Assembly (NCBI GenBank): GCA_027605045.1 | Contig: JAQFWX010000004.1 | Location: 1,994,683 to 2,058,682 of the forward strand | Source of the DNA: Phallus indusiatus | Lineage: Eukaryota > Basidiomycota > Agaricomycetes > Phallales > Phallaceae | Reading direction: 5' to 3' | Length of the DNA: 64,000 bases | Shown here: positions 1 to 64,000 of the stretch, one piece after another | How positions within the stretch are numbered: the stretch's first letter is position 1 | Layout of the letters: every line of letters begins with the position of its first letter | Made by a program: the position numbers and the translations under genes | The notes under the pieces: generated by a model | What the model was told of the DNA's origin: nothing | What the model saw: only the letters and a program-made list of their open reading frames with translations | Databases searched by the model: none

Positions 1-2246
1 CCAAGTGAACCGCCCAATATGTGAAACCTAAGGCTTAACACTAACCTGCCTTTTTCTTTCTCCCCGTTTCTCTTTCCATTGACATGGGCGCCTTCGGTCC
101 AAGCGGCCAAGACATGAAATACGTTTGTCCAAAGTAATTGTATTTCCTTGGTTACAGCTGGAGCAGCCGACAGCTCAGTCAGTGTATTTACAAGCTCAAA
201 AATATGGTCGATCCAATCGAATGCTTCAATTTGGCTCCATGTTAGATCATGCGGAGGAGTTGTCTGGTGAGGGTTCGTCGCACAGACTATTGCTGTCTCA
301 AGGAGGTCGAGGAGAGGGGAGAGTACAGGCGTGACGCCTGATATATCGTTCGGTAATTGCTTGTGTAATTTCATTAGGAGGTGGGTGAAATACGTATGAG
401 CGTTAGAGAAAACACCCGTATAAAAACCGTATCTCATTAAGGATACGTAGAAGGACAGCGTATCTCGAAGCATGCTGGCATGAATTCCATTGACATCAAG
501 CTCGTCCTGCATTATTGTTACATATCTCAACAGTATATCCGCAGGACCGAGAAGATGTTGAGCGACCTCTCTGTTGCTTTGAGCTAACGCTTGCAAAACA
601 CGTATGGATTTTACATTTGGAGAATTATCGCCGTCGCAGTCAACGCCAATCGTAGATAGGTGAGATTCCATTATAGCACGAACTATTTCGGGATTGGTAG
701 TGGAATCCACAACGCTCTTGGCGTGTTTTTCGAAGTGACAGAGAACGAATAAGATGTCTAATATCGCGTTAAAGGTTGTTGAAGAAGGCGAGTTACTGGA
801 GAGATGCGATTTCAGGGAGAACAAGAACCTTTGGACAGGTAGCATTGCCAAAAATGTGGCGGAATCAGCTGACAACAAGCATGAACGCTCTTGCTTGGAG
901 TCTGAGCTCCCCTTTGTCGCGGTGAAAGGGGTCAAGTCAACACAGGGGAATTTGCCGAGATCACTTTGATGCATTTCAACTTGGGTGCATCCTACGATAA
1001 TCTCCCAAAGAACGTCCACAGCACGCTGACCTACCCAGCCGCGTTCAGAAACAGCTTCCACCGCACTATCGAAGATGTCTCTTCTTAGAGCACCGAGATC
1101 GACACTACGATGAACTTCTCTCATAGGAATTGCCTCAGTGGTAAATGTAGCTGTGTAAGTGTTATGGAAAATCTTTCCTAACACTCCCAATACGCTAACT
1201 CTTTGGGAAGATGCAGAGCTTCTCGATAACTGAAGGAGGTCTTCAATTGTATAGCCAGCGGGGGAATCGGATGAGAAAGCTGAGCTTGTTGAAGCATGGT
1301 GATGCAGTCCTAAATGAGTCGGCAAATTGCGTATCTCTAAAGGAGAAAGTGGCGTTCCGGAGAGGGAATATCTGATAGCTGTTGATCCTTCCGAAAGTAC
1401 ATGATCAATGGAAGCGGGTTGAGGTAGCATCCATGCTAGCGATGGATTATCTTCTGGTGGGGTCTCGGAGGAAAAACTTTGCACGAATGGCTTCCGGGGA
1501 GTCGTCGTCGTCGTCTGGCTGAGTAATTGTGTCATCAGCTGGAAAGGTGTTTGATTTGTTTAGCGAGTAGTTTAGTGTACGAATATTTTCCTTATCATGC
1601 AAATTTTCTGGGGCGGGGAGCAGCAATCCTATAGGTCGCTTAGGGGGGGAGGGTGATGGCTCGTAGACATAAATATCCGATTCAGTTGGATCAGCAAAGC
1701 GAATCCTTCTGGTTACTGGCTGAGGAGCTTTTTCAGAGACCTGAGGTGCTCCCTCAGAAGCTGCTAAAAGCATGCTCAGCGACGGAAAAGTAGCGAGTGT
1801 GTGGAATAGCGCAGCTAACCAGGAGCAGAAGATGATGATGGATCGGCTCTCCTATTTCGAACTTGTTGCAGTTTTCTCATGGTGTCTAAAATTCCATCTC
1901 CAAAATACTCGAGGATCTCTTCCCGCCCTTGAGCCCGTTCCTCGTCTGTCATCTTTGCGAAAAGAGTATCAGCGGACGCTGATATGTCATTGTTCAAAGA
2001 CGGTTGTTTTAATGAAACCTCAGGAACTTCAACATCGGGAGAAGTTGACTCCGCAGTCTTTCGTGAGCTTGCTGCTTGGACTGAGCCCTGTTGTTGTCGC
2101 GCACGTTTGAACGTGCTAATACCTTTTGTAGCCAATCGATGATGAGCAGCGGGAAACCCTGTTTTTCTATCTGTTAACCCGACATCCACAGACTTTATTG
2201 AGGGTTGCGAGGCTCGTTCCGAGACATCTCGAATCAGAGGATTCAT
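1..2246 (-). CDS. RPAP1: RPAP1 homologue (RNA polymerase II-associated protein 1), 3' end off the left edge
   Basis: RPAP1 (yeast Rba50, plant IYO) helps assemble and import RNA polymerase II. I chose the ATG at 2244-2246 because the frame upstream has only non-ATG starts. The N-terminal part carries the RPAP1-N motif MTDEERAQGREEILEYFGD. The RPAP1-C motif AGYTIEDLLQLSRSSASSQR lies near 1190-1265 and matches the family's GYTLxELxxLSRSSxxSQR core. Intron 1 has its GT at 1819 and joins in frame to an exon starting just above 1760. Another exon ends at 46 with a consensus GTTAGT donor, so the rest of the protein lies outside the window. Near 1472-1476 the frame breaks by one base between SPEAIRAKFF and ETPPEDNPSLAWM, both of which look like parts of the same conserved segment. 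The identification is firm; the exact frame at that point is not. Confidence 0.85.
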
Positions 2247-2918
2247 ATCAGGCAGCAAGATGAGAGCGGTTATGTAATAAAATTGTGTCACACGCCACCA
2301 AGGTCTAACTTGAATGTCAACGCTCAAACCAAAATGCTCTTAACATCGTCGCAAGATGACGCGATGGATTGCACCCATGCACGCAAAGGGGAGTTTAGAT
2401 GTCCCGAAATCAAAAAAGCGGTGCGTTGGCATCACGGTTGTTGCCCACGGAAGGTATGAGAGGGTATAGTACCAAACGTGCCCATCATACAAACTACATT
2501 TGGGATATGTGCTATTCGACGATTAATTCTGAAGATGAGTGCGTCCAGATATCAGTGGAGCTGAGGCTAGTTGAGGGCGCGGAACAAGACATATACTGGT
2601 GTCCTCACATTGCCCTTACTGGCAATTTATTTCCAAAATTGGCTCTAACATTCATCGGCAAACAAAATTTTGGTTCTTTTCGAGTCCTGTACGTGATCCT
2701 CAGTTGAGCGCTTGGTCTAAAAATTGTACCAGTTACAACAGCATCAGTTCCCGCCAGGTTCCTATCTCTTTAGTTTTGATGAGTGCCGATGGTCACATCA
2801 CGATCATTTTATGTCTGATTGGAATTGGAGTATCCGATATTAAAATGTCGAGATTGGGGTTGAAATATTCCCAAAGCCCTGCTCGTTCCCCGAACTACCT
2901 TGAACTAGCTCATCGTCC
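2247..2918. other. Intergenic region between divergent genes
   Basis: This 672-bp gap separates the RPAP1 start from the membrane-protein start. It holds open frames of about 100 codons, but none has recognisable domains, fungal splice structure or codon conservation that I can see. I read it as the two promoters and 5' leaders. Confidence 0.4.
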
Positions 2919-4146
2919 ATGGCGGGGCTTTCCACCGAGGACCATGTAACGAGCGTATTTGTCGCTACCCTTTTTTTCGGGATATATCTTTGCACTTTGT
3001 TCAGCTGCTTACGGTGGTTACTGTTTGCCGATGAAGGTTGGAGGTTGCGCAAGAATATTGACTGGATCATTGTAATCATCGCTATACTGCTCTGTTGTTT
3101 CTCGGCTGCAAATCTTGGACTTTCATTCCAAACTGTGAGAACGGAAATTCGCTCACCTCCCCCGCCTGCCAAGATGACGACTTCGAAACATACGACTCCT
3201 GCCCCTGATTGGGTTTCCATATTCGATGTATGTCCTGGCCCCAACCATTCCTACCTCACGTTACCATTTATTTTCACAGTGTACAACCACTAACATCTCC
3301 GCCCTTTGGCAGATATGGTCTTGGTGAGTTTTATGTGTTTTCAGCCCCAAAATTTCCCTATTGAACCGTGACGACGTTAGATTCATAGATGCTGGCTTAC
3401 TTATGAAAAATCATATCGCGCCATCCTATTACCTGTTTTTTTCTGGTTGGGCGGCCTAACCTGCACTATTCTACAAGCCTATTGGCAAATCATACAAAAG
3501 GCGGGACTGTTGACCGCCTTTCAGCCCATCGATATGCAGATAGGTCCCGGTTCCATTCTCACTGCGTTTTGGGGCTGTACAATTATTCTTAATGCCTACG
3601 CGACACGTATGTCCTCTCTCCAAATACCCGCTTATTCATTTATTATAACCTTGCCTCCTTCAGTGTTTATCGCACATCGGCTTTGGCTCCACTCCAAACG
3701 CGAAACAGACATCATAACGCCGTATTCCTCCCTTCGATTTGTAGCCCGTGTTATCACCGAATCAGGACTGCTGTATTTAACCATCACGATCATTCACTTG
3801 GTTGTTTGGTTTACCCCAAGCACGTATGCCATTTCTGTGGTTTCCAATATAGTAAGCATTCAGTATTTACACGCGTTGTCAACCTTTTCACCTGCACCAG
3901 AATCTTCCCATCATTGGCATCGCATATAATCTTATTATCATTCGCACTTTTCACAAGAGAGCGGACGAAGATATCGCATATAGAAATCAACCACATGAGA
4001 CTTCAATTGAATTCGCCCACACGAAGGAAGCCATACATTCTCATTTTACCTTGACTGACAGGACTTCTTCGTCCGAGACCGTGACAAATACCGCCAGACC
4101 TACAAGTCCTTTTCAGGTATCAGAATCCTACTCCGAGACGGCATAG
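2919..4146 (+). CDS. Agaricomycete multi-pass membrane protein of unknown function
   Basis: This belongs to a large, lineage-expanded family of about seven transmembrane helices found in mushroom-forming fungi; no biochemical role is known to me. It opens with a helix GIYLCTLFSCLRWLLF, followed by IDWIIVIIAILLCCF, then FFWLGGLTCTILQAYWQI. The family core appears as YSSLRFVARVITESGLLYLT, followed by LPIIGIAYNLIIIRTF and a Ser/Thr-rich cytosolic tail ending at 4144-4146. Exons are about 2919-3227, 3280-3323, 3381-3615, then two more; introns are 52-60 nt with GTATGT/GTAAGC donors. At the second donor (TTGGTGAGT, 3321-3329) canonical splicing leaves the frame one base short and gives TGA, whereas one extra G gives WSW|IHRCW, the family pattern. 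See findings. Confidence 0.75.
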
Positions 4147-4394
4147 AATTTCCTTTTATCGAATTGACTATATATTTCTGTATCTCATATTTATGTAACA
4201 TATGTATACCGTCAATGTTCGATTCTTAATCACAAAGGAAACTTATACCTTTATATTCATCGTTAACTTGAAGATCTCAGCTTGATGATCCCGTCAAAGC
4301 CTCTGATCGGGTTTGTCAGCTCATTAACAAATTAACCTATCCAAAACCCCGTTGGATCCTTTTAAAATTGCATGATTTTTACACTGATAGTTAA

Positions 4395-6648
4395 TTAACT
4401 CAAACAAGACGTCCTAACAGTGTCAGATATCCAACTTAGTAGTGGAATGGAAAGTTCAGGACTGTATCGTAGCACAACTTTATCATCTAGTCTGCTTTTG
4501 ACTTGCACGACCGTAGCTGACAACTCCGAAGACTTTTCCTCGCCAAAGTGCAGCTCGCAGATTCTGAAAGAAAAGAATTAAGACACTATATATATGGCTA
4601 CAGGAAATCAAGACTCACAAAACTGTACTCTCCCAGCGACCAACGACTTTGTTACTCAACTGATCTACGAACCAGGAACCGGATTTCGCTGTAGATGCTT
4701 TTTCGCCAATTTTACGAATATCATCAAGAAGACCTTTTTGAACCTCGTCCCTCAGGATTTGGCTGAGCTGAGGAACGGACGTTATTGTTAGTATGGCTTG
4801 TGGCAAGCTAGTCGAGAGACTAGAAGGTGCCTGGAAAGTGAAATGAAGGGTGTGGCTGATATATGAGGTGAATGATATATCGATAACATCAAGCAAAGGA
4901 AGTATCACATACTGTTTATTTACGCGTAAAATGGCATCACCACCAATCCGTGACCTTTCTTCAGCATTTAAGAAGTCAACTAGTTGTAAGCCAGTTTCTC
5001 CAATGGGATTAAAATATAGCTTGTTCGGAACGCCAGCTTGAGTTAACAATCGTACCATCCCGTGCAGTTCGCTTTCAATACGTTGATAAAAGACCCTGTA
5101 TTGTAGTACGTTTACGACGGGAGTAACAACTGTGATGTTTGGGTCGGCCGAGGTCGATTGCTGGGCCCTTGAGAGGAAGAAAGTCGTGTACATCTCGTAT
5201 GCTTATGAGACCGAAGAAGTAAAAGAATGAGGCATGAGTGTATTAGTTCACATGTAGCAGAATCACGTCCACTTGGAGATGGTTCCCAAGGGGTTTCAAA
5301 CTTTGAATTCAAATGAGAACTCCCAATTCATGTCTAAGCTGGGGAAACTAGGTACTCACAAGTTCAAATCGTAATTCAAGGTCTTGAGAAACCTCCACTG
5401 CAATTAGACGTTCTGAAACGCGCGAAGACGCTGTCGGTAAGACGGCAGCTTCCTTAATCAACTGCGAAAATATTTCCTGATCAATAACCTCGTTTCGGGC
5501 AGTAATTAACCGCGAATGTATCGTTTCATCTTCTGCTTCTTTATATGTGTCGTTGAAAATATGCTGTTGTCCAACTTCATCCAACTTCATCAAGCTTACA
5601 CGCATTCGCGTATGCTGATGTCGAGGAAAGGTGAGGGGGTTAAGATCAGAGTTATGAACAGCCAGATGTGCCATGGCACGTTGCTTGAAAATAGCAGGGG
5701 CTGATTGATAATGAATTTAAGTATCCCTTTGTTATAATAGATAGACTTACACTCCGCTAAACCGAATGAAATCCAGAAGTCGTGTGCAGATTTGTCCGCA
5801 CCTTTTCCAGTTTGTGATCCCACGGGAAGAGGAGAGGGTACCAGACACCAGTTGGCAGACCTTGTATCCAGTGCATCATCCCAATATTTCTTTCCCCGTG
5901 AACGAACTCTCTCGAGGGTATCTGCAGCCGTTTTGAATGTGGCCGCAGCTTTACGTAGAGCCTCGTCCTTGCCACCGAGAATGAGTTGAGAATTGAAAGC
6001 TTGCAGCGAGGGAATATCGCTCGGTTTGGTTACAGTTATCGTGCCAAATGCATCTTTTGGTACGTCTGGGGGGTGGTTTTTATCCGAGGGTGATAGCATA
6101 GCAGTGAGTAAATCACGAGCAAGTGATATTTCACCTTGAGCTACACTGAGCCTCGTTAAAACAAATTAACGGAGAATCAGACGAACCCCGAGCTCACTGA
6201 AGTTGCATCATAATATCCTGACGTAGCTGGGCCAACTCTTCTGATGACATAGGATTATTATTTGCGTTTGCTTCTTCTGCATTCTCGGGCTCTTCAGCAG
6301 GTGTTCCAACTTGAGTGCTTGCAATGTCCTCGTCATCGGTAATATCACCAGCTTTCAATTTGTCGAAAAAGTCAATTCCACGCTCAACGAATATTCTCCG
6401 AAAATTTTCTCCTAGATTCTGCGTGACGGTCCGCTTCCTACATAGATATTACATACACATCGACGCGATAGAATTGAGGCCGACATACGGTTCTAAGACA
6501 TGAGTACCATCTTCCGTGATATCCACGAGCTCGAGAATAGGGTCGCCCTTGTCGTCTTTCACATTCTCAGTCAAAAATGCTCGAGCATTTCTTTGAAATA
6601 CCTACTTTTATAGGGCCTTTCTAGTGATAATTTTTGCGCCTCCTCCAT
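4395..6648 (-). CDS. MED17: Mediator complex subunit 17
   Basis: MED17 (Srb4) is the scaffold of the Mediator head module that binds RNA polymerase II. The start ATG (6646-6648) opens MEEAQKLSLERPYK; a 50-nt GTAGGT intron then joins to NDKGDPILELVDITEDG, the typical SLERPYK...DIT.DG N-terminus of fungal MED17. Further in, KKYWDDALDTRSANWCLVP is the conserved YWxxALxxRxxNW segment. The last intron has donor GTGAGT just before 4615 and joins to LICELHFGEEKSSELSATV, ending at TAA 4395-4397 after SIPLLSWISDTV. The reading frame is intact through all junctions I checked. It lies head to head with CAF16, with only 91 bp between the start codons. Confidence 0.9.
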
Positions 6649-6739
6649 GGGAAAAACAGCGTCAGCTACTATTACACTTCGAAGCTTGCGGCCTGTACTA
6701 GTCTTACATAACGAAGGTTTTTCGCTTCTGCCAATTGCA
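6649..6739. promoter_or_regulatory. Compact bidirectional promoter MED17/CAF16
   Basis: Only 91 bp separate the two start codons, which face away from each other. Both genes belong to transcription machinery (Mediator head; CCR4-NOT-associated ABC protein). The shared promoter is inferred from the spacing; I see no clear TATA box. Confidence 0.5.
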
Positions 6740-8037
6740 ATGTCAAATGACGATGCCATTTATATTGAATCTCTGACTTATACTTATTCTTCTAATACTG
6801 AACCCGTTTTAAAAGATATTGATTTATGCCTTCGCAGAGGCTCTAGGACCCTGCTTATCGGGGCAAATGGAGGTTCGTCATATATTCAGTAAAAGATGCG
6901 TTGACGGATAATCGATAGCATGGCAAATGCAGCCGGAAAGTCAACGCTTCTTCAGATTCTAGCAGGGAAGAAAATGACCAAAAGCCCGGTTCGTATTTTA
7001 GGGAAGGACGTTTTTCGAAGCATTCCTGAGGTACGATGACCAGGCTGAAGTTTGAGATGACCATTATAACAGCAAACTCAAGGATGTAACGTATCTCGGT
7101 ACAGAATGGTAATTTCAAAAAATTTCTCATATATGTAGCGATTTATTTGGTTTCAAGGGCTATGAATCCTGTTGTGAGAAGTGATGTTGTCGTATCCGCA
7201 TTTCTCGACTCTGTCGGCGGATACAGGCACAAAAAACGGCGGGACATTCTTCTGGACATCCTTGATGTCGACTTGGACTGGCACATGCACACCATCTCTG
7301 ATGGAGAAAGACGCCGTGTGCAATTAGTTATGGGGCTTATGAGCGAATGGGATGTCCTGTTGCTGGACGAGGTAACCTTTCAATTCGTTTTTCTATTTAC
7401 GGTGCAGTAGACTCAAGTTAAAATCAAAAGGTTACCGTCGACTTAGATGTTCTTGTTAGAGATGATTTATTAAAATTCCTTAAAAACGAAAGCGAGACGA
7501 GAGGCGCTACCATTTTATGTGAGTTTGAGGAAGTTTGATAATCAGCTTAATGTTGATAGCTCCCAAATGTCCCTCCCAGATGCTACACATATATTTGACG
7601 GTAAATAAAGCTCGAGCATAATCTTCAATTTTCATTGACAGGTCCTTAGGCCTGGGTTTCTTCCCCACAAACATTATTCATATGCGCCTAGGGTCCTTCG
7701 CGTCGCCTCCCATACAGTGGCCATTAACCGATTCTAGAACAAACACATCCAGTTATCACACAGCCTCGCATCTTCATGAGGTGGCGTTAGAGTGGTTGAA
7801 GGAAGACAGACAGCTTCGCAAACAGGAGGAGGAAAATGGCAAACGGACCAAAACTCGGGGGCCACGAAGAAACCAAGTTCGTTATATTTGAGATCACTTT
7901 ACATATATGCGATCACCTAACCGTTTTCCTTAGGACATACCTAGCGACTCTGAAACGTTTTATAGAAAGTAAGTAAATAATACATCAAAAAATAGGTGAA
8001 TTTGCAACTAATTTTTAGGTACGACTACATGCATTAG
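6740..8037 (+). CDS. CAF16: CAF16-like soluble ABC ATPase
   Basis: CAF16 is a non-transporter ABC protein linked in yeast to the CCR4-NOT complex and Mediator. The single nucleotide-binding domain is complete after splicing: Walker A GANGAGKST spans the first intron, the signature region is ISDGERRRVQLVMGL, Walker B is WDVLLLDEVTVDLDVL, and the H-loop is ATILYATHIFDGLGFF. The segment NPVVRSDVVVSAFLDSVGGY is typical of fungal CAF16. Eight short exons are joined by 49-60-nt introns. Several acceptors lie slightly downstream of the first AG and are fixed by the protein frame (for example TTTCAAG then GGCTATGAAT). The C-terminus ends YRKYDYMH with TAG at 8035-8037. No transmembrane segment is present. 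The frame is intact. Confidence 0.9.
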
Positions 8038-8159
8038 AAGATCTTTATTGTCCGGAGTTCAACCTCCAATTCCGCCATCTAATATATTAGAGTGTGTGAT
8101 TATAAGAAGCTGTACGTATGTCTAAAGGAATATGTATACTATCTAAATCAATACAAACT

Positions 8160-11100
8160 CTATGGCTGCTGTGATACGTCGCTGCTGCTGCCGTTTGTGT
8201 GCGCGCCTAGGGGTAGCATGATGGGCTCGAAGGGATTGAAAGGTTCAAAGTCATCCTCCTAAAACGCAATAAATTCAACGGTGGTGTAAGATTCACTGAA
8301 CTCACCTCCGCAACTCTATCAAAATGTTTCGAAAGCTTTTCAATCACCAGACTATAATCCAAATGGTGGGTTAATTTCCTAGCCAGGAGTAAGATAGGTA
8401 ATTTTTTCAATGAACATAAAAAGCCTTCTTACCTTCGAGGCTGCACATTCAGGGAGTGCCGTGCGTCCAGCGCGGAATCCAAAACGTTAGTTGAATGTGC
8501 ACCCTCGCTAATAGATAATCGAATTGAATATTCCTTGTCTGATTTACCTCTGCCCCCGTTTCGTTCATATAATTCAAAGCTGAAAAAAGTTCACAATGTT
8601 ATCCTTTCTGAGAATGGACTTTACATACGTTATATGTGACTGGAACGTAGTTATTATCATTCACCTTCAAATACAAATTTAAGTAACATACCGCATAATC
8701 AAGCTCTGGAATTCGTGGTTGGGCGATTGGTAATCCAGAGTAAAGGACTAAATTTACAAGCGTGTGTATATGGCTTTCCTAATGATTGACATGAGGTTAA
8801 ACTCATTCCCGGAGAACGAACAAATCTTACCTTGGTAAAATAAGCTGTTATGGAACTACCATCCGTATTTCTTGCATTTTCAAGATCGCCAACGACTTGC
8901 CGGAGAAGTGGCAAGGAGGTAAGCACTCCAATTTCTTCCCTGAGAACAATTAGCCCGCCCGATATTGTCGACTAAAAAACTTACTTCTCGTGTGGTTCTA
9001 TGCCATATTCTTGAGGCGCAACAAGATCAAAGAGGGCTTTAGCCCTAGCATATAACTCGTGTAATTTCCTGTCTTTAGTATTTATGCCATACTTCCTCCA
9101 TGCTCATCGAAGATTGCGAATAAAAACGTTCTATGATGTAAAGCGCAGTACTTTATGGTATCGTAAAGTTCTGACACCTTTTACCACTATTGAGCAAAGT
9201 AATTTTCACCGAGATCGCTACTTACCCGAGAGGGATCGAACTTTTCCTGTTTCACATCACAGAAATCTTCAAATAGTTTTTCCCACCTCTCGGCAAACAG
9301 CCAAGGCTCGTCCCCACAACACCTATTCGACATTGAAAAACCAGGAGGGAATTGAAAATTGATTAGCACTCACCACCGCGGCTGAATTTTATCAACGTCC
9401 ATCGTTCTAAAATTACGACGCATGATGTCCCTGAAGGAGCTTAAAAGCTGAATGACTTCTTTAACGACTTCCACCGGCTCCTTTTTCATACTCTTGGGCC
9501 AAACTAGTTCAGGACGTTTCTCCGATTCACCGGGCCGCAATAATATTTTAAGCCTTTTTTTGACGTCGTCCATTAGATCTTTAGCAGCATTCGAATCATC
9601 TAACAAGTCTTTTCTAACTATCAATTTCGAGGGTTCTTGAAAACCGAATTAAGCAACGTTCAATAGATTTCAGACAAATATTTACCAGAGTCCGCAGTTG
9701 AGGGAAGTAAAGCCGCAGCAAAAATTTCCGCCGAACTCATAACGCGTCGTTCGGAAGACGTATAAATCTTGGATATCGATTTATGTGTATTGCTAATGCT
9801 GTTTCGAATCACTCACCACAACATTGTTCAATGCATCTTTGTCTTTTTTTTGTTAGTGCCAATCCAATTGAATTCTGCATAATCAACTCACTCATGATGG
9901 AAATGTCCTTCTTGAAACTCTCACCCAGATCCCGTGATTGATATTTTGCAGCATGAGTAAACTATGTAAAATCAATTTAGTGGTGAAAATGGCTTAGAGT
10001 ATAGCGTACCTCGCCTCCCCATTTGAAAACTAGTTGCAATTTAACCAATTTTCTAGTGCTCCCTGGTATACGTTTGGAATAACCGGGTTTCAGCTGAGCC
10101 TTGGTTCCGGGTAAATCGATTTTCTTTCCCAATTGGATATTTAAAGCCTCCAATTTAGCAAGATCGTCTCCAGATGCTCCTAATACCTTCGCTTCGGTGA
10201 TGGCGTCGGCCAATAGCTTTAATTGACCAGCTTCTCGAAGGATAACCTCTTCTTTATCGCCACTTAGCAAAACTACAAACGGCATAGCCCATTTTTCTGA
10301 AATGGGAAAATTGAACTTCAGCTTCTGTTTAGGAGTGCGGTCTGCGTGTCGAAATACTATCAAAGATTATGTGATGATAAGAACATAGGGTGAATGAGAA
10401 AAAGAAAAACAGACCTGTCACGTTCGCTTTAAGCAGCCATGTGTTGGAGTCGTTAGTTGTCGTTTCGCTAGCGATTATGGATGGAAGAACTGGTGTCTCC
10501 CTGAAACAAACTTCAGCTAATATTTCAGCTGCTTTATCTAGTAGATTGTTAGGAGAAAACTTTCAATGGGAGTGAAGGAGTGAAAATGATGAACCATAAT
10601 ATATATCGCTTCCTTTGACGAAACTCCACCCATTAACATCGATTACAAGACTTTTGGCTCCACTCTCGCAACGAAGAAGGTCAAACCCACAAACGCTTTG
10701 TCCAAATCCGACTGCAATTTTGGCTGCCCAAGACTTTTCCTCGTCAGTGAGGCGTGTTATGAATCTGGGACTGTAAGAAAATCACACTGGTCATTTATAT
10801 AATTACCATACCGAATTTCTTTCCCTTCTGTGTTACGACGAACGACACCGTCAACGACAGGAGATTTACGTGTTTCTGCATGGGTATATTCTGGGCCAAC
10901 GGTATACACTTTGATATCCTCGGCTGGAGAGTCATCCTTATTTGAATGCTGATGGGGACCGGTGAGGTATGTCGACTTACAGTTATCGACGTCGATGAAT
11001 TGTTCATAAATGTACGATCCTTCCATTCGAGGGGATACTAATGTGGGATCGAGCTCGCTCGATTTATTGCCAACCTAAAATGGAACTCGGTCTGAGCTCC

Positions 11101-12018
11101 AGGTTTTTGTAAGAGACAAGAAGCCATACCTTCCGAAAAAGCTTTCGACCACCACCTTCTCTGAAATAGATATAAATGTTATGATCTTCGCCACTGACTG
11201 GTTTCTCAACAAAGGGTTTTTCCAAAACTTCTCCGTCGATAATGATGGCCTTGCCGTTTTCGCGAAGTGTGACAGTCTTGGGTCTCTGTGCTTCTCCGAG
11301 CTTCAAGCCTAAGTTATCTAGCATATATTGCTGAACCTCTGGATGAACTGTTGGACCACCATCTCTGGATACTTCAATCCGGCGCGGAGTGGGGATATGA
11401 AGATGATCCAGGACAGCATTTACCAATCGGCGGTCCCACAGTAAGGACTGGGTGGGAAGGTCATTGATACAAAATGGACGACGAAGTTTGACATATGAAA
11501 CGGCTTTCCACAATGGAAAATCAACGCTGAAAAACGAGATCAAAATATCGCATCTAGGCCACCTCTCCACCTCTTTATTATTATAAAACAGCCCAGGTTA
11601 GAGTTATGATGTCACAAGGAGCAAAGGACAAACGAGCTCTGAGCTCACCTTCATCAAGGATGACTTTGTCTCCAAACACTTTTATCTCGATTGCACCTTT
11701 ACTCCTTTCTCTAATACGAGTCAGAATTTCTCTCATTGCCTTGGATCGAGCTTTGATATCCATAGCACAGACGCCTAAGACACACGAAGCGGGCATATTG
11801 AGCGACAAATTATTGTACCGGCCCCATATATCCTGCTTTGAAAGTATCGAAAAATTCTCAGAGGAGGTTGTAGGTGACGGGGAAAGTGAACGAGAGGCAA
11901 GTGAATGTGTTCTTGAATGGCCTTTAAAACCAGGAGAGTCGCCGGTTGAACGAAACCAGGCACTCCGAGAGTGCGGTCGACTTGAAATTGGTGTATTAGG
12001 CCGTTGACCCCCGTCCAT
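8160..12018 (-). CDS. VIP1: VIP1/Asp1 inositol hexakisphosphate kinase-phosphatase
   Basis: VIP1 makes inositol pyrophosphates (1-phosphate position) and has a C-terminal histidine-acid-phosphatase-like domain. The N-terminal ATP-grasp kinase half includes [50 protein letters not shown] and [13 protein letters not shown]. The phosphatase-like half begins at [12 protein letters not shown] (about 10340) and continues through [11 protein letters not shown]. The ATG at 12016-12018 is my start ([13 protein letters not shown]); longer frames need a GTG start. The stop is at 8160-8162, after an acidic [15 protein letters not shown] tail. At least a dozen short introns are present. Around 9095-9099 the frame slips by one base between LFAIFDEHG and [19 protein letters not shown], repaired by one extra base in a GG run. 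See findings. Confidence 0.9.
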
Positions 12019-12517
12019 TGGTGCTCCTTTTCCCTCTTTCTTGACACGAAGGGATGGCAGTCGTGGCAGCCGTGCCTCGCGATGAAGGGGCTTGAAGAAT
12101 GTGGCGCCGAATTTAGTCACGTGGGTTTAAATAGCCAAAGGGTTAACTGGTACCGACCGTTGCCCGAATATGTATTCAAATTCTTTAAGGAGGAAGTTGC
12201 AGACATGCCGGGTCTCACAAGTGATCAAAATTAAATAGAATAAATCTTTTAATAATCATACCTCAAGCACTATAACATCACAATTCTGAAAGCACGGATA
12301 CTGAATAATATAGAATAATCACAAAATAATATCAAACCCCGCCGATTTTCAGCTATGAAAAAGAACCATAATGTTTCGAGTGGAAAACACCATGATTCGA
12401 AACGGGTATAAAAGAAACGTCCACAAAAAAAAACCAACTTGAGTACACGTTATTAAAAAAGAAAGAAATCCCAATTTGTTCGTGACCCGCACTCTATTGA
12501 AAACCTTCGGACCTATT
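12019..12517. other. Intergenic, VIP1 leader and 3' flank of the next gene
   Basis: About 500 bp with no supportable gene. It is AT-rich toward 12240-12440. It should contain the VIP1 promoter and the 3' untranslated region of the membrane-anchor gene; both genes read leftward. Confidence 0.35.
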
Positions 12518-14480
12518 TTAAATTTGACGACTCCGTGGTAGTGGAGGTGTTTCATATGTATATGTAGAAGCTGCCAGATCTTGGGTGATAGCAATCGTAT
12601 CAAGACTAGCTCGCTGACTTCCTTTTGAAACACTGCTTGCCAAAGGATCATCTGGATCATGGAGTTCGAACATGTACGAATCCAGCCCCGATCCTGTTGA
12701 AGAGGTCGCAGTTGATACAATCCGACCAGGACCGACAGGGGTCGAAACTGGAAGGCTGTTACTGTTAAAATTATCACGAAGGCTACCGCGCGTAGTGGCC
12801 GTGGACAAGGGTGATTGAGGGGGTTGATGGTACCGGGGGTGTAACATAGCCCTTGGTGCTGTCTCTGCCTGTTGTTTGGCAAAAGTCGACCCAACCATGG
12901 ACGGACTATTCACACCAGGAATTCCCGGAGAACGAGAGGGCAAAGAGGAGATGGGAGATGGAGGAACGAAGGGAAATTTGGATAATACTGAATCTGTGCG
13001 AGATGACGCAGTGTTGGAACTAAGGGTGGAATTGGGACGGTTGCTGACATCGTCATAATCATGCTCATAGATGTCGGTGCGCCCTCCGCTCGTACGCATG
13101 CTGGTGGCCCGGGAATACATAGCGGTAGGGGAGAGAGGTCCAGACTGAGTAGACGGACTTCGCATGTTGATAATCGCGCGTTCGGCTACAACAATGTCAG
13201 CTTTGACACTATAAGCATCATCGAAACTGAGTCGATGGCTCTTGTTATTATCCACCGGCGGTTCTGCGAAGTCATCATCGTATCTGGGTTGTCCGAAGGT
13301 ATCTGGAGTTCTAAGGGGACGACTCTGCACATCCCTACTGTCAGGATCATCGAATGGATTGTTTAGGCTACGATTTGCCGAGGCTGAAGAGGTAGCAACA
13401 AGAGGTATATCTGCCGGAGTGAATGATTTATTGAGAGGAGATTTTCCAATGGTATTCCTTGACCCTTTTCTAGTGAGACCGCGACTGCTTTTGCTTGCAG
13501 CTGATGACCCATTCGATGGGACACGAACAACTTGAGCCTGCGTGACCTCTAGAACTTGTCGCACAACTCCTTGTTGAGGTGTCATGATCGTGGGCTGCTC
13601 GTCGAAGCTTGCAACAGATGACGTGGTCATGTACGATTTACCGGATATACCTGAACGGGCGGAAGAAGCATAAGGAGCCCTGAGGTTCCCATAGGAGAAG
13701 TCGGGATGAAGTCCTGGATCAACGCCTTCAGAGGATGGACCTTGCGAAAGTCCATTACCAGAGGAATGACTACCAGGAGGAACAAACGCGATTGGAATAA
13801 CATTGGTTGATTGAGATCGTTCTGAAGCCGTTTGTATCGATGCCGCATCTCCATCCGAGAAAGGGTTAGACCGCGACGACGTTTTAGTCGACTGCGCATC
13901 TTGGGCAGGATCAAGGTTGATGTTGCTCTCGTTCTCATATACTCTTACAACTCCGAGCTCGGTCACGTTAGGAGAGACTTTCTCCTCTGAATTTGCTTTT
14001 GACGACTGAGACCGAACGTGAGGGTCTGGTCGAGAGAGAACGGCATCAGCGCGCGCGGGAATGTCGGGCTTAACGTCAGCAAGAGCTTTGTCCTTGGCAG
14101 CAGCTTCTTTCCTGGCTTCACGTCTGCGATAAAATATATATCCAACGACCACCAGGGTAAGCACTACGAGGGCTCCTATGATGGCACCAGCGAGCTCGCC
14201 TGGGCTCGTTCCTGATCCTCCAGAGTTCGTTTTGGGCATCGGGATGCATGTCGTCGTTGGACAAGTGGATGGACAAGCGCTGACAGTCAGAAGGAAAAAA
14301 AGGAAAACATATCGATTATTATTATTATTTCATCATTAGGGTCAGAGTAACTTACGGGGCAACTTTGGAGCAAGTTTGGGTTTTGAGATCACAATTACCG
14401 GGACAGGTCGCTGGAGGGCATTGGCTTATGAAGCTCTCGCAACTGTCTTCTTCCTGAAGAAGAAGGCCGCCAATCTTCAT
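12518..14480 (-). CDS. Single-pass membrane protein with Cys-rich N-terminus, Opy2-like
   Basis: Exon 1 (14356-14480) and exon 2 (12518-14279) join in frame. The short extracellular part is Cys-rich: DSCESFISQCPPATCPGNCD then TCSKVAPACPSTCPTTTC. A single transmembrane helix follows (LAGAIIGALVVLTLVVVGYI) with a basic stop-transfer YRRREARKEA. The remaining ~500 residues are a Ser/Pro/Asn-rich, low-complexity cytosolic tail with motifs such as RLSFDDAYSVKADIVVAERA. The Cys spacing plus single helix plus long cytosolic tail is like Opy2, the anchor that recruits Ste50 in the HOG pathway, but I cannot confirm homology by eye. There is no classical cleavable signal peptide, so the helix probably acts as signal anchor. 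Alternative: another WSC-like cell-wall sensor. Confidence 0.7.
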
Positions 14481-14826
14481 TTTCGATGTAATTTAAAAAG
14501 AATGTAAGGCGGTCTGAAAACCAGCAGCAGCAAGTTGGAAATAATGAGAGTGTGGAAACACGGTTAGTGCAGAGCAAGCGCAGAGACGATCGGAGTTGCG
14601 GTAATTGAATTGCCCTGCCACTGCCCTTGCTTCTTGCACGGCCTTTGCGGCTCGTCTAGCTATATTAGGGCCTATCTATCATTTTTACATCTGCATCTAT
14701 GTCTATCCTGTAATCTATTGTCAAGGCGTCACCTGCTCGTATTGGTCTCGTGTCTGTCTTTCTCTCACAAAGTCATTTTTTTGGTCTGAGAGGAATTCGC
14801 GAGAAGTTTTTGTGTAAACGTATTTA
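14481..14826. other. Intergenic region
   Basis: 346 bp containing the promoter of the Opy2-like gene and the 3' flank of the carrier gene, both read leftward. The first ~120 bp would encode the C-terminal tail of the carrier gene if its one-base lesion at 14855-14858 were absent. Confidence 0.35.
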
Positions 14827-16079
14827 TCATCTCATAAATCCTCCGTTGTCCGGCAAAAGAATTGCGGCTGTCAGAACAGACTGTACGAGCTTGCTTGAAA
14901 GACCTTTGTATAGTCCAGACAGGCTCTCTTCCTCGATAATTTTCCGGAAGCCGTCCAATGACGACGTATACGATCGCGACTGAGCAGAATTAGCTTGTAG
15001 ACGAGACTTGACAACAATATAAGGGTATGTAAGCGTAGTAGCCACTAATAGTGTATATATTTGTTAGAGGCATGGAGTGGAAAATATGAGGTATTTTAAA
15101 ACCTACCCAACTTTGAGACGGCTCCTAGCCAGAAAAAATCTAAATCGGATAGGGTAGTGGTAGCCCCTGATATCTTGCCGACCTTTCGCAATTGGGCAGT
15201 ACGAGTTCGAATCAGGCTATTTTTGAGTTGTTCGAAAAGTGTATACTAAAGAGAACTGGTTAGATTCTGAATATCACTACGAGGCGTATTCCAAACCTGT
15301 ATAATAGGATTTATGACAAGGATTAAAGCTGGTCCGAGTCCTCTCCAGAATGCCAGGAGACCGTGTTTTCGCAATATGAGTTTGATTGTCTGGAGTACGG
15401 TCCATTTTTGTCTCCTGGCCTCCGGCAAGGCAGAACTGCTTGATTCCATTGTTTGTGTGGCCTGTGTGACTTGAACAACCCAGATTGGATTAGATAGTAT
15501 GGTTGTCGCAGTCCCTTTTGAGTATTCTTGCAGTTGGTGCAGAGACGATTAAGGAAGAAAGGGTGACATGCCTGCAATGAACCCCGACAACATGCTTTCA
15601 ATGGTGGTGAGTGCGCTGAGTTTGCCCTTTCTGGCTGGCGACCTCAGAATAGCCTCGCGTGTTCGTTCGTAGAAATAATAATACACTCTAATAAGTTGAT
15701 GAGCAAACACAGCCTTTCTTGAAATTCTTAACAAAGAATATAACCCATTTGTGACAGCTATTCCAAGCAAGGAAGAAGATAGACCAGCATATAGACCCAG
15801 GAGACCTTCCTTCGACACGATTTCTAGTACGGCTTGAGTAGTCGACTAAAAAATAAACGATGGAGCCTTTTACAAGATGTGAAATAGCGAGTCTGACCTT
15901 GTTCGTCCTTGTGGATTCGACTGCAGCACGTGTGCTGATGAATATGAGAGGACTAGAGTCGTCGGTCAGAGACATTGGCGTGTTCACCACGCAGCTAATA
16001 GTATCAATGCCCACTAAGTGACACTCATGGCCACAATACCTCCAGCGGCCCCAGCAGCAGCATGAATAACGGAAGACAT
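14827..16079 (-). CDS. Mitochondrial carrier family protein, peroxisomal PMP47/ANT1 type
   Basis: This is a six-helix solute carrier with three repeats. The start ATG (16077-16079) gives SSVIHAAAGAAGGIVAMSVT, spliced to YPLIFISTRAAVES. Carrier signatures are SKEGLLGLYAGLSSSLLGI, SNPIWVVQVTQATQTM and TYPYIVVKSRLQANSAQS. The degenerate PxxV/I motifs and overall order match fungal peroxisomal PMP47/adenine-nucleotide carriers; substrate is inferred only from the family. One intron (15515-15571) uses a GC donor. The frame ends at TGA 14827 after AAILLPDNGGFMR, but the other frame reads AAILFAGQRRIYEMINTF, the usual C-terminus, so a T is probably missing from the TTTT run (AAAA on + at 14855-14858). 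A copy of its first exon survives at 17039-17110. Confidence 0.85.
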
Positions 16080-16232
16080 GACTTGGTAGCTAAGCGAGGT
16101 GAAGAACAAGATTCAAAGTAAGAATCACGCGCACACGTGGAAAATATTTAACCCTGACATTTGCAATTCATTTGCAGCTGACTCCGAGTCAGACCGTTAC
16201 CAAGGTTCCCAAGCTCATCGCCAGTTGCTGCA

Positions 16233-16860
16233 ATGCGCGTTCTCGCCATTTTGCTTATCTTGCCTTGCCATATTATAGCCCAGGAAACGACTTCCACCAT
16301 TTCTCCTTCTGCGGTGAGACCACAGCCTCCGATAACTACATCAAACTCAGTCCCCTCTATCCCTGGAATCGGCCCTAGTACATCCAGTACATCCTCCTCT
16401 CACTTCCCGGGAGGTTCTATCTCGACGACTCTGTATGTATCTTGTCTCGAATAAATCTCATTTCTCTATACTTATAGTGAATTTGTTCAGTCCCTCTCCG
16501 TCGCTTCCACTTTCTACTTTGTCGACCATTTCGTCATCTTCCTCCGAGTCAGGAAGCAGTGCGAGTAGCTCTGTCGAGTCTTCACTCTCTTCGTCCACGG
16601 ATTCGAGTATCCCATCGGGCAGCACCACAGTCGGGACGGCGGAGAGCACAACGAATTCGATCTCTACAACTGGTACCAGCGCAACGAATTCGGTCTCCAC
16701 AACTGGTACCAGCACTTTGAATACCTCAAGCTCACCTAGTGCCATAGCGCCACCCGCCACCACAACAACCGGCAATAATACAAGTAACGGAATCGCTACG
16801 GAGCTCAATCAATGGCTCTTACTGTTCCCTCTAGCACTCGGCGTAGGTTCAGTTCTGTAA
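16233..16860 (+). CDS. GPI-anchored Ser/Thr-rich secreted protein, copy A
   Basis: Two exons (16233-16432, 16491-16860; intron 58 nt, GTATGT...TTCAG) give about 189 residues. A signal peptide MRVLAILLILPCHIIAQ is followed by a Pro/Ser/Thr-rich stalk and a C-terminal hydrophobic tail WLLLFPLALGVGSVL preceded by a small-residue region with Asn/Gly/Ser, typical of a GPI anchor signal. The stalk carries imperfect repeats of TTGTSATNSVS. No catalytic domain is visible. It is probably a cell-wall or plasma-membrane mannoprotein. It shares promoter DNA with the carrier gene (153 bp between starts) and has a paralogue in the next duplication unit. Confidence 0.75.
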
Positions 16861-16916
16861 AAGATTTCCCATATATGCTTCTTATTCCCTCACTCATCAA
16901 CATTATGTGACTATTT

Positions 16917-16955
16917 TGGACTGTACGAATTTTGTGATTTTTTTTGGACTGTACG
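16917..16955 (+). repeat. Repeated TGGACTGTACG element in the 3' flank, copy A
   Basis: TGGACTGTACG occurs at 16917-16927 and again at 16945-16955, about 60 bp after the stop codon. The same pair recurs in copy B (17948-17958 and 17977-17987). It could be part of a 3' processing signal or an mRNA-binding site; this is inference. Confidence 0.5.
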
Positions 16956-17008
16956 TACTGTTCGAGAAAAGGACTCCCAATAAATAACAATGTATGTTAA
17001 CTATCAAT

Positions 17009-17110
17009 CTTCATTTCCTCGCCATCTTTCAATTCATCGTGGCTACAATACCTCCAGTCGCGAGTCCAGCGGCTCCAGCACCTCCAACAGCAGCATGAAC
17101 AACATATCCT
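17009..17110 (-). pseudogene. Chimeric relic: 3' end of the E2 gene joined to the 5' end of the carrier gene
   Basis: On the minus strand, 17039-17110 reads HAAVGGAGAAGLATGGIVA, a degraded copy of the carrier N-terminus HAAAGAAGGIVAM with its ATG lost. Immediately beside it, 17009-17038 reads DELKDGEEMKIDS-stop, a copy of DEMKDGEEMEIDG-stop at the end of the E2 gene. The two fragments meet at 17038/17039, the duplication junction. Confidence 0.8.
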
Positions 17111-18071
17111 AATCAAGTGAGGTGATGATGATGATGAACAAGATTCAAAGTAAGAATAACGCGCCTGTGGAAAATATTTAACCCTAATTGTAGTTCAGCT
17201 GGCTCAGACCGTTGCCAAGGCCCCCAAGCTCTTCGTCAGTTGCTGCAATGCGCGTCCTCGCCATTCTGTTTGTCTTGCCTTGCCATATTATAGCCCAGGG
17301 AACGATTACCGATACCCCTTCCGCTTCTGCAGCGCGACCAGTGCCATCGAGAATCCCGTTTATCCCAGTTCCACCCGGTGCATCCTTGGGACTACCCTTA
17401 ACCTCCTCTCCCCTACCGGGAGGTTCTATCTTAACAACCCTGTATGTATCTTGCTTCGAATAAACCTCATCTTCTTTCTTTACAGTGAATTTCCTTAGCC
17501 CCGCTCCGCCACTTCCGCCTTCGATCCTTTCGTCAGTTACCGTCCCGTCAGCAAATACAACTCCAGGTCCACTTACCATAATGCCACCCGTCCTTCCACC
17601 CACCCCTCCGTTGAACGCCAGTACTCTGTCCAGCACTCCCACCAGTCCCATCAGCACCTCCATCAGCACCCCCACCAGCGCACCGTCCAACACTAGTACT
17701 CCGTTTAGTACTCCAACCAGCACTCCAACCAGTACTCCAACCAGCGCACCGTCCAACACTCCAAGCAGTCCCACCAACAGTCCCACCAGCACCCCAACCA
17801 GCATTCCAAACACTAATGACGGAATCGTCACGGAGCTCAACCAATGGCTTTTACTGTTCCCTTTAGCCCTCGGTGTAGGTTCAGTTCTGTAAAAGATCCT
17901 CATATATGCTTCTTATTCCCTCACTCGTCATCCTTATGTGACTCTTTTGGACTGTACGAATTGAGATTTTTTTTCTTGGACTGTACGTACTGTTTGAGAA
18001 AACGACTCCCAATAAAATAACAATGCACGTTAGCCATCAATCTCCATTTCCTCGCCGTCTTTCATTTCATC
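17039..18071. repeat. Tandem duplication, unit B
   Basis: This is the second copy of the ~1.0 kb unit described at 16028-17038. It begins GTGGCTACAATACCTCCAG and ends within the last coding exon of the E2 gene. Promoter, signal peptide, intron position, GPI tail and 3' flank are all conserved between the copies, while the central coding repeats differ. Confidence 0.85.
17248..17892 (+). CDS. GPI-anchored Pro/Thr/Ser-rich secreted protein, copy B
   Basis: Paralogue of the gene at 16233. Exons 17248-17441 and 17499-17892 (intron 57 nt, same position and phase) give about 195 residues. Signal peptide MRVLAILFVLPCHIIAQ and tail VTELNQWLLLFPLALGVGSVL are nearly identical to copy A. The stalk differs: it is built from repeats of STPTSTPTSAPSNT and PTNSPTS instead of the TTGTSATNS units. 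Expected O-mannosylated and GPI-anchored. The antisense strand is open for over 200 codons only because of the repeat composition. Confidence 0.75.
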
Positions 18072-21000
18072 TTTCTCTAGCGCATCTAGTAACGATTTCA
18101 ACTCATTGATGTCTTTAGCAAATGCGCTAGAGCTGCTGCTCCCGCTCGACTCATCCTTGTTCTTCTTCGAAACAGGATGTACGTGCGAATACCCGCCGTC
18201 AGTTGTCGTCCCTTTTCCATCGTCTTGAGCAAGCCAGCGGTCTAGCTGTTCTCTGATGGATTGTGCCTTCAGACGGAAATGTGTGCGAATAACGGGTTTA
18301 AATGGCTCCGGAGGATTCTTCAGCATACCCAGCATTGCTATGCTCACGACCATCCGTCGAACGTTAGCAGAATCTACCCCAATTAGAGCATCATACTAGC
18401 CCCAACACTTCTGAGCTTACAGGCTAATGATTGTGGTGTACCTCCTGAGCCAGCCCATCCAGGCTCATTGAGGTAGGGCTCTTCGCATAATATCATAGAT
18501 TGAATCGAAATCAGTACCTGTTTGTCCGACCCAGATATGTATCAGCCTTTTTATAAAAATCGCTCAAATTACCTGAAGTAGCGTAGATTTTCCCGGAACC
18601 CATCCAGGACCCGACCAAGTTCCCAACAATGACAAGCACACTTTCCCGTCCTAAAATTCTTCTGTAAGAAAAAGAAAAACAGAATAGTACTTTGTACTTA
18701 CTGCATACAAGTTAGGATTGAATCTATATTTCCCACCGCCAGTCTGAAACATATGAGCAAGATCAGATGCGCCCATTATAATGATGCAGTCATTACCGTC
18801 ATGTATTTTACGCTAGGAGGAGCTTGATTATAACTGGATCCCAGAAAAATATCAAATAAATAACTGATAAAATGAGTATCAAAAATCAAATATGTTGGAA
18901 ATTACGAGGACTAAATGACGCACCAGCCGTTCTGATAGCTAGAAGCAAGGTTCAGCGTCAAGAAGACTGACTGTAATTTTATAGACATACGGTGTACTAG
19001 CTGGACCTATGATCTTTAAAGCAAATCATTCATAACGTTGTAGATGCCAAATGTATCAGAGAGCTTACTAGACACTTGATGATATCGACTCTACTTTCAT
19101 CAACCCTTAGGAATACTGAGGAGTCCCAAGATACTGGCAAATTTGTAGTCAATACAGCCAGCTACCCAATCTGATAAGCAAACACGAAAGCGACGATGCG
19201 TAGCAAGATATAAAAGCATACTTCTTTAGCGATGGCCAGACTTCGTTTCGGGATATCAGCATTTGCAAGCAGTCTAGCTTCTGAACTGAAATAAAATTTG
19301 TATTCTGGGGGCTGGTCAGTGAGTTCTTGGTCCTTTCCTTCTTCCTTTGGCGCTTTCTGTACCGGGACGGGAATGGAAAGATCGCAGTATTCGAATCGAG
19401 CACGTGTGGCCCATTCCACATACAATTTTTGCGTTTCTTCCTCGCTTTTTCCAGCTTTGACAAATTCAGATCCACCATTTTTGGAAGCCGAAGGAATTTT
19501 AGGGAGCGATGTATGCAGGCGATCTACAAACGCGTCTCCCTTGGTTTCACGTAATGAACGATCTATCGCTTTAGCGGTAGCAAGAATGCGGTTACTAGGA
19601 TAAACTACGTCAAAATATCGTTAAATGAAAGACTTTTGAGATACATTACCAAAACATCTGCAGTTTATGATTCTCAATGGTATGAATTGGCTCAGGAACT
19701 TTGGCCTTTCCTTTCTCATCATTTGTGATTCGTTTCTGCTCCTCAGTCATCTCCTCGGTGACCACCAGGTTCGCTTTGGTGCTTTCTAACCCCTTCAGAG
19801 CGGCCTGGGCTTGTAGAACAATGGCTTCTAAAAGTTCGCGAGGGCCCGAGCTCCCTTCATAAATAACCGTCCGTTCCCGAGCTGTCCGGTTGTTTCCTCC
19901 TTTCTTTGTTGCAGTAGACTTGACTAAAACCGGAACCATAATGGGCATCGCCATCATACTTGCTAAAGCTTCATGATTCGAGATAGTCTATGGCAGGAAG
20001 AATCATATTACAACACTGGTCAAGATTGAAAAAAAATACACAAACCTCCAACCAGTCAAATAACTCGAAATAAAGCACAGACCGATCGGACATATCACTT
20101 AGAGAGTCATTTCTCAACAGTGTGCTACTGACGAAATTGAATCTACGCCGTAGATGAGCCAAAGTGGTTGGATGAACAAGATAATCACTGGTTCGACCGC
20201 CTCCGGCACGTTGAATAGAGGGTAAATAGACGCGAATGTTGGATAACAAAGTGGCGATATTTTCATCTTTTGCGCGCTGCGCGGCCAATGCCTCCGCCTG
20301 ACCAGTTGTCTGAGGCCCGTCTTAGCAACCTTTGGAACGTCAGATCATATGAACAGTTTGACTTACATCTTCCTTTGAGGCACCAGCATATCCAGTGCCT
20401 CCTTTTGACTTTTTAGCACGGACAATACTAGATCCGTAATGAGTATCTTCATCTTCGTCCATATCATCAACTACGGAGTCACGAGCCTTACGTTTCTTTG
20501 TCGTTTTAGTAGGCTGTGCACTCATTCGAGAACCCTCTTGAGTTTGCTCGACGAACATTTGTTCCAGCATAGATAATCCCACACCAAGTATTATACCTTG
20601 GATATCCGAGCAGTGGAACAAAATATCATTCGCCGCAGCACCTTCTGGACGTGCAGCTTTCTCCGGCGTGGATACTCTTTCTCCGCAGGCGTAGCAAAAC
20701 TCAGCCGAACAACTCATACATCGTTTAGGTAGTATTCTCTGTAAGTTGGAGATATAGTCTTCAAAAGTTGGCTTACAATTGTGTGAGGTCATTGACAAAT
20801 TCTCCGAAAGAATCCACTAGACGTACATAAATAGCAAAAAAATCGCTTTTCTTGCGCTGGCAGGGATGTTTGCAGTCCGGGCACAAGCAAGAGCCGTTTG
20901 AAACTTGATCGTAGAGACTGAACAAGAAACTTTGTTCTCCACCCTCTGGGCATCCTTTCATCCATTGTCCTTGAGTCATTATTTTTACGGTAGTGTCTGT

Positions 21001-21635
21001 TCCTGGGATAGTATATGATTCCGGTTCCTCCTCTACCTCTATTACTTCTTCTCGACGGTCTTTGGAGAAGAAAATTCCTTGAGAATGGCGTCTCACAATC
21101 AGACGGGCACGCATTAAGGTCGGAAGTTAGGGATATTTACCTGCATAGGGGTCTACGCTGGGAGCATTTTGAGTAGAGTGCTTTGTTAGATCATAATCGG
21201 AATCATAATCCACATAGTCATCCGCTACCCAAGAAAAAGCGAACTTAAATAATAATAATCAAGAACGCCTTAGTATTCCGTTTACCTTCATCTTCTTCTA
21301 GGTCAACATCTTGGTCGTGCTCATCAGGAGTCTAAAGGTCATGATTCGACTTCAAAACCTTGTGAATCAAGCATTAAAGGTACATACAATCATTCTACTC
21401 GTTCCTTTAATCGTTTGAGAAATACTCTCCTGTGGTACTGGCTCATCTTCAGTGATATGGTCGAAATGTCCTTCAAAAATTTTCTCAGCAGCCTCCATTA
21501 CGTCTTTGTATTGTCGTAAGGCCGCTCGTGCCTGCGCAATTGTGACACCCTAAAAGTTGCTCATTAACATGCTTTGGCTTCTGAGAATATAAAGCTAGAT
21601 ACCATTTCAACTAGTTGTCGAACCTCTCTTTCCAT
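18030..21635 (-). CDS. UBA / Cys-rich / BIRC6-like E2 ubiquitin-conjugating protein
   Basis: Start ATG 21633-21635. The N-terminus MEREVRQLVEM|GVTIAQARAAL looks like a UBA domain. An acidic linker follows, then paired cysteines CLCPDCKHPCQ and CMSCSAEFCYACGERVS, the latter resembling an RBR IBR/RING2 half-site. After a nuclear-looking KKRKAR stretch and helical region comes a large UBC fold at the C-terminus: YKFYFSSEARLLANADIP, PPSVKYMTTGGGKYRFNPNL, the catalytic segment ADGKVCLSLLGTWSGPGW, and SIQSMILCEEPYLNEPGW. This E2 type resembles BIRC6/UBE2O rather than small E2s. The catalytic Cys is present. Stop is at 18030-18032. Exons are many and short; I checked the UBC junctions and they hold frame. 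The family's fungal role is unknown to me. Confidence 0.8.
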
Positions 21636-21870
21636 GGCGGTGAAATGGAAATGGACAATAGTGAATAGTGGCTTTCTACAAAGTTGATCAGAGTCAGAAA
21701 ACTCCGACTGTCTGATTCTGACACTGTACATCATATACTCATATCCCCCTTTTTCGTCACACCAGCCGGCAAAGGCTCATACAATAATCTATTATTTTAT
21801 ACATATCCAGGACTTCGCTAGTAACGTTATGAGATGCCCTAGGATCAAACTAAATTTAAGATATCTTAAA

Positions 21871-22802
21871 TTAAACCGACTCTGATGTATCCCACTCCTG
21901 CAGTCCTAATTTCTCGCGAAGCTTGCCCAGTACTTCAGGCTTCAACTCAGAAAATGGTATAGAATCGTGTTTGCGCATGCTCAAAGTAGGATAATCGCGT
22001 TCGTATAGAGCGGCCTTGGAATTCGATAAAGCTGAAGTTTGCTTCGCTAGCTCCACAAAGGATGATGTAGCATCGCGATATCTGAAACAGATACTATTGA
22101 TCGGAAAGCTTATTAACCTGAAGATGACTTACAGTCTGAAAGAAAAATCGGGCGATGAGTTGGCAGGTATATTCCTTTTATGAAGGCAAAGATGACGAAC
22201 CTGAAAGCGTCGACATTATAGCAGTCTTTCTCTGTAAGCTTGTCCATAGCGTTGCGTTTGAATGCAGCTTTTATCCAATGAAGAACGTCATAAATATGGT
22301 GATCTTTAGGACTGCGGACAAGAATAAGTACCTTGGCGGCACGGATAAGATGATATTACGCACTGCCACGAAGGGAACTGAAAAGCCACATTGAAAGAGC
22401 CATCCTTTTGGGATATCAAAGGATGAAACACGTCAGTCAAAAAATACACGGATGGTGGCTGCTCTGGGTAATCCTGGGGAAAGACTATCTGGAATTTTAG
22501 GGTCGCGTCGGCGTAATAGCCTGTTTACAAAGTCGTGAGATAACAATTTGTTAGAAAGTGAAACTCAAAGCCACCTTGATGAACAAATAACACGCCTTCC
22601 CATTGGAATATTGATTCTGTTGAAGGGACAACATACAGCCCAAGTGGACAATGGTGAATAGTGGAACAAAGATTTGCACTAAACCCGCCTAATTGGTTAT
22701 ATGGAAGTGGTTCAAAATGGAATGTCCGCACACTGACTATTCCATGGCAATGGCTGATTTCACCTCTAGGAGGCTTCTCGCTTTCGTATTGGTGCTACTC
22801 AT
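21871..22802 (-). CDS. AKTIP/Fused-toes (FTS)-like inactive E2 variant
   Basis: FTS is part of the FTS-Hook-FHIP adaptor that links dynein to early endosomes. The start is MSSTNTKARSLLEVKSAIAM at 22802; the first intron (GTCAGT...GGTTTAG) joins to EYANLCSTIHHCPLGLYVVP. The UBC-like fold continues with QWEGVLFVHQGYYADATLKF, FPQDYPEQPPSVYFLTDVFH and the C-terminal DVLHWIKAAFKRNAMDKLT. At the place where active E2s have the catalytic Cys, this protein reads VFHPLISQKDGSF with no Cys, so it should not conjugate ubiquitin. The tail ends GLQEWDTSESV. It faces VPS24 across 140 bp. Frame intact across five introns. Confidence 0.8.
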
Positions 22803-22942
22803 CGAGAGTTTTACTGCGAGCCTGCGGACGCGGCGTTCAAACGAGTTGATGGGGAGAGGAAGTCAATGATATCGGACACCGCCGAATTGCCGGACTGCCA
22901 AGCTCTTATCCCCCTTGGTCCTTCCTCCTCCTACTCACTCTA

Positions 22943-23795
22943 ATGCAGTCCGTCTATCGTCTGATATACGGTGCGAGTCCCGAAGAAAAGGTCAGAAATT
23001 GGCAGCGACATCTCAGACGAGAACAACGGATTTTGGATAGGGAGATAAGACAGGTGTGGCGTGCGGAACCTTCATAAGCTTTCGTTTCATTGACATGCCT
23101 CTAAATTAGCTTGATGCTGCAACAAGCAAAGCTCGGGGACAACTAAAACAATTAGCTTCGAAGGGAGATACCAAAAATGCTCGAACGCTGGCCAAAGAAG
23201 TAGTTCGCACGAATAAACAGAAAGATCGTCTACATGTAAGTAAGGCCCGACTTGGCTCAATAGATGTGCAATTAGGGCACCAATTAGGTGAATCAGATGT
23301 TTAAATATACTGCTTATCGGTTGGTTCTTATATGTCGTTAGCTATGGTTAAAGTTACCGGCTCGTTGCACAAATCAACTGAAATAATGAAGCTCTCGAAC
23401 TCGCTTGTGAAACTCCCCAGATAAGCCAAGTTATGCGTGAAATGAGCATGGAGATGACTAAGGTATATTATCGCAATCTTTTGGTTAGAAACTTCAGCAA
23501 TGACAATGAACAGGCTGGGATAATTGAAGAAATGATTGACGACACTATTCAAATTGAAGAGGACGAAGAGCTCGAGGAAGAAGCTGACGCAGAAGTAGAA
23601 AAGGTGTTGTATGAAGTTACAGATGGCAAACTGGGTCAACTAGAGACTGGAGCTGAACTTCCAGTATGCATTGTTTTTTTGAACCTTTTTATGCTGATGA
23701 ATACACAGTCTCTCACAAACGAAGCTGATGAAGAAGAAGAGAGGAAACAAATGGAAGAATACCGAGAACAGCTCAATGGCTTACTTAGCGGATAG
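22943..23795 (+). CDS. VPS24: VPS24/CHMP3, ESCRT-III subunit (frame broken by one base)
   Basis: VPS24 caps and bundles ESCRT-III filaments at endosomes. MQSVYRLIYGASPEEKVRNW is the family N-terminus; KGDTKNARTLAKEVVR and MVKVTGSLHKSTEIMKL follow, then the acidic C-terminal MIM region ending QLNGLLSG. The conserved stretch LVKLP|QISQVMREMSMEMTK is interrupted: after CTC CCC the next bases read AGA TAA. One more C in the run at 23415-23418 gives CAG ATA AGC and restores the protein exactly, with no candidate intron to explain it. The final introns (at 23463 and 23664) are in frame. Confidence 0.85.
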
Positions 23796-24049
23796 ACTGG
23801 CTGCTATTTGGCTTGATCGCTCTGACACACTTGCATCTATATACTGTACTATTATTTCATGGAACTCCGCAACGATATACATAATATCTTATTTATCTCA
23901 TTTTATTTCACGGGCTTATTTGAATTGTAAATCTCGGTTTACATAAGATCAACGATTGCCCAACATCCGTCGCAAAATTGATATCTCGGAACAGAAAAAT
24001 ATCAGGGACTGCCGGCGCCAACGGGTCACCATCTTTTTATCTCTACGAA

Positions 24050-25796
24050 ATGTTAGCTACACGCACTTGTGGAATTTCAGCCACAGCTCGACGTTCGCTA
24101 CAAGCTCAAGTGAGTAACATAACAGCAACAGTGCAAGGACGATCGAATACCACTCATTTTCCTCAAAGTCTTACTCTCGGAGGTGGTATGCTGCACCAGC
24201 TCCAACAGCCGCTTTTGTGGGGCAAAAAAACTCAAGCGTAAGTACAACTTACAACTTTCAATGAATAAGAGCATTGTGCTGAAAATGTTAATAGGGAAAG
24301 TACGCTGTGACTCTGATACCTGGAGATGGTAAGAGACACGTGTTGCTATTGTTATTCCAAATTCTTCACTTTACCGAACAGGAATTGGCCCCGAAATTAG
24401 TGATGCAGTCAAAACTATTTATGCTGCTGCTGAAGTACCCATTCAATGGGAGGAAGTTAGTGTTACCCCAGTCTTGAAAGGAGGGAAGACAGTTATTCCT
24501 GATACAGCAATAGCCTCTGTAAAGAAGAATACCGTTGCCTTAAAAGGTATATATGACCTTTTTGTAAATGCACAAAGCTAAATTATTTGCATCGTTTCTT
24601 AGGACCCCTTGCGACTCCAAGTATGTCAGTCGATTATTTACAGACTTGTACCGTCTAACAAAAATTAGTTGGCAAAGGGCATGTTTCGCTTAACCTAACC
24701 CTTCGGCGAACATTTAACCTATTCGCCAACGTTCGTCCATGCATCTCTATAAAAGGGTATAAAACAGCCTACGATGATGTTAACACGGTCCTTATCCGTG
24801 AAAATACGGAGGGTGAATATTCTGGAATAGAACACGAGGTTTGACTTCTGCTGATTCAAATGTGTCAATACTAGCTCATAGTCAGATATTTAGATTGTGG
24901 ATGGTGTCGTTCAATCTATCAAGTTGATTACTTGGGAAGCATCTGAACGCGTTGCCCGGTATGCATTCCACTACGCGCAGGCAAATGGGAGAAACCGTGT
25001 GACCGCAGTTCACAAGGCAAACATCATGTACGCGACTTTTTGAATCAGTTTCTGTTCTGTGTTTCTGACGCAGTCTTTTTTTGCAGGAAAATGTCTGACG
25101 GCATGTTTTTAGCTGCCTGCAGAGAGGTATCCAGAGCCTTCCCCAATATTGCATATGACGAGGATTTACTTGATCGCGTCTGCTTACAAGTTTGTCAAAA
25201 CCCCAGACCATACGGGGACAGGGTGATGGTGATGCCCAACTTGTATGGTGATATCTTGTCGGATATGTGCGCTGGTCTTATTGGAGGCTTGGGCCTGACA
25301 CCATCTGGAAACATTGGACGTGTACGTAAAGGTTAATTTTGCTATATTTACATTATTGACAGATGGGGCTAGGATGCTTCAATCTTCGAAGCTGTTCATG
25401 GATCCGCTCCCGATATCGCCGGTTAGCTTTGCATTGGTTCATCTCACTTTTCGAACACGCTAAACCAAAATGAAACTAGGAAAAGGACTAGCTAATCCTA
25501 CAGCTTTACTCTTATCGTCATTGATGATGTTAAGGCAAGTGGGATGAGATGACAGAAAGACGTGTATAACCTATTTTTTGAACTAGGCACATGAACCTTA
25601 ACGACTATGCGAACAAAATAGAAACTGCCGCGCTCTCGGTAAGCAACATAATGAGCGTTTTGTGAGTTTCGTTTACTGATTTAATAACTAGACAATTGCG
25701 GAAGGAAAGACAATCACAGGAGACTTAGGTGGCAAGGCCTCCACCAAGGAGTTTACAGATGCCATCGTTAAACGCCTGCATGCTCTGAGACCCTAG
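24050..25796 (+). CDS. IDH2: NAD-dependent isocitrate dehydrogenase, catalytic subunit, mitochondrial
   Basis: Catalyses oxidative decarboxylation of isocitrate in the TCA cycle. It matches the catalytic alpha type (yeast IDH2, animal IDH3A): [86 protein letters not shown] and [15 protein letters not shown]. The N-terminus [20 protein letters not shown] is a mitochondrial targeting peptide. Inside the first open stretch lies a GTGAGT intron (about 59 nt, ending CTCAAAG); with it removed the frame runs [20 protein letters not shown] into GKYAVTLIP. Without that intron the gene looks frameshifted, which it is not. Stop TAG 25794-25796. About nine introns. Confidence 0.93.
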
Positions 25797-26042
25797 AAAT
25801 CAATCAATTAACATGGACTAGTACGATAGCACGTAGAGATTGGAATATATCCAGTTTCAGTGTGTGTAAGGCACTATCATATTTTGTTAGATTTAGTGAC
25901 ATGCTCGGTATATACATACGTAGTAGTGTTCTAGCTTGAGCTTTCTTTTATGTAATGATACAAGGCTGCTGCAACATAATCTCTTCCGCCGCATTGCCGC
26001 CTGTGCCAATATCAGAAGTTGTACTAAACGAGCCACTCAAAC

Positions 26043-26899
26043 ATGGTTAAAAAAGCCTTGCTTGTTGTGGATATGCAAAATGACTTCTTGCCTCCAAATG
26101 GATCATTGGCGGTAACCGGTGGTGATATAGTTTTGGCAAACATCCGTAGTCTGCTGACAGCACATGTGGACGAATACTGTATGGTTGTGGCAACACAGGT
26201 GAGTGGATTAAGGCACCTCTGGCAAAAGGCTCAAATCTAATCTTGTTAACAATTAAGGACTGTAAGCTATCAAAGACTATATGCAGATGAGCTAATCTAT
26301 AGCTAAAAGCACCAGGGCATCCGGCGGGACATGTGTCATTTGCTTCAACTCATAAGGGCGAACCATTCACCACGATTCCCGTACCACACCCAGATTATAA
26401 AGACGAGAAGCTGCTGCAAATTTTATGGCCGGACCACTGCGTGCAGGAAACTCACGGAAGCGAACTTGAAGCCGGGCTTAAGGCTACGCTGGATGCCCTG
26501 AACCAAGAGAAAGTGTTCTACATAAAAAAGGTAAGAGATGTTTCAACAAAGCTGCTGTCTGGCTAGCCAAGCTTTAAGAGATGTCAATGATAGCTTATAT
26601 AAGTACAGGGAGGCCAACAAGATATAGATTCCTACTCGGCATTCGCAGATGTTGCATATACGAGGTTCACGGCGTTGTCACGGCTACTCCATCAGCACTG
26701 CGTAACTGATATTGACATCGTGGGATTGGCATTGGATCAGTGCGTTCGCAGCACCATAATCGACGCTCGAAAGTTTGGGTTTGACGTGAGATTGTTGAAA
26801 GCAGGCACTAGGGCAATTGACCAGGTGCGAGGGCAGCAAGTCCTGGACGAACTCCACCACATTTGGGGAGTCCAAATCGTGGAGGAGGAGGCCGCGTGA
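26043..26899 (+). CDS. PNC1: Nicotinamidase, isochorismatase family
   Basis: Converts nicotinamide to nicotinic acid in the NAD salvage pathway, indirectly setting sirtuin activity. Exons are 26043-26198, 26258-26261, 26316-26530 and 26609-26899, giving 221 residues. The second exon is only four bases (GACT). Catalytic Asp lies in LLVVDMQNDFLPPNGSLAV; the metal site is the DWHPAGHVSF segment; the nucleophile Cys is in IVGLALDQCVRSTIIDARKF. The length and motif order fit the fungal family. Frame holds across all four exons only if the microexon is included. Tail ends IWGVQIVEEEAA. Confidence 0.92.
26258..26261 (+). other. PNC1: 4-nt microexon of PNC1
   Basis: The bases GACT are flanked by an acceptor (CAATTAAG) and a donor (GTAAGC). 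They supply the Asp codon and the first base of the Trp codon in QDWHPAGH. The adjacent introns are 59 and 54 nt, normal for this genome. No splicing that skips it gives an open frame. Confidence 0.8.
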
Positions 26900-27502
26900 G
26901 GCCTGTCCGGTTACATAATATGCTCCTTATTACTTCGATCAGTGTTATAATACGTTTCTCCAAGTCTGGTATCAATGTATTTTCATAGTGTTGCTATGCA
27001 GTTGGTTGCAATTTCTTATAAACATCCATAAAAATAATGTAATGCATAGAATTTGAACTGCAAAATTAAAAAATAACGCAATTATATATCAGCGGAAGTA
27101 TTTTTCCCTTGAGCGCTGTTCCAATTTGCAAAAGGCCCCAGAAACCTTTCTTCCTGTTTTTTTCACTGTCTGCCAATCCACTGCCATCCTCATCCAGTCA
27201 ACCACCCCGCTCATCAGTATTGTGTTCACTCGCCGACCCAGGCAACGCTGTCACTTTATTACTATAGCCTAAACCAGGCAATCCTCCCACTCCGAATTCG
27301 TGCGTGGTGTCCACTAAAGTACCCTTGAAGTTTGATTGACCTTTGTTGCCATAGCTCTCCCTTTCCAGGCTTTCGTAAAGCTCTATTACGCGTAATTAAA
27401 TCCAACGAGAATATAACTCCAAAAATCCACAAAAAAAAACTGAAAAAAAGCGCTCCATAAACTGTCTTAAAAAACTATTTGTAATTTTGTATCACGACCG
27501 AC
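26900..27502. promoter_or_regulatory. SSD1 promoter and long 5' leader
   Basis: 603 bp with no supportable gene between PNC1 and SSD1. The right half is pyrimidine-rich (27130-27290), followed by an A-rich run just before the ATG (27420-27470). It is probably the SSD1 promoter and leader. Confidence 0.4.
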
Positions 27503-30500
27503 ATGACAGACGAACAAGCCACTCTTACTCAGCCTCCTACTGCTCCGACCCCTCAACAGAAGAGAGAGGACAGAAAACCTTCCTCTGGAGGCGGTCATCG
27601 TTCCAAAAAATCTAATGCTTCCAGGTCTAACGCAGGTCCCGCCAGCGCCGGTAATTCAGCGGGTGGTGGTCCCAGGCCGTCTTCCCGAGGTAGCAACAAG
27701 AAGGCTGCAAGCACTGCTTCAGCTGACACTGCGGACTCGAACAAGAAAAAGGATACCGAAGCAAAGAAAACCAACGATGGCAAGAGGCCAGACCAACGCA
27801 ACAGCAGCAATGCCAATAATGTTAATAAAACTTCTAACCAGGGACGCACTGGTAACAATGGCGGTGGCAACAATGGTCACAAGAAAGGCCAATCTCAGTC
27901 GGCCACTCGTCAAGCCGGAAGCAGCTCCAATAATTCCTCCAAGGAATCTTCCACCCCTCCTGTTCCAATTCTAGGCTCTGAAAGTACTGATGCCCTTACC
28001 TCTCTTCAGCGCATGATTACTGACCTAAAATCCATTTCTCCACCTTTTCAACCTCCAGTCGTCTCTAATTTACCCCCTACGGCTCCTGTTTTCCAACCCG
28101 GTGCGATGGGTTTACCCGCCGCCGCCGCTGCTGCTGCTAAACATCGCAAGGCCGCTTCACTCGGCGCTCAAGTTAATACCCCTTCGGCCTTCGCAATGCC
28201 GTCTCAACAGTTCTCTCCCTTAGCGTCAATGCAAGAGGATCATGAAGGTCAACAGTCTTTTGAGGAAGGCGAAATTTCTGAAGATGCCTTCTCCCAGCCC
28301 TCCTCTCTTAATCCAAATGCTCCTCGTTTCTCCGTTATGAACCCTAATCAACAACGTCAAAATGACGCATATGGTCCATCGGGTAGACCTAGGCTCGCTC
28401 CATCGTTCACTTTTGGAGCGAGAAGGCGCGCAGTATCCAATGTCCCATTGGGTCCTCCCATAAACGAGGAAGAAGACTCTGGTTTTCAGTTTCCTCAACA
28501 GAACCAACAACCCGACTTTAATCTTGAACCACCTGCTCCATCTAACAACGAACCCCGTGGACCGCTTCCCAACATTATGCGAGAACAAGTAAGTCCAGCA
28601 AGTCTCAACTTCTTTCCTACAATTCTTTTGACGGCCCGTTACAGCTTGCTCTTCAAAGCCAAATTGAGGCTCTTCAACAGCAACAGCAGCAACTTCTGCA
28701 TCAACAGATCGCTTCCAATCAAGTTATGGGATCCCTCAACATGCATCTTGCCGCTCGTGCTAATGCTCACAGACGGATTCAAAGCCAGCAGATTCCCAAT
28801 ACTCCCTTGGGTGCAAATTTCGGCAACTTCGGCTTGGCGGGACTCGGTCTTCCTGGAGGCTTGAATACTGGAAATACTAGTGATGCATCCAGAGGGCATG
28901 GCAGGCGTCACAGTGTGAACGTTGTTAACAATGGTCGGAATGAAAGCATGTCAGGCTTCCTTCAAGATGACTTCGACGATGGTTTCCAACCTCCTGCAGC
29001 TTTAGGCGGACACTCAAGGCAAGCCTCTAGAGCTGGTTTCGGTATGTTTTCTAGTCAAAAAGCCCTGCACATTGTCTGAATATTAGTAGGTGGAAATGCT
29101 GGTAACGTGGTAGGGGATCTTGCTCAAGCACAAGAGCAACTTGCTAGCTTGCAGCAATTCCGTGCTGCTTCCGGAAATCACCACCAGCGTATGGCGTCGT
29201 TTAGCTTCCCCAATATGCTGCCCAATGTGGTCGCTGCTAACATGATGGGACTCAATGCTGGTGGTTACAATCTTTTCCAGCAACAGCAACAATTCCAGGT
29301 ACCTGATTTCGTTTCTCTTTCTTTTGCCCGATCTTAACGTTCGTTCTTTAGATGCAATTACAGCAGCAATCTCAGCCTCAGCGCAAGTCTCTCTTTGCTC
29401 CTTATCTCCCTCAGGCTTCACTGCCTCCTCTCCTTGCCGCGGGAAAGCTAGTCGTCGGTATTTTGCGTGTCAACAAACGTAACCGGTCCGATGCCTACGT
29501 AGCTACTGAAGTCCTTGATGCCGACATTTACATTTGTGGTTCCAAAGATCGCAACAGGGCCCTTGAAGGGGATGTTGTTGCCGTCGAACTGCTGGACGTC
29601 GACGAAGTCTGGGGCACTAAAAAAGAGAAAGAAGAGAAAAAGAGAAAGAAGGAAGAAAACGCCGCTTATGATATCAAAGGTGCACCTGCTCGTAAGAACG
29701 ATAAGAAGAAGGACGATGTCGAAGTTGAGGGACAGGGACTGACGCTATTTGAAGATGAAGAGTTTGTCAATTCCTTTTTCAGCATGAGGAATGACTCTTA
29801 GTTTAATTTAGGGTTACCGACGAGATCAAGCCTGTGTATGCTGGTCATGTTGTCGCTGTGGTAGAACGTATGCCCGGTCAGCTCTTCTCTGGAACTTTGG
29901 GTCTCCTTCGTCCTTCTTCTGCGGCTACCAAAGAGAAACAGGAGGCTGAACGTCGCGAGCGTGAAGGTGACCGCGGAGAAGACCTCCGTAGACAACCAAG
30001 CGAAAGGCCTAAAATCGTTTGGTTCAAACCTACGGACAAGCGTGTTCCTCTTATCGCTATACCCACTGAACAAGCTCCTGCGGACTTCATTCAGAACACT
30101 GAGGCTTACAGTAACAGACTATTTGTTGCTTGCATCAAACGTCATGTGAGTCTCAAATACTGCAAATCCTTCGCAGCATTTCAACGTTTTTTTGCTTCTA
30201 GCCCATAAGCTCCTTACATCCATTCGGAACTTTGGTCGAGGAGCTTGGACCCATTGGTGACGTTGAAGTTGAGACTAGTGCCTTGTTGAAAGACTGCAAC
30301 TTCCCAACTGAAGACTTCCCTGACAACGTGATCAAATGTCTCCCGCCTGTACCCTGGTCGTAAGTATTTTATCAGTATCTCCTTTAAAGTTTTGCTAAAA
30401 TAGTACGTTAAGTATTCCCGAGAGAGAGCTCGAAAATCGATTGGACCTTCGCGGAGAGAGAGTCTTCACCATTGATCCTGAGCATTCGAAGGATCTAGAT

Positions 30501-32543
30501 GATGCATTGACTATTAAGCGCAATGAAGATGGTACATATGAAGTCGGTGTGCACATTGCGGACGTCTCTCACTTCGTCAAACCCAATACGGCGCTTGACC
30601 GGGATGCTCGCAAGAGGGCTACCTCTGTTTATCTAGTCCAACGCGCTGTTCCTATGTTGCCACCTACTCTTAACGAGGAAATATGTAGTCTTAAGCCAGG
30701 CGAAGATCGACTAGCGTTCTCTGTCATTTTCACTATGACCGACGATGCGCGTCTGCTCAGGAAGTGGTTCGGAAAGACGGTCATTAGGTACGTTTTGGAA
30801 TCTTTCTTTCCCTTTAGAGTATCACTTATCGTTCCCTAAGATCGGTCGCCCAGTTGTCTTATAAGAACGTACAGAATGTCATTAATGGTCTTCCTTTGGG
30901 AGACGCCCCCGTACATCCGGATCATGATGCAGCTGCAATCGAACATGACATTAAGCTGCTTCAGGTTCGTTCATTACACCTAATGTATAGCAAGGCTCAT
31001 AACCCTGTTTTTAGAATATCTCAAGGGAGCTCCGGGAACGGAGATATGAGTCCGGCGCCTTGACCCTTGATTCCACGTCCCTCTCGTTTGATTTGGGTGA
31101 GGATGGTATGCCCACAGACTGTGGAATCCGCGGCAGGACGGACGCAAATTCCCTTGTAGAAGAGGTGTGTTTATATTGCCGTGATGACCTGAGAAAATTT
31201 TTGCTGAGACGGTTTTTAGTTCATGTTGTTGACCAACTTGTCTGTTGCTCAACAAGTTGCCTTGCATTTACCGGAGCAGGCCTTACTTCGTCGTCACGAG
31301 GACCCGAACGAGCGTCGTTTGGTAGGTTATTTTGTTTTTGGGGGATGAACCCGAACTAAAGCATTGTTTAGATTGCCTTCGCCGAGAGAGCGACCCGTCT
31401 TGGTTACGCAATGGATACATCTTCCGCCGGAACCTTGATGAAGTCGATGGAGGCCGTCTCGGATCCCGTTCACAAGCAAATTATTCACCTTCTGCTCCAG
31501 AAGGCCATTCCTCGTGCCAAGTACTTCTGTGCTGGTATGCTCGATATTGCAAAATATAATCATTTCGCTCTTTCTGCGCCTTTGTACACGCACTTCACCT
31601 CGCCTATCCGTCGATATGCTGACATCATTGTCCATCGTCAACTTGAGTCCGTTTTGCAAGCTGCTGGCAGCGAACCCAAGTTTTCTATGGACAGAGATTC
31701 CGTCGCGAAGGTTGCTCAGCAGTGTAACATGTACGCAAAATTAGCGCTATCACTTATTGAGTTATACGCTAATATTTTATTATAGCAAGAAAGATTCTGC
31801 ACTTTTGGCTCAAGAACAATCAGCTCATTTGTTCTTGTGTCTTCTTATTTCCGACTTGACTCAGCGCTATGGACCCGTTATCCGCCAGGCGAAGGTTGTT
31901 AATGTCCTCGAGGCAGCCTTTGATGTCTTCGTCTCGGAGTTTGGCATTGAGAAACGTGTGCATATTGATCAAATGCCCATCGATGTGAGTAATACGTGAA
32001 GCTACTTTCCCTTTTTTATGTCATTTGTAACATTCTCACCATGTGCAGAACCATGTGTATGATGACCATTCACACACATTGCAAATCTATTGGTCGGAAC
32101 GTGACGTTATCTCGTGGTTGGCTGAAAACAGCGACGACGAACACTTGAAGAGAGTTAAACAAACTGCCGAGCAACACGCAGCAAAAATGGAGGTGACTTC
32201 TCGTTCCGTCCATGATGAATCTGCTCTTTTCGAAGAGGATGAGGACGAGGTTGTCATTGAACGGACCGAGAAAGTTGACCTTTCAGAACCTTCCAAGCAG
32301 CGTTTACTTTCTCAAGCGAAACTCGAACCTCAGTTTGAGGGTCTTAAAGCGACCACCAACGGGCACCGTATCCAGGAAATCAAGGAATTGCAGACTGTTC
32401 CTGTATGTATCGGAGTGTTTGTACTCAAGCGTATATTTGGACTGATCCTTTTTGTTTAGGTTATCATCACAGCTGACCTTACTAAGAGTCCGCCAGTCAT
32501 CAAAGTGTACTCCGTCAACCCTTACGCTTCGCACAAAAAGTGA
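27503..32543 (+). CDS. SSD1: SSD1/Dis3L2-like RNB-domain RNA-binding protein
   Basis: SSD1 binds mRNAs for cell-wall and growth proteins and represses their translation. The N-terminal ~400 residues are low complexity (Ser/Asn/Gln/Pro) with KHRKAASLGAQVNTPSAF and RGHGRRHSVNVV, which look like NDR/Cbk1-kinase sites (H-x-[RK]-x-x-[ST]). Cold-shock domains follow (VVGILRVNKRNRSDAYVATE, LEGDVVAVELLDVDEVWG). The RNB domain starts at FTIDPEHSKDLDDALTI and includes GVHIADVSHFVKPNTALDRD and YTHFTSPIRRYADIIVHRQL. The four acidic residues of the RNase II catalytic signature are all present. Ends PVIKVYSVNPYASHKK at 32543. I checked the junctions and found no frame break. One acceptor is a TAGTAG tandem (29084-29089). 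Confidence 0.93.
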
Positions 32544-33149
32544 GCTGAAGCTCTGGCCCTAAAGGAATACGTGCCTATTCAACATTGGAAGAAGTCCGCT
32601 TTCATCTCATTAATTATGCGCTAATTCAACTTTACAAACCCTTATGTCTTTCTTCTTCGCATCAACCAATTAACCAAACACCTTTTCTATGTTTCGTTCA
32701 AGTTTTGTTTCGTCTTTTCTTTATGTGGATTTCGTTCAAATAGCCCACTCCCCATATTCTGGTTTCGATGTGGATGTACGACCCCCGGAGTGCTCGATTC
32801 TTATATTTCCCAAGTGTTATCATAAGTCTACAACGCCATATGTCAAAAACCATTGATAATTTTGCTCATAATTTAATATTCTCATTTTTTGCCCTTCATG
32901 TTTCGTGAAGGGAGGTTTCATATAATTGTAATGATCGAATTTGTCGAGCTAGGCGTGAGCTTGTATTAAATTTTATTGTTGCAGAATACATAAAAGCTTT
33001 GAATTGCTGCTTGAAAATTACTTTATTTGCAAGAATGCTTGGCGCTCCGCTTCTGAGCGCTTCCTTCATCTCCCTTAGGCTCCGAATGCCAGGCACCTGG
33101 TTTATTTGGAAGGTTTTAGCTCACCTCGCAACCTGACATACTTGACACC
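32544..33149. other. Intergenic, SSD1 3' flank and RRN7 promoter
   Basis: 606 bp, T-rich, no supportable gene. Confidence 0.35.
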
Positions 33150-35451
33150 ATGGTGCGCAAGTGTCCTATTTGCAGATCAAAAGATTGGCATAAGCAGCCT
33201 GCGAGTGGTCTGCTTATTTGTGGAGAAGGGCACATTCTTCAGGTATGTTACAGCCCACCGTGCTAATATTTGGTGCGTTTACTAAATGTGGTCTTACAAA
33301 AAACTTGCACTTGCAGGACTACAGGAATGAAACGAGTGAACGTACGGAATTTGGACCTCATGCGATGAGACACCGTTATATCAGAAAGATACGAGAGAAC
33401 GTTTCGGGTCCTCAAAAAGACGAAATACGTGCGTGAAGAGTTGTTTTCTAATGCTAGTGCCGCTGCTTAAACTTGAACTAATTTTAGGGTATTATGGACC
33501 CCAAGCTCGGTATTTGTATTTCGAAACCCTGCAACTCATTTTACGCATGCAGATTTCGTTTTTGATGAAAGAATGGAATTTACCTGCTGACTTTGAGGTA
33601 AGCTTTTGCGGGAGATTTCTTTTGTCGTGGATTTCTGCTGACTCGCAGGACGGTATATTATTGGTAGCTTATTTGTCGTGATATTTGGTCACTACATTTG
33701 AATTTATCACGTCGCCCTCCACAACCAGAGCCATATCTGGTTCGACAGGATGGAATTATCCCTCAAGATAATGTTGAGCGAGCGGAAGATGGCAACGAAG
33801 GAGAAGGAGAGAAGGAGAATTCCTCCCCTGAATTGGACGAAGACAAGGACAAAAAGGCACAGGAGGGTGAATTGACCGACCTCCTGAAGGACATGTCCGA
33901 ATTCGAGTCATCTGATGAGGAGGAAAATCCTGATGGCACTGACTTTATTGACGCCACGCACTCTGCCCGATATAACTTGCGGAACGACGTCGAAACTCCT
34001 GCAGGGAATATTGCAGTCCTGACGGTTGCCTGCTGGTTAATACGAGTTCCCGTAATGTATATTGATTTCATTCGGTAAGCAAAAATTCAATAATTGGAAA
34101 ATGGAACCGGATTGATTAATATCAATTTCAAAATGTTTAATATTTATACTATTGCGTTTGCTCATTTTTTTGAATTGGCACTTTTTTATGCTTGATACAT
34201 AGGTTAATTGAGGCATACAAACTTCCGTACTTAGAGGCTGTGCGGTTGCTACCGGAGGGGATGACTAGACATCTGTCGCAAGCGAGTAAAAACAATCTCA
34301 GCCCGTCCGTAAGCATCGAAGGAATTCTGCTAGCGTTGATTGAGATATTAAGATGTGTTTTTTTAAAAAATCTAATTTGAACAGAATCCGCCGAGTGTAT
34401 CAGGATTACACGCGGTGACATCCCGACTGGCTAGGAATGTGTGGACGAAACACGGAATCCATGTTGCGGAAATGAACATGAGTTGGGTGTTATGGAGAAT
34501 AGTAAAGCGAATGGGTGGTGATTGTAAGTGATTATATTCATTCTGAGATCCTTTGAAGGGATGGGATGAAACAGAAAATAATAAAATGACGTGAGCAGCA
34601 ACGATATATAGAATGGCTAAAATGATGGCAGTCGAACTCAATTTGCCGTTGACGCTGAATCCAAGATTAGCACCGGAATTGATTCGGGAAGGAAGAGTGC
34701 ATGGAAGACGGATGAACAGCGATAATTCGCCGGCAGAGGTTTCTTTGATGGCTGCGGTGATCTTGGTGTTGAAACTCAAATATGATTTTACAAAGATTGC
34801 CAGGTAAGGGAGAGGTTGAAATTGCCAAGTATGATTTTACGATTCATGGGCGTAGCGACGACGCGGAGGGCGAGAGGATAGCGATACCCACCGGAGAGGA
34901 GAACCAGGACCCGGTATTTTTGAATTGTGGGAAAGAGATGTAAGTGACAGAGACACGCAAATTTTTGGAGCTTGTGTGGGACTGAATGCACGTGCGTTTG
35001 ATCCAATAGAGCGATGAATGAACTAGATGATGAAGAGATGGACGGCTACCTAGACTTCTGTGAAGTTGCATTGTTGGGGCGAAGAAAGGAAGACAAAAGT
35101 AAATTCACGTTTATTCTCCTAATTGACTATTCACATATAATCTTCGTGTCAGCGGTGGGAGAGTTTTTCCCGAGACCGAGGGCAACGAGAGTGTCGCCGG
35201 AGAGTACGACAGCGACAAGACCGGCAGCGGGCATTATTTGGTTGACTGATCGGAATGTAGCCGGGCGAATTAGCATATTTCACTTTGCCGACTCTGGGGG
35301 AACATTGCCGGAGCCCTTTCTGGGAGTCCTCGGGGTCGCGGCACGGTTCGTGGGTGTCAGACTGGAGGAACTGGGGCGTGTTGTTGAGCAATTTGAGAGA
35401 CGCTTAGTCAGATTTCGTAGTCGTGACCCCGAAAATCGATCGTTTTCCTAA
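33150..35451 (+). CDS. RRN7: RRN7/TAF1B-like RNA polymerase I initiation factor
   Basis: RRN7 is the TFIIB-like subunit of the core factor that starts rRNA synthesis. The N-terminus is a zinc ribbon: VRKCPICRSKDWHKQ...LICGEGHILQDYR, with the Cys pairs and GH typical of the family. A cyclin-like region follows (YLYFETLQLILRMQISFLMK, ICRDIWSLHLNL, VLTVACWLIRVPVMYIDFIR, LIEAYKLPYLEAVRLLPEGM), interrupted by an acidic Glu/Asp-rich insert. Later segments are SGLHAVTSRLARNVWTKHGI and AEVSLMAAVILVLKLKYD. Nine short introns keep the frame where checked. Stop TAA 35449-35451. Confidence 0.85.
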
Positions 35452-35497
35452 CCGGGCTCGTGCTAATTCTGTCCCCCCCCTCACACTTTGCTGTCCT

Positions 35498-35545
35498 CTT
35501 CCCTCTCTCTCTCTGTCTCTCCCTCTGTCTGTCTTTCTTTTTTCA
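35498..35545 (+). repeat. CT-rich tract upstream of the next gene
   Basis: A run of CTCTCT/CTGTCT repeats just before the ATG at 35619. CT-rich tracts near the transcription start are common in fungal promoters. Confidence 0.6.
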
Positions 35546-35618
35546 GAACCCGCCCTTTCTCTCCTTGTCGCCATGTCCATTCGCTTTTGAGCTTTTTTAT
35601 CTCTCATATTCTCACCTT

Positions 35619-37967
35619 ATGGTCGCTCTCTCGGGAAAGAAAGACAAAATGAACCCTTTTGTTAGCATTTTCCAGCCTAGCCGTCGACGTGGTTCACGTC
35701 CACCAACAGTCACGCTCCCAGCCGCAACCAACGACTCCCTCTCATCCTCCTCTGACGGGTCCGTTCCAACCCCAGAGGACGATCCAGATTTGTCGGCTCG
35801 CTCTTCGACTCGGTTCGCGAATTGGTTGAGATCATCTTCATCCTCATCCTCCTCCAAGTCATCATCCTCATCTTCTCGGCCAAAACCACCACCCCTCACA
35901 GCGACTGCTTTATCGCCTCCTCTACCGCCTCCTCCACAAGCATCTTCTACTCCCTCCGATTCAGATGACGATGACGAGGACAGCGACAATTACGGGGATG
36001 ATGATATCAAACAACAAGAAGAAACTACGCCGCCGCCCCTTCCTCGTCCCCCTCCCATCCCAGCCAGCTCTTCTGTCCGTGCTTCTTCTCGCTCTCCAGG
36101 TCGCTCAGGTCGCCCTCCTCGCACTCTTTCCCATCCCTCTCACCAGAACTTGCGGGATATAACTTTATCCGCTATTAACCAACGCCCACCGTGTCCCCCA
36201 TTTCTTCACGCCCCTTCCGGTCCAGTGTTCCCCCGGTCTTCCAACTCCTCCCGATTGCTCCCCGTCGTTCAGACAACTCGCATTGTCCATCATAAAACAA
36301 CGATCATTCGCCGTCTCGAGGCCAAGTCCCTGACGCCCATCGAACATCAGAGCATAGCACCGTTTTACAACCGTTCAAAAGACAGCCATGGCGTGCTCAG
36401 CACGCGTCGTCGCTTAGATCTTGAAGATGTCTCTGATTTGAAAGATGCAAAACGTGTACAGGATTTTAGCTTTGGTCTTCACCGTTGGATCAGCCGCCCT
36501 TGTTTCGAGGAACGCTGTGTAGCATGGCACTGGGATTCCGATGGAAAAGAAATCGTTCGCAAACAAATTCAAGGATCAGGAAAGGCGGTAGCATTGCTTG
36601 AATATTCAGAAGGACTGGAGGCCATGGCTGGTTTTGGTTTGTTCCCAACCGGTAAGCCCAAACAATTCCAACTTTTTTGGGGGGATTTATTTACAAATAC
36701 TCTCATCGTATCTGGTTTCTGATAATCAACAGAATATTCGCGCCGGCTTTCCGCTGTTCCCCCAGTTCCCCGTCTGGATATTCAGTTAACCGGTTCGTCG
36801 AGTCCCTCCCCTGGGCCTCCTACCCCCAAGAGTGCCCCTCCCTCAACTTCAGCGCGCAAGCCGATGCGGATGTCCCCTGTTATTTTACCTCCACAGGATG
36901 ACGAAGGTGACGACGTTCCTCTTGGAATTCATATCACGAAACGTGAAGAGCAAGGACGCGAAGAAATGAAAAAAAGGGCTCTGGCTGATGAAGTCATCAA
37001 GGCACGGATGAGGGCTGATGCCGTTAGAACTGGCGCAGCTGACAGAGAAAATTTGCATGATAGACGACAAACGTATTCTCGACCTACGTATGATGCGCAT
37101 GCTAGTTTCTCAAAGTCGGAACCTGCAAAGCAGGATTCCCACACGCTCGACTCTACAAGGAGACCGTCCAGTGTACGTAGTGCCACTTCCTGGAATAGTG
37201 ACGCTTCCAGGCAATGGTCGTCTTTGTCATATCTTTCCCCCTTTACTCCCTCCACATACGCAGACTCGGAGGGAACTAAAAGCCAACGGCGGGTATCTAT
37301 GCTCGGTTCTGCGTCTGACGTAGGGATGCCCAACGTGACAAGTTCGCAATCTCGTTCCAGTAGGATGTTTACTTCATCACCACCACCGCCACAACAACCT
37401 ACTCCGGTGTCCCCATTCCATATGATGCACACTATGCCCGTGTACCCTCTCCAGTTACCGCCTGTGATGCCCGTGTTTATGCAACCAGGATATATAGCCC
37501 CACCATCGCCGCCCAGCTTTAACTATTATCCTTTACCCTCACCTCCTCCCATTCGCGCCGCAATACCCGTTAGTCGGAGTGCAGAACGCCTAGGACCCGC
37601 TCCAGGCTCGGCATATTCTAATGGGAGACCCTCAATCTCTGCGAGACGGGCGACCGCCGGTCCTGAGGATATGCAGCAAATGGTAGAACAAATGAAGCGA
37701 AGTGGACTGCACAAGGAGCTTCCGGGACGGTCGCCGCTTTCGAGAACGACGGATCAAGGTTCGAGACCTGGTGGACATGGTCAAGCTCAAGGGCAAGGAC
37801 AGGGACAGGGTCGGGAGGACCGAAATCAAGTACAGCATCATAAGCATGCGTCGGATCCGCGATCTCAAAGTGGAAGAACAGACCAGTCGAAGCGGTTTAG
37901 TCGCATGCCATCTGCTCTTTCACTTCCATCCAAGAAACCATCCACTGCACTGTATGTTTCGCGGTGA
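35619..37967 (+). CDS. Proline/serine-rich protein of unknown function
   Basis: Two exons joined at a 79-nt GTAAGC intron after FGLFPT. The N-terminal part is low complexity with an acidic patch (SDSDDDDEDSDNYGDDDIKQ). A more ordered island follows (TTRIVHHKTTIIRRLEAKSL through DFSFGLHRWISRPCFEERCV), then a helical charged region EEQGREEMKKRALADEVIKA and a Pro-rich tail with MMHTMPVYPLQLPPVMPVFM. I do not recognise a domain. MVALSGKK at 35619 is the first ATG of the frame that is not in the CT tract; an in-frame ATG lies 30 bp downstream. It looks like a signalling or cytoskeletal adaptor common in agaricomycetes, but that is a guess. Confidence 0.7.
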
Positions 37968-38601
37968 TTGTGCCGCTTGTCATTATTGTTGTCATCTTTC
38001 TCTTCCTTCCTTTTTCGTACATTCTTCTGCATGTCGTGTTTATTTAGCCGGGATGTGGTTGTTTTTCTTTGTTATTTGTTTGTTTTACAAGCCCCCCTTT
38101 TTCTTTTTTTCTTTTTGCTATTAACCCTAGTAGGACGATACGCTATGGACACCCTTAATCGACCTTTATTTTTTTCTCTTCTTTTACCAGCTTCCACCAC
38201 AACCACATTTTATTTAATCATTTCTTGGCATTTTTTTTTCTTTCGGACAAATCATCAGGCAAATCATATACAACATTACAATTTTTTCTTTCTTTTTTCA
38301 CTTGCTGCAAGCATACTTTTTTATTACTTTCGCAATGGTGTTTTCTTTTACCTCCTCTTTCCCTTCTAAGACTCTTTCATCTTTTTTTCCCCCGTTTATC
38401 CACAAAGACTATTATTGTTTATAACAATTAACACGCGCCAATGTTTTGTATCATGGAATTTCAAAGGAATGCTCTCGTGTTTCTTGTACTGCATGAGAAT
38501 ATATATGCCAAATACTCATTATAATACAAAACGAAAAGAAAAGAAATATGGACAAAAAAATAACTTGTGAGAGGAATGATGTCCTGAATTGTTGCGGTCT
38601 G
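37968..38601. other. T-rich region between convergent genes
   Basis: 634 bp between two convergent gene ends. It is strongly T-rich on the plus strand (37980-38400), consistent with 3' untranslated regions. Phe-rich frames here come from the T-rich composition. Confidence 0.4.
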
Positions 38602-39440
38602 TTAGAACATTGGACCGCGGATCCGTCTAGCTAATTGGATATCGCGTTGCATCAAGGTTACACGTTTGGCGTGAATAGCACATAAATTTCTATGATAAAA
38701 AATGAGACTATTCTGTTTTAAAAGTAAGAAGAAAGACAAGGCTCACGCGTCTTCGAAAAGGTGAACAAGGTAAGCCTCCGTCGCTTCTTGTAAAGCTAAA
38801 ATAGCAGAGCTCTGCCAACGCAATCCTAGATCACCATACTCTTGTTCATCCGTAATCATATTCATAGCAATTTCTCGAACCTAAAAAGAAGCATGGTTTT
38901 CCTTAGTTGAACACACGAATCAACGTGTACAAAATCCAACTCACGACGCGAGAGAAAGGTAGTTTACGAAGCAGCAAGTCCGTGCTCTTTTGGTATTTGC
39001 GGATCTCTCGTAACGCGACTGTTCCAGGCCGGAATCGTTTCTTTTTCCTCGTCGGTTCTTCTTCATCAGCGGGTTCTTGTTCCTGCGCTGCTTGTTTTTG
39101 TTTTTGCCGTTGCTTTGGTCCTTGACTTTGGTTCTGGTTCTGTCTTTGGTTTACATTCTGACGTGCTATTGCTGGAGCTGTTAATTATAATATATATATA
39201 TATATATGCACAAGGCACAAAGATGGTGAGTTTGAGATGCTTCGGAACGCTTTTTAGAGGATGTTACATACCAGGAGGCTGTGTCGCTCTAGCCAAACCG
39301 GGTGGTGCAATTCCACCAGTGCTTTTGCGAGCCGTACTCTTCTTTTTAGGTTTAACAGGCGATCTTCGCGGACTGCTGTTGTCATCGTCGCCGCGACCGC
39401 TACCGCTAGCTTCACCCCGTCTTTGCACTGCAGAAACCAT
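38602..39440 (-). CDS. CSE4: Centromeric histone H3 variant CENP-A (Cse4)
   Basis: CENP-A replaces H3 in centromeric nucleosomes. The start [17 protein letters not shown] (39440) opens a non-H3 N-tail rich in Gln/Lys, ending [18 protein letters not shown]. The histone fold follows: [58 protein letters not shown] and [20 protein letters not shown], ending RRIRGPMF. The longer loop 1 (TDEQEYGDL), LRWQSSA and VHLFEDANLCA are CENP-A rather than canonical H3 features. Five short introns; intron 1 carries a (TA)n tract. The frame is intact. Confidence 0.93.
39187..39207 (+). repeat. (TA)n microsatellite in CENP-A intron 1
   Basis: About ten TA units next to the acceptor end of the first intron of the CENP-A gene. 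Confidence 0.85.
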
Positions 39441-39728
39441 AATAGCCTATTCAGGTTGAAAAAAGAACGAAATGACCAAGCAAATAAACAAATAAAGAGA
39501 GAGGAAGTGGACGAGGGTGTGATGCTACACCCATATGGACCGGAACCATGCGTTACGTAAGTTAAGGCGCTCGATCGATTCCCTGTTTCATGGAACCGAA
39601 AATGGCCCAAGGTGGTAATTTAAGGGCGGTCCTTCGGTGGACAATAACAACCACAACGCATGTTCAATTGTCCTCTCCTTTCTTCTCAATAATCCAAACC
39701 GCGTTTTGATTCTTTGACAATCTGCATC

Positions 39729-41462
39729 ATGGCTCACGCTGTTGTACACGGGTTTTATAGGTAAGGCTAGAGGCTTTTTGACCTAATAATAATCATCAAC
39801 CAACCCGCAGATACACTGATATCAATTTCGAGTGGCGAGCCTTATTTTCAACTCTCTTTTAACGATTTTTTAAAAATTTACTTTGAATAACCCTATAGGG
39901 CTTCAGTATTGGAAAATCCCTCTGATCGATCTGCACTGAAAGGGTTTATATCTGGCGATGCGCTCGTTCACCCCGATCATCCCTTCAACGCTCCTAACCC
40001 TTCCAAGAAACCGGGAGTTACACTTACAATTGGTATAAACTTTAATGGTTTTTTCTTCCAGTTGAGCTTAATGTCTTTTCTGAAAGGAACTCTTGAGAAT
40101 GGCGAATCTCGTTTACTGTATACCTCGAAGCAAATAGAATATGTCAGATACTGGCTTCACGCCACTGGATATACCGAGGATCCTATTCCATTGCCTGGAA
40201 GTGCTTATCTCCTAACCGATTCGTCCTTGAAGAACACGTATCCCATCACATTCCATACCATGGCAGATTTAAAAAATGCTTTAAAGGTAAATAAGAGCAC
40301 ATTTCAATAAAAAGAGGACTTGGTCTCCAATTTGACGCGCATAACTCTTTTAACAGGATCTCACGAAAAATAACAAGAGGCTCAAAGGGACAGACAAGAC
40401 TTTATTAGCATATAGAGATATGTTTACCCTTACGAGGAAATACTGGCAAGAATGTAGCGGGACGTGGCTTGTGATTGATATCGAAACATGGGAGATGGAC
40501 CATACCGTCATAACTGAGTATGGATTTTGCCAAGTCACTTGGGAAAGGGGGCCGGGTGAAGAGAAACGTAAGATTATGGAAGATGGCCATTTTATCATTC
40601 AAGAACACAAAACGTATCAAAATGGCAAATATGTTGATAATAATCAACAGGTATACTCATTTGTTATTATGCGGATTTTTATCAAGTCTGATTTTTTATC
40701 TCTATTTTGATAGCATTATATGTTCGGGAAATCCAAATATATCAAGCTGAAGGATTTGCGCAAGTTCGTTAATGATCAGATTACCATGGGGTTGAGCCGA
40801 GGACCGCTCTACCTCGTTTTCCATGATCACAACCAGGATATCAAGTAAGTTGCCTAATTCCCCTTAGCGTGTGACTTCTACAAAAAATAAATAAATAACG
40901 TCTAAAGGGACTTGACGAGGCTTGGCGCACCCATTGAGGATATCAAGTACAACCTTCCCAGCGCTAGTCCAAGCGAAGGACTATATATGATAGACACGAG
41001 TTCATTATTTGGTGCTCTTGAAGGCCGGACGGATGAAATGCGCGGTCTGGAAAGAATGTGTTTATTACTCCAAATTCCCAACACGGGGAGGTTCCATAAT
41101 GCAGGGAACGATGCACATGTATGCCCTGAAATTCCTGATCTACTACTATCAGGACTGACTGATGATCGATTGTTCCTTTTTTTTCTGAATTTTTCTTTCC
41201 CCCTCTTTTGGGATGATAGTTCACAATGCTGGCGTTGGAATCTATGACATCCGGGCAAACGCTCGATCAGCAACGGGCGGCACGATGGCCGGGACAGGAG
41301 ACAGTACTCAGTCCTTCCGGCGGAAAGAAAGACATGGTTGATTGGAAGCCTCACCAAATCGACAGTGACTATGACGATATGGAAGGTATTTTCCCACCTC
41401 CAAAGGATCAACCTGGAGTGGTAGGGTATGAGACGGATGAGTCTGATGCTTGGGTGAACTAA
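39729..41462 (+). CDS. Gfd2/YDR514C-like DEDDh exonuclease-fold protein
   Basis: Start MAHAVVHGFYRYTDINFE. The C-terminal half has an RNase H-like DEDDh exonuclease layout: ExoI TWLVIDIETWEMDHTVITEYG, ExoII around YLVFHDHNQDIKDLTRLGAP, and ExoIII FHNAGNDAHFTMLAL with the H(x4)D pattern completed across an intron (41117-41220). All five DEDDh positions therefore appear filled. Yeast Gfd2 is linked to mRNA export; fungal relatives include QDE-2-interacting exonucleases of RNA silencing. The substrate here is unknown. The first intron uses a GTGGCG donor fixed by the frame (NFE|ASVLENPSDR). Stop TAA 41460-41462. Confidence 0.8.
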
Positions 41463-41647
41463 ATTTTTGGAGCGCAGTGCACGGTGCCGCAGCTGCGAAC
41501 AACAACAAACAAACTTTAAATTGATTGTAACAACAACCTGTTTCTAAAGTGCTTAGTGGATATGTATTTTCTTGTTCTATAATCGTAGAGCAAGAGCATG
41601 CGTATCAACTGTTTTTTTTGTTCTTATTTTTTTTGCTCAATCGATTA

Positions 41648-42058
41648 TTAAAGGCCTGCGTGCTGCAGGCTTTCTATTGCTCTCTGAAGATCTTTGTCGT
41701 GGCTATCGAGTTTTGAAGTCAATGCGACCTATTGATGATCTTGAATTCAAGGGAACAAAGATAATTTTACATGGTGATGCGGACTTACAACCAATGCTCT
41801 CAATTCTACAACAGCTTCCCCCAGTTCCTTTTGTATACTCGGGATACCCTTTTGCAATTCGGCAAGTATGTCGTCCTGAAAAAAATCTATCAGTGCATGA
41901 AAAATTGTCGGTTGCTGTCCTGGCACCTGCTCGGATATTATTTCACTCGATTCGCCCTGAGCAACGAATTTATCTACATTGATTCGCTGTTTTTCGACGG
42001 ATGCTCCGGAATTGTTATGTTCGCTAATTAGGCTGTGGCCGATTCGGGCAAATAAACT
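41648..42058 (-). CDS. Possible coiled-coil protein, 5' end unresolved
   Basis: On the minus strand an open segment ending at 41789 joins by a consensus GTAAGT...AATAG intron (41729-41788) to an exon ending at stop 41648. The joined protein contains QQPTIFHALIDFFQDDILAE, LQKGIPSIQKELGEAVVELR and TSKLDSHDKDLQRAIESLQH, which looks helical and coiled-coil-like. I could not find a convincing first exon or ATG, and I know no relative. It could be a lineage-specific gene or chance. Confidence 0.35.
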
Positions 42059-42818
42059 TCAGTTCCAACGGATGCATCACTAGTAATAACCTGGCTCTCG
42101 TCTATCATTGACCTACCGATTAACGCGTTGAGTTAAATCTATCATGGTCTCTTTTTCATTTCCGGTCGAGGTGTAGTCCATGAGCGAGTGTATTGTGAAT
42201 GGAACATCCTTATTGTCTACCGGGGAAATTACTTACCAGCAAAGGCTTAAAGCAAATGCCGGCGCTGTTTGCTATTCGCAGTTCGATGGGAGCTTCAGTT
42301 CTTCCGCGATTAGAAAGGAGTACGCAATGTATTGTGGCAATTCTAAACTTGTAATTGGTATTTATGCGGGTGTCAACGAGAAGCACACTACCTGATCTAC
42401 AGATACCGTGACGCCAGCTGTTGAATATGTATAGACTCGGTATAGACTACTACACAGTTCACAGTTCAATCATAGTATATTTGAAATTCCTGCTAGAAGA
42501 TAATCATATTAATGGTACGATGGTCAAATCAATTCTCGAATTGACTAAAAATAATGAGACGACAGGATAAGCTTAGAGGGAGAGTGTTCAACGTGGTCAC
42601 CAAGCCTGCCTGCCGCGTTCGTCATAATTTGAATGATTTGGCCCTTGACCCGGCGGAAGCACCGGCTGGAACCGGGAGCATCGACCAATCAGAAATCAGA
42701 ACCTGCCCTAGAACTCGAAATTTGACCTAAATGGAGAGGACGCCTGAAAAGTGTACAATCTTCTATAAAACCCTCGCTGGGGCCACCTGCGATAACTCCC
42801 CCTCCTTGGTTGCTGAGC
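42059..42818. other. Intergenic region upstream of the RTA1-like gene
   Basis: 760 bp with no firm gene. The right part looks like a promoter, with a CCAAT sequence at 42685-42689 and a TATA-like element at 42764. Confidence 0.4.
42764..42770 (+). promoter_or_regulatory. TATA-like element of the RTA1-like gene
   Basis: TATAAAA lies 49 bp upstream of the start codon. The short distance would mean a very short leader, so it may be TATA-like only. Confidence 0.35.
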
Positions 42819-44194
42819 ATGGCTTATTATCCGTCTTTCCGATTTTTGGTGTTGACTATTCTACTCTCGTTATATCCAACTCAAATCACCGCCAAACGTC
42901 GAGTTATCTGTCCTTCCGACCCGTTTCTTTCTCCTTCAACTGATATATGTAATGCTCTTCGGTAAGGGTGTAGTGTTTGGTTTCTCCTCTCCTGGTCGTA
43001 CATTTTTTATCTGTTTAAAGATACATCCCTTCTAACGTCCTCACCGGCCTATCTGTCTCGTTATACACCCTCTCTGCCCTAATCATGACTTTTTACATGT
43101 GGAAGCGAGGTGCCCGATTCATGGCTGCTATGGTCATCGGTTGTTATAGTACGCAAATATCTAACTGAAATTAATGAAAACTCGAACTTAAGACCTATTT
43201 TTGTAGCAATGGCACTGGGATTGGCCATGCGTTTCGGACTACACGCTAAACCTGACAGTAGTGGTATTTATATCGTGGAATACCTACTTGTCGTACTATC
43301 GGTGAACAAAAAAGAGTTCCCTCTCGCAGTCGACTATTACTGACGAAACCTTGAACAGCCATGTGCCTTCATCGCAGCAGTGTACGTCCTCTTGGGACGT
43401 CTAACAAGACACTTGGGAATGGATCGACATCTATTTATCAATCCTAGACGAATTACTTTGGTGTTTGTTAGTTCAGATATCACTACATTTTTGATTCAGG
43501 TGAGTATATATGCATGTAGGTGCTTATATCCATCCTCTAATTCCGTTCACAAGGCCATTGGAGGGGCTATCTCGATCTCAGGAAGTACATCAGGAGATAT
43601 TTCCAAGTCAAACATAGGTTCAAACGTGAGTTCCCTTTTTTGGGGGGAAGGAGGAGGTGGAAGAATGATGCGCGCTCATTGTGCTAACCTAATGATTCTT
43701 GTGACGAACAGATCTTTTTGGCTGGATTGGGTATCCAACTGGCGTCGTTTTTCTTGTTCACGGTGGTATTTTTGGTGTTCACGTATCGTGTTCGTAAACA
43801 TGAACAGGAAGTGTGGAAAATGCACCGGGTGGCGGGTGTGCGCTGGTATAGAGATTGGCGCGCACTTGCATTTGTGATGGGATCAGTTGCATCGGAATAT
43901 TGGTGAGTGTGTTAACGTTTGCGTTGCAAGTTCGCGAAATTGATCCGTTTTTTTAATCGTAAGATCCGGTCTGCGTATCGTACCGTAGAGCTTTCGCAAG
44001 GATTTGAAGGCAAGTTAGCCAGATCTGAGGGATTCTTCTATGGGCTAGATACGCTCCCTTTGTTTATGGCGGTGGTGGTATACGTTTTCTTCTGGCCAGG
44101 GGATTTCATAAACGAAAGGGCGCTGGATATGAAGAACAGAAATAGCACAGCAGAGAGTAGCACAAGCGACGCGGCTGACGTAGAAAAAAAGTGA
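42819..44194 (+). CDS. RTA1-like lipid-translocating exporter
   Basis: RTA1/RSB1 proteins are seven-helix fungal membrane proteins linked to sphingoid-base efflux and drug resistance. An N-terminal signal-like helix FLVLTILLSLYPTQITA is followed by TGLSVSLYTLSALIMTFYMW, IYIVEYLLVVLSPCAFIAAV, RLTRHLGMDRHLFINPRR, FVSSDITTFLIQAIGGAISI and IRSAYRTVELSQGFEGKLAR, then EGFFYGLDTLPLFMAVVVYV. These match the RTA1 family order (RxLGRxxxxxxxxxF, SSDxxxxxxQxxGG, RxxYRxxELxQG). At the donor TATTGGTGAGTG (43898-43909) canonical splicing leaves the frame one base short before IRSAYR; one extra G repairs it. Stop TGA 44192-44194. Confidence 0.85.
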
Positions 44195-44248
44195 CAGGAT
44201 AGCGAGTGCGAGTTGTATGATATAATATCTAGTATATAGATAATTTTT

Positions 44249-44908
44249 TTATAAAGATTCTAGAAAGGCGGAAAGACCTGAATGGCTATCGCTCGATTGT
44301 TTCTTTGTCTGTTCATCTTTCTTTTGGCGATGTCGTGCGAGAAGAAGCTGTAACTCTGACAACTTTTTGTTGGTTCTTTTCATTGAAGAAGAAGAGGTTG
44401 AAGTAGTTGAAGTAACATGACTACCGGCGGGGGATTGTTGTTGTTGTTGTTGGGGACCATTCAATTTGGCTGTGTTCCCGTTGTCGTTCCCGTTGTTGCT
44501 GCTCTCCTTTGTGCTTCGCTTCTTCTTCTCTTTCTTTGTTTGCCTGGAAACCGCAGGAGGAGCTCCGAGGTCCAGTAACTCAACAAAGTGACACGTGGAA
44601 CAGGTCCGTTTGAGTCGATGGACGCGACCACCAGAATTCTTTTGTGACGTCGCTGACCTGACGGAGACCGGATGATGTCCACAATGCGTGCAGGCGAGAG
44701 GAGAGTGACTCAGCTGGGACACGCCGTTCCTGCGCTGACGGACGGTGTGGAAGGCAGCGAGACCGTCTGCAATGGGCCTCAAGGCATTAACGAGGGCTGT
44801 CTGGTAATTCGCAGTAATCGCATTGTCATCGTCCATATGTAGACGAGTCGGATTACGTAACACAGCTTTTCGATTTGTCATTTGTCCGACTTTTCCTAAA
44901 GCGGACAT
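44249..44908 (-). CDS. Rpr2/Rpp21/Snm1-like RNase P/MRP subunit
   Basis: Single exon, 219 residues, start ATG 44906-44908. The core has two Cys pairs, ACTHCGHHPVSVR and RLKRTCSTCHF, about 30 residues apart, with basic residues between. That is the zinc-binding pattern of the Rpr2/Rpp21/Snm1 family, protein subunits of RNase P or MRP. The N-terminal helix region (YQTALVNALRPIADGLAAFH) fits too. The C-terminus is low complexity (poly-Gln, Lys, Ser). Which of the three it is cannot be decided by eye. Confidence 0.65.
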   Translation of the reverse strand: MSALGKVGQMTNRKAVLRNPTRLHMDDDNAITANYQTALVNALRPIADGLAAFHTVRQRRNGVSQLSHSPLACTHCGHHPVSVRSATSQKNSGGRVHRLKRTCSTCHFVELLDLGAPPAVSRQTKKEKKKRSTKESSNNGNDNGNTAKLNGPQQQQQQSPAGSHVTSTTSTSSSSMKRTNKKLSELQLLLARHRQKKDEQTKKQSSDSHSGLSAFLESL

Positions 44909-45091
44909 TGAATCTTATTGTCCGCCTTGGTTTTGGTCAACAAAGCCTCGATTGTCCTTATTGTCTGTAAAATCTCTAAGAATGGTATATATACCCGCCA
45001 TGCCTCACGGGCTAATTGTCATCCATTTTCTCTCTCTACCACCATCACCTTCATCATACCTCACCCTTAGCATTTATCAGTCTTAAAAAAC

Positions 45092-46584
45092 ATGACTTCC
45101 AATCAACGAACTCAACCCCGTCGACCCTCTCTTTCCAAACCAATGTCTTGGCTTAGTGGTAACAGCAATAAATCTGTTGCAAGTCCGATAACAATATCGG
45201 AACCCAAACTCCTACACGATGTTTACATTGCCGGCACGGTTTCTGAAGCTTCTTCTCGTCAAGGTACACTCGGGGCAGGTGCCACAGTCGTCAGGACTCC
45301 AAGGGAGGCATTGACGACTTCGATGCGGACCCAACCACCGGTAGTTCAATATCAGCAGCGCCAACGGTCGCAACAGCCCCAGCGACACGAAGCGACTTCT
45401 CCCCGGAATAGTGGCACTTCATCTTCGAACGACGAAATCGAGCCTCCGTCTCCTGGCTCTCCACCTCCCCGAGTCCTTCCATTTCCATCTAAAAGCACTC
45501 CCGAATTGATGGACTTTTTAAATTCGACTCAGACTGCCGCAAACACCGACTCAATGGTTCAAAAGTTCCGCACCCACTCGATTTCACCCCGCACTAGATC
45601 GTTTGTACCTCCCGCAGCAATACCGGAATGTCCACCTCAGCCTGCCTGCGTTCCCATTTTGCTTTCTTCTCCTCCAGATGTGTCGATCAATCCATCTGCA
45701 CTTATGATTACCCTCGACACCTCAACTTCTTCCTTACGAACAACATACTCTACTTTAACGTCCCGCCCATCCCATTTGGAAGATTATCTATCTTCGTTGA
45801 CTCGTACTGGGGAGAGCCCGAGAAGCGCAACTTCCATGAAGCATTGATGGAAGCGGACGAAGAAGCAGAACAAGAGGAAGATGGAGTTTCTATATTACCT
45901 CCCCCCGATACCCCGTTTGCGTCTCTTTTCACCGCACATTTGAACTCCGTCGGTCTTGTACCCCGTTCTGCTGGATCGATTCATTTATTCCTGGATAGGC
46001 CTTCTGCTCCGTAAGTAACCCCTGTTCGTGAATTATTAAATTTTTCATATCTTTAACCGTGGTTTAGATATACACATATCCTATCCTATCTCAGGTCGCC
46101 TGCAACTTCAGGCTTCCTTCCCCGCTCAGCTAGCTTAGGCCATTCCTTCAGTCAGGAACGCTTCGACGCGCTCCTCGAACTTCGAGACGAAGCTAAATAC
46201 CTTGGCCTCGAAGAGCTGTACCAATTGTGCTCCGACGAATTACGTCAAGCCCGAACTCATGCTCGGAAATCCTCTTCTAGCGGCAGTATCAGCAGCAATC
46301 ATAGCCATCACAACAGCACGAGCTCAGGTTCCCACAACGTTTTCATTCCTGCTTCGTCAGACCGAGGTCGCGCTCCGGTCATGATGCACATGTTACGTGA
46401 ACATCACGTTAACAATTCCAAATTCCCTAAGATGGTCAATCGAGAAAGGCCTTCTAGTGGCAACTCAGGGGCTATACCCCAAACTGCGGAGGTATTTACG
46501 ATGTCCCCATCTCTTCACCAGCGCGATCAAGGTCAAGAGACCAGCCTTCTTCTTCGGACGGCTGGATTTAAAAGGGAAAACTAG
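45092..46584 (+). CDS. BTB/POZ-like domain protein, Ser/Pro-rich N-terminus
   Basis: The N-terminal ~200 residues are low complexity. The domain begins near ALMITLDTSTSSLRTTYSTL and continues with FASLFTAHLNSVGLVPRSAG, IHLFLDRPSAPYTHILSYLR, FLPRSASLGHSF and ERFDALLELRDEAKYLGLEE, then LYQLCSDELRQ. The last part is the typical end of KCTD-like BTB domains (LLxLRDEAxYLGLxxLxxLC). Between SHLEDYLSSLTRTG and EPEKRNFHEALMEADEEAEQ the frame slips by one base at the GGGG run 45809-45812. One more G gives a smooth join; an intron of 62 nt is possible but has none of the usual T-rich or branch features. Confidence 0.7.
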
Positions 46585-46843
46585 GAAACACGAAATTTTT
46601 CACGCCTTATTCTTATTACTTAACGAAATCTTTTACGACATTTTTCATTAAGAGCGCATATTTCGTCTTCCTACATCTAGTGCCCTTACAACCCTCATTC
46701 GGATTTCCAATTTTCAATGTTTCACTACATACATACACACACTCACTGCATTACATAGTAACCACACTCAATCCTTTTGTCATCTTTTTTTGTATCACTT
46801 AATATCTGTCAAATAAACAAACAAATTACACCCAAGATTATAA

Positions 46844-48706
46844 TTATGAGGCTTTCTCTTTGCCTTTGAGAGATAACAATGGCTTTTCATTAGCCATCCA
46901 CCATCTAACCAGATCCAAGGTAGCCACAGCATCCTCAATAGACGAGTGTCCCGCCTCGCCTCCAGCCTGAATCGTTTTCTGCAATTTATCACTGGCAATA
47001 TCCCTCAACGCTCTGCGGAAAGGTGGACCACCTTTATGAGGAAAAAGGACACAAGTATCGACAACGCGTCGATGCACCATTCTAAGCGTTTTCAAGTCAT
47101 TCTCAAGCGCATGTCCAACCAGAATCGTATTCGGCCCGATAAAGGCACGAAGAGCCTGTCGAACAGCCGAAAGATCCAAAACAGCCTTGTTCAGCATTTC
47201 AGGTGTTATCCCCGAGAATCTGGTAATATAATCGATGACTTTGACACCCCGATCTGGTCGTATTATTTCGTCGAAGACTTGTTGTCCGCTACCATCTACT
47301 ACTGATACTCGTGCGACGGACATTCCGGCCGTTGTGTATACCATTTCGCAGTCTAGTGCTGCTACGTCTAAATATGCGTCGTCGTTTAGTGTTGAGGGAG
47401 GTGCTGGTTCTGAAGTTAGTGTGAAAGCGTGCCGACGGTGTAGATCTTCTGGAGATTTTTCGTAAAATACGTGTGGACCGAGGGAACACCCCGGACCTGG
47501 ATGTGTCATTGCACAGCACTTGTATGTCTTAATCTTTTCGCCTAAGAAATGGGTCAGATATGATTTGAGCTTTTCTTGTGCGGAAAACATTACCATTAAC
47601 AGTTTTAGTATACGGCCTCGCCCAATGATACGTACAAGCTTCGTCTTTACCTTGACCCAATGGTGTAACGACAAATCGTTCACTGCAGCGTTCACAAACT
47701 TGTTCTTCTCCTTCAGAAGACGGCTTATCACCTCCAACGCCAGCTGGAACCTCGAGCATAAACCCCCAAGCAGCCATCTGTTCTTCGCTCAAAAGCGCAC
47801 CGCGGTTTTCCAATTCTGACGCAGACACTCGAGTGATTTTTCGAGCTTTTGCGCGTAGTTGCAAGTCGGCTTCGGTCCCTACGCTATCATGCACCGGTGT
47901 ATTTGGTTGTGGTCTTTTCTTGAGAGATACCATTGACGAGATCATGCCTTGTCGGTAGGTTAGCTTGTTTGTTTTGGAGTAAACATCCTGTTCTTGTGCT
48001 AAAGCGTGGTCTCGTGCTAGAGTGGGGCGTTTGTCGTGAAATGAGGAATATAATGTGCTGAATGAGAGAAGGAGAGGTGAATGGGATAAGAAGAAACAAG
48101 AGCACGGAGAACATCTGCTTTACACGAATGTTTCATAAAGGTTCCTTAAGCATGTTTGGCGCATTGAGATGGGTATTTTACTTGTAGCGGCTGAGGCATT
48201 GATGACAGGTATTAATTGTGAAGTCTTCAAAGAACATGAGTGTTTAGCAAGCACAATTAGAAGAAACTCACATTTGCGGAAGAGGGAGTAGTAGTAGTGG
48301 AGGATGTAGTAGAGATAGATGGCGACGTTCGTTGTGATCGCACTGGGTCTAATTTCTGGAGTTTTCGAGGGGGTTGGGAGTCTGGAAGAGTAGCTGGGGT
48401 AGCCGATGGCACTGGCAGGAGTCGTTTAGCTGGAACTGTTTTTAAAATAGAGGGTAAAATTGGAGCGGTAGAAGAGGTGGAGACTGAAGAAATAGTGGTT
48501 GTAGAGGAGGACGAGGAGGAGGAAGAAGAGGAGGAGGAGGAGGAGGAGGAGGAGGAGGAGGAAGACACCGTAGCAGCCAAGCTTGGCGGGATTGTCGCAG
48601 AGGAATACCTGGCATTGGGCTTATGCGAAAAGAGACACGAATTCCGATGACAAGTTGCTCGTTCTGGACACAAAATCTCGTCGAACAGTCCCAGGCGTGT
48701 AAACAT
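46844..48706 (-). CDS. REX3: REX3-like RNA exonuclease with CCCH finger
   Basis: REX3 trims RNA 3' ends, including MRP RNA in yeast. Start MFTRLGLFDEILCPERATC at 48706; the CCCH finger reads CPERATCHRNSCLFSH. A 20-odd residue poly-Ser tract follows. An intron with donor GT|GTAAAG joins NLYETFVT to LYSSFHDKRPTLARDHALAQ. The exonuclease domain has ExoI DVAALDCEMVYTTAG, ExoII TILVGHALENDLKTLRM and ExoIII GHSSIEDAVATLDLVRWWM, so all DEDDh residues are present. A Cys-rich insert (EQVCERCSERF ... KCCAMTHPGPGCSLG) precedes it. Stop at 46844. Head to head with LAG1 across 203 bp. Confidence 0.88.
48504..48572 (+). repeat. (AGG/GAA)n trinucleotide repeat coding poly-Ser in REX3
   Basis: About 23 GAG/GAA triplets on the plus strand correspond to a Ser run in REX3. 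The antisense Glu-rich frame is an artefact of this repeat. Confidence 0.85.
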
Positions 48707-48909
48707 CCTTCGCGTCGATGCGATTGCGAGCTGGCTCATGCCCAGCCACAGATCACGCACACAGGTTACCGACTGCTTGGCTCCCCTGGCGTCTTTTGAT
48801 CTTTGCCGGTGACACAAATGCGACATTCCGAGTCACGCCCCTTGCCAACCTGCGGATTGGTTCGGCCGTAGTTTTAGTCTCCTCTTTTCTGCAACAAGAG
48901 AGAAGAAGC

Positions 48910-50712
48910 ATGCCCGCTCCAAAACAGAGAGGCGTCTTGAGTGGTATAGAGTAAGCCCAACGCCTTTTTCTTTACATTTCTTATATTATCTTTGCGTGTC
49001 AATCAATCACTTGAACCTTTTTAGTGATGACGCCAACCATCATATAGCAGGCTCGTTTGTCCCAGCCAGGTCGGTGTCTCCTGCCGTTCTTGTTCATTTT
49101 TTGAAAATTCAATTCCAAATTTCGTTTTTCAAACAGCCCGACAGCATCAAATTTCTCGCGTCCACCTTCGCCTTTGCATGTTCCAAAGTCGCATGGCTTA
49201 TGGGCAGACATCATATCGATGCGATGGATGCGCGTACCATCCTCGTCTCTCAAAATGATCGTTTATTTAATTGTACTGTATCTGAATTGGGAGCTTCTTC
49301 AATGGTTCGGCATCGTGTCCCAGGATCACGTAAATCCTTTCGGGTCTCTCCTGTTCATCTCTCATCGTGTACCCTCTTCGACCGATGACGAACCATATTA
49401 CCAGAAGGGTCCCCTTGATTTAGTCTTCATCGCGTTCTACGTCATCGTCTGGTCATTCGTCCGTCAATTTCTAACCCTATACCTCTTCCCTCCCGTCGCG
49501 AGACGTTTCGGAATCAGAAAACAGGCCAAACTAGAGAGGTTTGGCGAACAGGGCTATGCTTTACTCTATTTCTCGTTTATGTCCTTGTATGGTTTTGTAC
49601 GTTCTTCTCTTTTTCGGTTTTACAATCCAAAAGCGTGTTTGCTAACTCTCTTTTCGTTTTATCACAGGCTGTTATGTCTAGTTCTAAGATATGGTGGTTC
49701 AGAACAGAGCACTTTTGGATAGGTAACATCCTCATTTTTTTTATGACCCGTGACCCGAGACCCGAGTTCACTATTGGTTCTCATAGACTATCCCCATTGG
49801 AGGATGACGCCGCTAATGAAATCCTATTATCTTCTTCACTCTGCTTATTGGACCCAGCAGTTCCTCGTTCTCGTGTTGGGTCTAGAGAAACCTCGCAAGG
49901 ATTACACAGAGCTAATCATTCACCATATTGTCACTCTTTGGCTCGTCGGGTAAAAACGTCTTTCTTTGAATCAGTTTCCGTCGTAAGCGCCTGACACAAA
50001 CTGGTTTCGCAGTTGGAGTTATTTAATCAACCTAACTCAAATCGGTAATGCCGTTTTCCTCACCCATGATTTCTCGGATATTTTCCTAGCCGTAAGTCTC
50101 CTCCTCCCATGTATAGAAAACGAAAATACTGATTTTTTTTAGCTTGTGAAATTGTTGAATTATATGCGTTACGACCGCACAAAAAGTATCGTTTATGTTG
50201 GATTTGTAGGGGTGTGGACGTATGTCATTATCTTTCTTACTATGTTATTACGGCCTGAAAGTTGTAAATGAAGGTACTTCCGGCATTACCTTAATCTCAA
50301 AATGCTCTACTCTGTATGGACCGAATTCAACCTTATCCCGTAAGTCCCTTCCATTCGTTTATGGCTTAGGCTGAAAGCGGTGGAAAACATCGACAGTGAG
50401 TTTGCCAAACAATGGAGTCCCGAAGATGGCGTTTGGCTTCCGTACTGGATGAGGTATCAAATATTCGCCCCACTGGTGCTCCTGCAAATAGTCAATGTAT
50501 TCTGGTACTTCCTAATATGGCGTATCCTCGTACGGGCGGTTTTGTCTTCGAAACTAGACGATGAAAGGTCAGACGACGAGGAGGATGAGAAAGAAGAGAA
50601 TAAGAAAAACCAAGCACCGCAATTACGCCACCCTTACCCAACGCACGCGCCAAATGGTGTCTCCAACCGAGCAGGGCGGTCGGTAACTGTCGTTGAAGAT
50701 GACGACGATTGA
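48910..50712 (+). CDS. LAG1: Ceramide synthase (LAG1/LAC1, TLC domain)
   Basis: Makes ceramide from a sphingoid base and acyl-CoA in the ER membrane. After two short exons (MPAPKQRGVLSGIE; DDANHHIAGSFVPA) the main body begins with TASNFSRPPSPLHVPKSHGL. TLC-domain motifs are KLERFGEQGYALLYFSFMSL, SSKIWWFRTEHFWIDYPHW, MKSYYLLHSAYWTQQFLVLV, the Lag motif ELIIHHIVTLWLVGWSYLIN, and GNAVFLTHDFSDIFLALVKL with the essential His and Asp residues. The tail is acidic and cytosolic (DDERSDDEEDEKEENKK), as in fungal LAG1. Nine introns, frame intact. Stop TGA 50710-50712. Confidence 0.93.
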
Positions 50713-50914
50713 CAAAGGTGACATGGGTTCAATAGGATAGCCGCATTTTATAGTCGTATTTACGTACATCTTGTTCAAACATGCTCACCTTAACGATATC
50801 TCCTTTTCTTTTCTTTTTTCAAGGGAGCCAAGTACACAAACATAACATTGAATAATATTGTTTATTTTGCATATTATATAGCAATCGTACAAACAGATGA
50901 AAAGAAGAAGAATA

Positions 50915-51727
50915 TCAGCTGCCGACTACCCGGCCCAATCGAGCTAATGTATCTTCACTGTTTTCAGCATCCTCTATCTGATCTGATTGACCGACCTACA
51001 AAAGCAAATTTGAGGACTCGAAAAGCAGATAATTCGGATATATCACTTACTACTCGCAGCACTGCCTTCTTGGACGATTCCTGAATTTCTCCAGCTATGA
51101 TGAGTTCATCAAGTATCTAAACGTGGATCAGTTATGGATGATAAACAGCATCACAACAATCGAATGCTTACAGCGTATGCTTTTTGAAAATTGAATATCC
51201 TAGTCAACTTAGTTAATATAGTCATAATAGTATTAAAGACGAAATGACTCTTACAGGTCTAACTCGCAAACCTAATGTTTCATTTGTTTAGATCTAGTTA
51301 TCTTCAGTTCAGTGTCACTCACATTTCCAAAATATCGATCTAAAACTTCAACATAACGGTGGATGATTTCAAGTGTAGCCAGCTCGTTATCGGAAGCACC
51401 GATACCACATACGAAGAAGAGTGATGCATAACGTCGATATACCACCTTGGTATCTAATCCCTCAAGTTTATGATTTGCATAGAAAGATGATTTTCCGTCT
51501 ACTCACCTTTATATTCCAAGAAATTGCACATCCTTGTCCGTCTAGCTAGTACTAGTTGAGTGACATCCTTAACTATCTTCGTTTTAGCTTTGGGAGGTAA
51601 CGTGGTGAACCATTTCGCTAGGCGGACTTTGCCTGTAGTGATAAAACAATAATCAGTAAAACCTTATTTCTTTATCCTTTAAATATTGCGTACCTTGCCG
51701 TGAGACTAAAAGTATGTAATTCATCAT
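50915..51727 (-). CDS. APS1: Clathrin adaptor AP-1 small (sigma) subunit
   Basis: Small subunit of the AP-1 coat at the trans-Golgi and endosomes. Start [20 protein letters not shown]; then [80 protein letters not shown] and a short tail [40 protein letters not shown] is the sigma1 rather than sigma2/3 type. Six or so short exons; the VCELDL exon is only about 17 nt. ATGATG at the start gives two possible Met; I take the first. Stop 50915-50917. Confidence 0.9.
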
Positions 51728-51937
51728 GTTGAAAGTCGAAGTCGGAGAGTCGATGCTGGTCGCGTTACTGTCACTGCGCAGTTTAGTGATGCAAGTAGCT
51801 TAGGTTGCACGAACATAAGTATTCCTTGTATTTTTAAGAACCATATTCACAAGGTAACAAAAAAATTACAGAGACATTAGGTTTAATGATGTACTTAAAG
51901 TCTGTATTCTGTTCCCTGTCTTCAGGAAAAAAACAAC

Positions 51938-52022
51938 TCCCCAGGACCGGGATCGAACCAGTGACATTCAGATGAAGTGCTTCCATTACAGTCTGACGCT
52001 CTTCCAACTGAGCTACCCGGGG
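51938..52022 (-). tRNA. tRNA-Tyr (GTA anticodon) with a 12-nt intron
   Basis: Read on the minus strand: acceptor CCCCGGG pairs with CCTGGGG plus discriminator A; D-stem GCTC/GAGC; anticodon stem TCAGA/TCTGA; T-arm ACTGG-TTCGATC-CCGGT. The anticodon loop is CTGTAA, an intron TGGAAGCACTTC (51974-51985), then A, giving GTA at the anticodon and the intron after position 37 as expected for eukaryotic pre-tRNA-Tyr. A and B box sequences (TAGCTCAGTTGG, GGTTCGATCCC) are present. Total 85 nt, 73 without the intron. Confidence 0.93.
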
Positions 52023-52627
52023 CCGATGTAATATCGCTTGCATTAGTATATATCCCGATGAATCGAAAGCTTGTCTCCGAGCGAAACTTCCATGTCCGCT
52101 GGTTGCAAAGTAAATGGATAACCGCGATGACACCCAATCTCTATACACGTTTATCTTCCTAGTGGTCATTGTATTGTAAGAATGACTCAAATAAACATCT
52201 TATGGGTTTCATTTAACATGATTGCTAACAGAACATTCTTTCTACTCTGGCTCATCATATCTTCGTGTCTTGGAGTGCCTCTTAAAGCCTTCATAGCTGA
52301 TACCTGGCGATCTGTATTTTCAAGGGAAAATCCCGACTCACGCGGCCGGATAGCGTCTGTCAGAAGAAGACAACAGGATGGTGAAGAATGGGAGATGGAA
52401 TTCAGAAGGAGAGCGGGGTAACATTCAAAAAGGGTAATAACCTTGGGGGAACTGGAGATATACTATTATTCGGGAAAAAAAATAAACTAGAGCTGTAGGC
52501 TTAGAACATTTTCTTACAAAATACTTTGTCAGTACGCCAATGTATTGTAATTATCAGTATCATGATACCGTCAAGTTCGTTTCGGGCGTCAATTCTGAAA
52601 TACTAAATCATCTTTGACTCTTTACTC
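52023..52627. other. Intergenic region between tRNA-Tyr and CTNNBL1
   Basis: 605 bp. It contains a 79-codon frame (52182-52421) with one hydrophobic stretch (TFFLLWLIISSCLGV) and a basic tail. There is no homology I recognise, so I do not call it a gene. Confidence 0.3.
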
Positions 52628-55044
52628 ATGGATATCGACAAGCTTTTCAAAGTAACTCAATTATTTCCTCACAGGGTTTGACTCTCATGGTTATTTACAG
52701 CTTCCCAAACTATCAGGGAGCAGAAAGCGACAATTACCCGATGCACCTACGCCGGACATGCTCAAACGCATGAGAATGGACAATACAACCGCAAGCTCCT
52801 CAGACGCGACTACTTCAGCACAAAACGGACATGATACATATTCCGCGAAAGGAAAACTGAAAAATGTAGTGATTGAAGACGTGGACGAAGATGCTCCTGA
52901 AGAGCCTTCGGATTTTGCTCCAGGAGGAGACGCGGATTATTTCGCTGAAGAAGACGAAGAAGGTCGCTTTTTTGGTGGTGGATTGACAGACGAGCAGAAG
53001 AAAATCCTCAACATATTTGATAATGTACCAGAAGATGGTAACCTTGCAGATGGCGTTCGTGTGTTTCTCTTGTTATGCTGGCCCTAGAACTGACAGCTAC
53101 AGACATTTTGCTAGTCCGACGAACTATCTCCAACTGTCATACGTAGATTATTGTTACAATTTGAAAGAGCTGTTAAGAAAAATCAAGACCAGCGTTCAAA
53201 GTACCCAGACGATCCAACAAAGTACGTTGTCGAACTATGATGTGTGAAATAGTTACTGACCTTCAATTCCAGATTCATCGACTCAGAGGCCGATTTGGAC
53301 GCGGCAATAAAAGCATTACTACCGCTTGCACAAGTTCCAACCGTTGCTTACCCCGAACTGCTTAATTCTGGCACAGCGGATGCCCTGGTGGACTTGCTGA
53401 GCCACGAAAATGCGGATATCGTTATCGATGTCGTTGAAGTTATACATGAACTTACTGATGAAGATGCTGGCAATGAAGACGAGGAGGAAGATGGTCGAGA
53501 AGAGGTTTTGAAGGAATTAATGGAAGGACTAGTAAGTTGCATTCAACAAGTGATCGCCTCGTTCCTATCTAATCATTATTTAGGTAGCAAAGTCTATTCT
53601 GGAGCTATTAGTACAAAATCTTGCGCGACTAAATGAAAGCGAGGAAACCGATCGACAAGGTGTATTCCACATTTTAGGTGAATACTGTCCTTAGCTCTCC
53701 TTCCTAGTTAACTTCAATATCGGATTCAGGCATATTCGAGAATATTCTGGGATTTAATCCAGAGCTGGCTACACAGTTAATTGCTAAAACGACCTTGATG
53801 ACTTGGCTGTTGCAACGACTCAGCGCGCCAGTTCAGGATGAAAATAAAAGATATAGCGCCGAACTACTATCGATCCTTCTACAAAATAATCGTCAAAACC
53901 GTCTAACGTTTGGAGACAAAGGTGGCGTGGATACATTATTAAAAGTGTTATCAGTAAGCAGCCGTAATTAGATCATCTTGAATACCTAAGTTCATTTTGC
54001 CTCAGCATTATCGTCGGAGGACCCTGCCGACGCTGATGAAACCGAATTCATGGAAAACGTCTTTGATACCTTATGCTCGGCTCTTATCGAACCAGAAATT
54101 AAGGAGATTTTCCTCAAAGAAGAGGGAATTGATCTAATGGTTCTTCTAATGAAGTCAGCTTGCTTCTTCTCATCACAAATGGTGAAATGACCTTTTCATC
54201 TAGGAAAAAATCAGTCTCAGTCGCGGGCAATCAAGGTCCTCGATCATGCCTTATCTGGAACAGCAGGAACCGCTAATTGTGAGGCTTTCGTGGAAGTACT
54301 AGGTTTGAAGACCTTGTTTGCTGCGTTTATGGGCAAAGTTATTGAATCTTACTACGTTCCGATGACCTTTTTGACAATATCTGGGTAATCTAGGGTCACA
54401 AACAGAAGAAGAATGGTTCGACAGCTCCAACAAACGAAGACACCACACACATGCTTGGAGTTATGGCGTCGCTTTTTCAAATCTGGCTTCAGAATCCCAA
54501 GCTCGAATACGGTTATTGACCAAATACGTTGAAGCTAACTATGAAAAGGTCGATCGGTTGCTCGAAATTCGTGAACAGTCAGAAAATCGCCTGAAAGCTG
54601 CCGAACGAGAGATAGAACAGGAGCGTCGAGTATGTAACACTTTCTCTCTTCGTCAGGTATACTGAAGGTCTGTTATTTAGGATTTGGTCGCAGATGGTGT
54701 TGTCGTAGGCGAAGACGAGGAGGACACGTGGTACCTCAGAAGATTGGACAGTGGATTATTCGTCTTGCAGACGGTAGACTTCATCCTCGGTTGGATATGT
54801 ATGGAAGACGACGGAGTGCGTATTCATCTTGTCCTTTATCAATGTCTGTTAACGCTTGTATTAGGTTCGCAGTCACGTAGTAAAAATGCTCGACCGCAAG
54901 AGCAAGAGCTTAAAAGACATTGTATCAGTCCTGAAGATATATCGCGAAAATGTTGGAGAGGACCAAACGCGAGCACCAGATGATCCTTCGCCCACGCAAC
55001 AAGAGATTCTGGACGGACTAATTACATTTTTGGATGGATGCTAA
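52628..55044 (+). CDS. CTNNBL1: CTNNBL1-like armadillo-repeat spliceosome-associated protein (frame broken at three runs)
   Basis: CTNNBL1 binds the Prp19/CDC5L complex. Exon 1 is MDIDKLFK; after a 49-nt intron comes LPKLSGSRKRQLPDAPTPD. Conserved segments are FFGGGLTDEQKKILNIFDNV, VIRRLLLQFERAVKKNQDQR, SKYPDDPTKFIDSEADLDAA, NSGTADALVDLLSHENADIV, RQGVFHILGIFENILGF, EFMENVFDTLCSALIEPEI, AIKVLDHALSGTAGTANCEA, RIRLLTKYVEANYEKVDRLL and EEDTWYLRRLDSGLFVLQTV. The frame slips at three mononucleotide runs: GG 54019-54020, AAAAAA 54205-54210 and TTTTT 54473-54477. Each slip lies inside conserved sequence that continues in another frame. The gene is probably intact in the organism. Stop TAA 55042-55044. 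Confidence 0.87.
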
Positions 55045-55073
55045 TATATGTCTTTACACGAGCAAAGCGAGAA

Positions 55074-56899
55074 TTAGTTTTGGGGTAATGAGGATGATGT
55101 TACTGTGGATAAAATCGACGCGGAAAGTATCATGTCTAATGCGCCGCGAACCTGGGTTAGTTCATTTTGAAACTTGAGTTCGGCTTCTATTTTTTTTCGC
55201 AGTTGAAGTAACAGGCCGTCGATTAGTGGAGAGTGCCCGAAGACCGGGGTATACATTTCTAATGCATAAATTATTTGAATGCGCTCGTGTGAAGTAAAAA
55301 AAAAATCGTACCTATTAGGACCTTACCCACGTCACAACTTAACTCTCCAAATCTGGGATCCGTAATATTTTTTAGAAGTAGTCGTAGAACGGGTTCTAAA
55401 AGAACATCATCACGACCTGCGAGTGCAGGACGCAGACCATCTCGATGTACTAGTTCTTGTATTAATGAAAATTTGGTTGCCGGGGGTCCTTGCTACATGA
55501 AGTTCCATTTGATTAAATCATTGAGTGTTGAGAGAACTTGGCGCATACCTTGGCCAACACCGAATCCAATGCAGCACCATACTTAAATGATTTGAGAAGT
55601 CGGTCATATTCCCTTAATCGTTTCTTCCTTCTGCTTTCTACTCGAAACTCGTCTATGTTGTCTAATTTTTTCGATTTTCCTTTGATGTTTTGGCGGATTT
55701 TTCGTTCTCCGATATTTGGAAGTACACCACCTAGAAATGATTCGATCGTCCCCGAGCGAACTGCATCAGTACCCATTGCCATATCGGCAGCGGCTTGTTC
55801 GGAGGCTTTTGGATCCCGTCTCCTCACCGAGAGGGTTCCGTCAGACATACCCGCTGCTATGTGGGTATCATCTGGCTGTCAGATGTACGTAATTAGAAAG
55901 GGAACGTCATGATATATAATGGAACTCACTGAGATAGCCAGACATAGAATATTAGATGGATATCTCATTGTGTGTACGACTTTGTATGTACTAACATCAT
56001 AGACCTTGACCATCTGATCAAGCGAGCCAGTTAGGAGTCTAGTAGACTTGCTATCAAAGGCAAGGGCAGTGATAGTTTTTTGGTGATTTGAGATTGCACG
56101 AAGGCATCGCCCGCCAGCTACAAGATCCCATACACGAAGAATGGGGCCAGACGATGATAAGGCAATTGACCCGGAGGGGAACATTAGCACTTGTTCTACG
56201 GGGACAGCACCGCTCTGTGAATTTCCTCCCATTGTCATTTCACATTCTCCCGATCGACTATCGAATAATCGAACGGTAGAATCGTAGGAACCGGTAAGAA
56301 TGAGATGAGGGTTCGACTGCGATACCACACCTGTACGAACATAGTCGGTGTGGTCGGTAAATGTAGTGATCGCGGATTGAGAAGGCATATCCCAGAGTTT
56401 GACAGTGGTATCATCTGAGCAGGATAGAATCTGCGTATGCTGTACAGATGAAAATTTGGTAACGTGTACGGGTTGCTTATGAGAATCAAGGGTTCGGAGA
56501 ATGGATCTGCTGTTAATATCGAATACCTTTGCGACAAAATCATCAAACGATGTTAATACGCGAAAAAATGAAGAGAAAACGACATACTTGAATTAAACCG
56601 GAATCATCTCCTGCAACGACGAGTTTGCCATCGTCTCTGATGCATCCACTTCTGGCAACGTCCTTAAACCGAGATATTGTCTTGATAATACGTTGTGTAC
56701 GAGGGGCGTAAATTTGAATCCGGGTAGCAGCACTAACTGCATAGCGATGAGGTTTTGAAGGGGAAAAATGGACAGAAGTTACGGGCGCATATTCTTTGAC
56801 AAAGACTGGGTGTTTGAATCTTCGCCAATACCTTGACTCGGGGTTGTGTTTTGAGACAAGTCGGGGCTGCTGTTTGATTACTACGGGATGGTAATCCAT
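55074..56899 (-). CDS. UTP15: UTP15, U3 snoRNP / small-subunit processome WD40 protein
   Basis: Needed for 18S rRNA processing and rDNA transcription. Start MDYHPVVIKQQPRLVSKHNP at 56899; then RYWRRFKHPVFVKEYAPVTS and WD40 blades ending in DDTTVKLWDMPSQS, STVRLFDSRSGECE, LRVWDLVAGGRCLRAI and DQMVKVYDVSTYKVVHTMRY. The UTP15 C-terminal domain follows: RRKKRLREYDRLLKSFKYGA, ALDSVLAKQGPPATKFSLIQ, ELVHRDGLRPALAGRDDVLL and a final IDGLLLQLRKKIEAELKFQN. Frame intact over five introns. Head to head with TCTP over 242 bp; both are growth-related. Confidence 0.92.
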
Positions 56900-57141
56900 A
56901 AACCACCCTTATGACTTGAAAGAATAGGTTATTCAGAAGATGAAAATTCAAATTTTTACGACCTATACACTCACAAATTTTCCCAGACGAGATTCGCTAC
57001 GACAAGCCGTGACTTTAAGACCTGTGACACCGTGACGAAGGAGCCAAATCGTCGGTGATCGCTGATCAAAAAATTTTTCTGGTTTATCTCTCTCCTTCAA
57101 CCTTCCAAATCACTTGTATTCTTGGTTGTATATTTTGTAAA

Positions 57142-58007
57142 ATGCTCCTATACACCGATATCCTTACCGGCGATGAAATGTTCTCCGATGCCTTCCCCAT
57201 GTAAGAGCTCAGTCTTATTCATTTTGATCCGAACTTGATTGAGATTTTTCATAGAAAAACAATCGACGATGTCATCTTTGAAATCGACTGCGCTATGATT
57301 AATGTCAAGAAGGGCGCCGATGTAGATATTGGTGCGTGCTCCAAGTTAACCCTTAGTCCCTTTTATCAATTGCTTTTGATCTAATTGAGCTCACAACCCG
57401 TAAGGCGCGAATCCTTCGACTGAAGAAGGTGAAGAGGCGTTGGAGGACGGTATTTCCGTCGAAAATAACGTTGTTTATTCGTTCCGTCTGCAACAAACAA
57501 GTTTCGATAAGAAGACCTACTTGACGCATCTCAAGGTCAGTGCTTTGGTGTGCAATTTGGGCTCAGGGACCGATTGACAATTTAACAGTCATATATGAAA
57601 GCCGTCAAGACGAAGCTTCAAGAGACTAACCCTGATCGAGTCGAGGATTTTGAGAAAAAAGCTTCAGCATATGCTAAGAAGATTGTCGCTAATTTCAAAG
57701 ACTACGACTTTGTCAGTCCTGGAATACGTTTATACAGAACTTGCGATCATATACTGATTGATTATATTTAGTACACTGGCAGCTCAATGAATGTCGATGG
57801 TATGGTTGCGTTGTTGAATTACAGAGTGAGCCACTACTTGCATGTTACAAAATTCTTGCGTTGACATAGTTATCGACGTTTTTTTCAGAGTGACGGCACA
57901 ACTCGTGAGTATAGATCGAACGACGCTAGGTTCATTCCAACTAATATTTCAATTTTCCAGCTTATTTTACAATTTGGAAGGACGGTGTCAAGGAGGTCAA
58001 ATTGTAA
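57142..58007 (+). CDS. TCTP: Translationally controlled tumour protein homologue
   Basis: Small conserved ribosome-associated, growth-linked protein (yeast Tma19). MLLYTDILTGDEMFSDAFPM is the family N-terminus; IDDVIFEIDCAMINVKKGAD, NNVVYSFRLQQTSFDKKTYL (TCTP signature 1), YMKAVKTKLQETNPDRVEDF and YDFYTGSSMNVDGMVALLNY (signature 2) follow, ending FTIWKDGVKEVKL. Six small exons, including one of about 10 nt region near 57889-57903 that reads SDGTT across its junctions. Length about 167 residues, normal for the family. Stop TAA 58005-58007. Confidence 0.95.
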
Positions 58008-58201
58008 CTTGTCTGTAATAATCTTTTTGTTCGAATGAGAAAATAGAAACCTTTGGCGCATCCGATAGTGATAATAAATCAAGAAAGTGTGTTCTTAAAA
58101 CATTACAGTTATTGAGATAAACATCACAGGCAAGTATAAATATATATACAGATATTGGCTAAAGCTCCTGGGGACGCAGTGGCTTCATTTTGTGCATACT
58201 T

Positions 58202-60023
58202 TTACAGTTCATCATGTTCGTGATGGTCTGGTTCCGCGGTGGGTGTCTCTAGGGATTCCGAGGTTGCTTCTGGTGTAGTCTCCTCAGCCGAGGGAGTAGC
58301 AACTGGTTTCTCTAATGAGTTCTTGGCATTGGCTTCTATGTATTCAACGAATGAATCGAGGGACCTGTCGCCGGTATAATCGACGAATTCGGTGCTACCG
58401 GCTGGCTTGAACTTTATGGTAGGGAACCCGCTCACAGAGAAACCAGCTGAGGGGGGGATATCATTTTCGGTAGCGTCCATTTTAGCGCTACAAAGAAAAT
58501 CAACGTTGAAAATGTGGGGATGCGGAGAAATAAAAATGAAAACCGACATTAAAATCCGGTCTTGCAAGTCGTGGTAGCGGTCACCAAGCAAATCCCAAGT
58601 GGGTTTTAAGCGCTTGCAGTGTCCACACCTGTTTGAAAATAGTTTACTTGCATACATCAGCATAATTGATTGGGAGGACGGACCATGGCGCATAGAATTC
58701 AATAAATACGTCTTTATTGACATCGGCGGCGAACTCCTCGAATTGAGAGCTTACGACCGTAAAGACAGTTTCGTTCTGAACGTCGGGAATCGGCTGGCTC
58801 TTGAGAGAGGGTTTCAACTCGCCAGCAACATACTTCCGGACAAGGTCGGAAACTGTCTCATGACCAACTTCTACGCTCTGTTCCAGTGGGTATTTAAGCT
58901 GTTTCCCAACGTCTTGAATGACGAAGGCAGGCCATTTACTGTCGTGGAGGTTTAATGCCTTAGCGTGTTCACCAAAGCGAACGGCATCAATCAAGACAAA
59001 GTTGACTTTGCCCTGGTGCTCCTTGGCCAATGTCGTCAGGTATTCTTTATGTTCGGCGACCAGTTCAGAATCCTTGAGGTCAGCGAAAAGGTACGCCAAC
59101 GGAAGACCGCTTTGAACGTAGCGTTGGTAGTTGTCAGGACCGACTTCATCGACGTAGGGGATCTCGTGATTTTTAACGAATGCTTCAATATCTTCAGTTG
59201 TGGCTGAAGCAGCATCACCGTCGTAAATCAGTACGGGTTCATCGAATTTGCGATAGAGAACAATGGCGGGCGGAGTGACACCGGCATGAGCAAAGAGTTC
59301 GCTATCTGTTGATGATCCGAACAAGTAGTCATCACGATGCTTTTCAGCGGCGGCAGTAAAGGCAGCTGAAGGCTTCTTGGAATCTGAGACAAAGCTGATA
59401 ATAACGATTTTATCTGCTTCTTTGAACTCTTCAAAATTTTCCGTGGTAACTTCTGAGACGGCAGGCAAGGATTGTCTAAAGTTCATTTGTCAGATGAAAA
59501 AGCAGCTATGTAATGTTTCAGAGAGGCACTTACTTGATCATATAGGAGATAATTCCATCACTTTGTCGAGGACCGGTATAATCATTCGGTGTGCCGTTCC
59601 GGAAAACCTTCAGAGTACTAAACAACACATAAGATTTAATGGGAAAAGGAAATCAACGGGCGAAACATGAAACGTACGGGTATCCTTGCACGCCATGTTG
59701 GTGGCAAAGGTCGGCTTGGTCAACACAGTTTACTTTTGCCAAAGGAATGTTCTTCTCTTTGAGAGAAGTAGCCGCAGTCTCGTAATGAGGAGCCAAAGCT
59801 TTGCAATGTCCACACCTGACAATCATCAGGTGATTACTTGACCAAAAATAGATGACTACACTGTTTCTTACCACGGCGCAAAGAACTCGACGAGAATGAG
59901 TTCCTCTGGATTTACAACTGAGTCGAAATTAGCAGCATCAAGTTCGAGAACATCTGATGCGTCAGCTGCGCGGGCTGCTGTCGCCCACAGAGCAAGAAGA
60001 GAAGCTACAGCGGTCAGACGCAT
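58202..60023 (-). CDS. PDI1: Protein disulfide isomerase, ER lumen (HDEL)
   Basis: Signal peptide MRLTAVASLLALWATAARA, then thioredoxin domain a with active site FFAPW|CGHCKALAPHYETAA, domains b and b' (VIISFVSDSKKPSAAFTAAA; FVLIDAVRFGEHAKALNLHD), domain a' with FYAPW|CGHCKRLKPTWDLLG, and an acidic tail ending DHHEHDEL, an HDEL-type retrieval signal. Both CGHC sites are whole. In each active-site domain an intron splits the Trp codon just before CGHC (59816-59871 and 58629-58683). Seven or so exons in total; frame intact. Stop at 58202. Confidence 0.95.
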
Positions 60024-60372
60024 GAAGAGAAAAAGAAAGAAACGGTATGAGGGATGGGGGACAAAGAACTCCGTGACATGCTTATAGTTATAGTGGCAAG
60101 GTGACACGTCAGTCTATTACGTAATTCAGCTGTTGTCGTCCTGTCACAGCGCCATTGGCTGCTTTAGATGACAACTTGAAACGGCATTCGATACAAATGT
60201 AGCAAATTTTGTGGCAAGACCCTACTGATCAATAATATTATAATATATTACTAATGGCATCGACAAAATTAGGCAGAACTAAGCTAAGAGTGAAATGTCA
60301 AAGGAACAACCTCGCACATTGCCGCTTGCATATCGCTTGGGCGTTGAACTGAAATTTCGAGGAGGCGGAAAA

Positions 60373-61475
60373 TCAGCCGATGTAAGAAAAGTATGTTCCT
60401 GAAGAAGGGGGAGGAGAAGGTACTAAAGGGACACAGAAGGACCAATGGTCAGAATGAGGGAGAACTTGGCGCATTATTATTAATGACTCACTTCGTTTGG
60501 ATTTTGATCCATTTACGAAAGCCGAGCCAGGACTGGTGACAGAAACGGCGCGTCTAGTAGGATCACTCCCTCGCGGTGGAATAGGAGAGGAATTGCTTTC
60601 TGATAGGCGGGAAGGAGGCAGGGAGACGGGAGAAGCCCTGGAAGGTGGGGTAGGTGTAGCAGATAAGGCACGAGCGCGAGGCGGTGGATCTGCTGTCTGG
60701 GGACGCCTCGCGGGAGGTGGTGGAGCAGCCCGCACAGGCGATTCTGCAGATGACGTGGTAGGTTTAAGGACAGAAACTGGACGAGGCGGTGGTGGGGGTG
60801 GCGCGGGACGACCCGACGGTGGTGGAGGCGGCGGTTTTCGAGGTGGCACAGAGGGAGCTGCTGGTTGGACGGGAGAATTGAATTTCTGGATGGGGGGCAC
60901 TGCACGTGTGGGGAGTGACGGGGCACTGGTGGAAGGACGTGGCGGAGGAGAGACAGATCTAGGTCGTGAAGGCACTGCAGGTGGACGACGAGGGACTGCC
61001 GGAGCAGATGGGGCGGCAGGAGGGGGAACCGCTCGGGATGGAGGAAGTCGAGGTGGTGGTTTCGATGGAGGTGTGGAACGAACTGATGAACTAGCGTCGG
61101 TCGAAGACTCAGTGGTGTCTACATTGCGTTTTGGGACGGCAGGTGCTTTGCCTAATGACAAGGGTTTATCTGGGTGATAACGATACGTGAACAAAGGATA
61201 GAAAAATGGACTGCAATTGACATACTCGGTGTAGATCCTCCTGCTGGTTTCAGCTTCGGTATGCCACCAGCAAACAGTCCTCCCAGTTGTGGGGGACCGC
61301 CTCCAACTCCAACTCCAACGCCGCCGCCAGCACTACCGCCACTTCCACCACCGACGGGCCCGCGTGCTCCTCCTGCAGGTTTAGTTTGTACAGCAGGCGC
61401 ACTCCGGTCATTAGTTTCTGTTTTCTTAAGCTTTCTTCCTTGCTGAATTTGCGCGAGTAGAGCTGCGTTGCTCAT
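60373..61475 (-). CDS. VRP1: Verprolin/WIP homologue (WASP-interacting, WH2 domain)
   Basis: WIP/verprolin stabilises WASP and promotes Arp2/3 actin assembly at endocytic sites. MSNAALLAQIQQGRKLKKTE at the N-terminus is a WH2 actin-binding motif (ALLxxIxxGxxLKKT). Exon 2 is Pro-rich with SH3-binding stretches (RKPPPPPPSGRPAPPPPPPR). The visible frame stops at 60373 after SSGTYFSYIG. In the next frame the sequence continues ADFPPPRNFSSTPKRYASGN to a stop at 60279, which looks like the WASP-binding C-terminal motif (FPPPRxF). The AAAA run at 60387-60390 is the likely site of the slip. The open frame on the other strand (60497-61177) is composition only. Confidence 0.8.
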
Positions 61476-61770
61476 GGTGATAGTGGTGCAAGTAGATAGA
61501 CAATAGAGATGCGCAGTTTGAGCTTTAATCCGTGGCCAACAAAGGACGCATTGCTTTCTGTCCCGGCTGCTCGGCTTAGTCAGATCAGTCGAATCTCATT
61601 ACTAGGGACTAATGGCATTATCATTTGTCCTGTTCAATTTCTCTACAAAGGTAGCATACTGTCATTGAGACATAAGTCGTAGGCTATATTAATTTTGCAG
61701 AAAGGCTTGGAATACATAGTCAGATAATGCAGTCATATGGTTAATGGCAAAATGTGCAGATTCATGATCT

Positions 61771-62305
61771 TCATTCGGCCTTTTCAGCACCTGCTGTCGC
61801 CCGGGCTGCAAGAAAATTTTGCTTCAGAACAAAGTGCCATCAAAGTAAAGTTGGTACTCACTGAACACAAGTTGACTTGAACTGTGAACGATCCGTTTGA
61901 TCAATCCTTCCTTTTCCAAGTCACGGATAGCCATACGAGCAAGACTTCCATTGATTTTGAGTCGTTCAATGAGGATAGCAGTGCTAATGAATCGGAAGGT
62001 GGGGACTTCCTTGTATATTCGGTCGTAGGTGGACTTGTCGACAGTGACGGCGTGTTGGGCCTTGTCCTTGACCTTTCCCTTCGACCATTTCTTCTTCTTT
62101 GCTTTTCCACCCCCACTTGATGTTGGCGCTGCCGCTTTCGCTTTGGCCTGAAAAGGTTTTACGTGTCAGCTGCGATTCAACTGCATCTGTCCTAATTGCG
62201 ACCCATCCATCCAATCTTCAATACGCAATTTCGTCAAAGATGGATCGAGTGCATAACTCGAAGCTCATAGATCGATGCAATGTAAGAAAAGTGTCGACTC
62301 ACCAT
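61771..62305 (-). CDS. RPS25: 40S ribosomal protein S25
   Basis: Ribosomal protein eS25 of the small subunit. Exon 1 is just the start codon (62303-62305), followed by a 155-nt intron (62148-62302) with donor GTGAGT. Exon 2 then reads AKAKAAAPTSSGGGKAKKKK, WSKGKVKDKAQHAVTVDKST, YDRIYKEVPTFRFISTAILI and ERLKINGSLARMAIRDLEKE. The last exon is RATAGAEKAE with stop 61771-61773. Length about 100 residues, as usual. An exon consisting of ATG alone is common in fungal and animal ribosomal protein genes. Confidence 0.93.
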
Positions 62306-62546
62306 CGATTTTAATGGCCTAGATGACAACGAGAGAGAATAATGAGGCTTGGAGAGAGTTGGCGTCTAATTCCTATCCATCCTTTAGGCGCCACACATTT
62401 GCTTCCGCTCGCTTTTCCTGCGGAACAACAGCTTCCAGTTCGAACCTTGTCATATGGTGAAGTAAGAAAATATTTCACAGCGAGTTTACCTCTCTTTTCG
62501 ATTCTTGAGATTTTAAGCTGAGAAAAAATTTTAGGATGACTTGTTG

Positions 62547-64000
62547 ATGCTCAAAACTGGTACTGGAATTCTACATATTCGTACCAGAGATTATCCTACA
62601 TTCATACGGAACTCAACATGCTCGATATCCTGTCGCTTTTCAGCTTATACAGCAATTTATTCGAATCCCGCTCGTGCACCGATAGGTCGCCCTGTAAAAC
62701 AAAATACCTCAAGACCTCCGCGGTGGAAAAATTCCGTCCTTGACAATTTGGATGCGTCAAATAGGAAGGCCCAAAGCGTACCAGCGGTGCCACACGATCC
62801 AAAACTGTCTAATTTATTACAAAAAGTTGTCCCTGATAAATCTTCTGATCCGGATCCATTTTCTCCACTTCCTGTTCGTCCAGACCTCAAGCATGAACAT
62901 ACCCCCAACGCCAGTTGCAGCGACTTAATCGAGGAAGCACTTATGGATGACCTCTCTGAGATACCGGACGTACCTGATGTACAAATTAATGAGCCCCGAA
63001 TACAAGATATCTCAGACGAGCGTAGTTATTTACTTCAAAAGATACGGGATAATATCACCTTTGAAGACTCATGGAAGGCCTATTCCCGTTTGCTCCACTT
63101 GCAAAAGTCATACGGAAACGACCTGCCAATTACACCCTTCATCCCCATCATTACCTCCATTTTCTGTCTAGTCAGCTAGCAAAAGTACAAGCTGCTGGAC
63201 GTCGACATTTCTTCCGATTTCTTTCCGTCTTAACCTCTTTGCGTACAAGTGGAGGGACAATCTTTGATTGGGAATGGAATTCGCTTATCCACTGTTCTGC
63301 AAAAGCTATAGGAAGACAACTGTTGAAGATTATCGAATAGCTCTTGGTATTTTCAAGGACATGCTTAACTCTGCTTCCGTTCTCGAGAAAGAGTTACGAC
63401 ATAGTACAGGAATAGGCAGCGAGGATCCTCTGCCTGATGAATTAGAGAAAACTATTGCTCGTCCCGACGCTGTTACGTACGCTACTCTACTCGGTATAGC
63501 CTCACGAACAGGAAATTCTAACGCCGTCCAACACGCTCAATCGATGCTTATTGCGTCCGGACAACCTTGGATACCAAGAGCACACAGTGCTATGTTGCCA
63601 TACTATATGTCAACAAATCAACTGGATGCAATTCCTCGTGTCGTGGCTGCTTCTTTCCCGGAAGATACGTCGATAATCCTCATCACTCAAGTCATTTGGG
63701 CATACGCGCATAAAGGACGCATGCGCATTGCAATGCAGATATATGACTTTCTGCGCGGCAACATACCGCCAGAGGATAAGCTGACTGCTGACGAGCCTTC
63801 TCAGGGAAGTTTTGGCTTGGAATGGAGGAAGACATTTAGCTCTGACGAGACGGAGGGCAATCCTATTCTATCTCTTCCTGGGTTTATTGATCACGCGACC
63901 ATGCCACCTAATGGGATAACGTATTGCACGCTAATCCAAGCGCTGTGCTATCACGGCGAACTGATAGGTGCCATCACAGTCTTCAGAGACATGCTTTCCA
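62547..64000 (+). CDS. Pentatricopeptide-repeat protein, probably mitochondrial, 3' end off the right edge
   Basis: PPR proteins bind organelle RNA. Helical-pair motifs are DYRIALGIFKDMLNSASVLE, DAVTYATLLGIASRTGNSNA, VQHAQSMLIASGQPWIPRAH, TQVIWAYAHKGRMRIAMQIY and NGITYCTLIQALCYHGELIG, each about 35 residues long and cut by the window end. The N-terminus is basic and Ser-rich, as for a mitochondrial presequence, but the true start is uncertain: the first ATG of the frame is 62547, and a GTAAGA...TTTTAG intron ending 62534 could join an upstream exon from 62342. The frame slips at CCC 63135-63137 and AAAA 63301-63304; one extra base in each restores PITPLHPHHYLHFLSSQLAK and HCSAKSYRKTTVEDYRIALG. 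Confidence 0.75.

What the first reader, a model, noticed from the sequence alone, without database searches (positions are those of the whole stretch)
1..64000. Recurrent one-base losses at mononucleotide runs break about ten conserved genes
In RPAP1, the agaricomycete membrane protein, VIP1, the PMP47-type carrier, VPS24, the RTA1-like gene, the BTB-like gene, CTNNBL1 (three sites), verprolin and the PPR gene, a conserved protein runs on in another frame exactly at a mononucleotide run. In nearly all, one extra base in that run restores the protein. Chance clustering of inactivating mutations in single-copy essential genes (VPS24, CTNNBL1, VIP1) is implausible, so systematic under-calling of runs in the assembly is the simplest account. 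Roughly as many other genes are clean.
Basis: partly seen in the sequence, partly recalled or inferred. Interest (0 to 1): 0.75.

Follow-up and report, generated by a model that had tools for sequence, protein, structure and literature searches.

The report
Assembly errors mimic broken mushroom genes
Several housekeeping genes of a stinkhorn mushroom look broken here most likely because the genome assembly drops single bases, mostly in short runs of one letter, and not because the fungus has lost the genes.

Summary
The frame breaks are real in the letters but almost certainly not in the organism. The window lies on contig C140 of a 67.22 Mb, 206-contig assembly that matches, by statistics and relatives, the published Phallus (Dictyophora) indusiatus ZS assembly (nanopore plus Illumina, Canu, Pilon, BUSCO 254/290). 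All 5 break, at 7 sites: five net one base short, two net two short (or one long). Only 3 of 6 computed break intervals touch a run of 4 or more, so 'exactly at a run' is overstated. The decisive control lies inside the assembly: copies of the same DNA on C140 and C204 differ by 4 single-base run lengths against 1 substitution in 21.8 kb, where a true haplotype pair has 35 against 821. One difference breaks CCT2 on C140 while the C204 copy is open. An Hsp70 pair shows the same without any substitution in 499 columns. This is a known defect of nanopore assemblies. Five listed genes were not tested against relatives; raw reads were not available.

The parts
1470..1476 (-). RPAP1 frame break, at a T5 run next to CC; net two bases short or one long
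   Evidence: aligned to P0242; three-frame view; coordinates
8163..12018 (-). VIP1 (inositol hexakisphosphate/diphosphoinositol pentakisphosphate kinase) gene
   Evidence: Clathrus P0121 aligned 875 of 982 residues identical, 17 introns, 1 frame break, no stop
9083..9096 (-). VIP1 frame break, net one base short, at no clear run
   Evidence: 5 of 5 relatives; interval with 4 relatives
14850..14862 (-). PMP47-type carrier frame break near the C-terminus, holding a T4 run; net one base short
   Evidence: read by eye, coordinates; expected C-terminus recalled
23413..23423 (+). VPS24 frame break, holding a C4 run (23415-23418); net one base short
   Evidence: CHMP3 fragment alignment
52628..55041 (+). 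CTNNBL1 gene with three frame breaks
   Evidence: five relatives aligned
54015..54022 (+). CTNNBL1 break 1; only runs of 2-3; net one base short
   Evidence: 5 of 5 relatives
54154..54210 (+). CTNNBL1 break 2, across a short intron and the A6 run 54205-54210; net two bases short or one long
   Evidence: 4 of 5 relatives; interval with 3
54472..54479 (+). CTNNBL1 break 3, T5 run 54473-54477; net one base short
   Evidence: 5 of 5 relatives

Best explanation
The genes are intact in the living fungus. The assembly is a long-read consensus, very probably nanopore reads assembled with Canu, whose correction left single bases missing here and there, mostly in runs of 2-7 identical bases and sometimes elsewhere. 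Each loss in an exon or at a splice site looks like an inactivating mutation. Shown: frame breaks in conserved genes; copies of the same DNA in this assembly that differ almost only by single-base run lengths; two such differences that break a conserved gene in one copy while the other copy is open. Inferred: that the losses inside the window, whose tested pieces have no second copy, have the same cause.
For: C140/C204: 4 single-base run-length differences and 1 substitution over 21,827 columns, C140 shorter in 3 of 4, against 35 one-base indels and 821 substitutions in the true haplotype pair C165/C195; Fisher p = 1.7e-5. One of the four, C140:2937943, splits a CCT2 exon that is open in C204 and aligns through the site to solved CCT2. 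Hsp70 copies C162/C113: no substitution in 499 columns, one T fewer in a run of C113, frame broken. All 5 of these 5 differences lie in runs. Broken window genes keep 78% (CTNNBL1) and 89% (VIP1) identity to Clathrus with no in-frame stop in those two alignments. Assembly statistics match a published nanopore assembly with low BUSCO.
Against: The window's own sites could not be compared with a second copy. Not all breaks lie at runs. The run-length spectrum shows no gross truncation. One of the four C140/C204 differences is shorter in C204, so C140 is not always the worse copy. The paper says Pilon and 176x short reads were used, which should have removed most such errors. In Drechmeria polishing more often over-called runs.
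Confidence: 0.92

Rival explanations
1. Consensus switching between the two nuclear haplotypes of a dikaryon left mixed indel alleles in a collapsed stretch.
For: Tested window pieces are single-copy in an otherwise redundant assembly. The three CTNNBL1 sites lie within 465 bases; clustering has P = 0.047 under a rough assumption of 9 losses in 9 kb.
Against: A switch should bring substitutions and should rarely cost a coding frame; the duplicated stretches show run-length differences with almost no substitutions.
Confidence: 0.04
2. Real inactivating mutations in one nuclear type of a dikaryon, covered by intact alleles in the other.
For: The letters are broken in 5 of 5 tested genes; no second allele of the tested pieces is in the assembly; an ordinary pair of haplotypes does carry some one-base indels (35 in 41 kb).
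Against: At least five conserved genes within 64 kb would have to be hit, several times in CTNNBL1, with no decay otherwise: 78% and 89% identity to Clathrus and no stop in those two alignments. Copies of identical DNA show the same kind of loss.
Confidence: 0.03
3. Programmed ribosomal frameshifting, transcriptional slippage or RNA editing restores the proteins.
For: Downstream reading frames stay conserved.
Against: The sites share no motif (C4, T5, A6 at an intron border, GGAGGAC, GGAAGTAT), and some genes break at one site and others at three. Proteins of five relatives for CTNNBL1 and for VIP1 are annotated as continuous.
Confidence: 0.01

Closest known systems
Homopolymer-length errors in nanopore assemblies of the fungus Drechmeria coniospora (PMC7500977; passages seen)
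   Same: Insertions and deletions in homopolymers shift the frames of conserved single-copy genes; errors differ between near-identical genomes without clear pattern; short reads later corrected them
   Different: There the polished assemblies more often over-called runs, and the errors were proved with reads; here losses dominate and the proof is from duplicate copies. The assembly here is reported to be Pilon-corrected already
Indel errors in nanopore assemblies of filamentous ascomycetes (PMC9453082; passages seen)
   Same: Indels in homopolymers and, less, outside them are named as the main accuracy problem and a frequent cause of frameshifts
   Different: They saw none in three genes at 100x with Racon and Medaka; the assembly here used Canu and Pilon at 181x

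Membership tests
Residual run-length error of a nanopore assembly | Source is a nanopore assembly | tested here: inconclusive
   Size, contig number, largest contig and nearest relatives match P. indusiatus ZS; no accession was seen
Residual run-length error of a nanopore assembly | Identical DNA assembled twice differs mainly by single-base run lengths | tested here: met
   4 to 1 in 21.8 kb; 1 to 0 in 499 columns; elsewhere in the assembly, not in the window
Residual run-length error of a nanopore assembly | Window breaks lie at mononucleotide runs | tested here: inconclusive
   3 of 6 computed intervals touch a run of 4 or more, P = 0.04-0.13
Residual run-length error of a nanopore assembly | Reads show another run length than the assembly | not testable with these tools
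   no reads held
Real pseudogenes | Decay beyond the frame break (stops, relaxed identity) | tested here: not met
   no stop and 78% / 89% identity to Clathrus for CTNNBL1 / VIP1
Programmed frameshift | Shared slippery motif at the sites | tested here: not met
   six computed intervals differ in sequence
Programmed frameshift | Same site conserved in the DNA of relatives | not tested
   only proteins of relatives were seen

The most novel reading that the evidence does not exclude
At least some sites are true one-base deletions kept in one nuclear type of a dikaryon, with the partner nucleus or RNA slippage supplying the function.
Probability: 0.03. Interest if true: 0.8.

Novelty: not a real feature. 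Interest (0 to 1): 0.12.

Why it matters
It is a caution about a public reference. Gene counts, lost-gene lists and completeness scores from this assembly should not be trusted gene by gene until it is corrected again. The redundancy seen alongside also bears on the published claim that P. indusiatus has an enlarged genome and enzyme set (PMC11766896, passages).

Tried and rejected
Second copies of window loci: none for 22500-25500, 52600-55200 and 9000-13000. 26001-45900 was not scored. 45901-64000 returned only three 90-base hits overlapping the tRNA and not even the window itself, so it does not show absence.

Run-length spectra of window and six other stretches: no clear difference. A true haplotype pair and a 99.6% pair show ordinary indel to substitution ratios, so such comparison does not reveal shared errors (only alignments of 5,000 columns or more were used, 2 per pair). 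Link of window breaks to runs: weak. Clustering: P = 0.047 under an assumed 9 losses in 9 kb, weak. Pfam and NCBIfam scans of RTA1-like, BTB-like, PPR and other open frames gave no match that helped. Two pattern searches for the carrier gene failed before one found it. No paper held both stinkhorn and nanopore assembly terms, and none joined 'Phallus indusiatus', 'frameshift' and 'genome'. An ARAGORN scan found no tRNA where Rfam found one.

Full report
WHERE THE WINDOW COMES FROM. The window is C140:1994683-2058682 of an assembly of 67,222,576 bases in 206 contigs; C140 has 3,398,106 bases. The CTNNBL1 protein is nearest to Clathrus columnatus (75%), then Hysterangium, Ramaria, Gautieria and Sphaerobolus; VIP1 is 77% identical to Clathrus over the pieces searched. 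The published Phallus (Dictyophora) indusiatus strain ZS assembly has 67.32 Mb, 216 contigs (323 in its abstract), a largest contig of 3.39 Mb, GC 44.05%, SQK-LSK109 nanopore reads at 181x, NovaSeq reads at 176x, Canu 1.8, Pilon 1.23 and BUSCO 254 of 290 (passages of PMC9948255). The window's GC is 44.8%. The match rests on statistics and relatives; no accession was seen.

THE OBSERVATION. I wrote a protein-to-genome aligner that allows introns and frame changes (working) and aligned relatives. CTNNBL1 breaks at 54015-54022, across a short intron at 54154-54210 and at 54472-54479; 4 of 5 relatives show all three and Clathrus the first and third. VIP1 has one break at about 9096-9083 with 5 of 5 relatives; 3 of the 5 gave further breaks near 9626-9692 or 8667 and 2 of the 5 one stop near 9651-9662, not shared by all, which I take for alignment noise. 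RPAP1 breaks at 1476-1470 with the one relative that spans it, and the next 1,036 aligned residues are clean with the other. VPS24 breaks at 23413-23423 against a human CHMP3 fragment. The PMP47-type carrier was read by eye and breaks at 14862-14850; its name and expected C-terminus are recalled. So 5 of the 10 listed genes were tested and 5 of 5 are broken, at 7 sites; the other five were not tested against a relative. A LAC1-like gene reads clean by eye (its TLC-domain match is below the Pfam cut-off).

Five of the seven sites are net one base short; RPAP1 and the CTNNBL1 junction are net two short, or one long. The break interval touches a run of 4 or more at 3 of 6 computed sites (A6, T5, C4). 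CTNNBL1 54015-54022 has runs of at most 3; VIP1 at most 2 with 3 of 4 relatives and 3 with the fourth; the RPAP1 interval is one base beside the T5 run. Against a 14-22% chance for random coding intervals of 6-12 bases, 3 or more of 6 has P = 0.04-0.13. The run-length spectrum of the window resembles that of six other stretches, and CTNNBL1, VIP1 and RPAP1 hold 95 runs of 4 or more in 6,416 coding bases, of which at most 3 lie at a break. The losses are sporadic, not wholesale.

THE DECISIVE CONTROL. Parts of the genome are assembled more than once. C140:2926500-2948325 and its copy on C204 agree over 21,827 columns except for 1 substitution and 4 single-base run-length differences; C140 is the shorter in 3 of 4, C204 in 1 of 4. 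The true haplotype pair C165/C195 (41 kb, 97.4-97.9%) has 821 substitutions and 35 one-base indels, so the excess in C140/C204 does not look biological (Fisher p = 1.7e-5; against C180/C179, with 6 indels to 70 substitutions, p = 5.9e-4). One of the four, C140:2937943 in a G run, splits an exon of CCT2; the C204 copy is open over 148 residues and aligns through the site to solved CCT2. In a second pair, Hsp70 on C162 and C113, 499 columns hold no substitution and one T fewer in a run of C113, which breaks the frame. By my hand grouping of three family scans, 2 of 13 sets of copies show a copy split where another is whole; two more sets (C2/C150; C105 against C120, C153 and C183) differ by one base in span and were not examined.

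MECHANISM. Shown: this assembly contains single-base losses in short runs, on this very contig, that break conserved genes and are absent from a second copy of the same DNA. Inferred: the window's breaks have the same cause. The tested pieces have no second copy in the assembly, so this could not be seen directly. Losses may be patchy (three CTNNBL1 sites within 465 bases; two C140/C204 differences 19 bases apart), which would fit local failure of short-read correction, but the support is weak (P = 0.047 under rough assumptions).

RIVALS. Real inactivation in one nucleus would need at least five conserved genes hit within 64 kb, yet CTNNBL1 and VIP1 keep 78% and 89% identity to Clathrus with no stop in those alignments. 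Programmed slippage or editing would need a shared signal, and the computed sites share none. A consensus jumping between haplotypes should bring substitutions with it.

KNOWN OR NEW. The kind is well known. In Drechmeria coniospora, homopolymer-length errors of nanopore assemblies broke many conserved genes; they differed between near-identical genomes, and short reads corrected them; there polishing more often over-called runs (PMC7500977, passages). In nanopore ascomycete assemblies, indels inside and, less, outside homopolymers are named the main accuracy problem (PMC9453082, passages). A search for 'Phallus indusiatus' with 'frameshift' and 'genome' found no paper in the held library.

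Noticed in passing
Assembly G000: e.g. C145/C24/C4, C134/C34/C188, C120/C153/C183/C105, C140/C204: Many genes occur as 2-4 near-identical copies on separate contigs, so the 67 Mb size probably includes uncollapsed haplotypes or duplicated contigs. The published reading of P. indusiatus as having an expanded genome and 2.1-2.5 times more CAZyme genes than two relatives (PMC11766896, passages) may partly rest on this.
   Followed up: partly
window 51938-52022, minus strand: A tRNA gene found by Rfam (54.5 bits) but not by ARAGORN; three 88-89% similar 90-base stretches lie on C13, C201 and C184.
   Followed up: partly
G000:C124:563922-565400, C202:10357-11835, C203:120580-122058: A Cpn60/TCP1 family gene that is one open frame of 528 residues without introns, in three copies, unlike the other family members listed.
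   Followed up: no
window about 15571-15519, minus strand: An intron of the carrier gene seems to begin with GC rather than GT, read by eye.
   Followed up: no
PMC9948255: The paper gives 323 contigs in its abstract but 216 in its text and table; the held assembly has 206.
   Followed up: no
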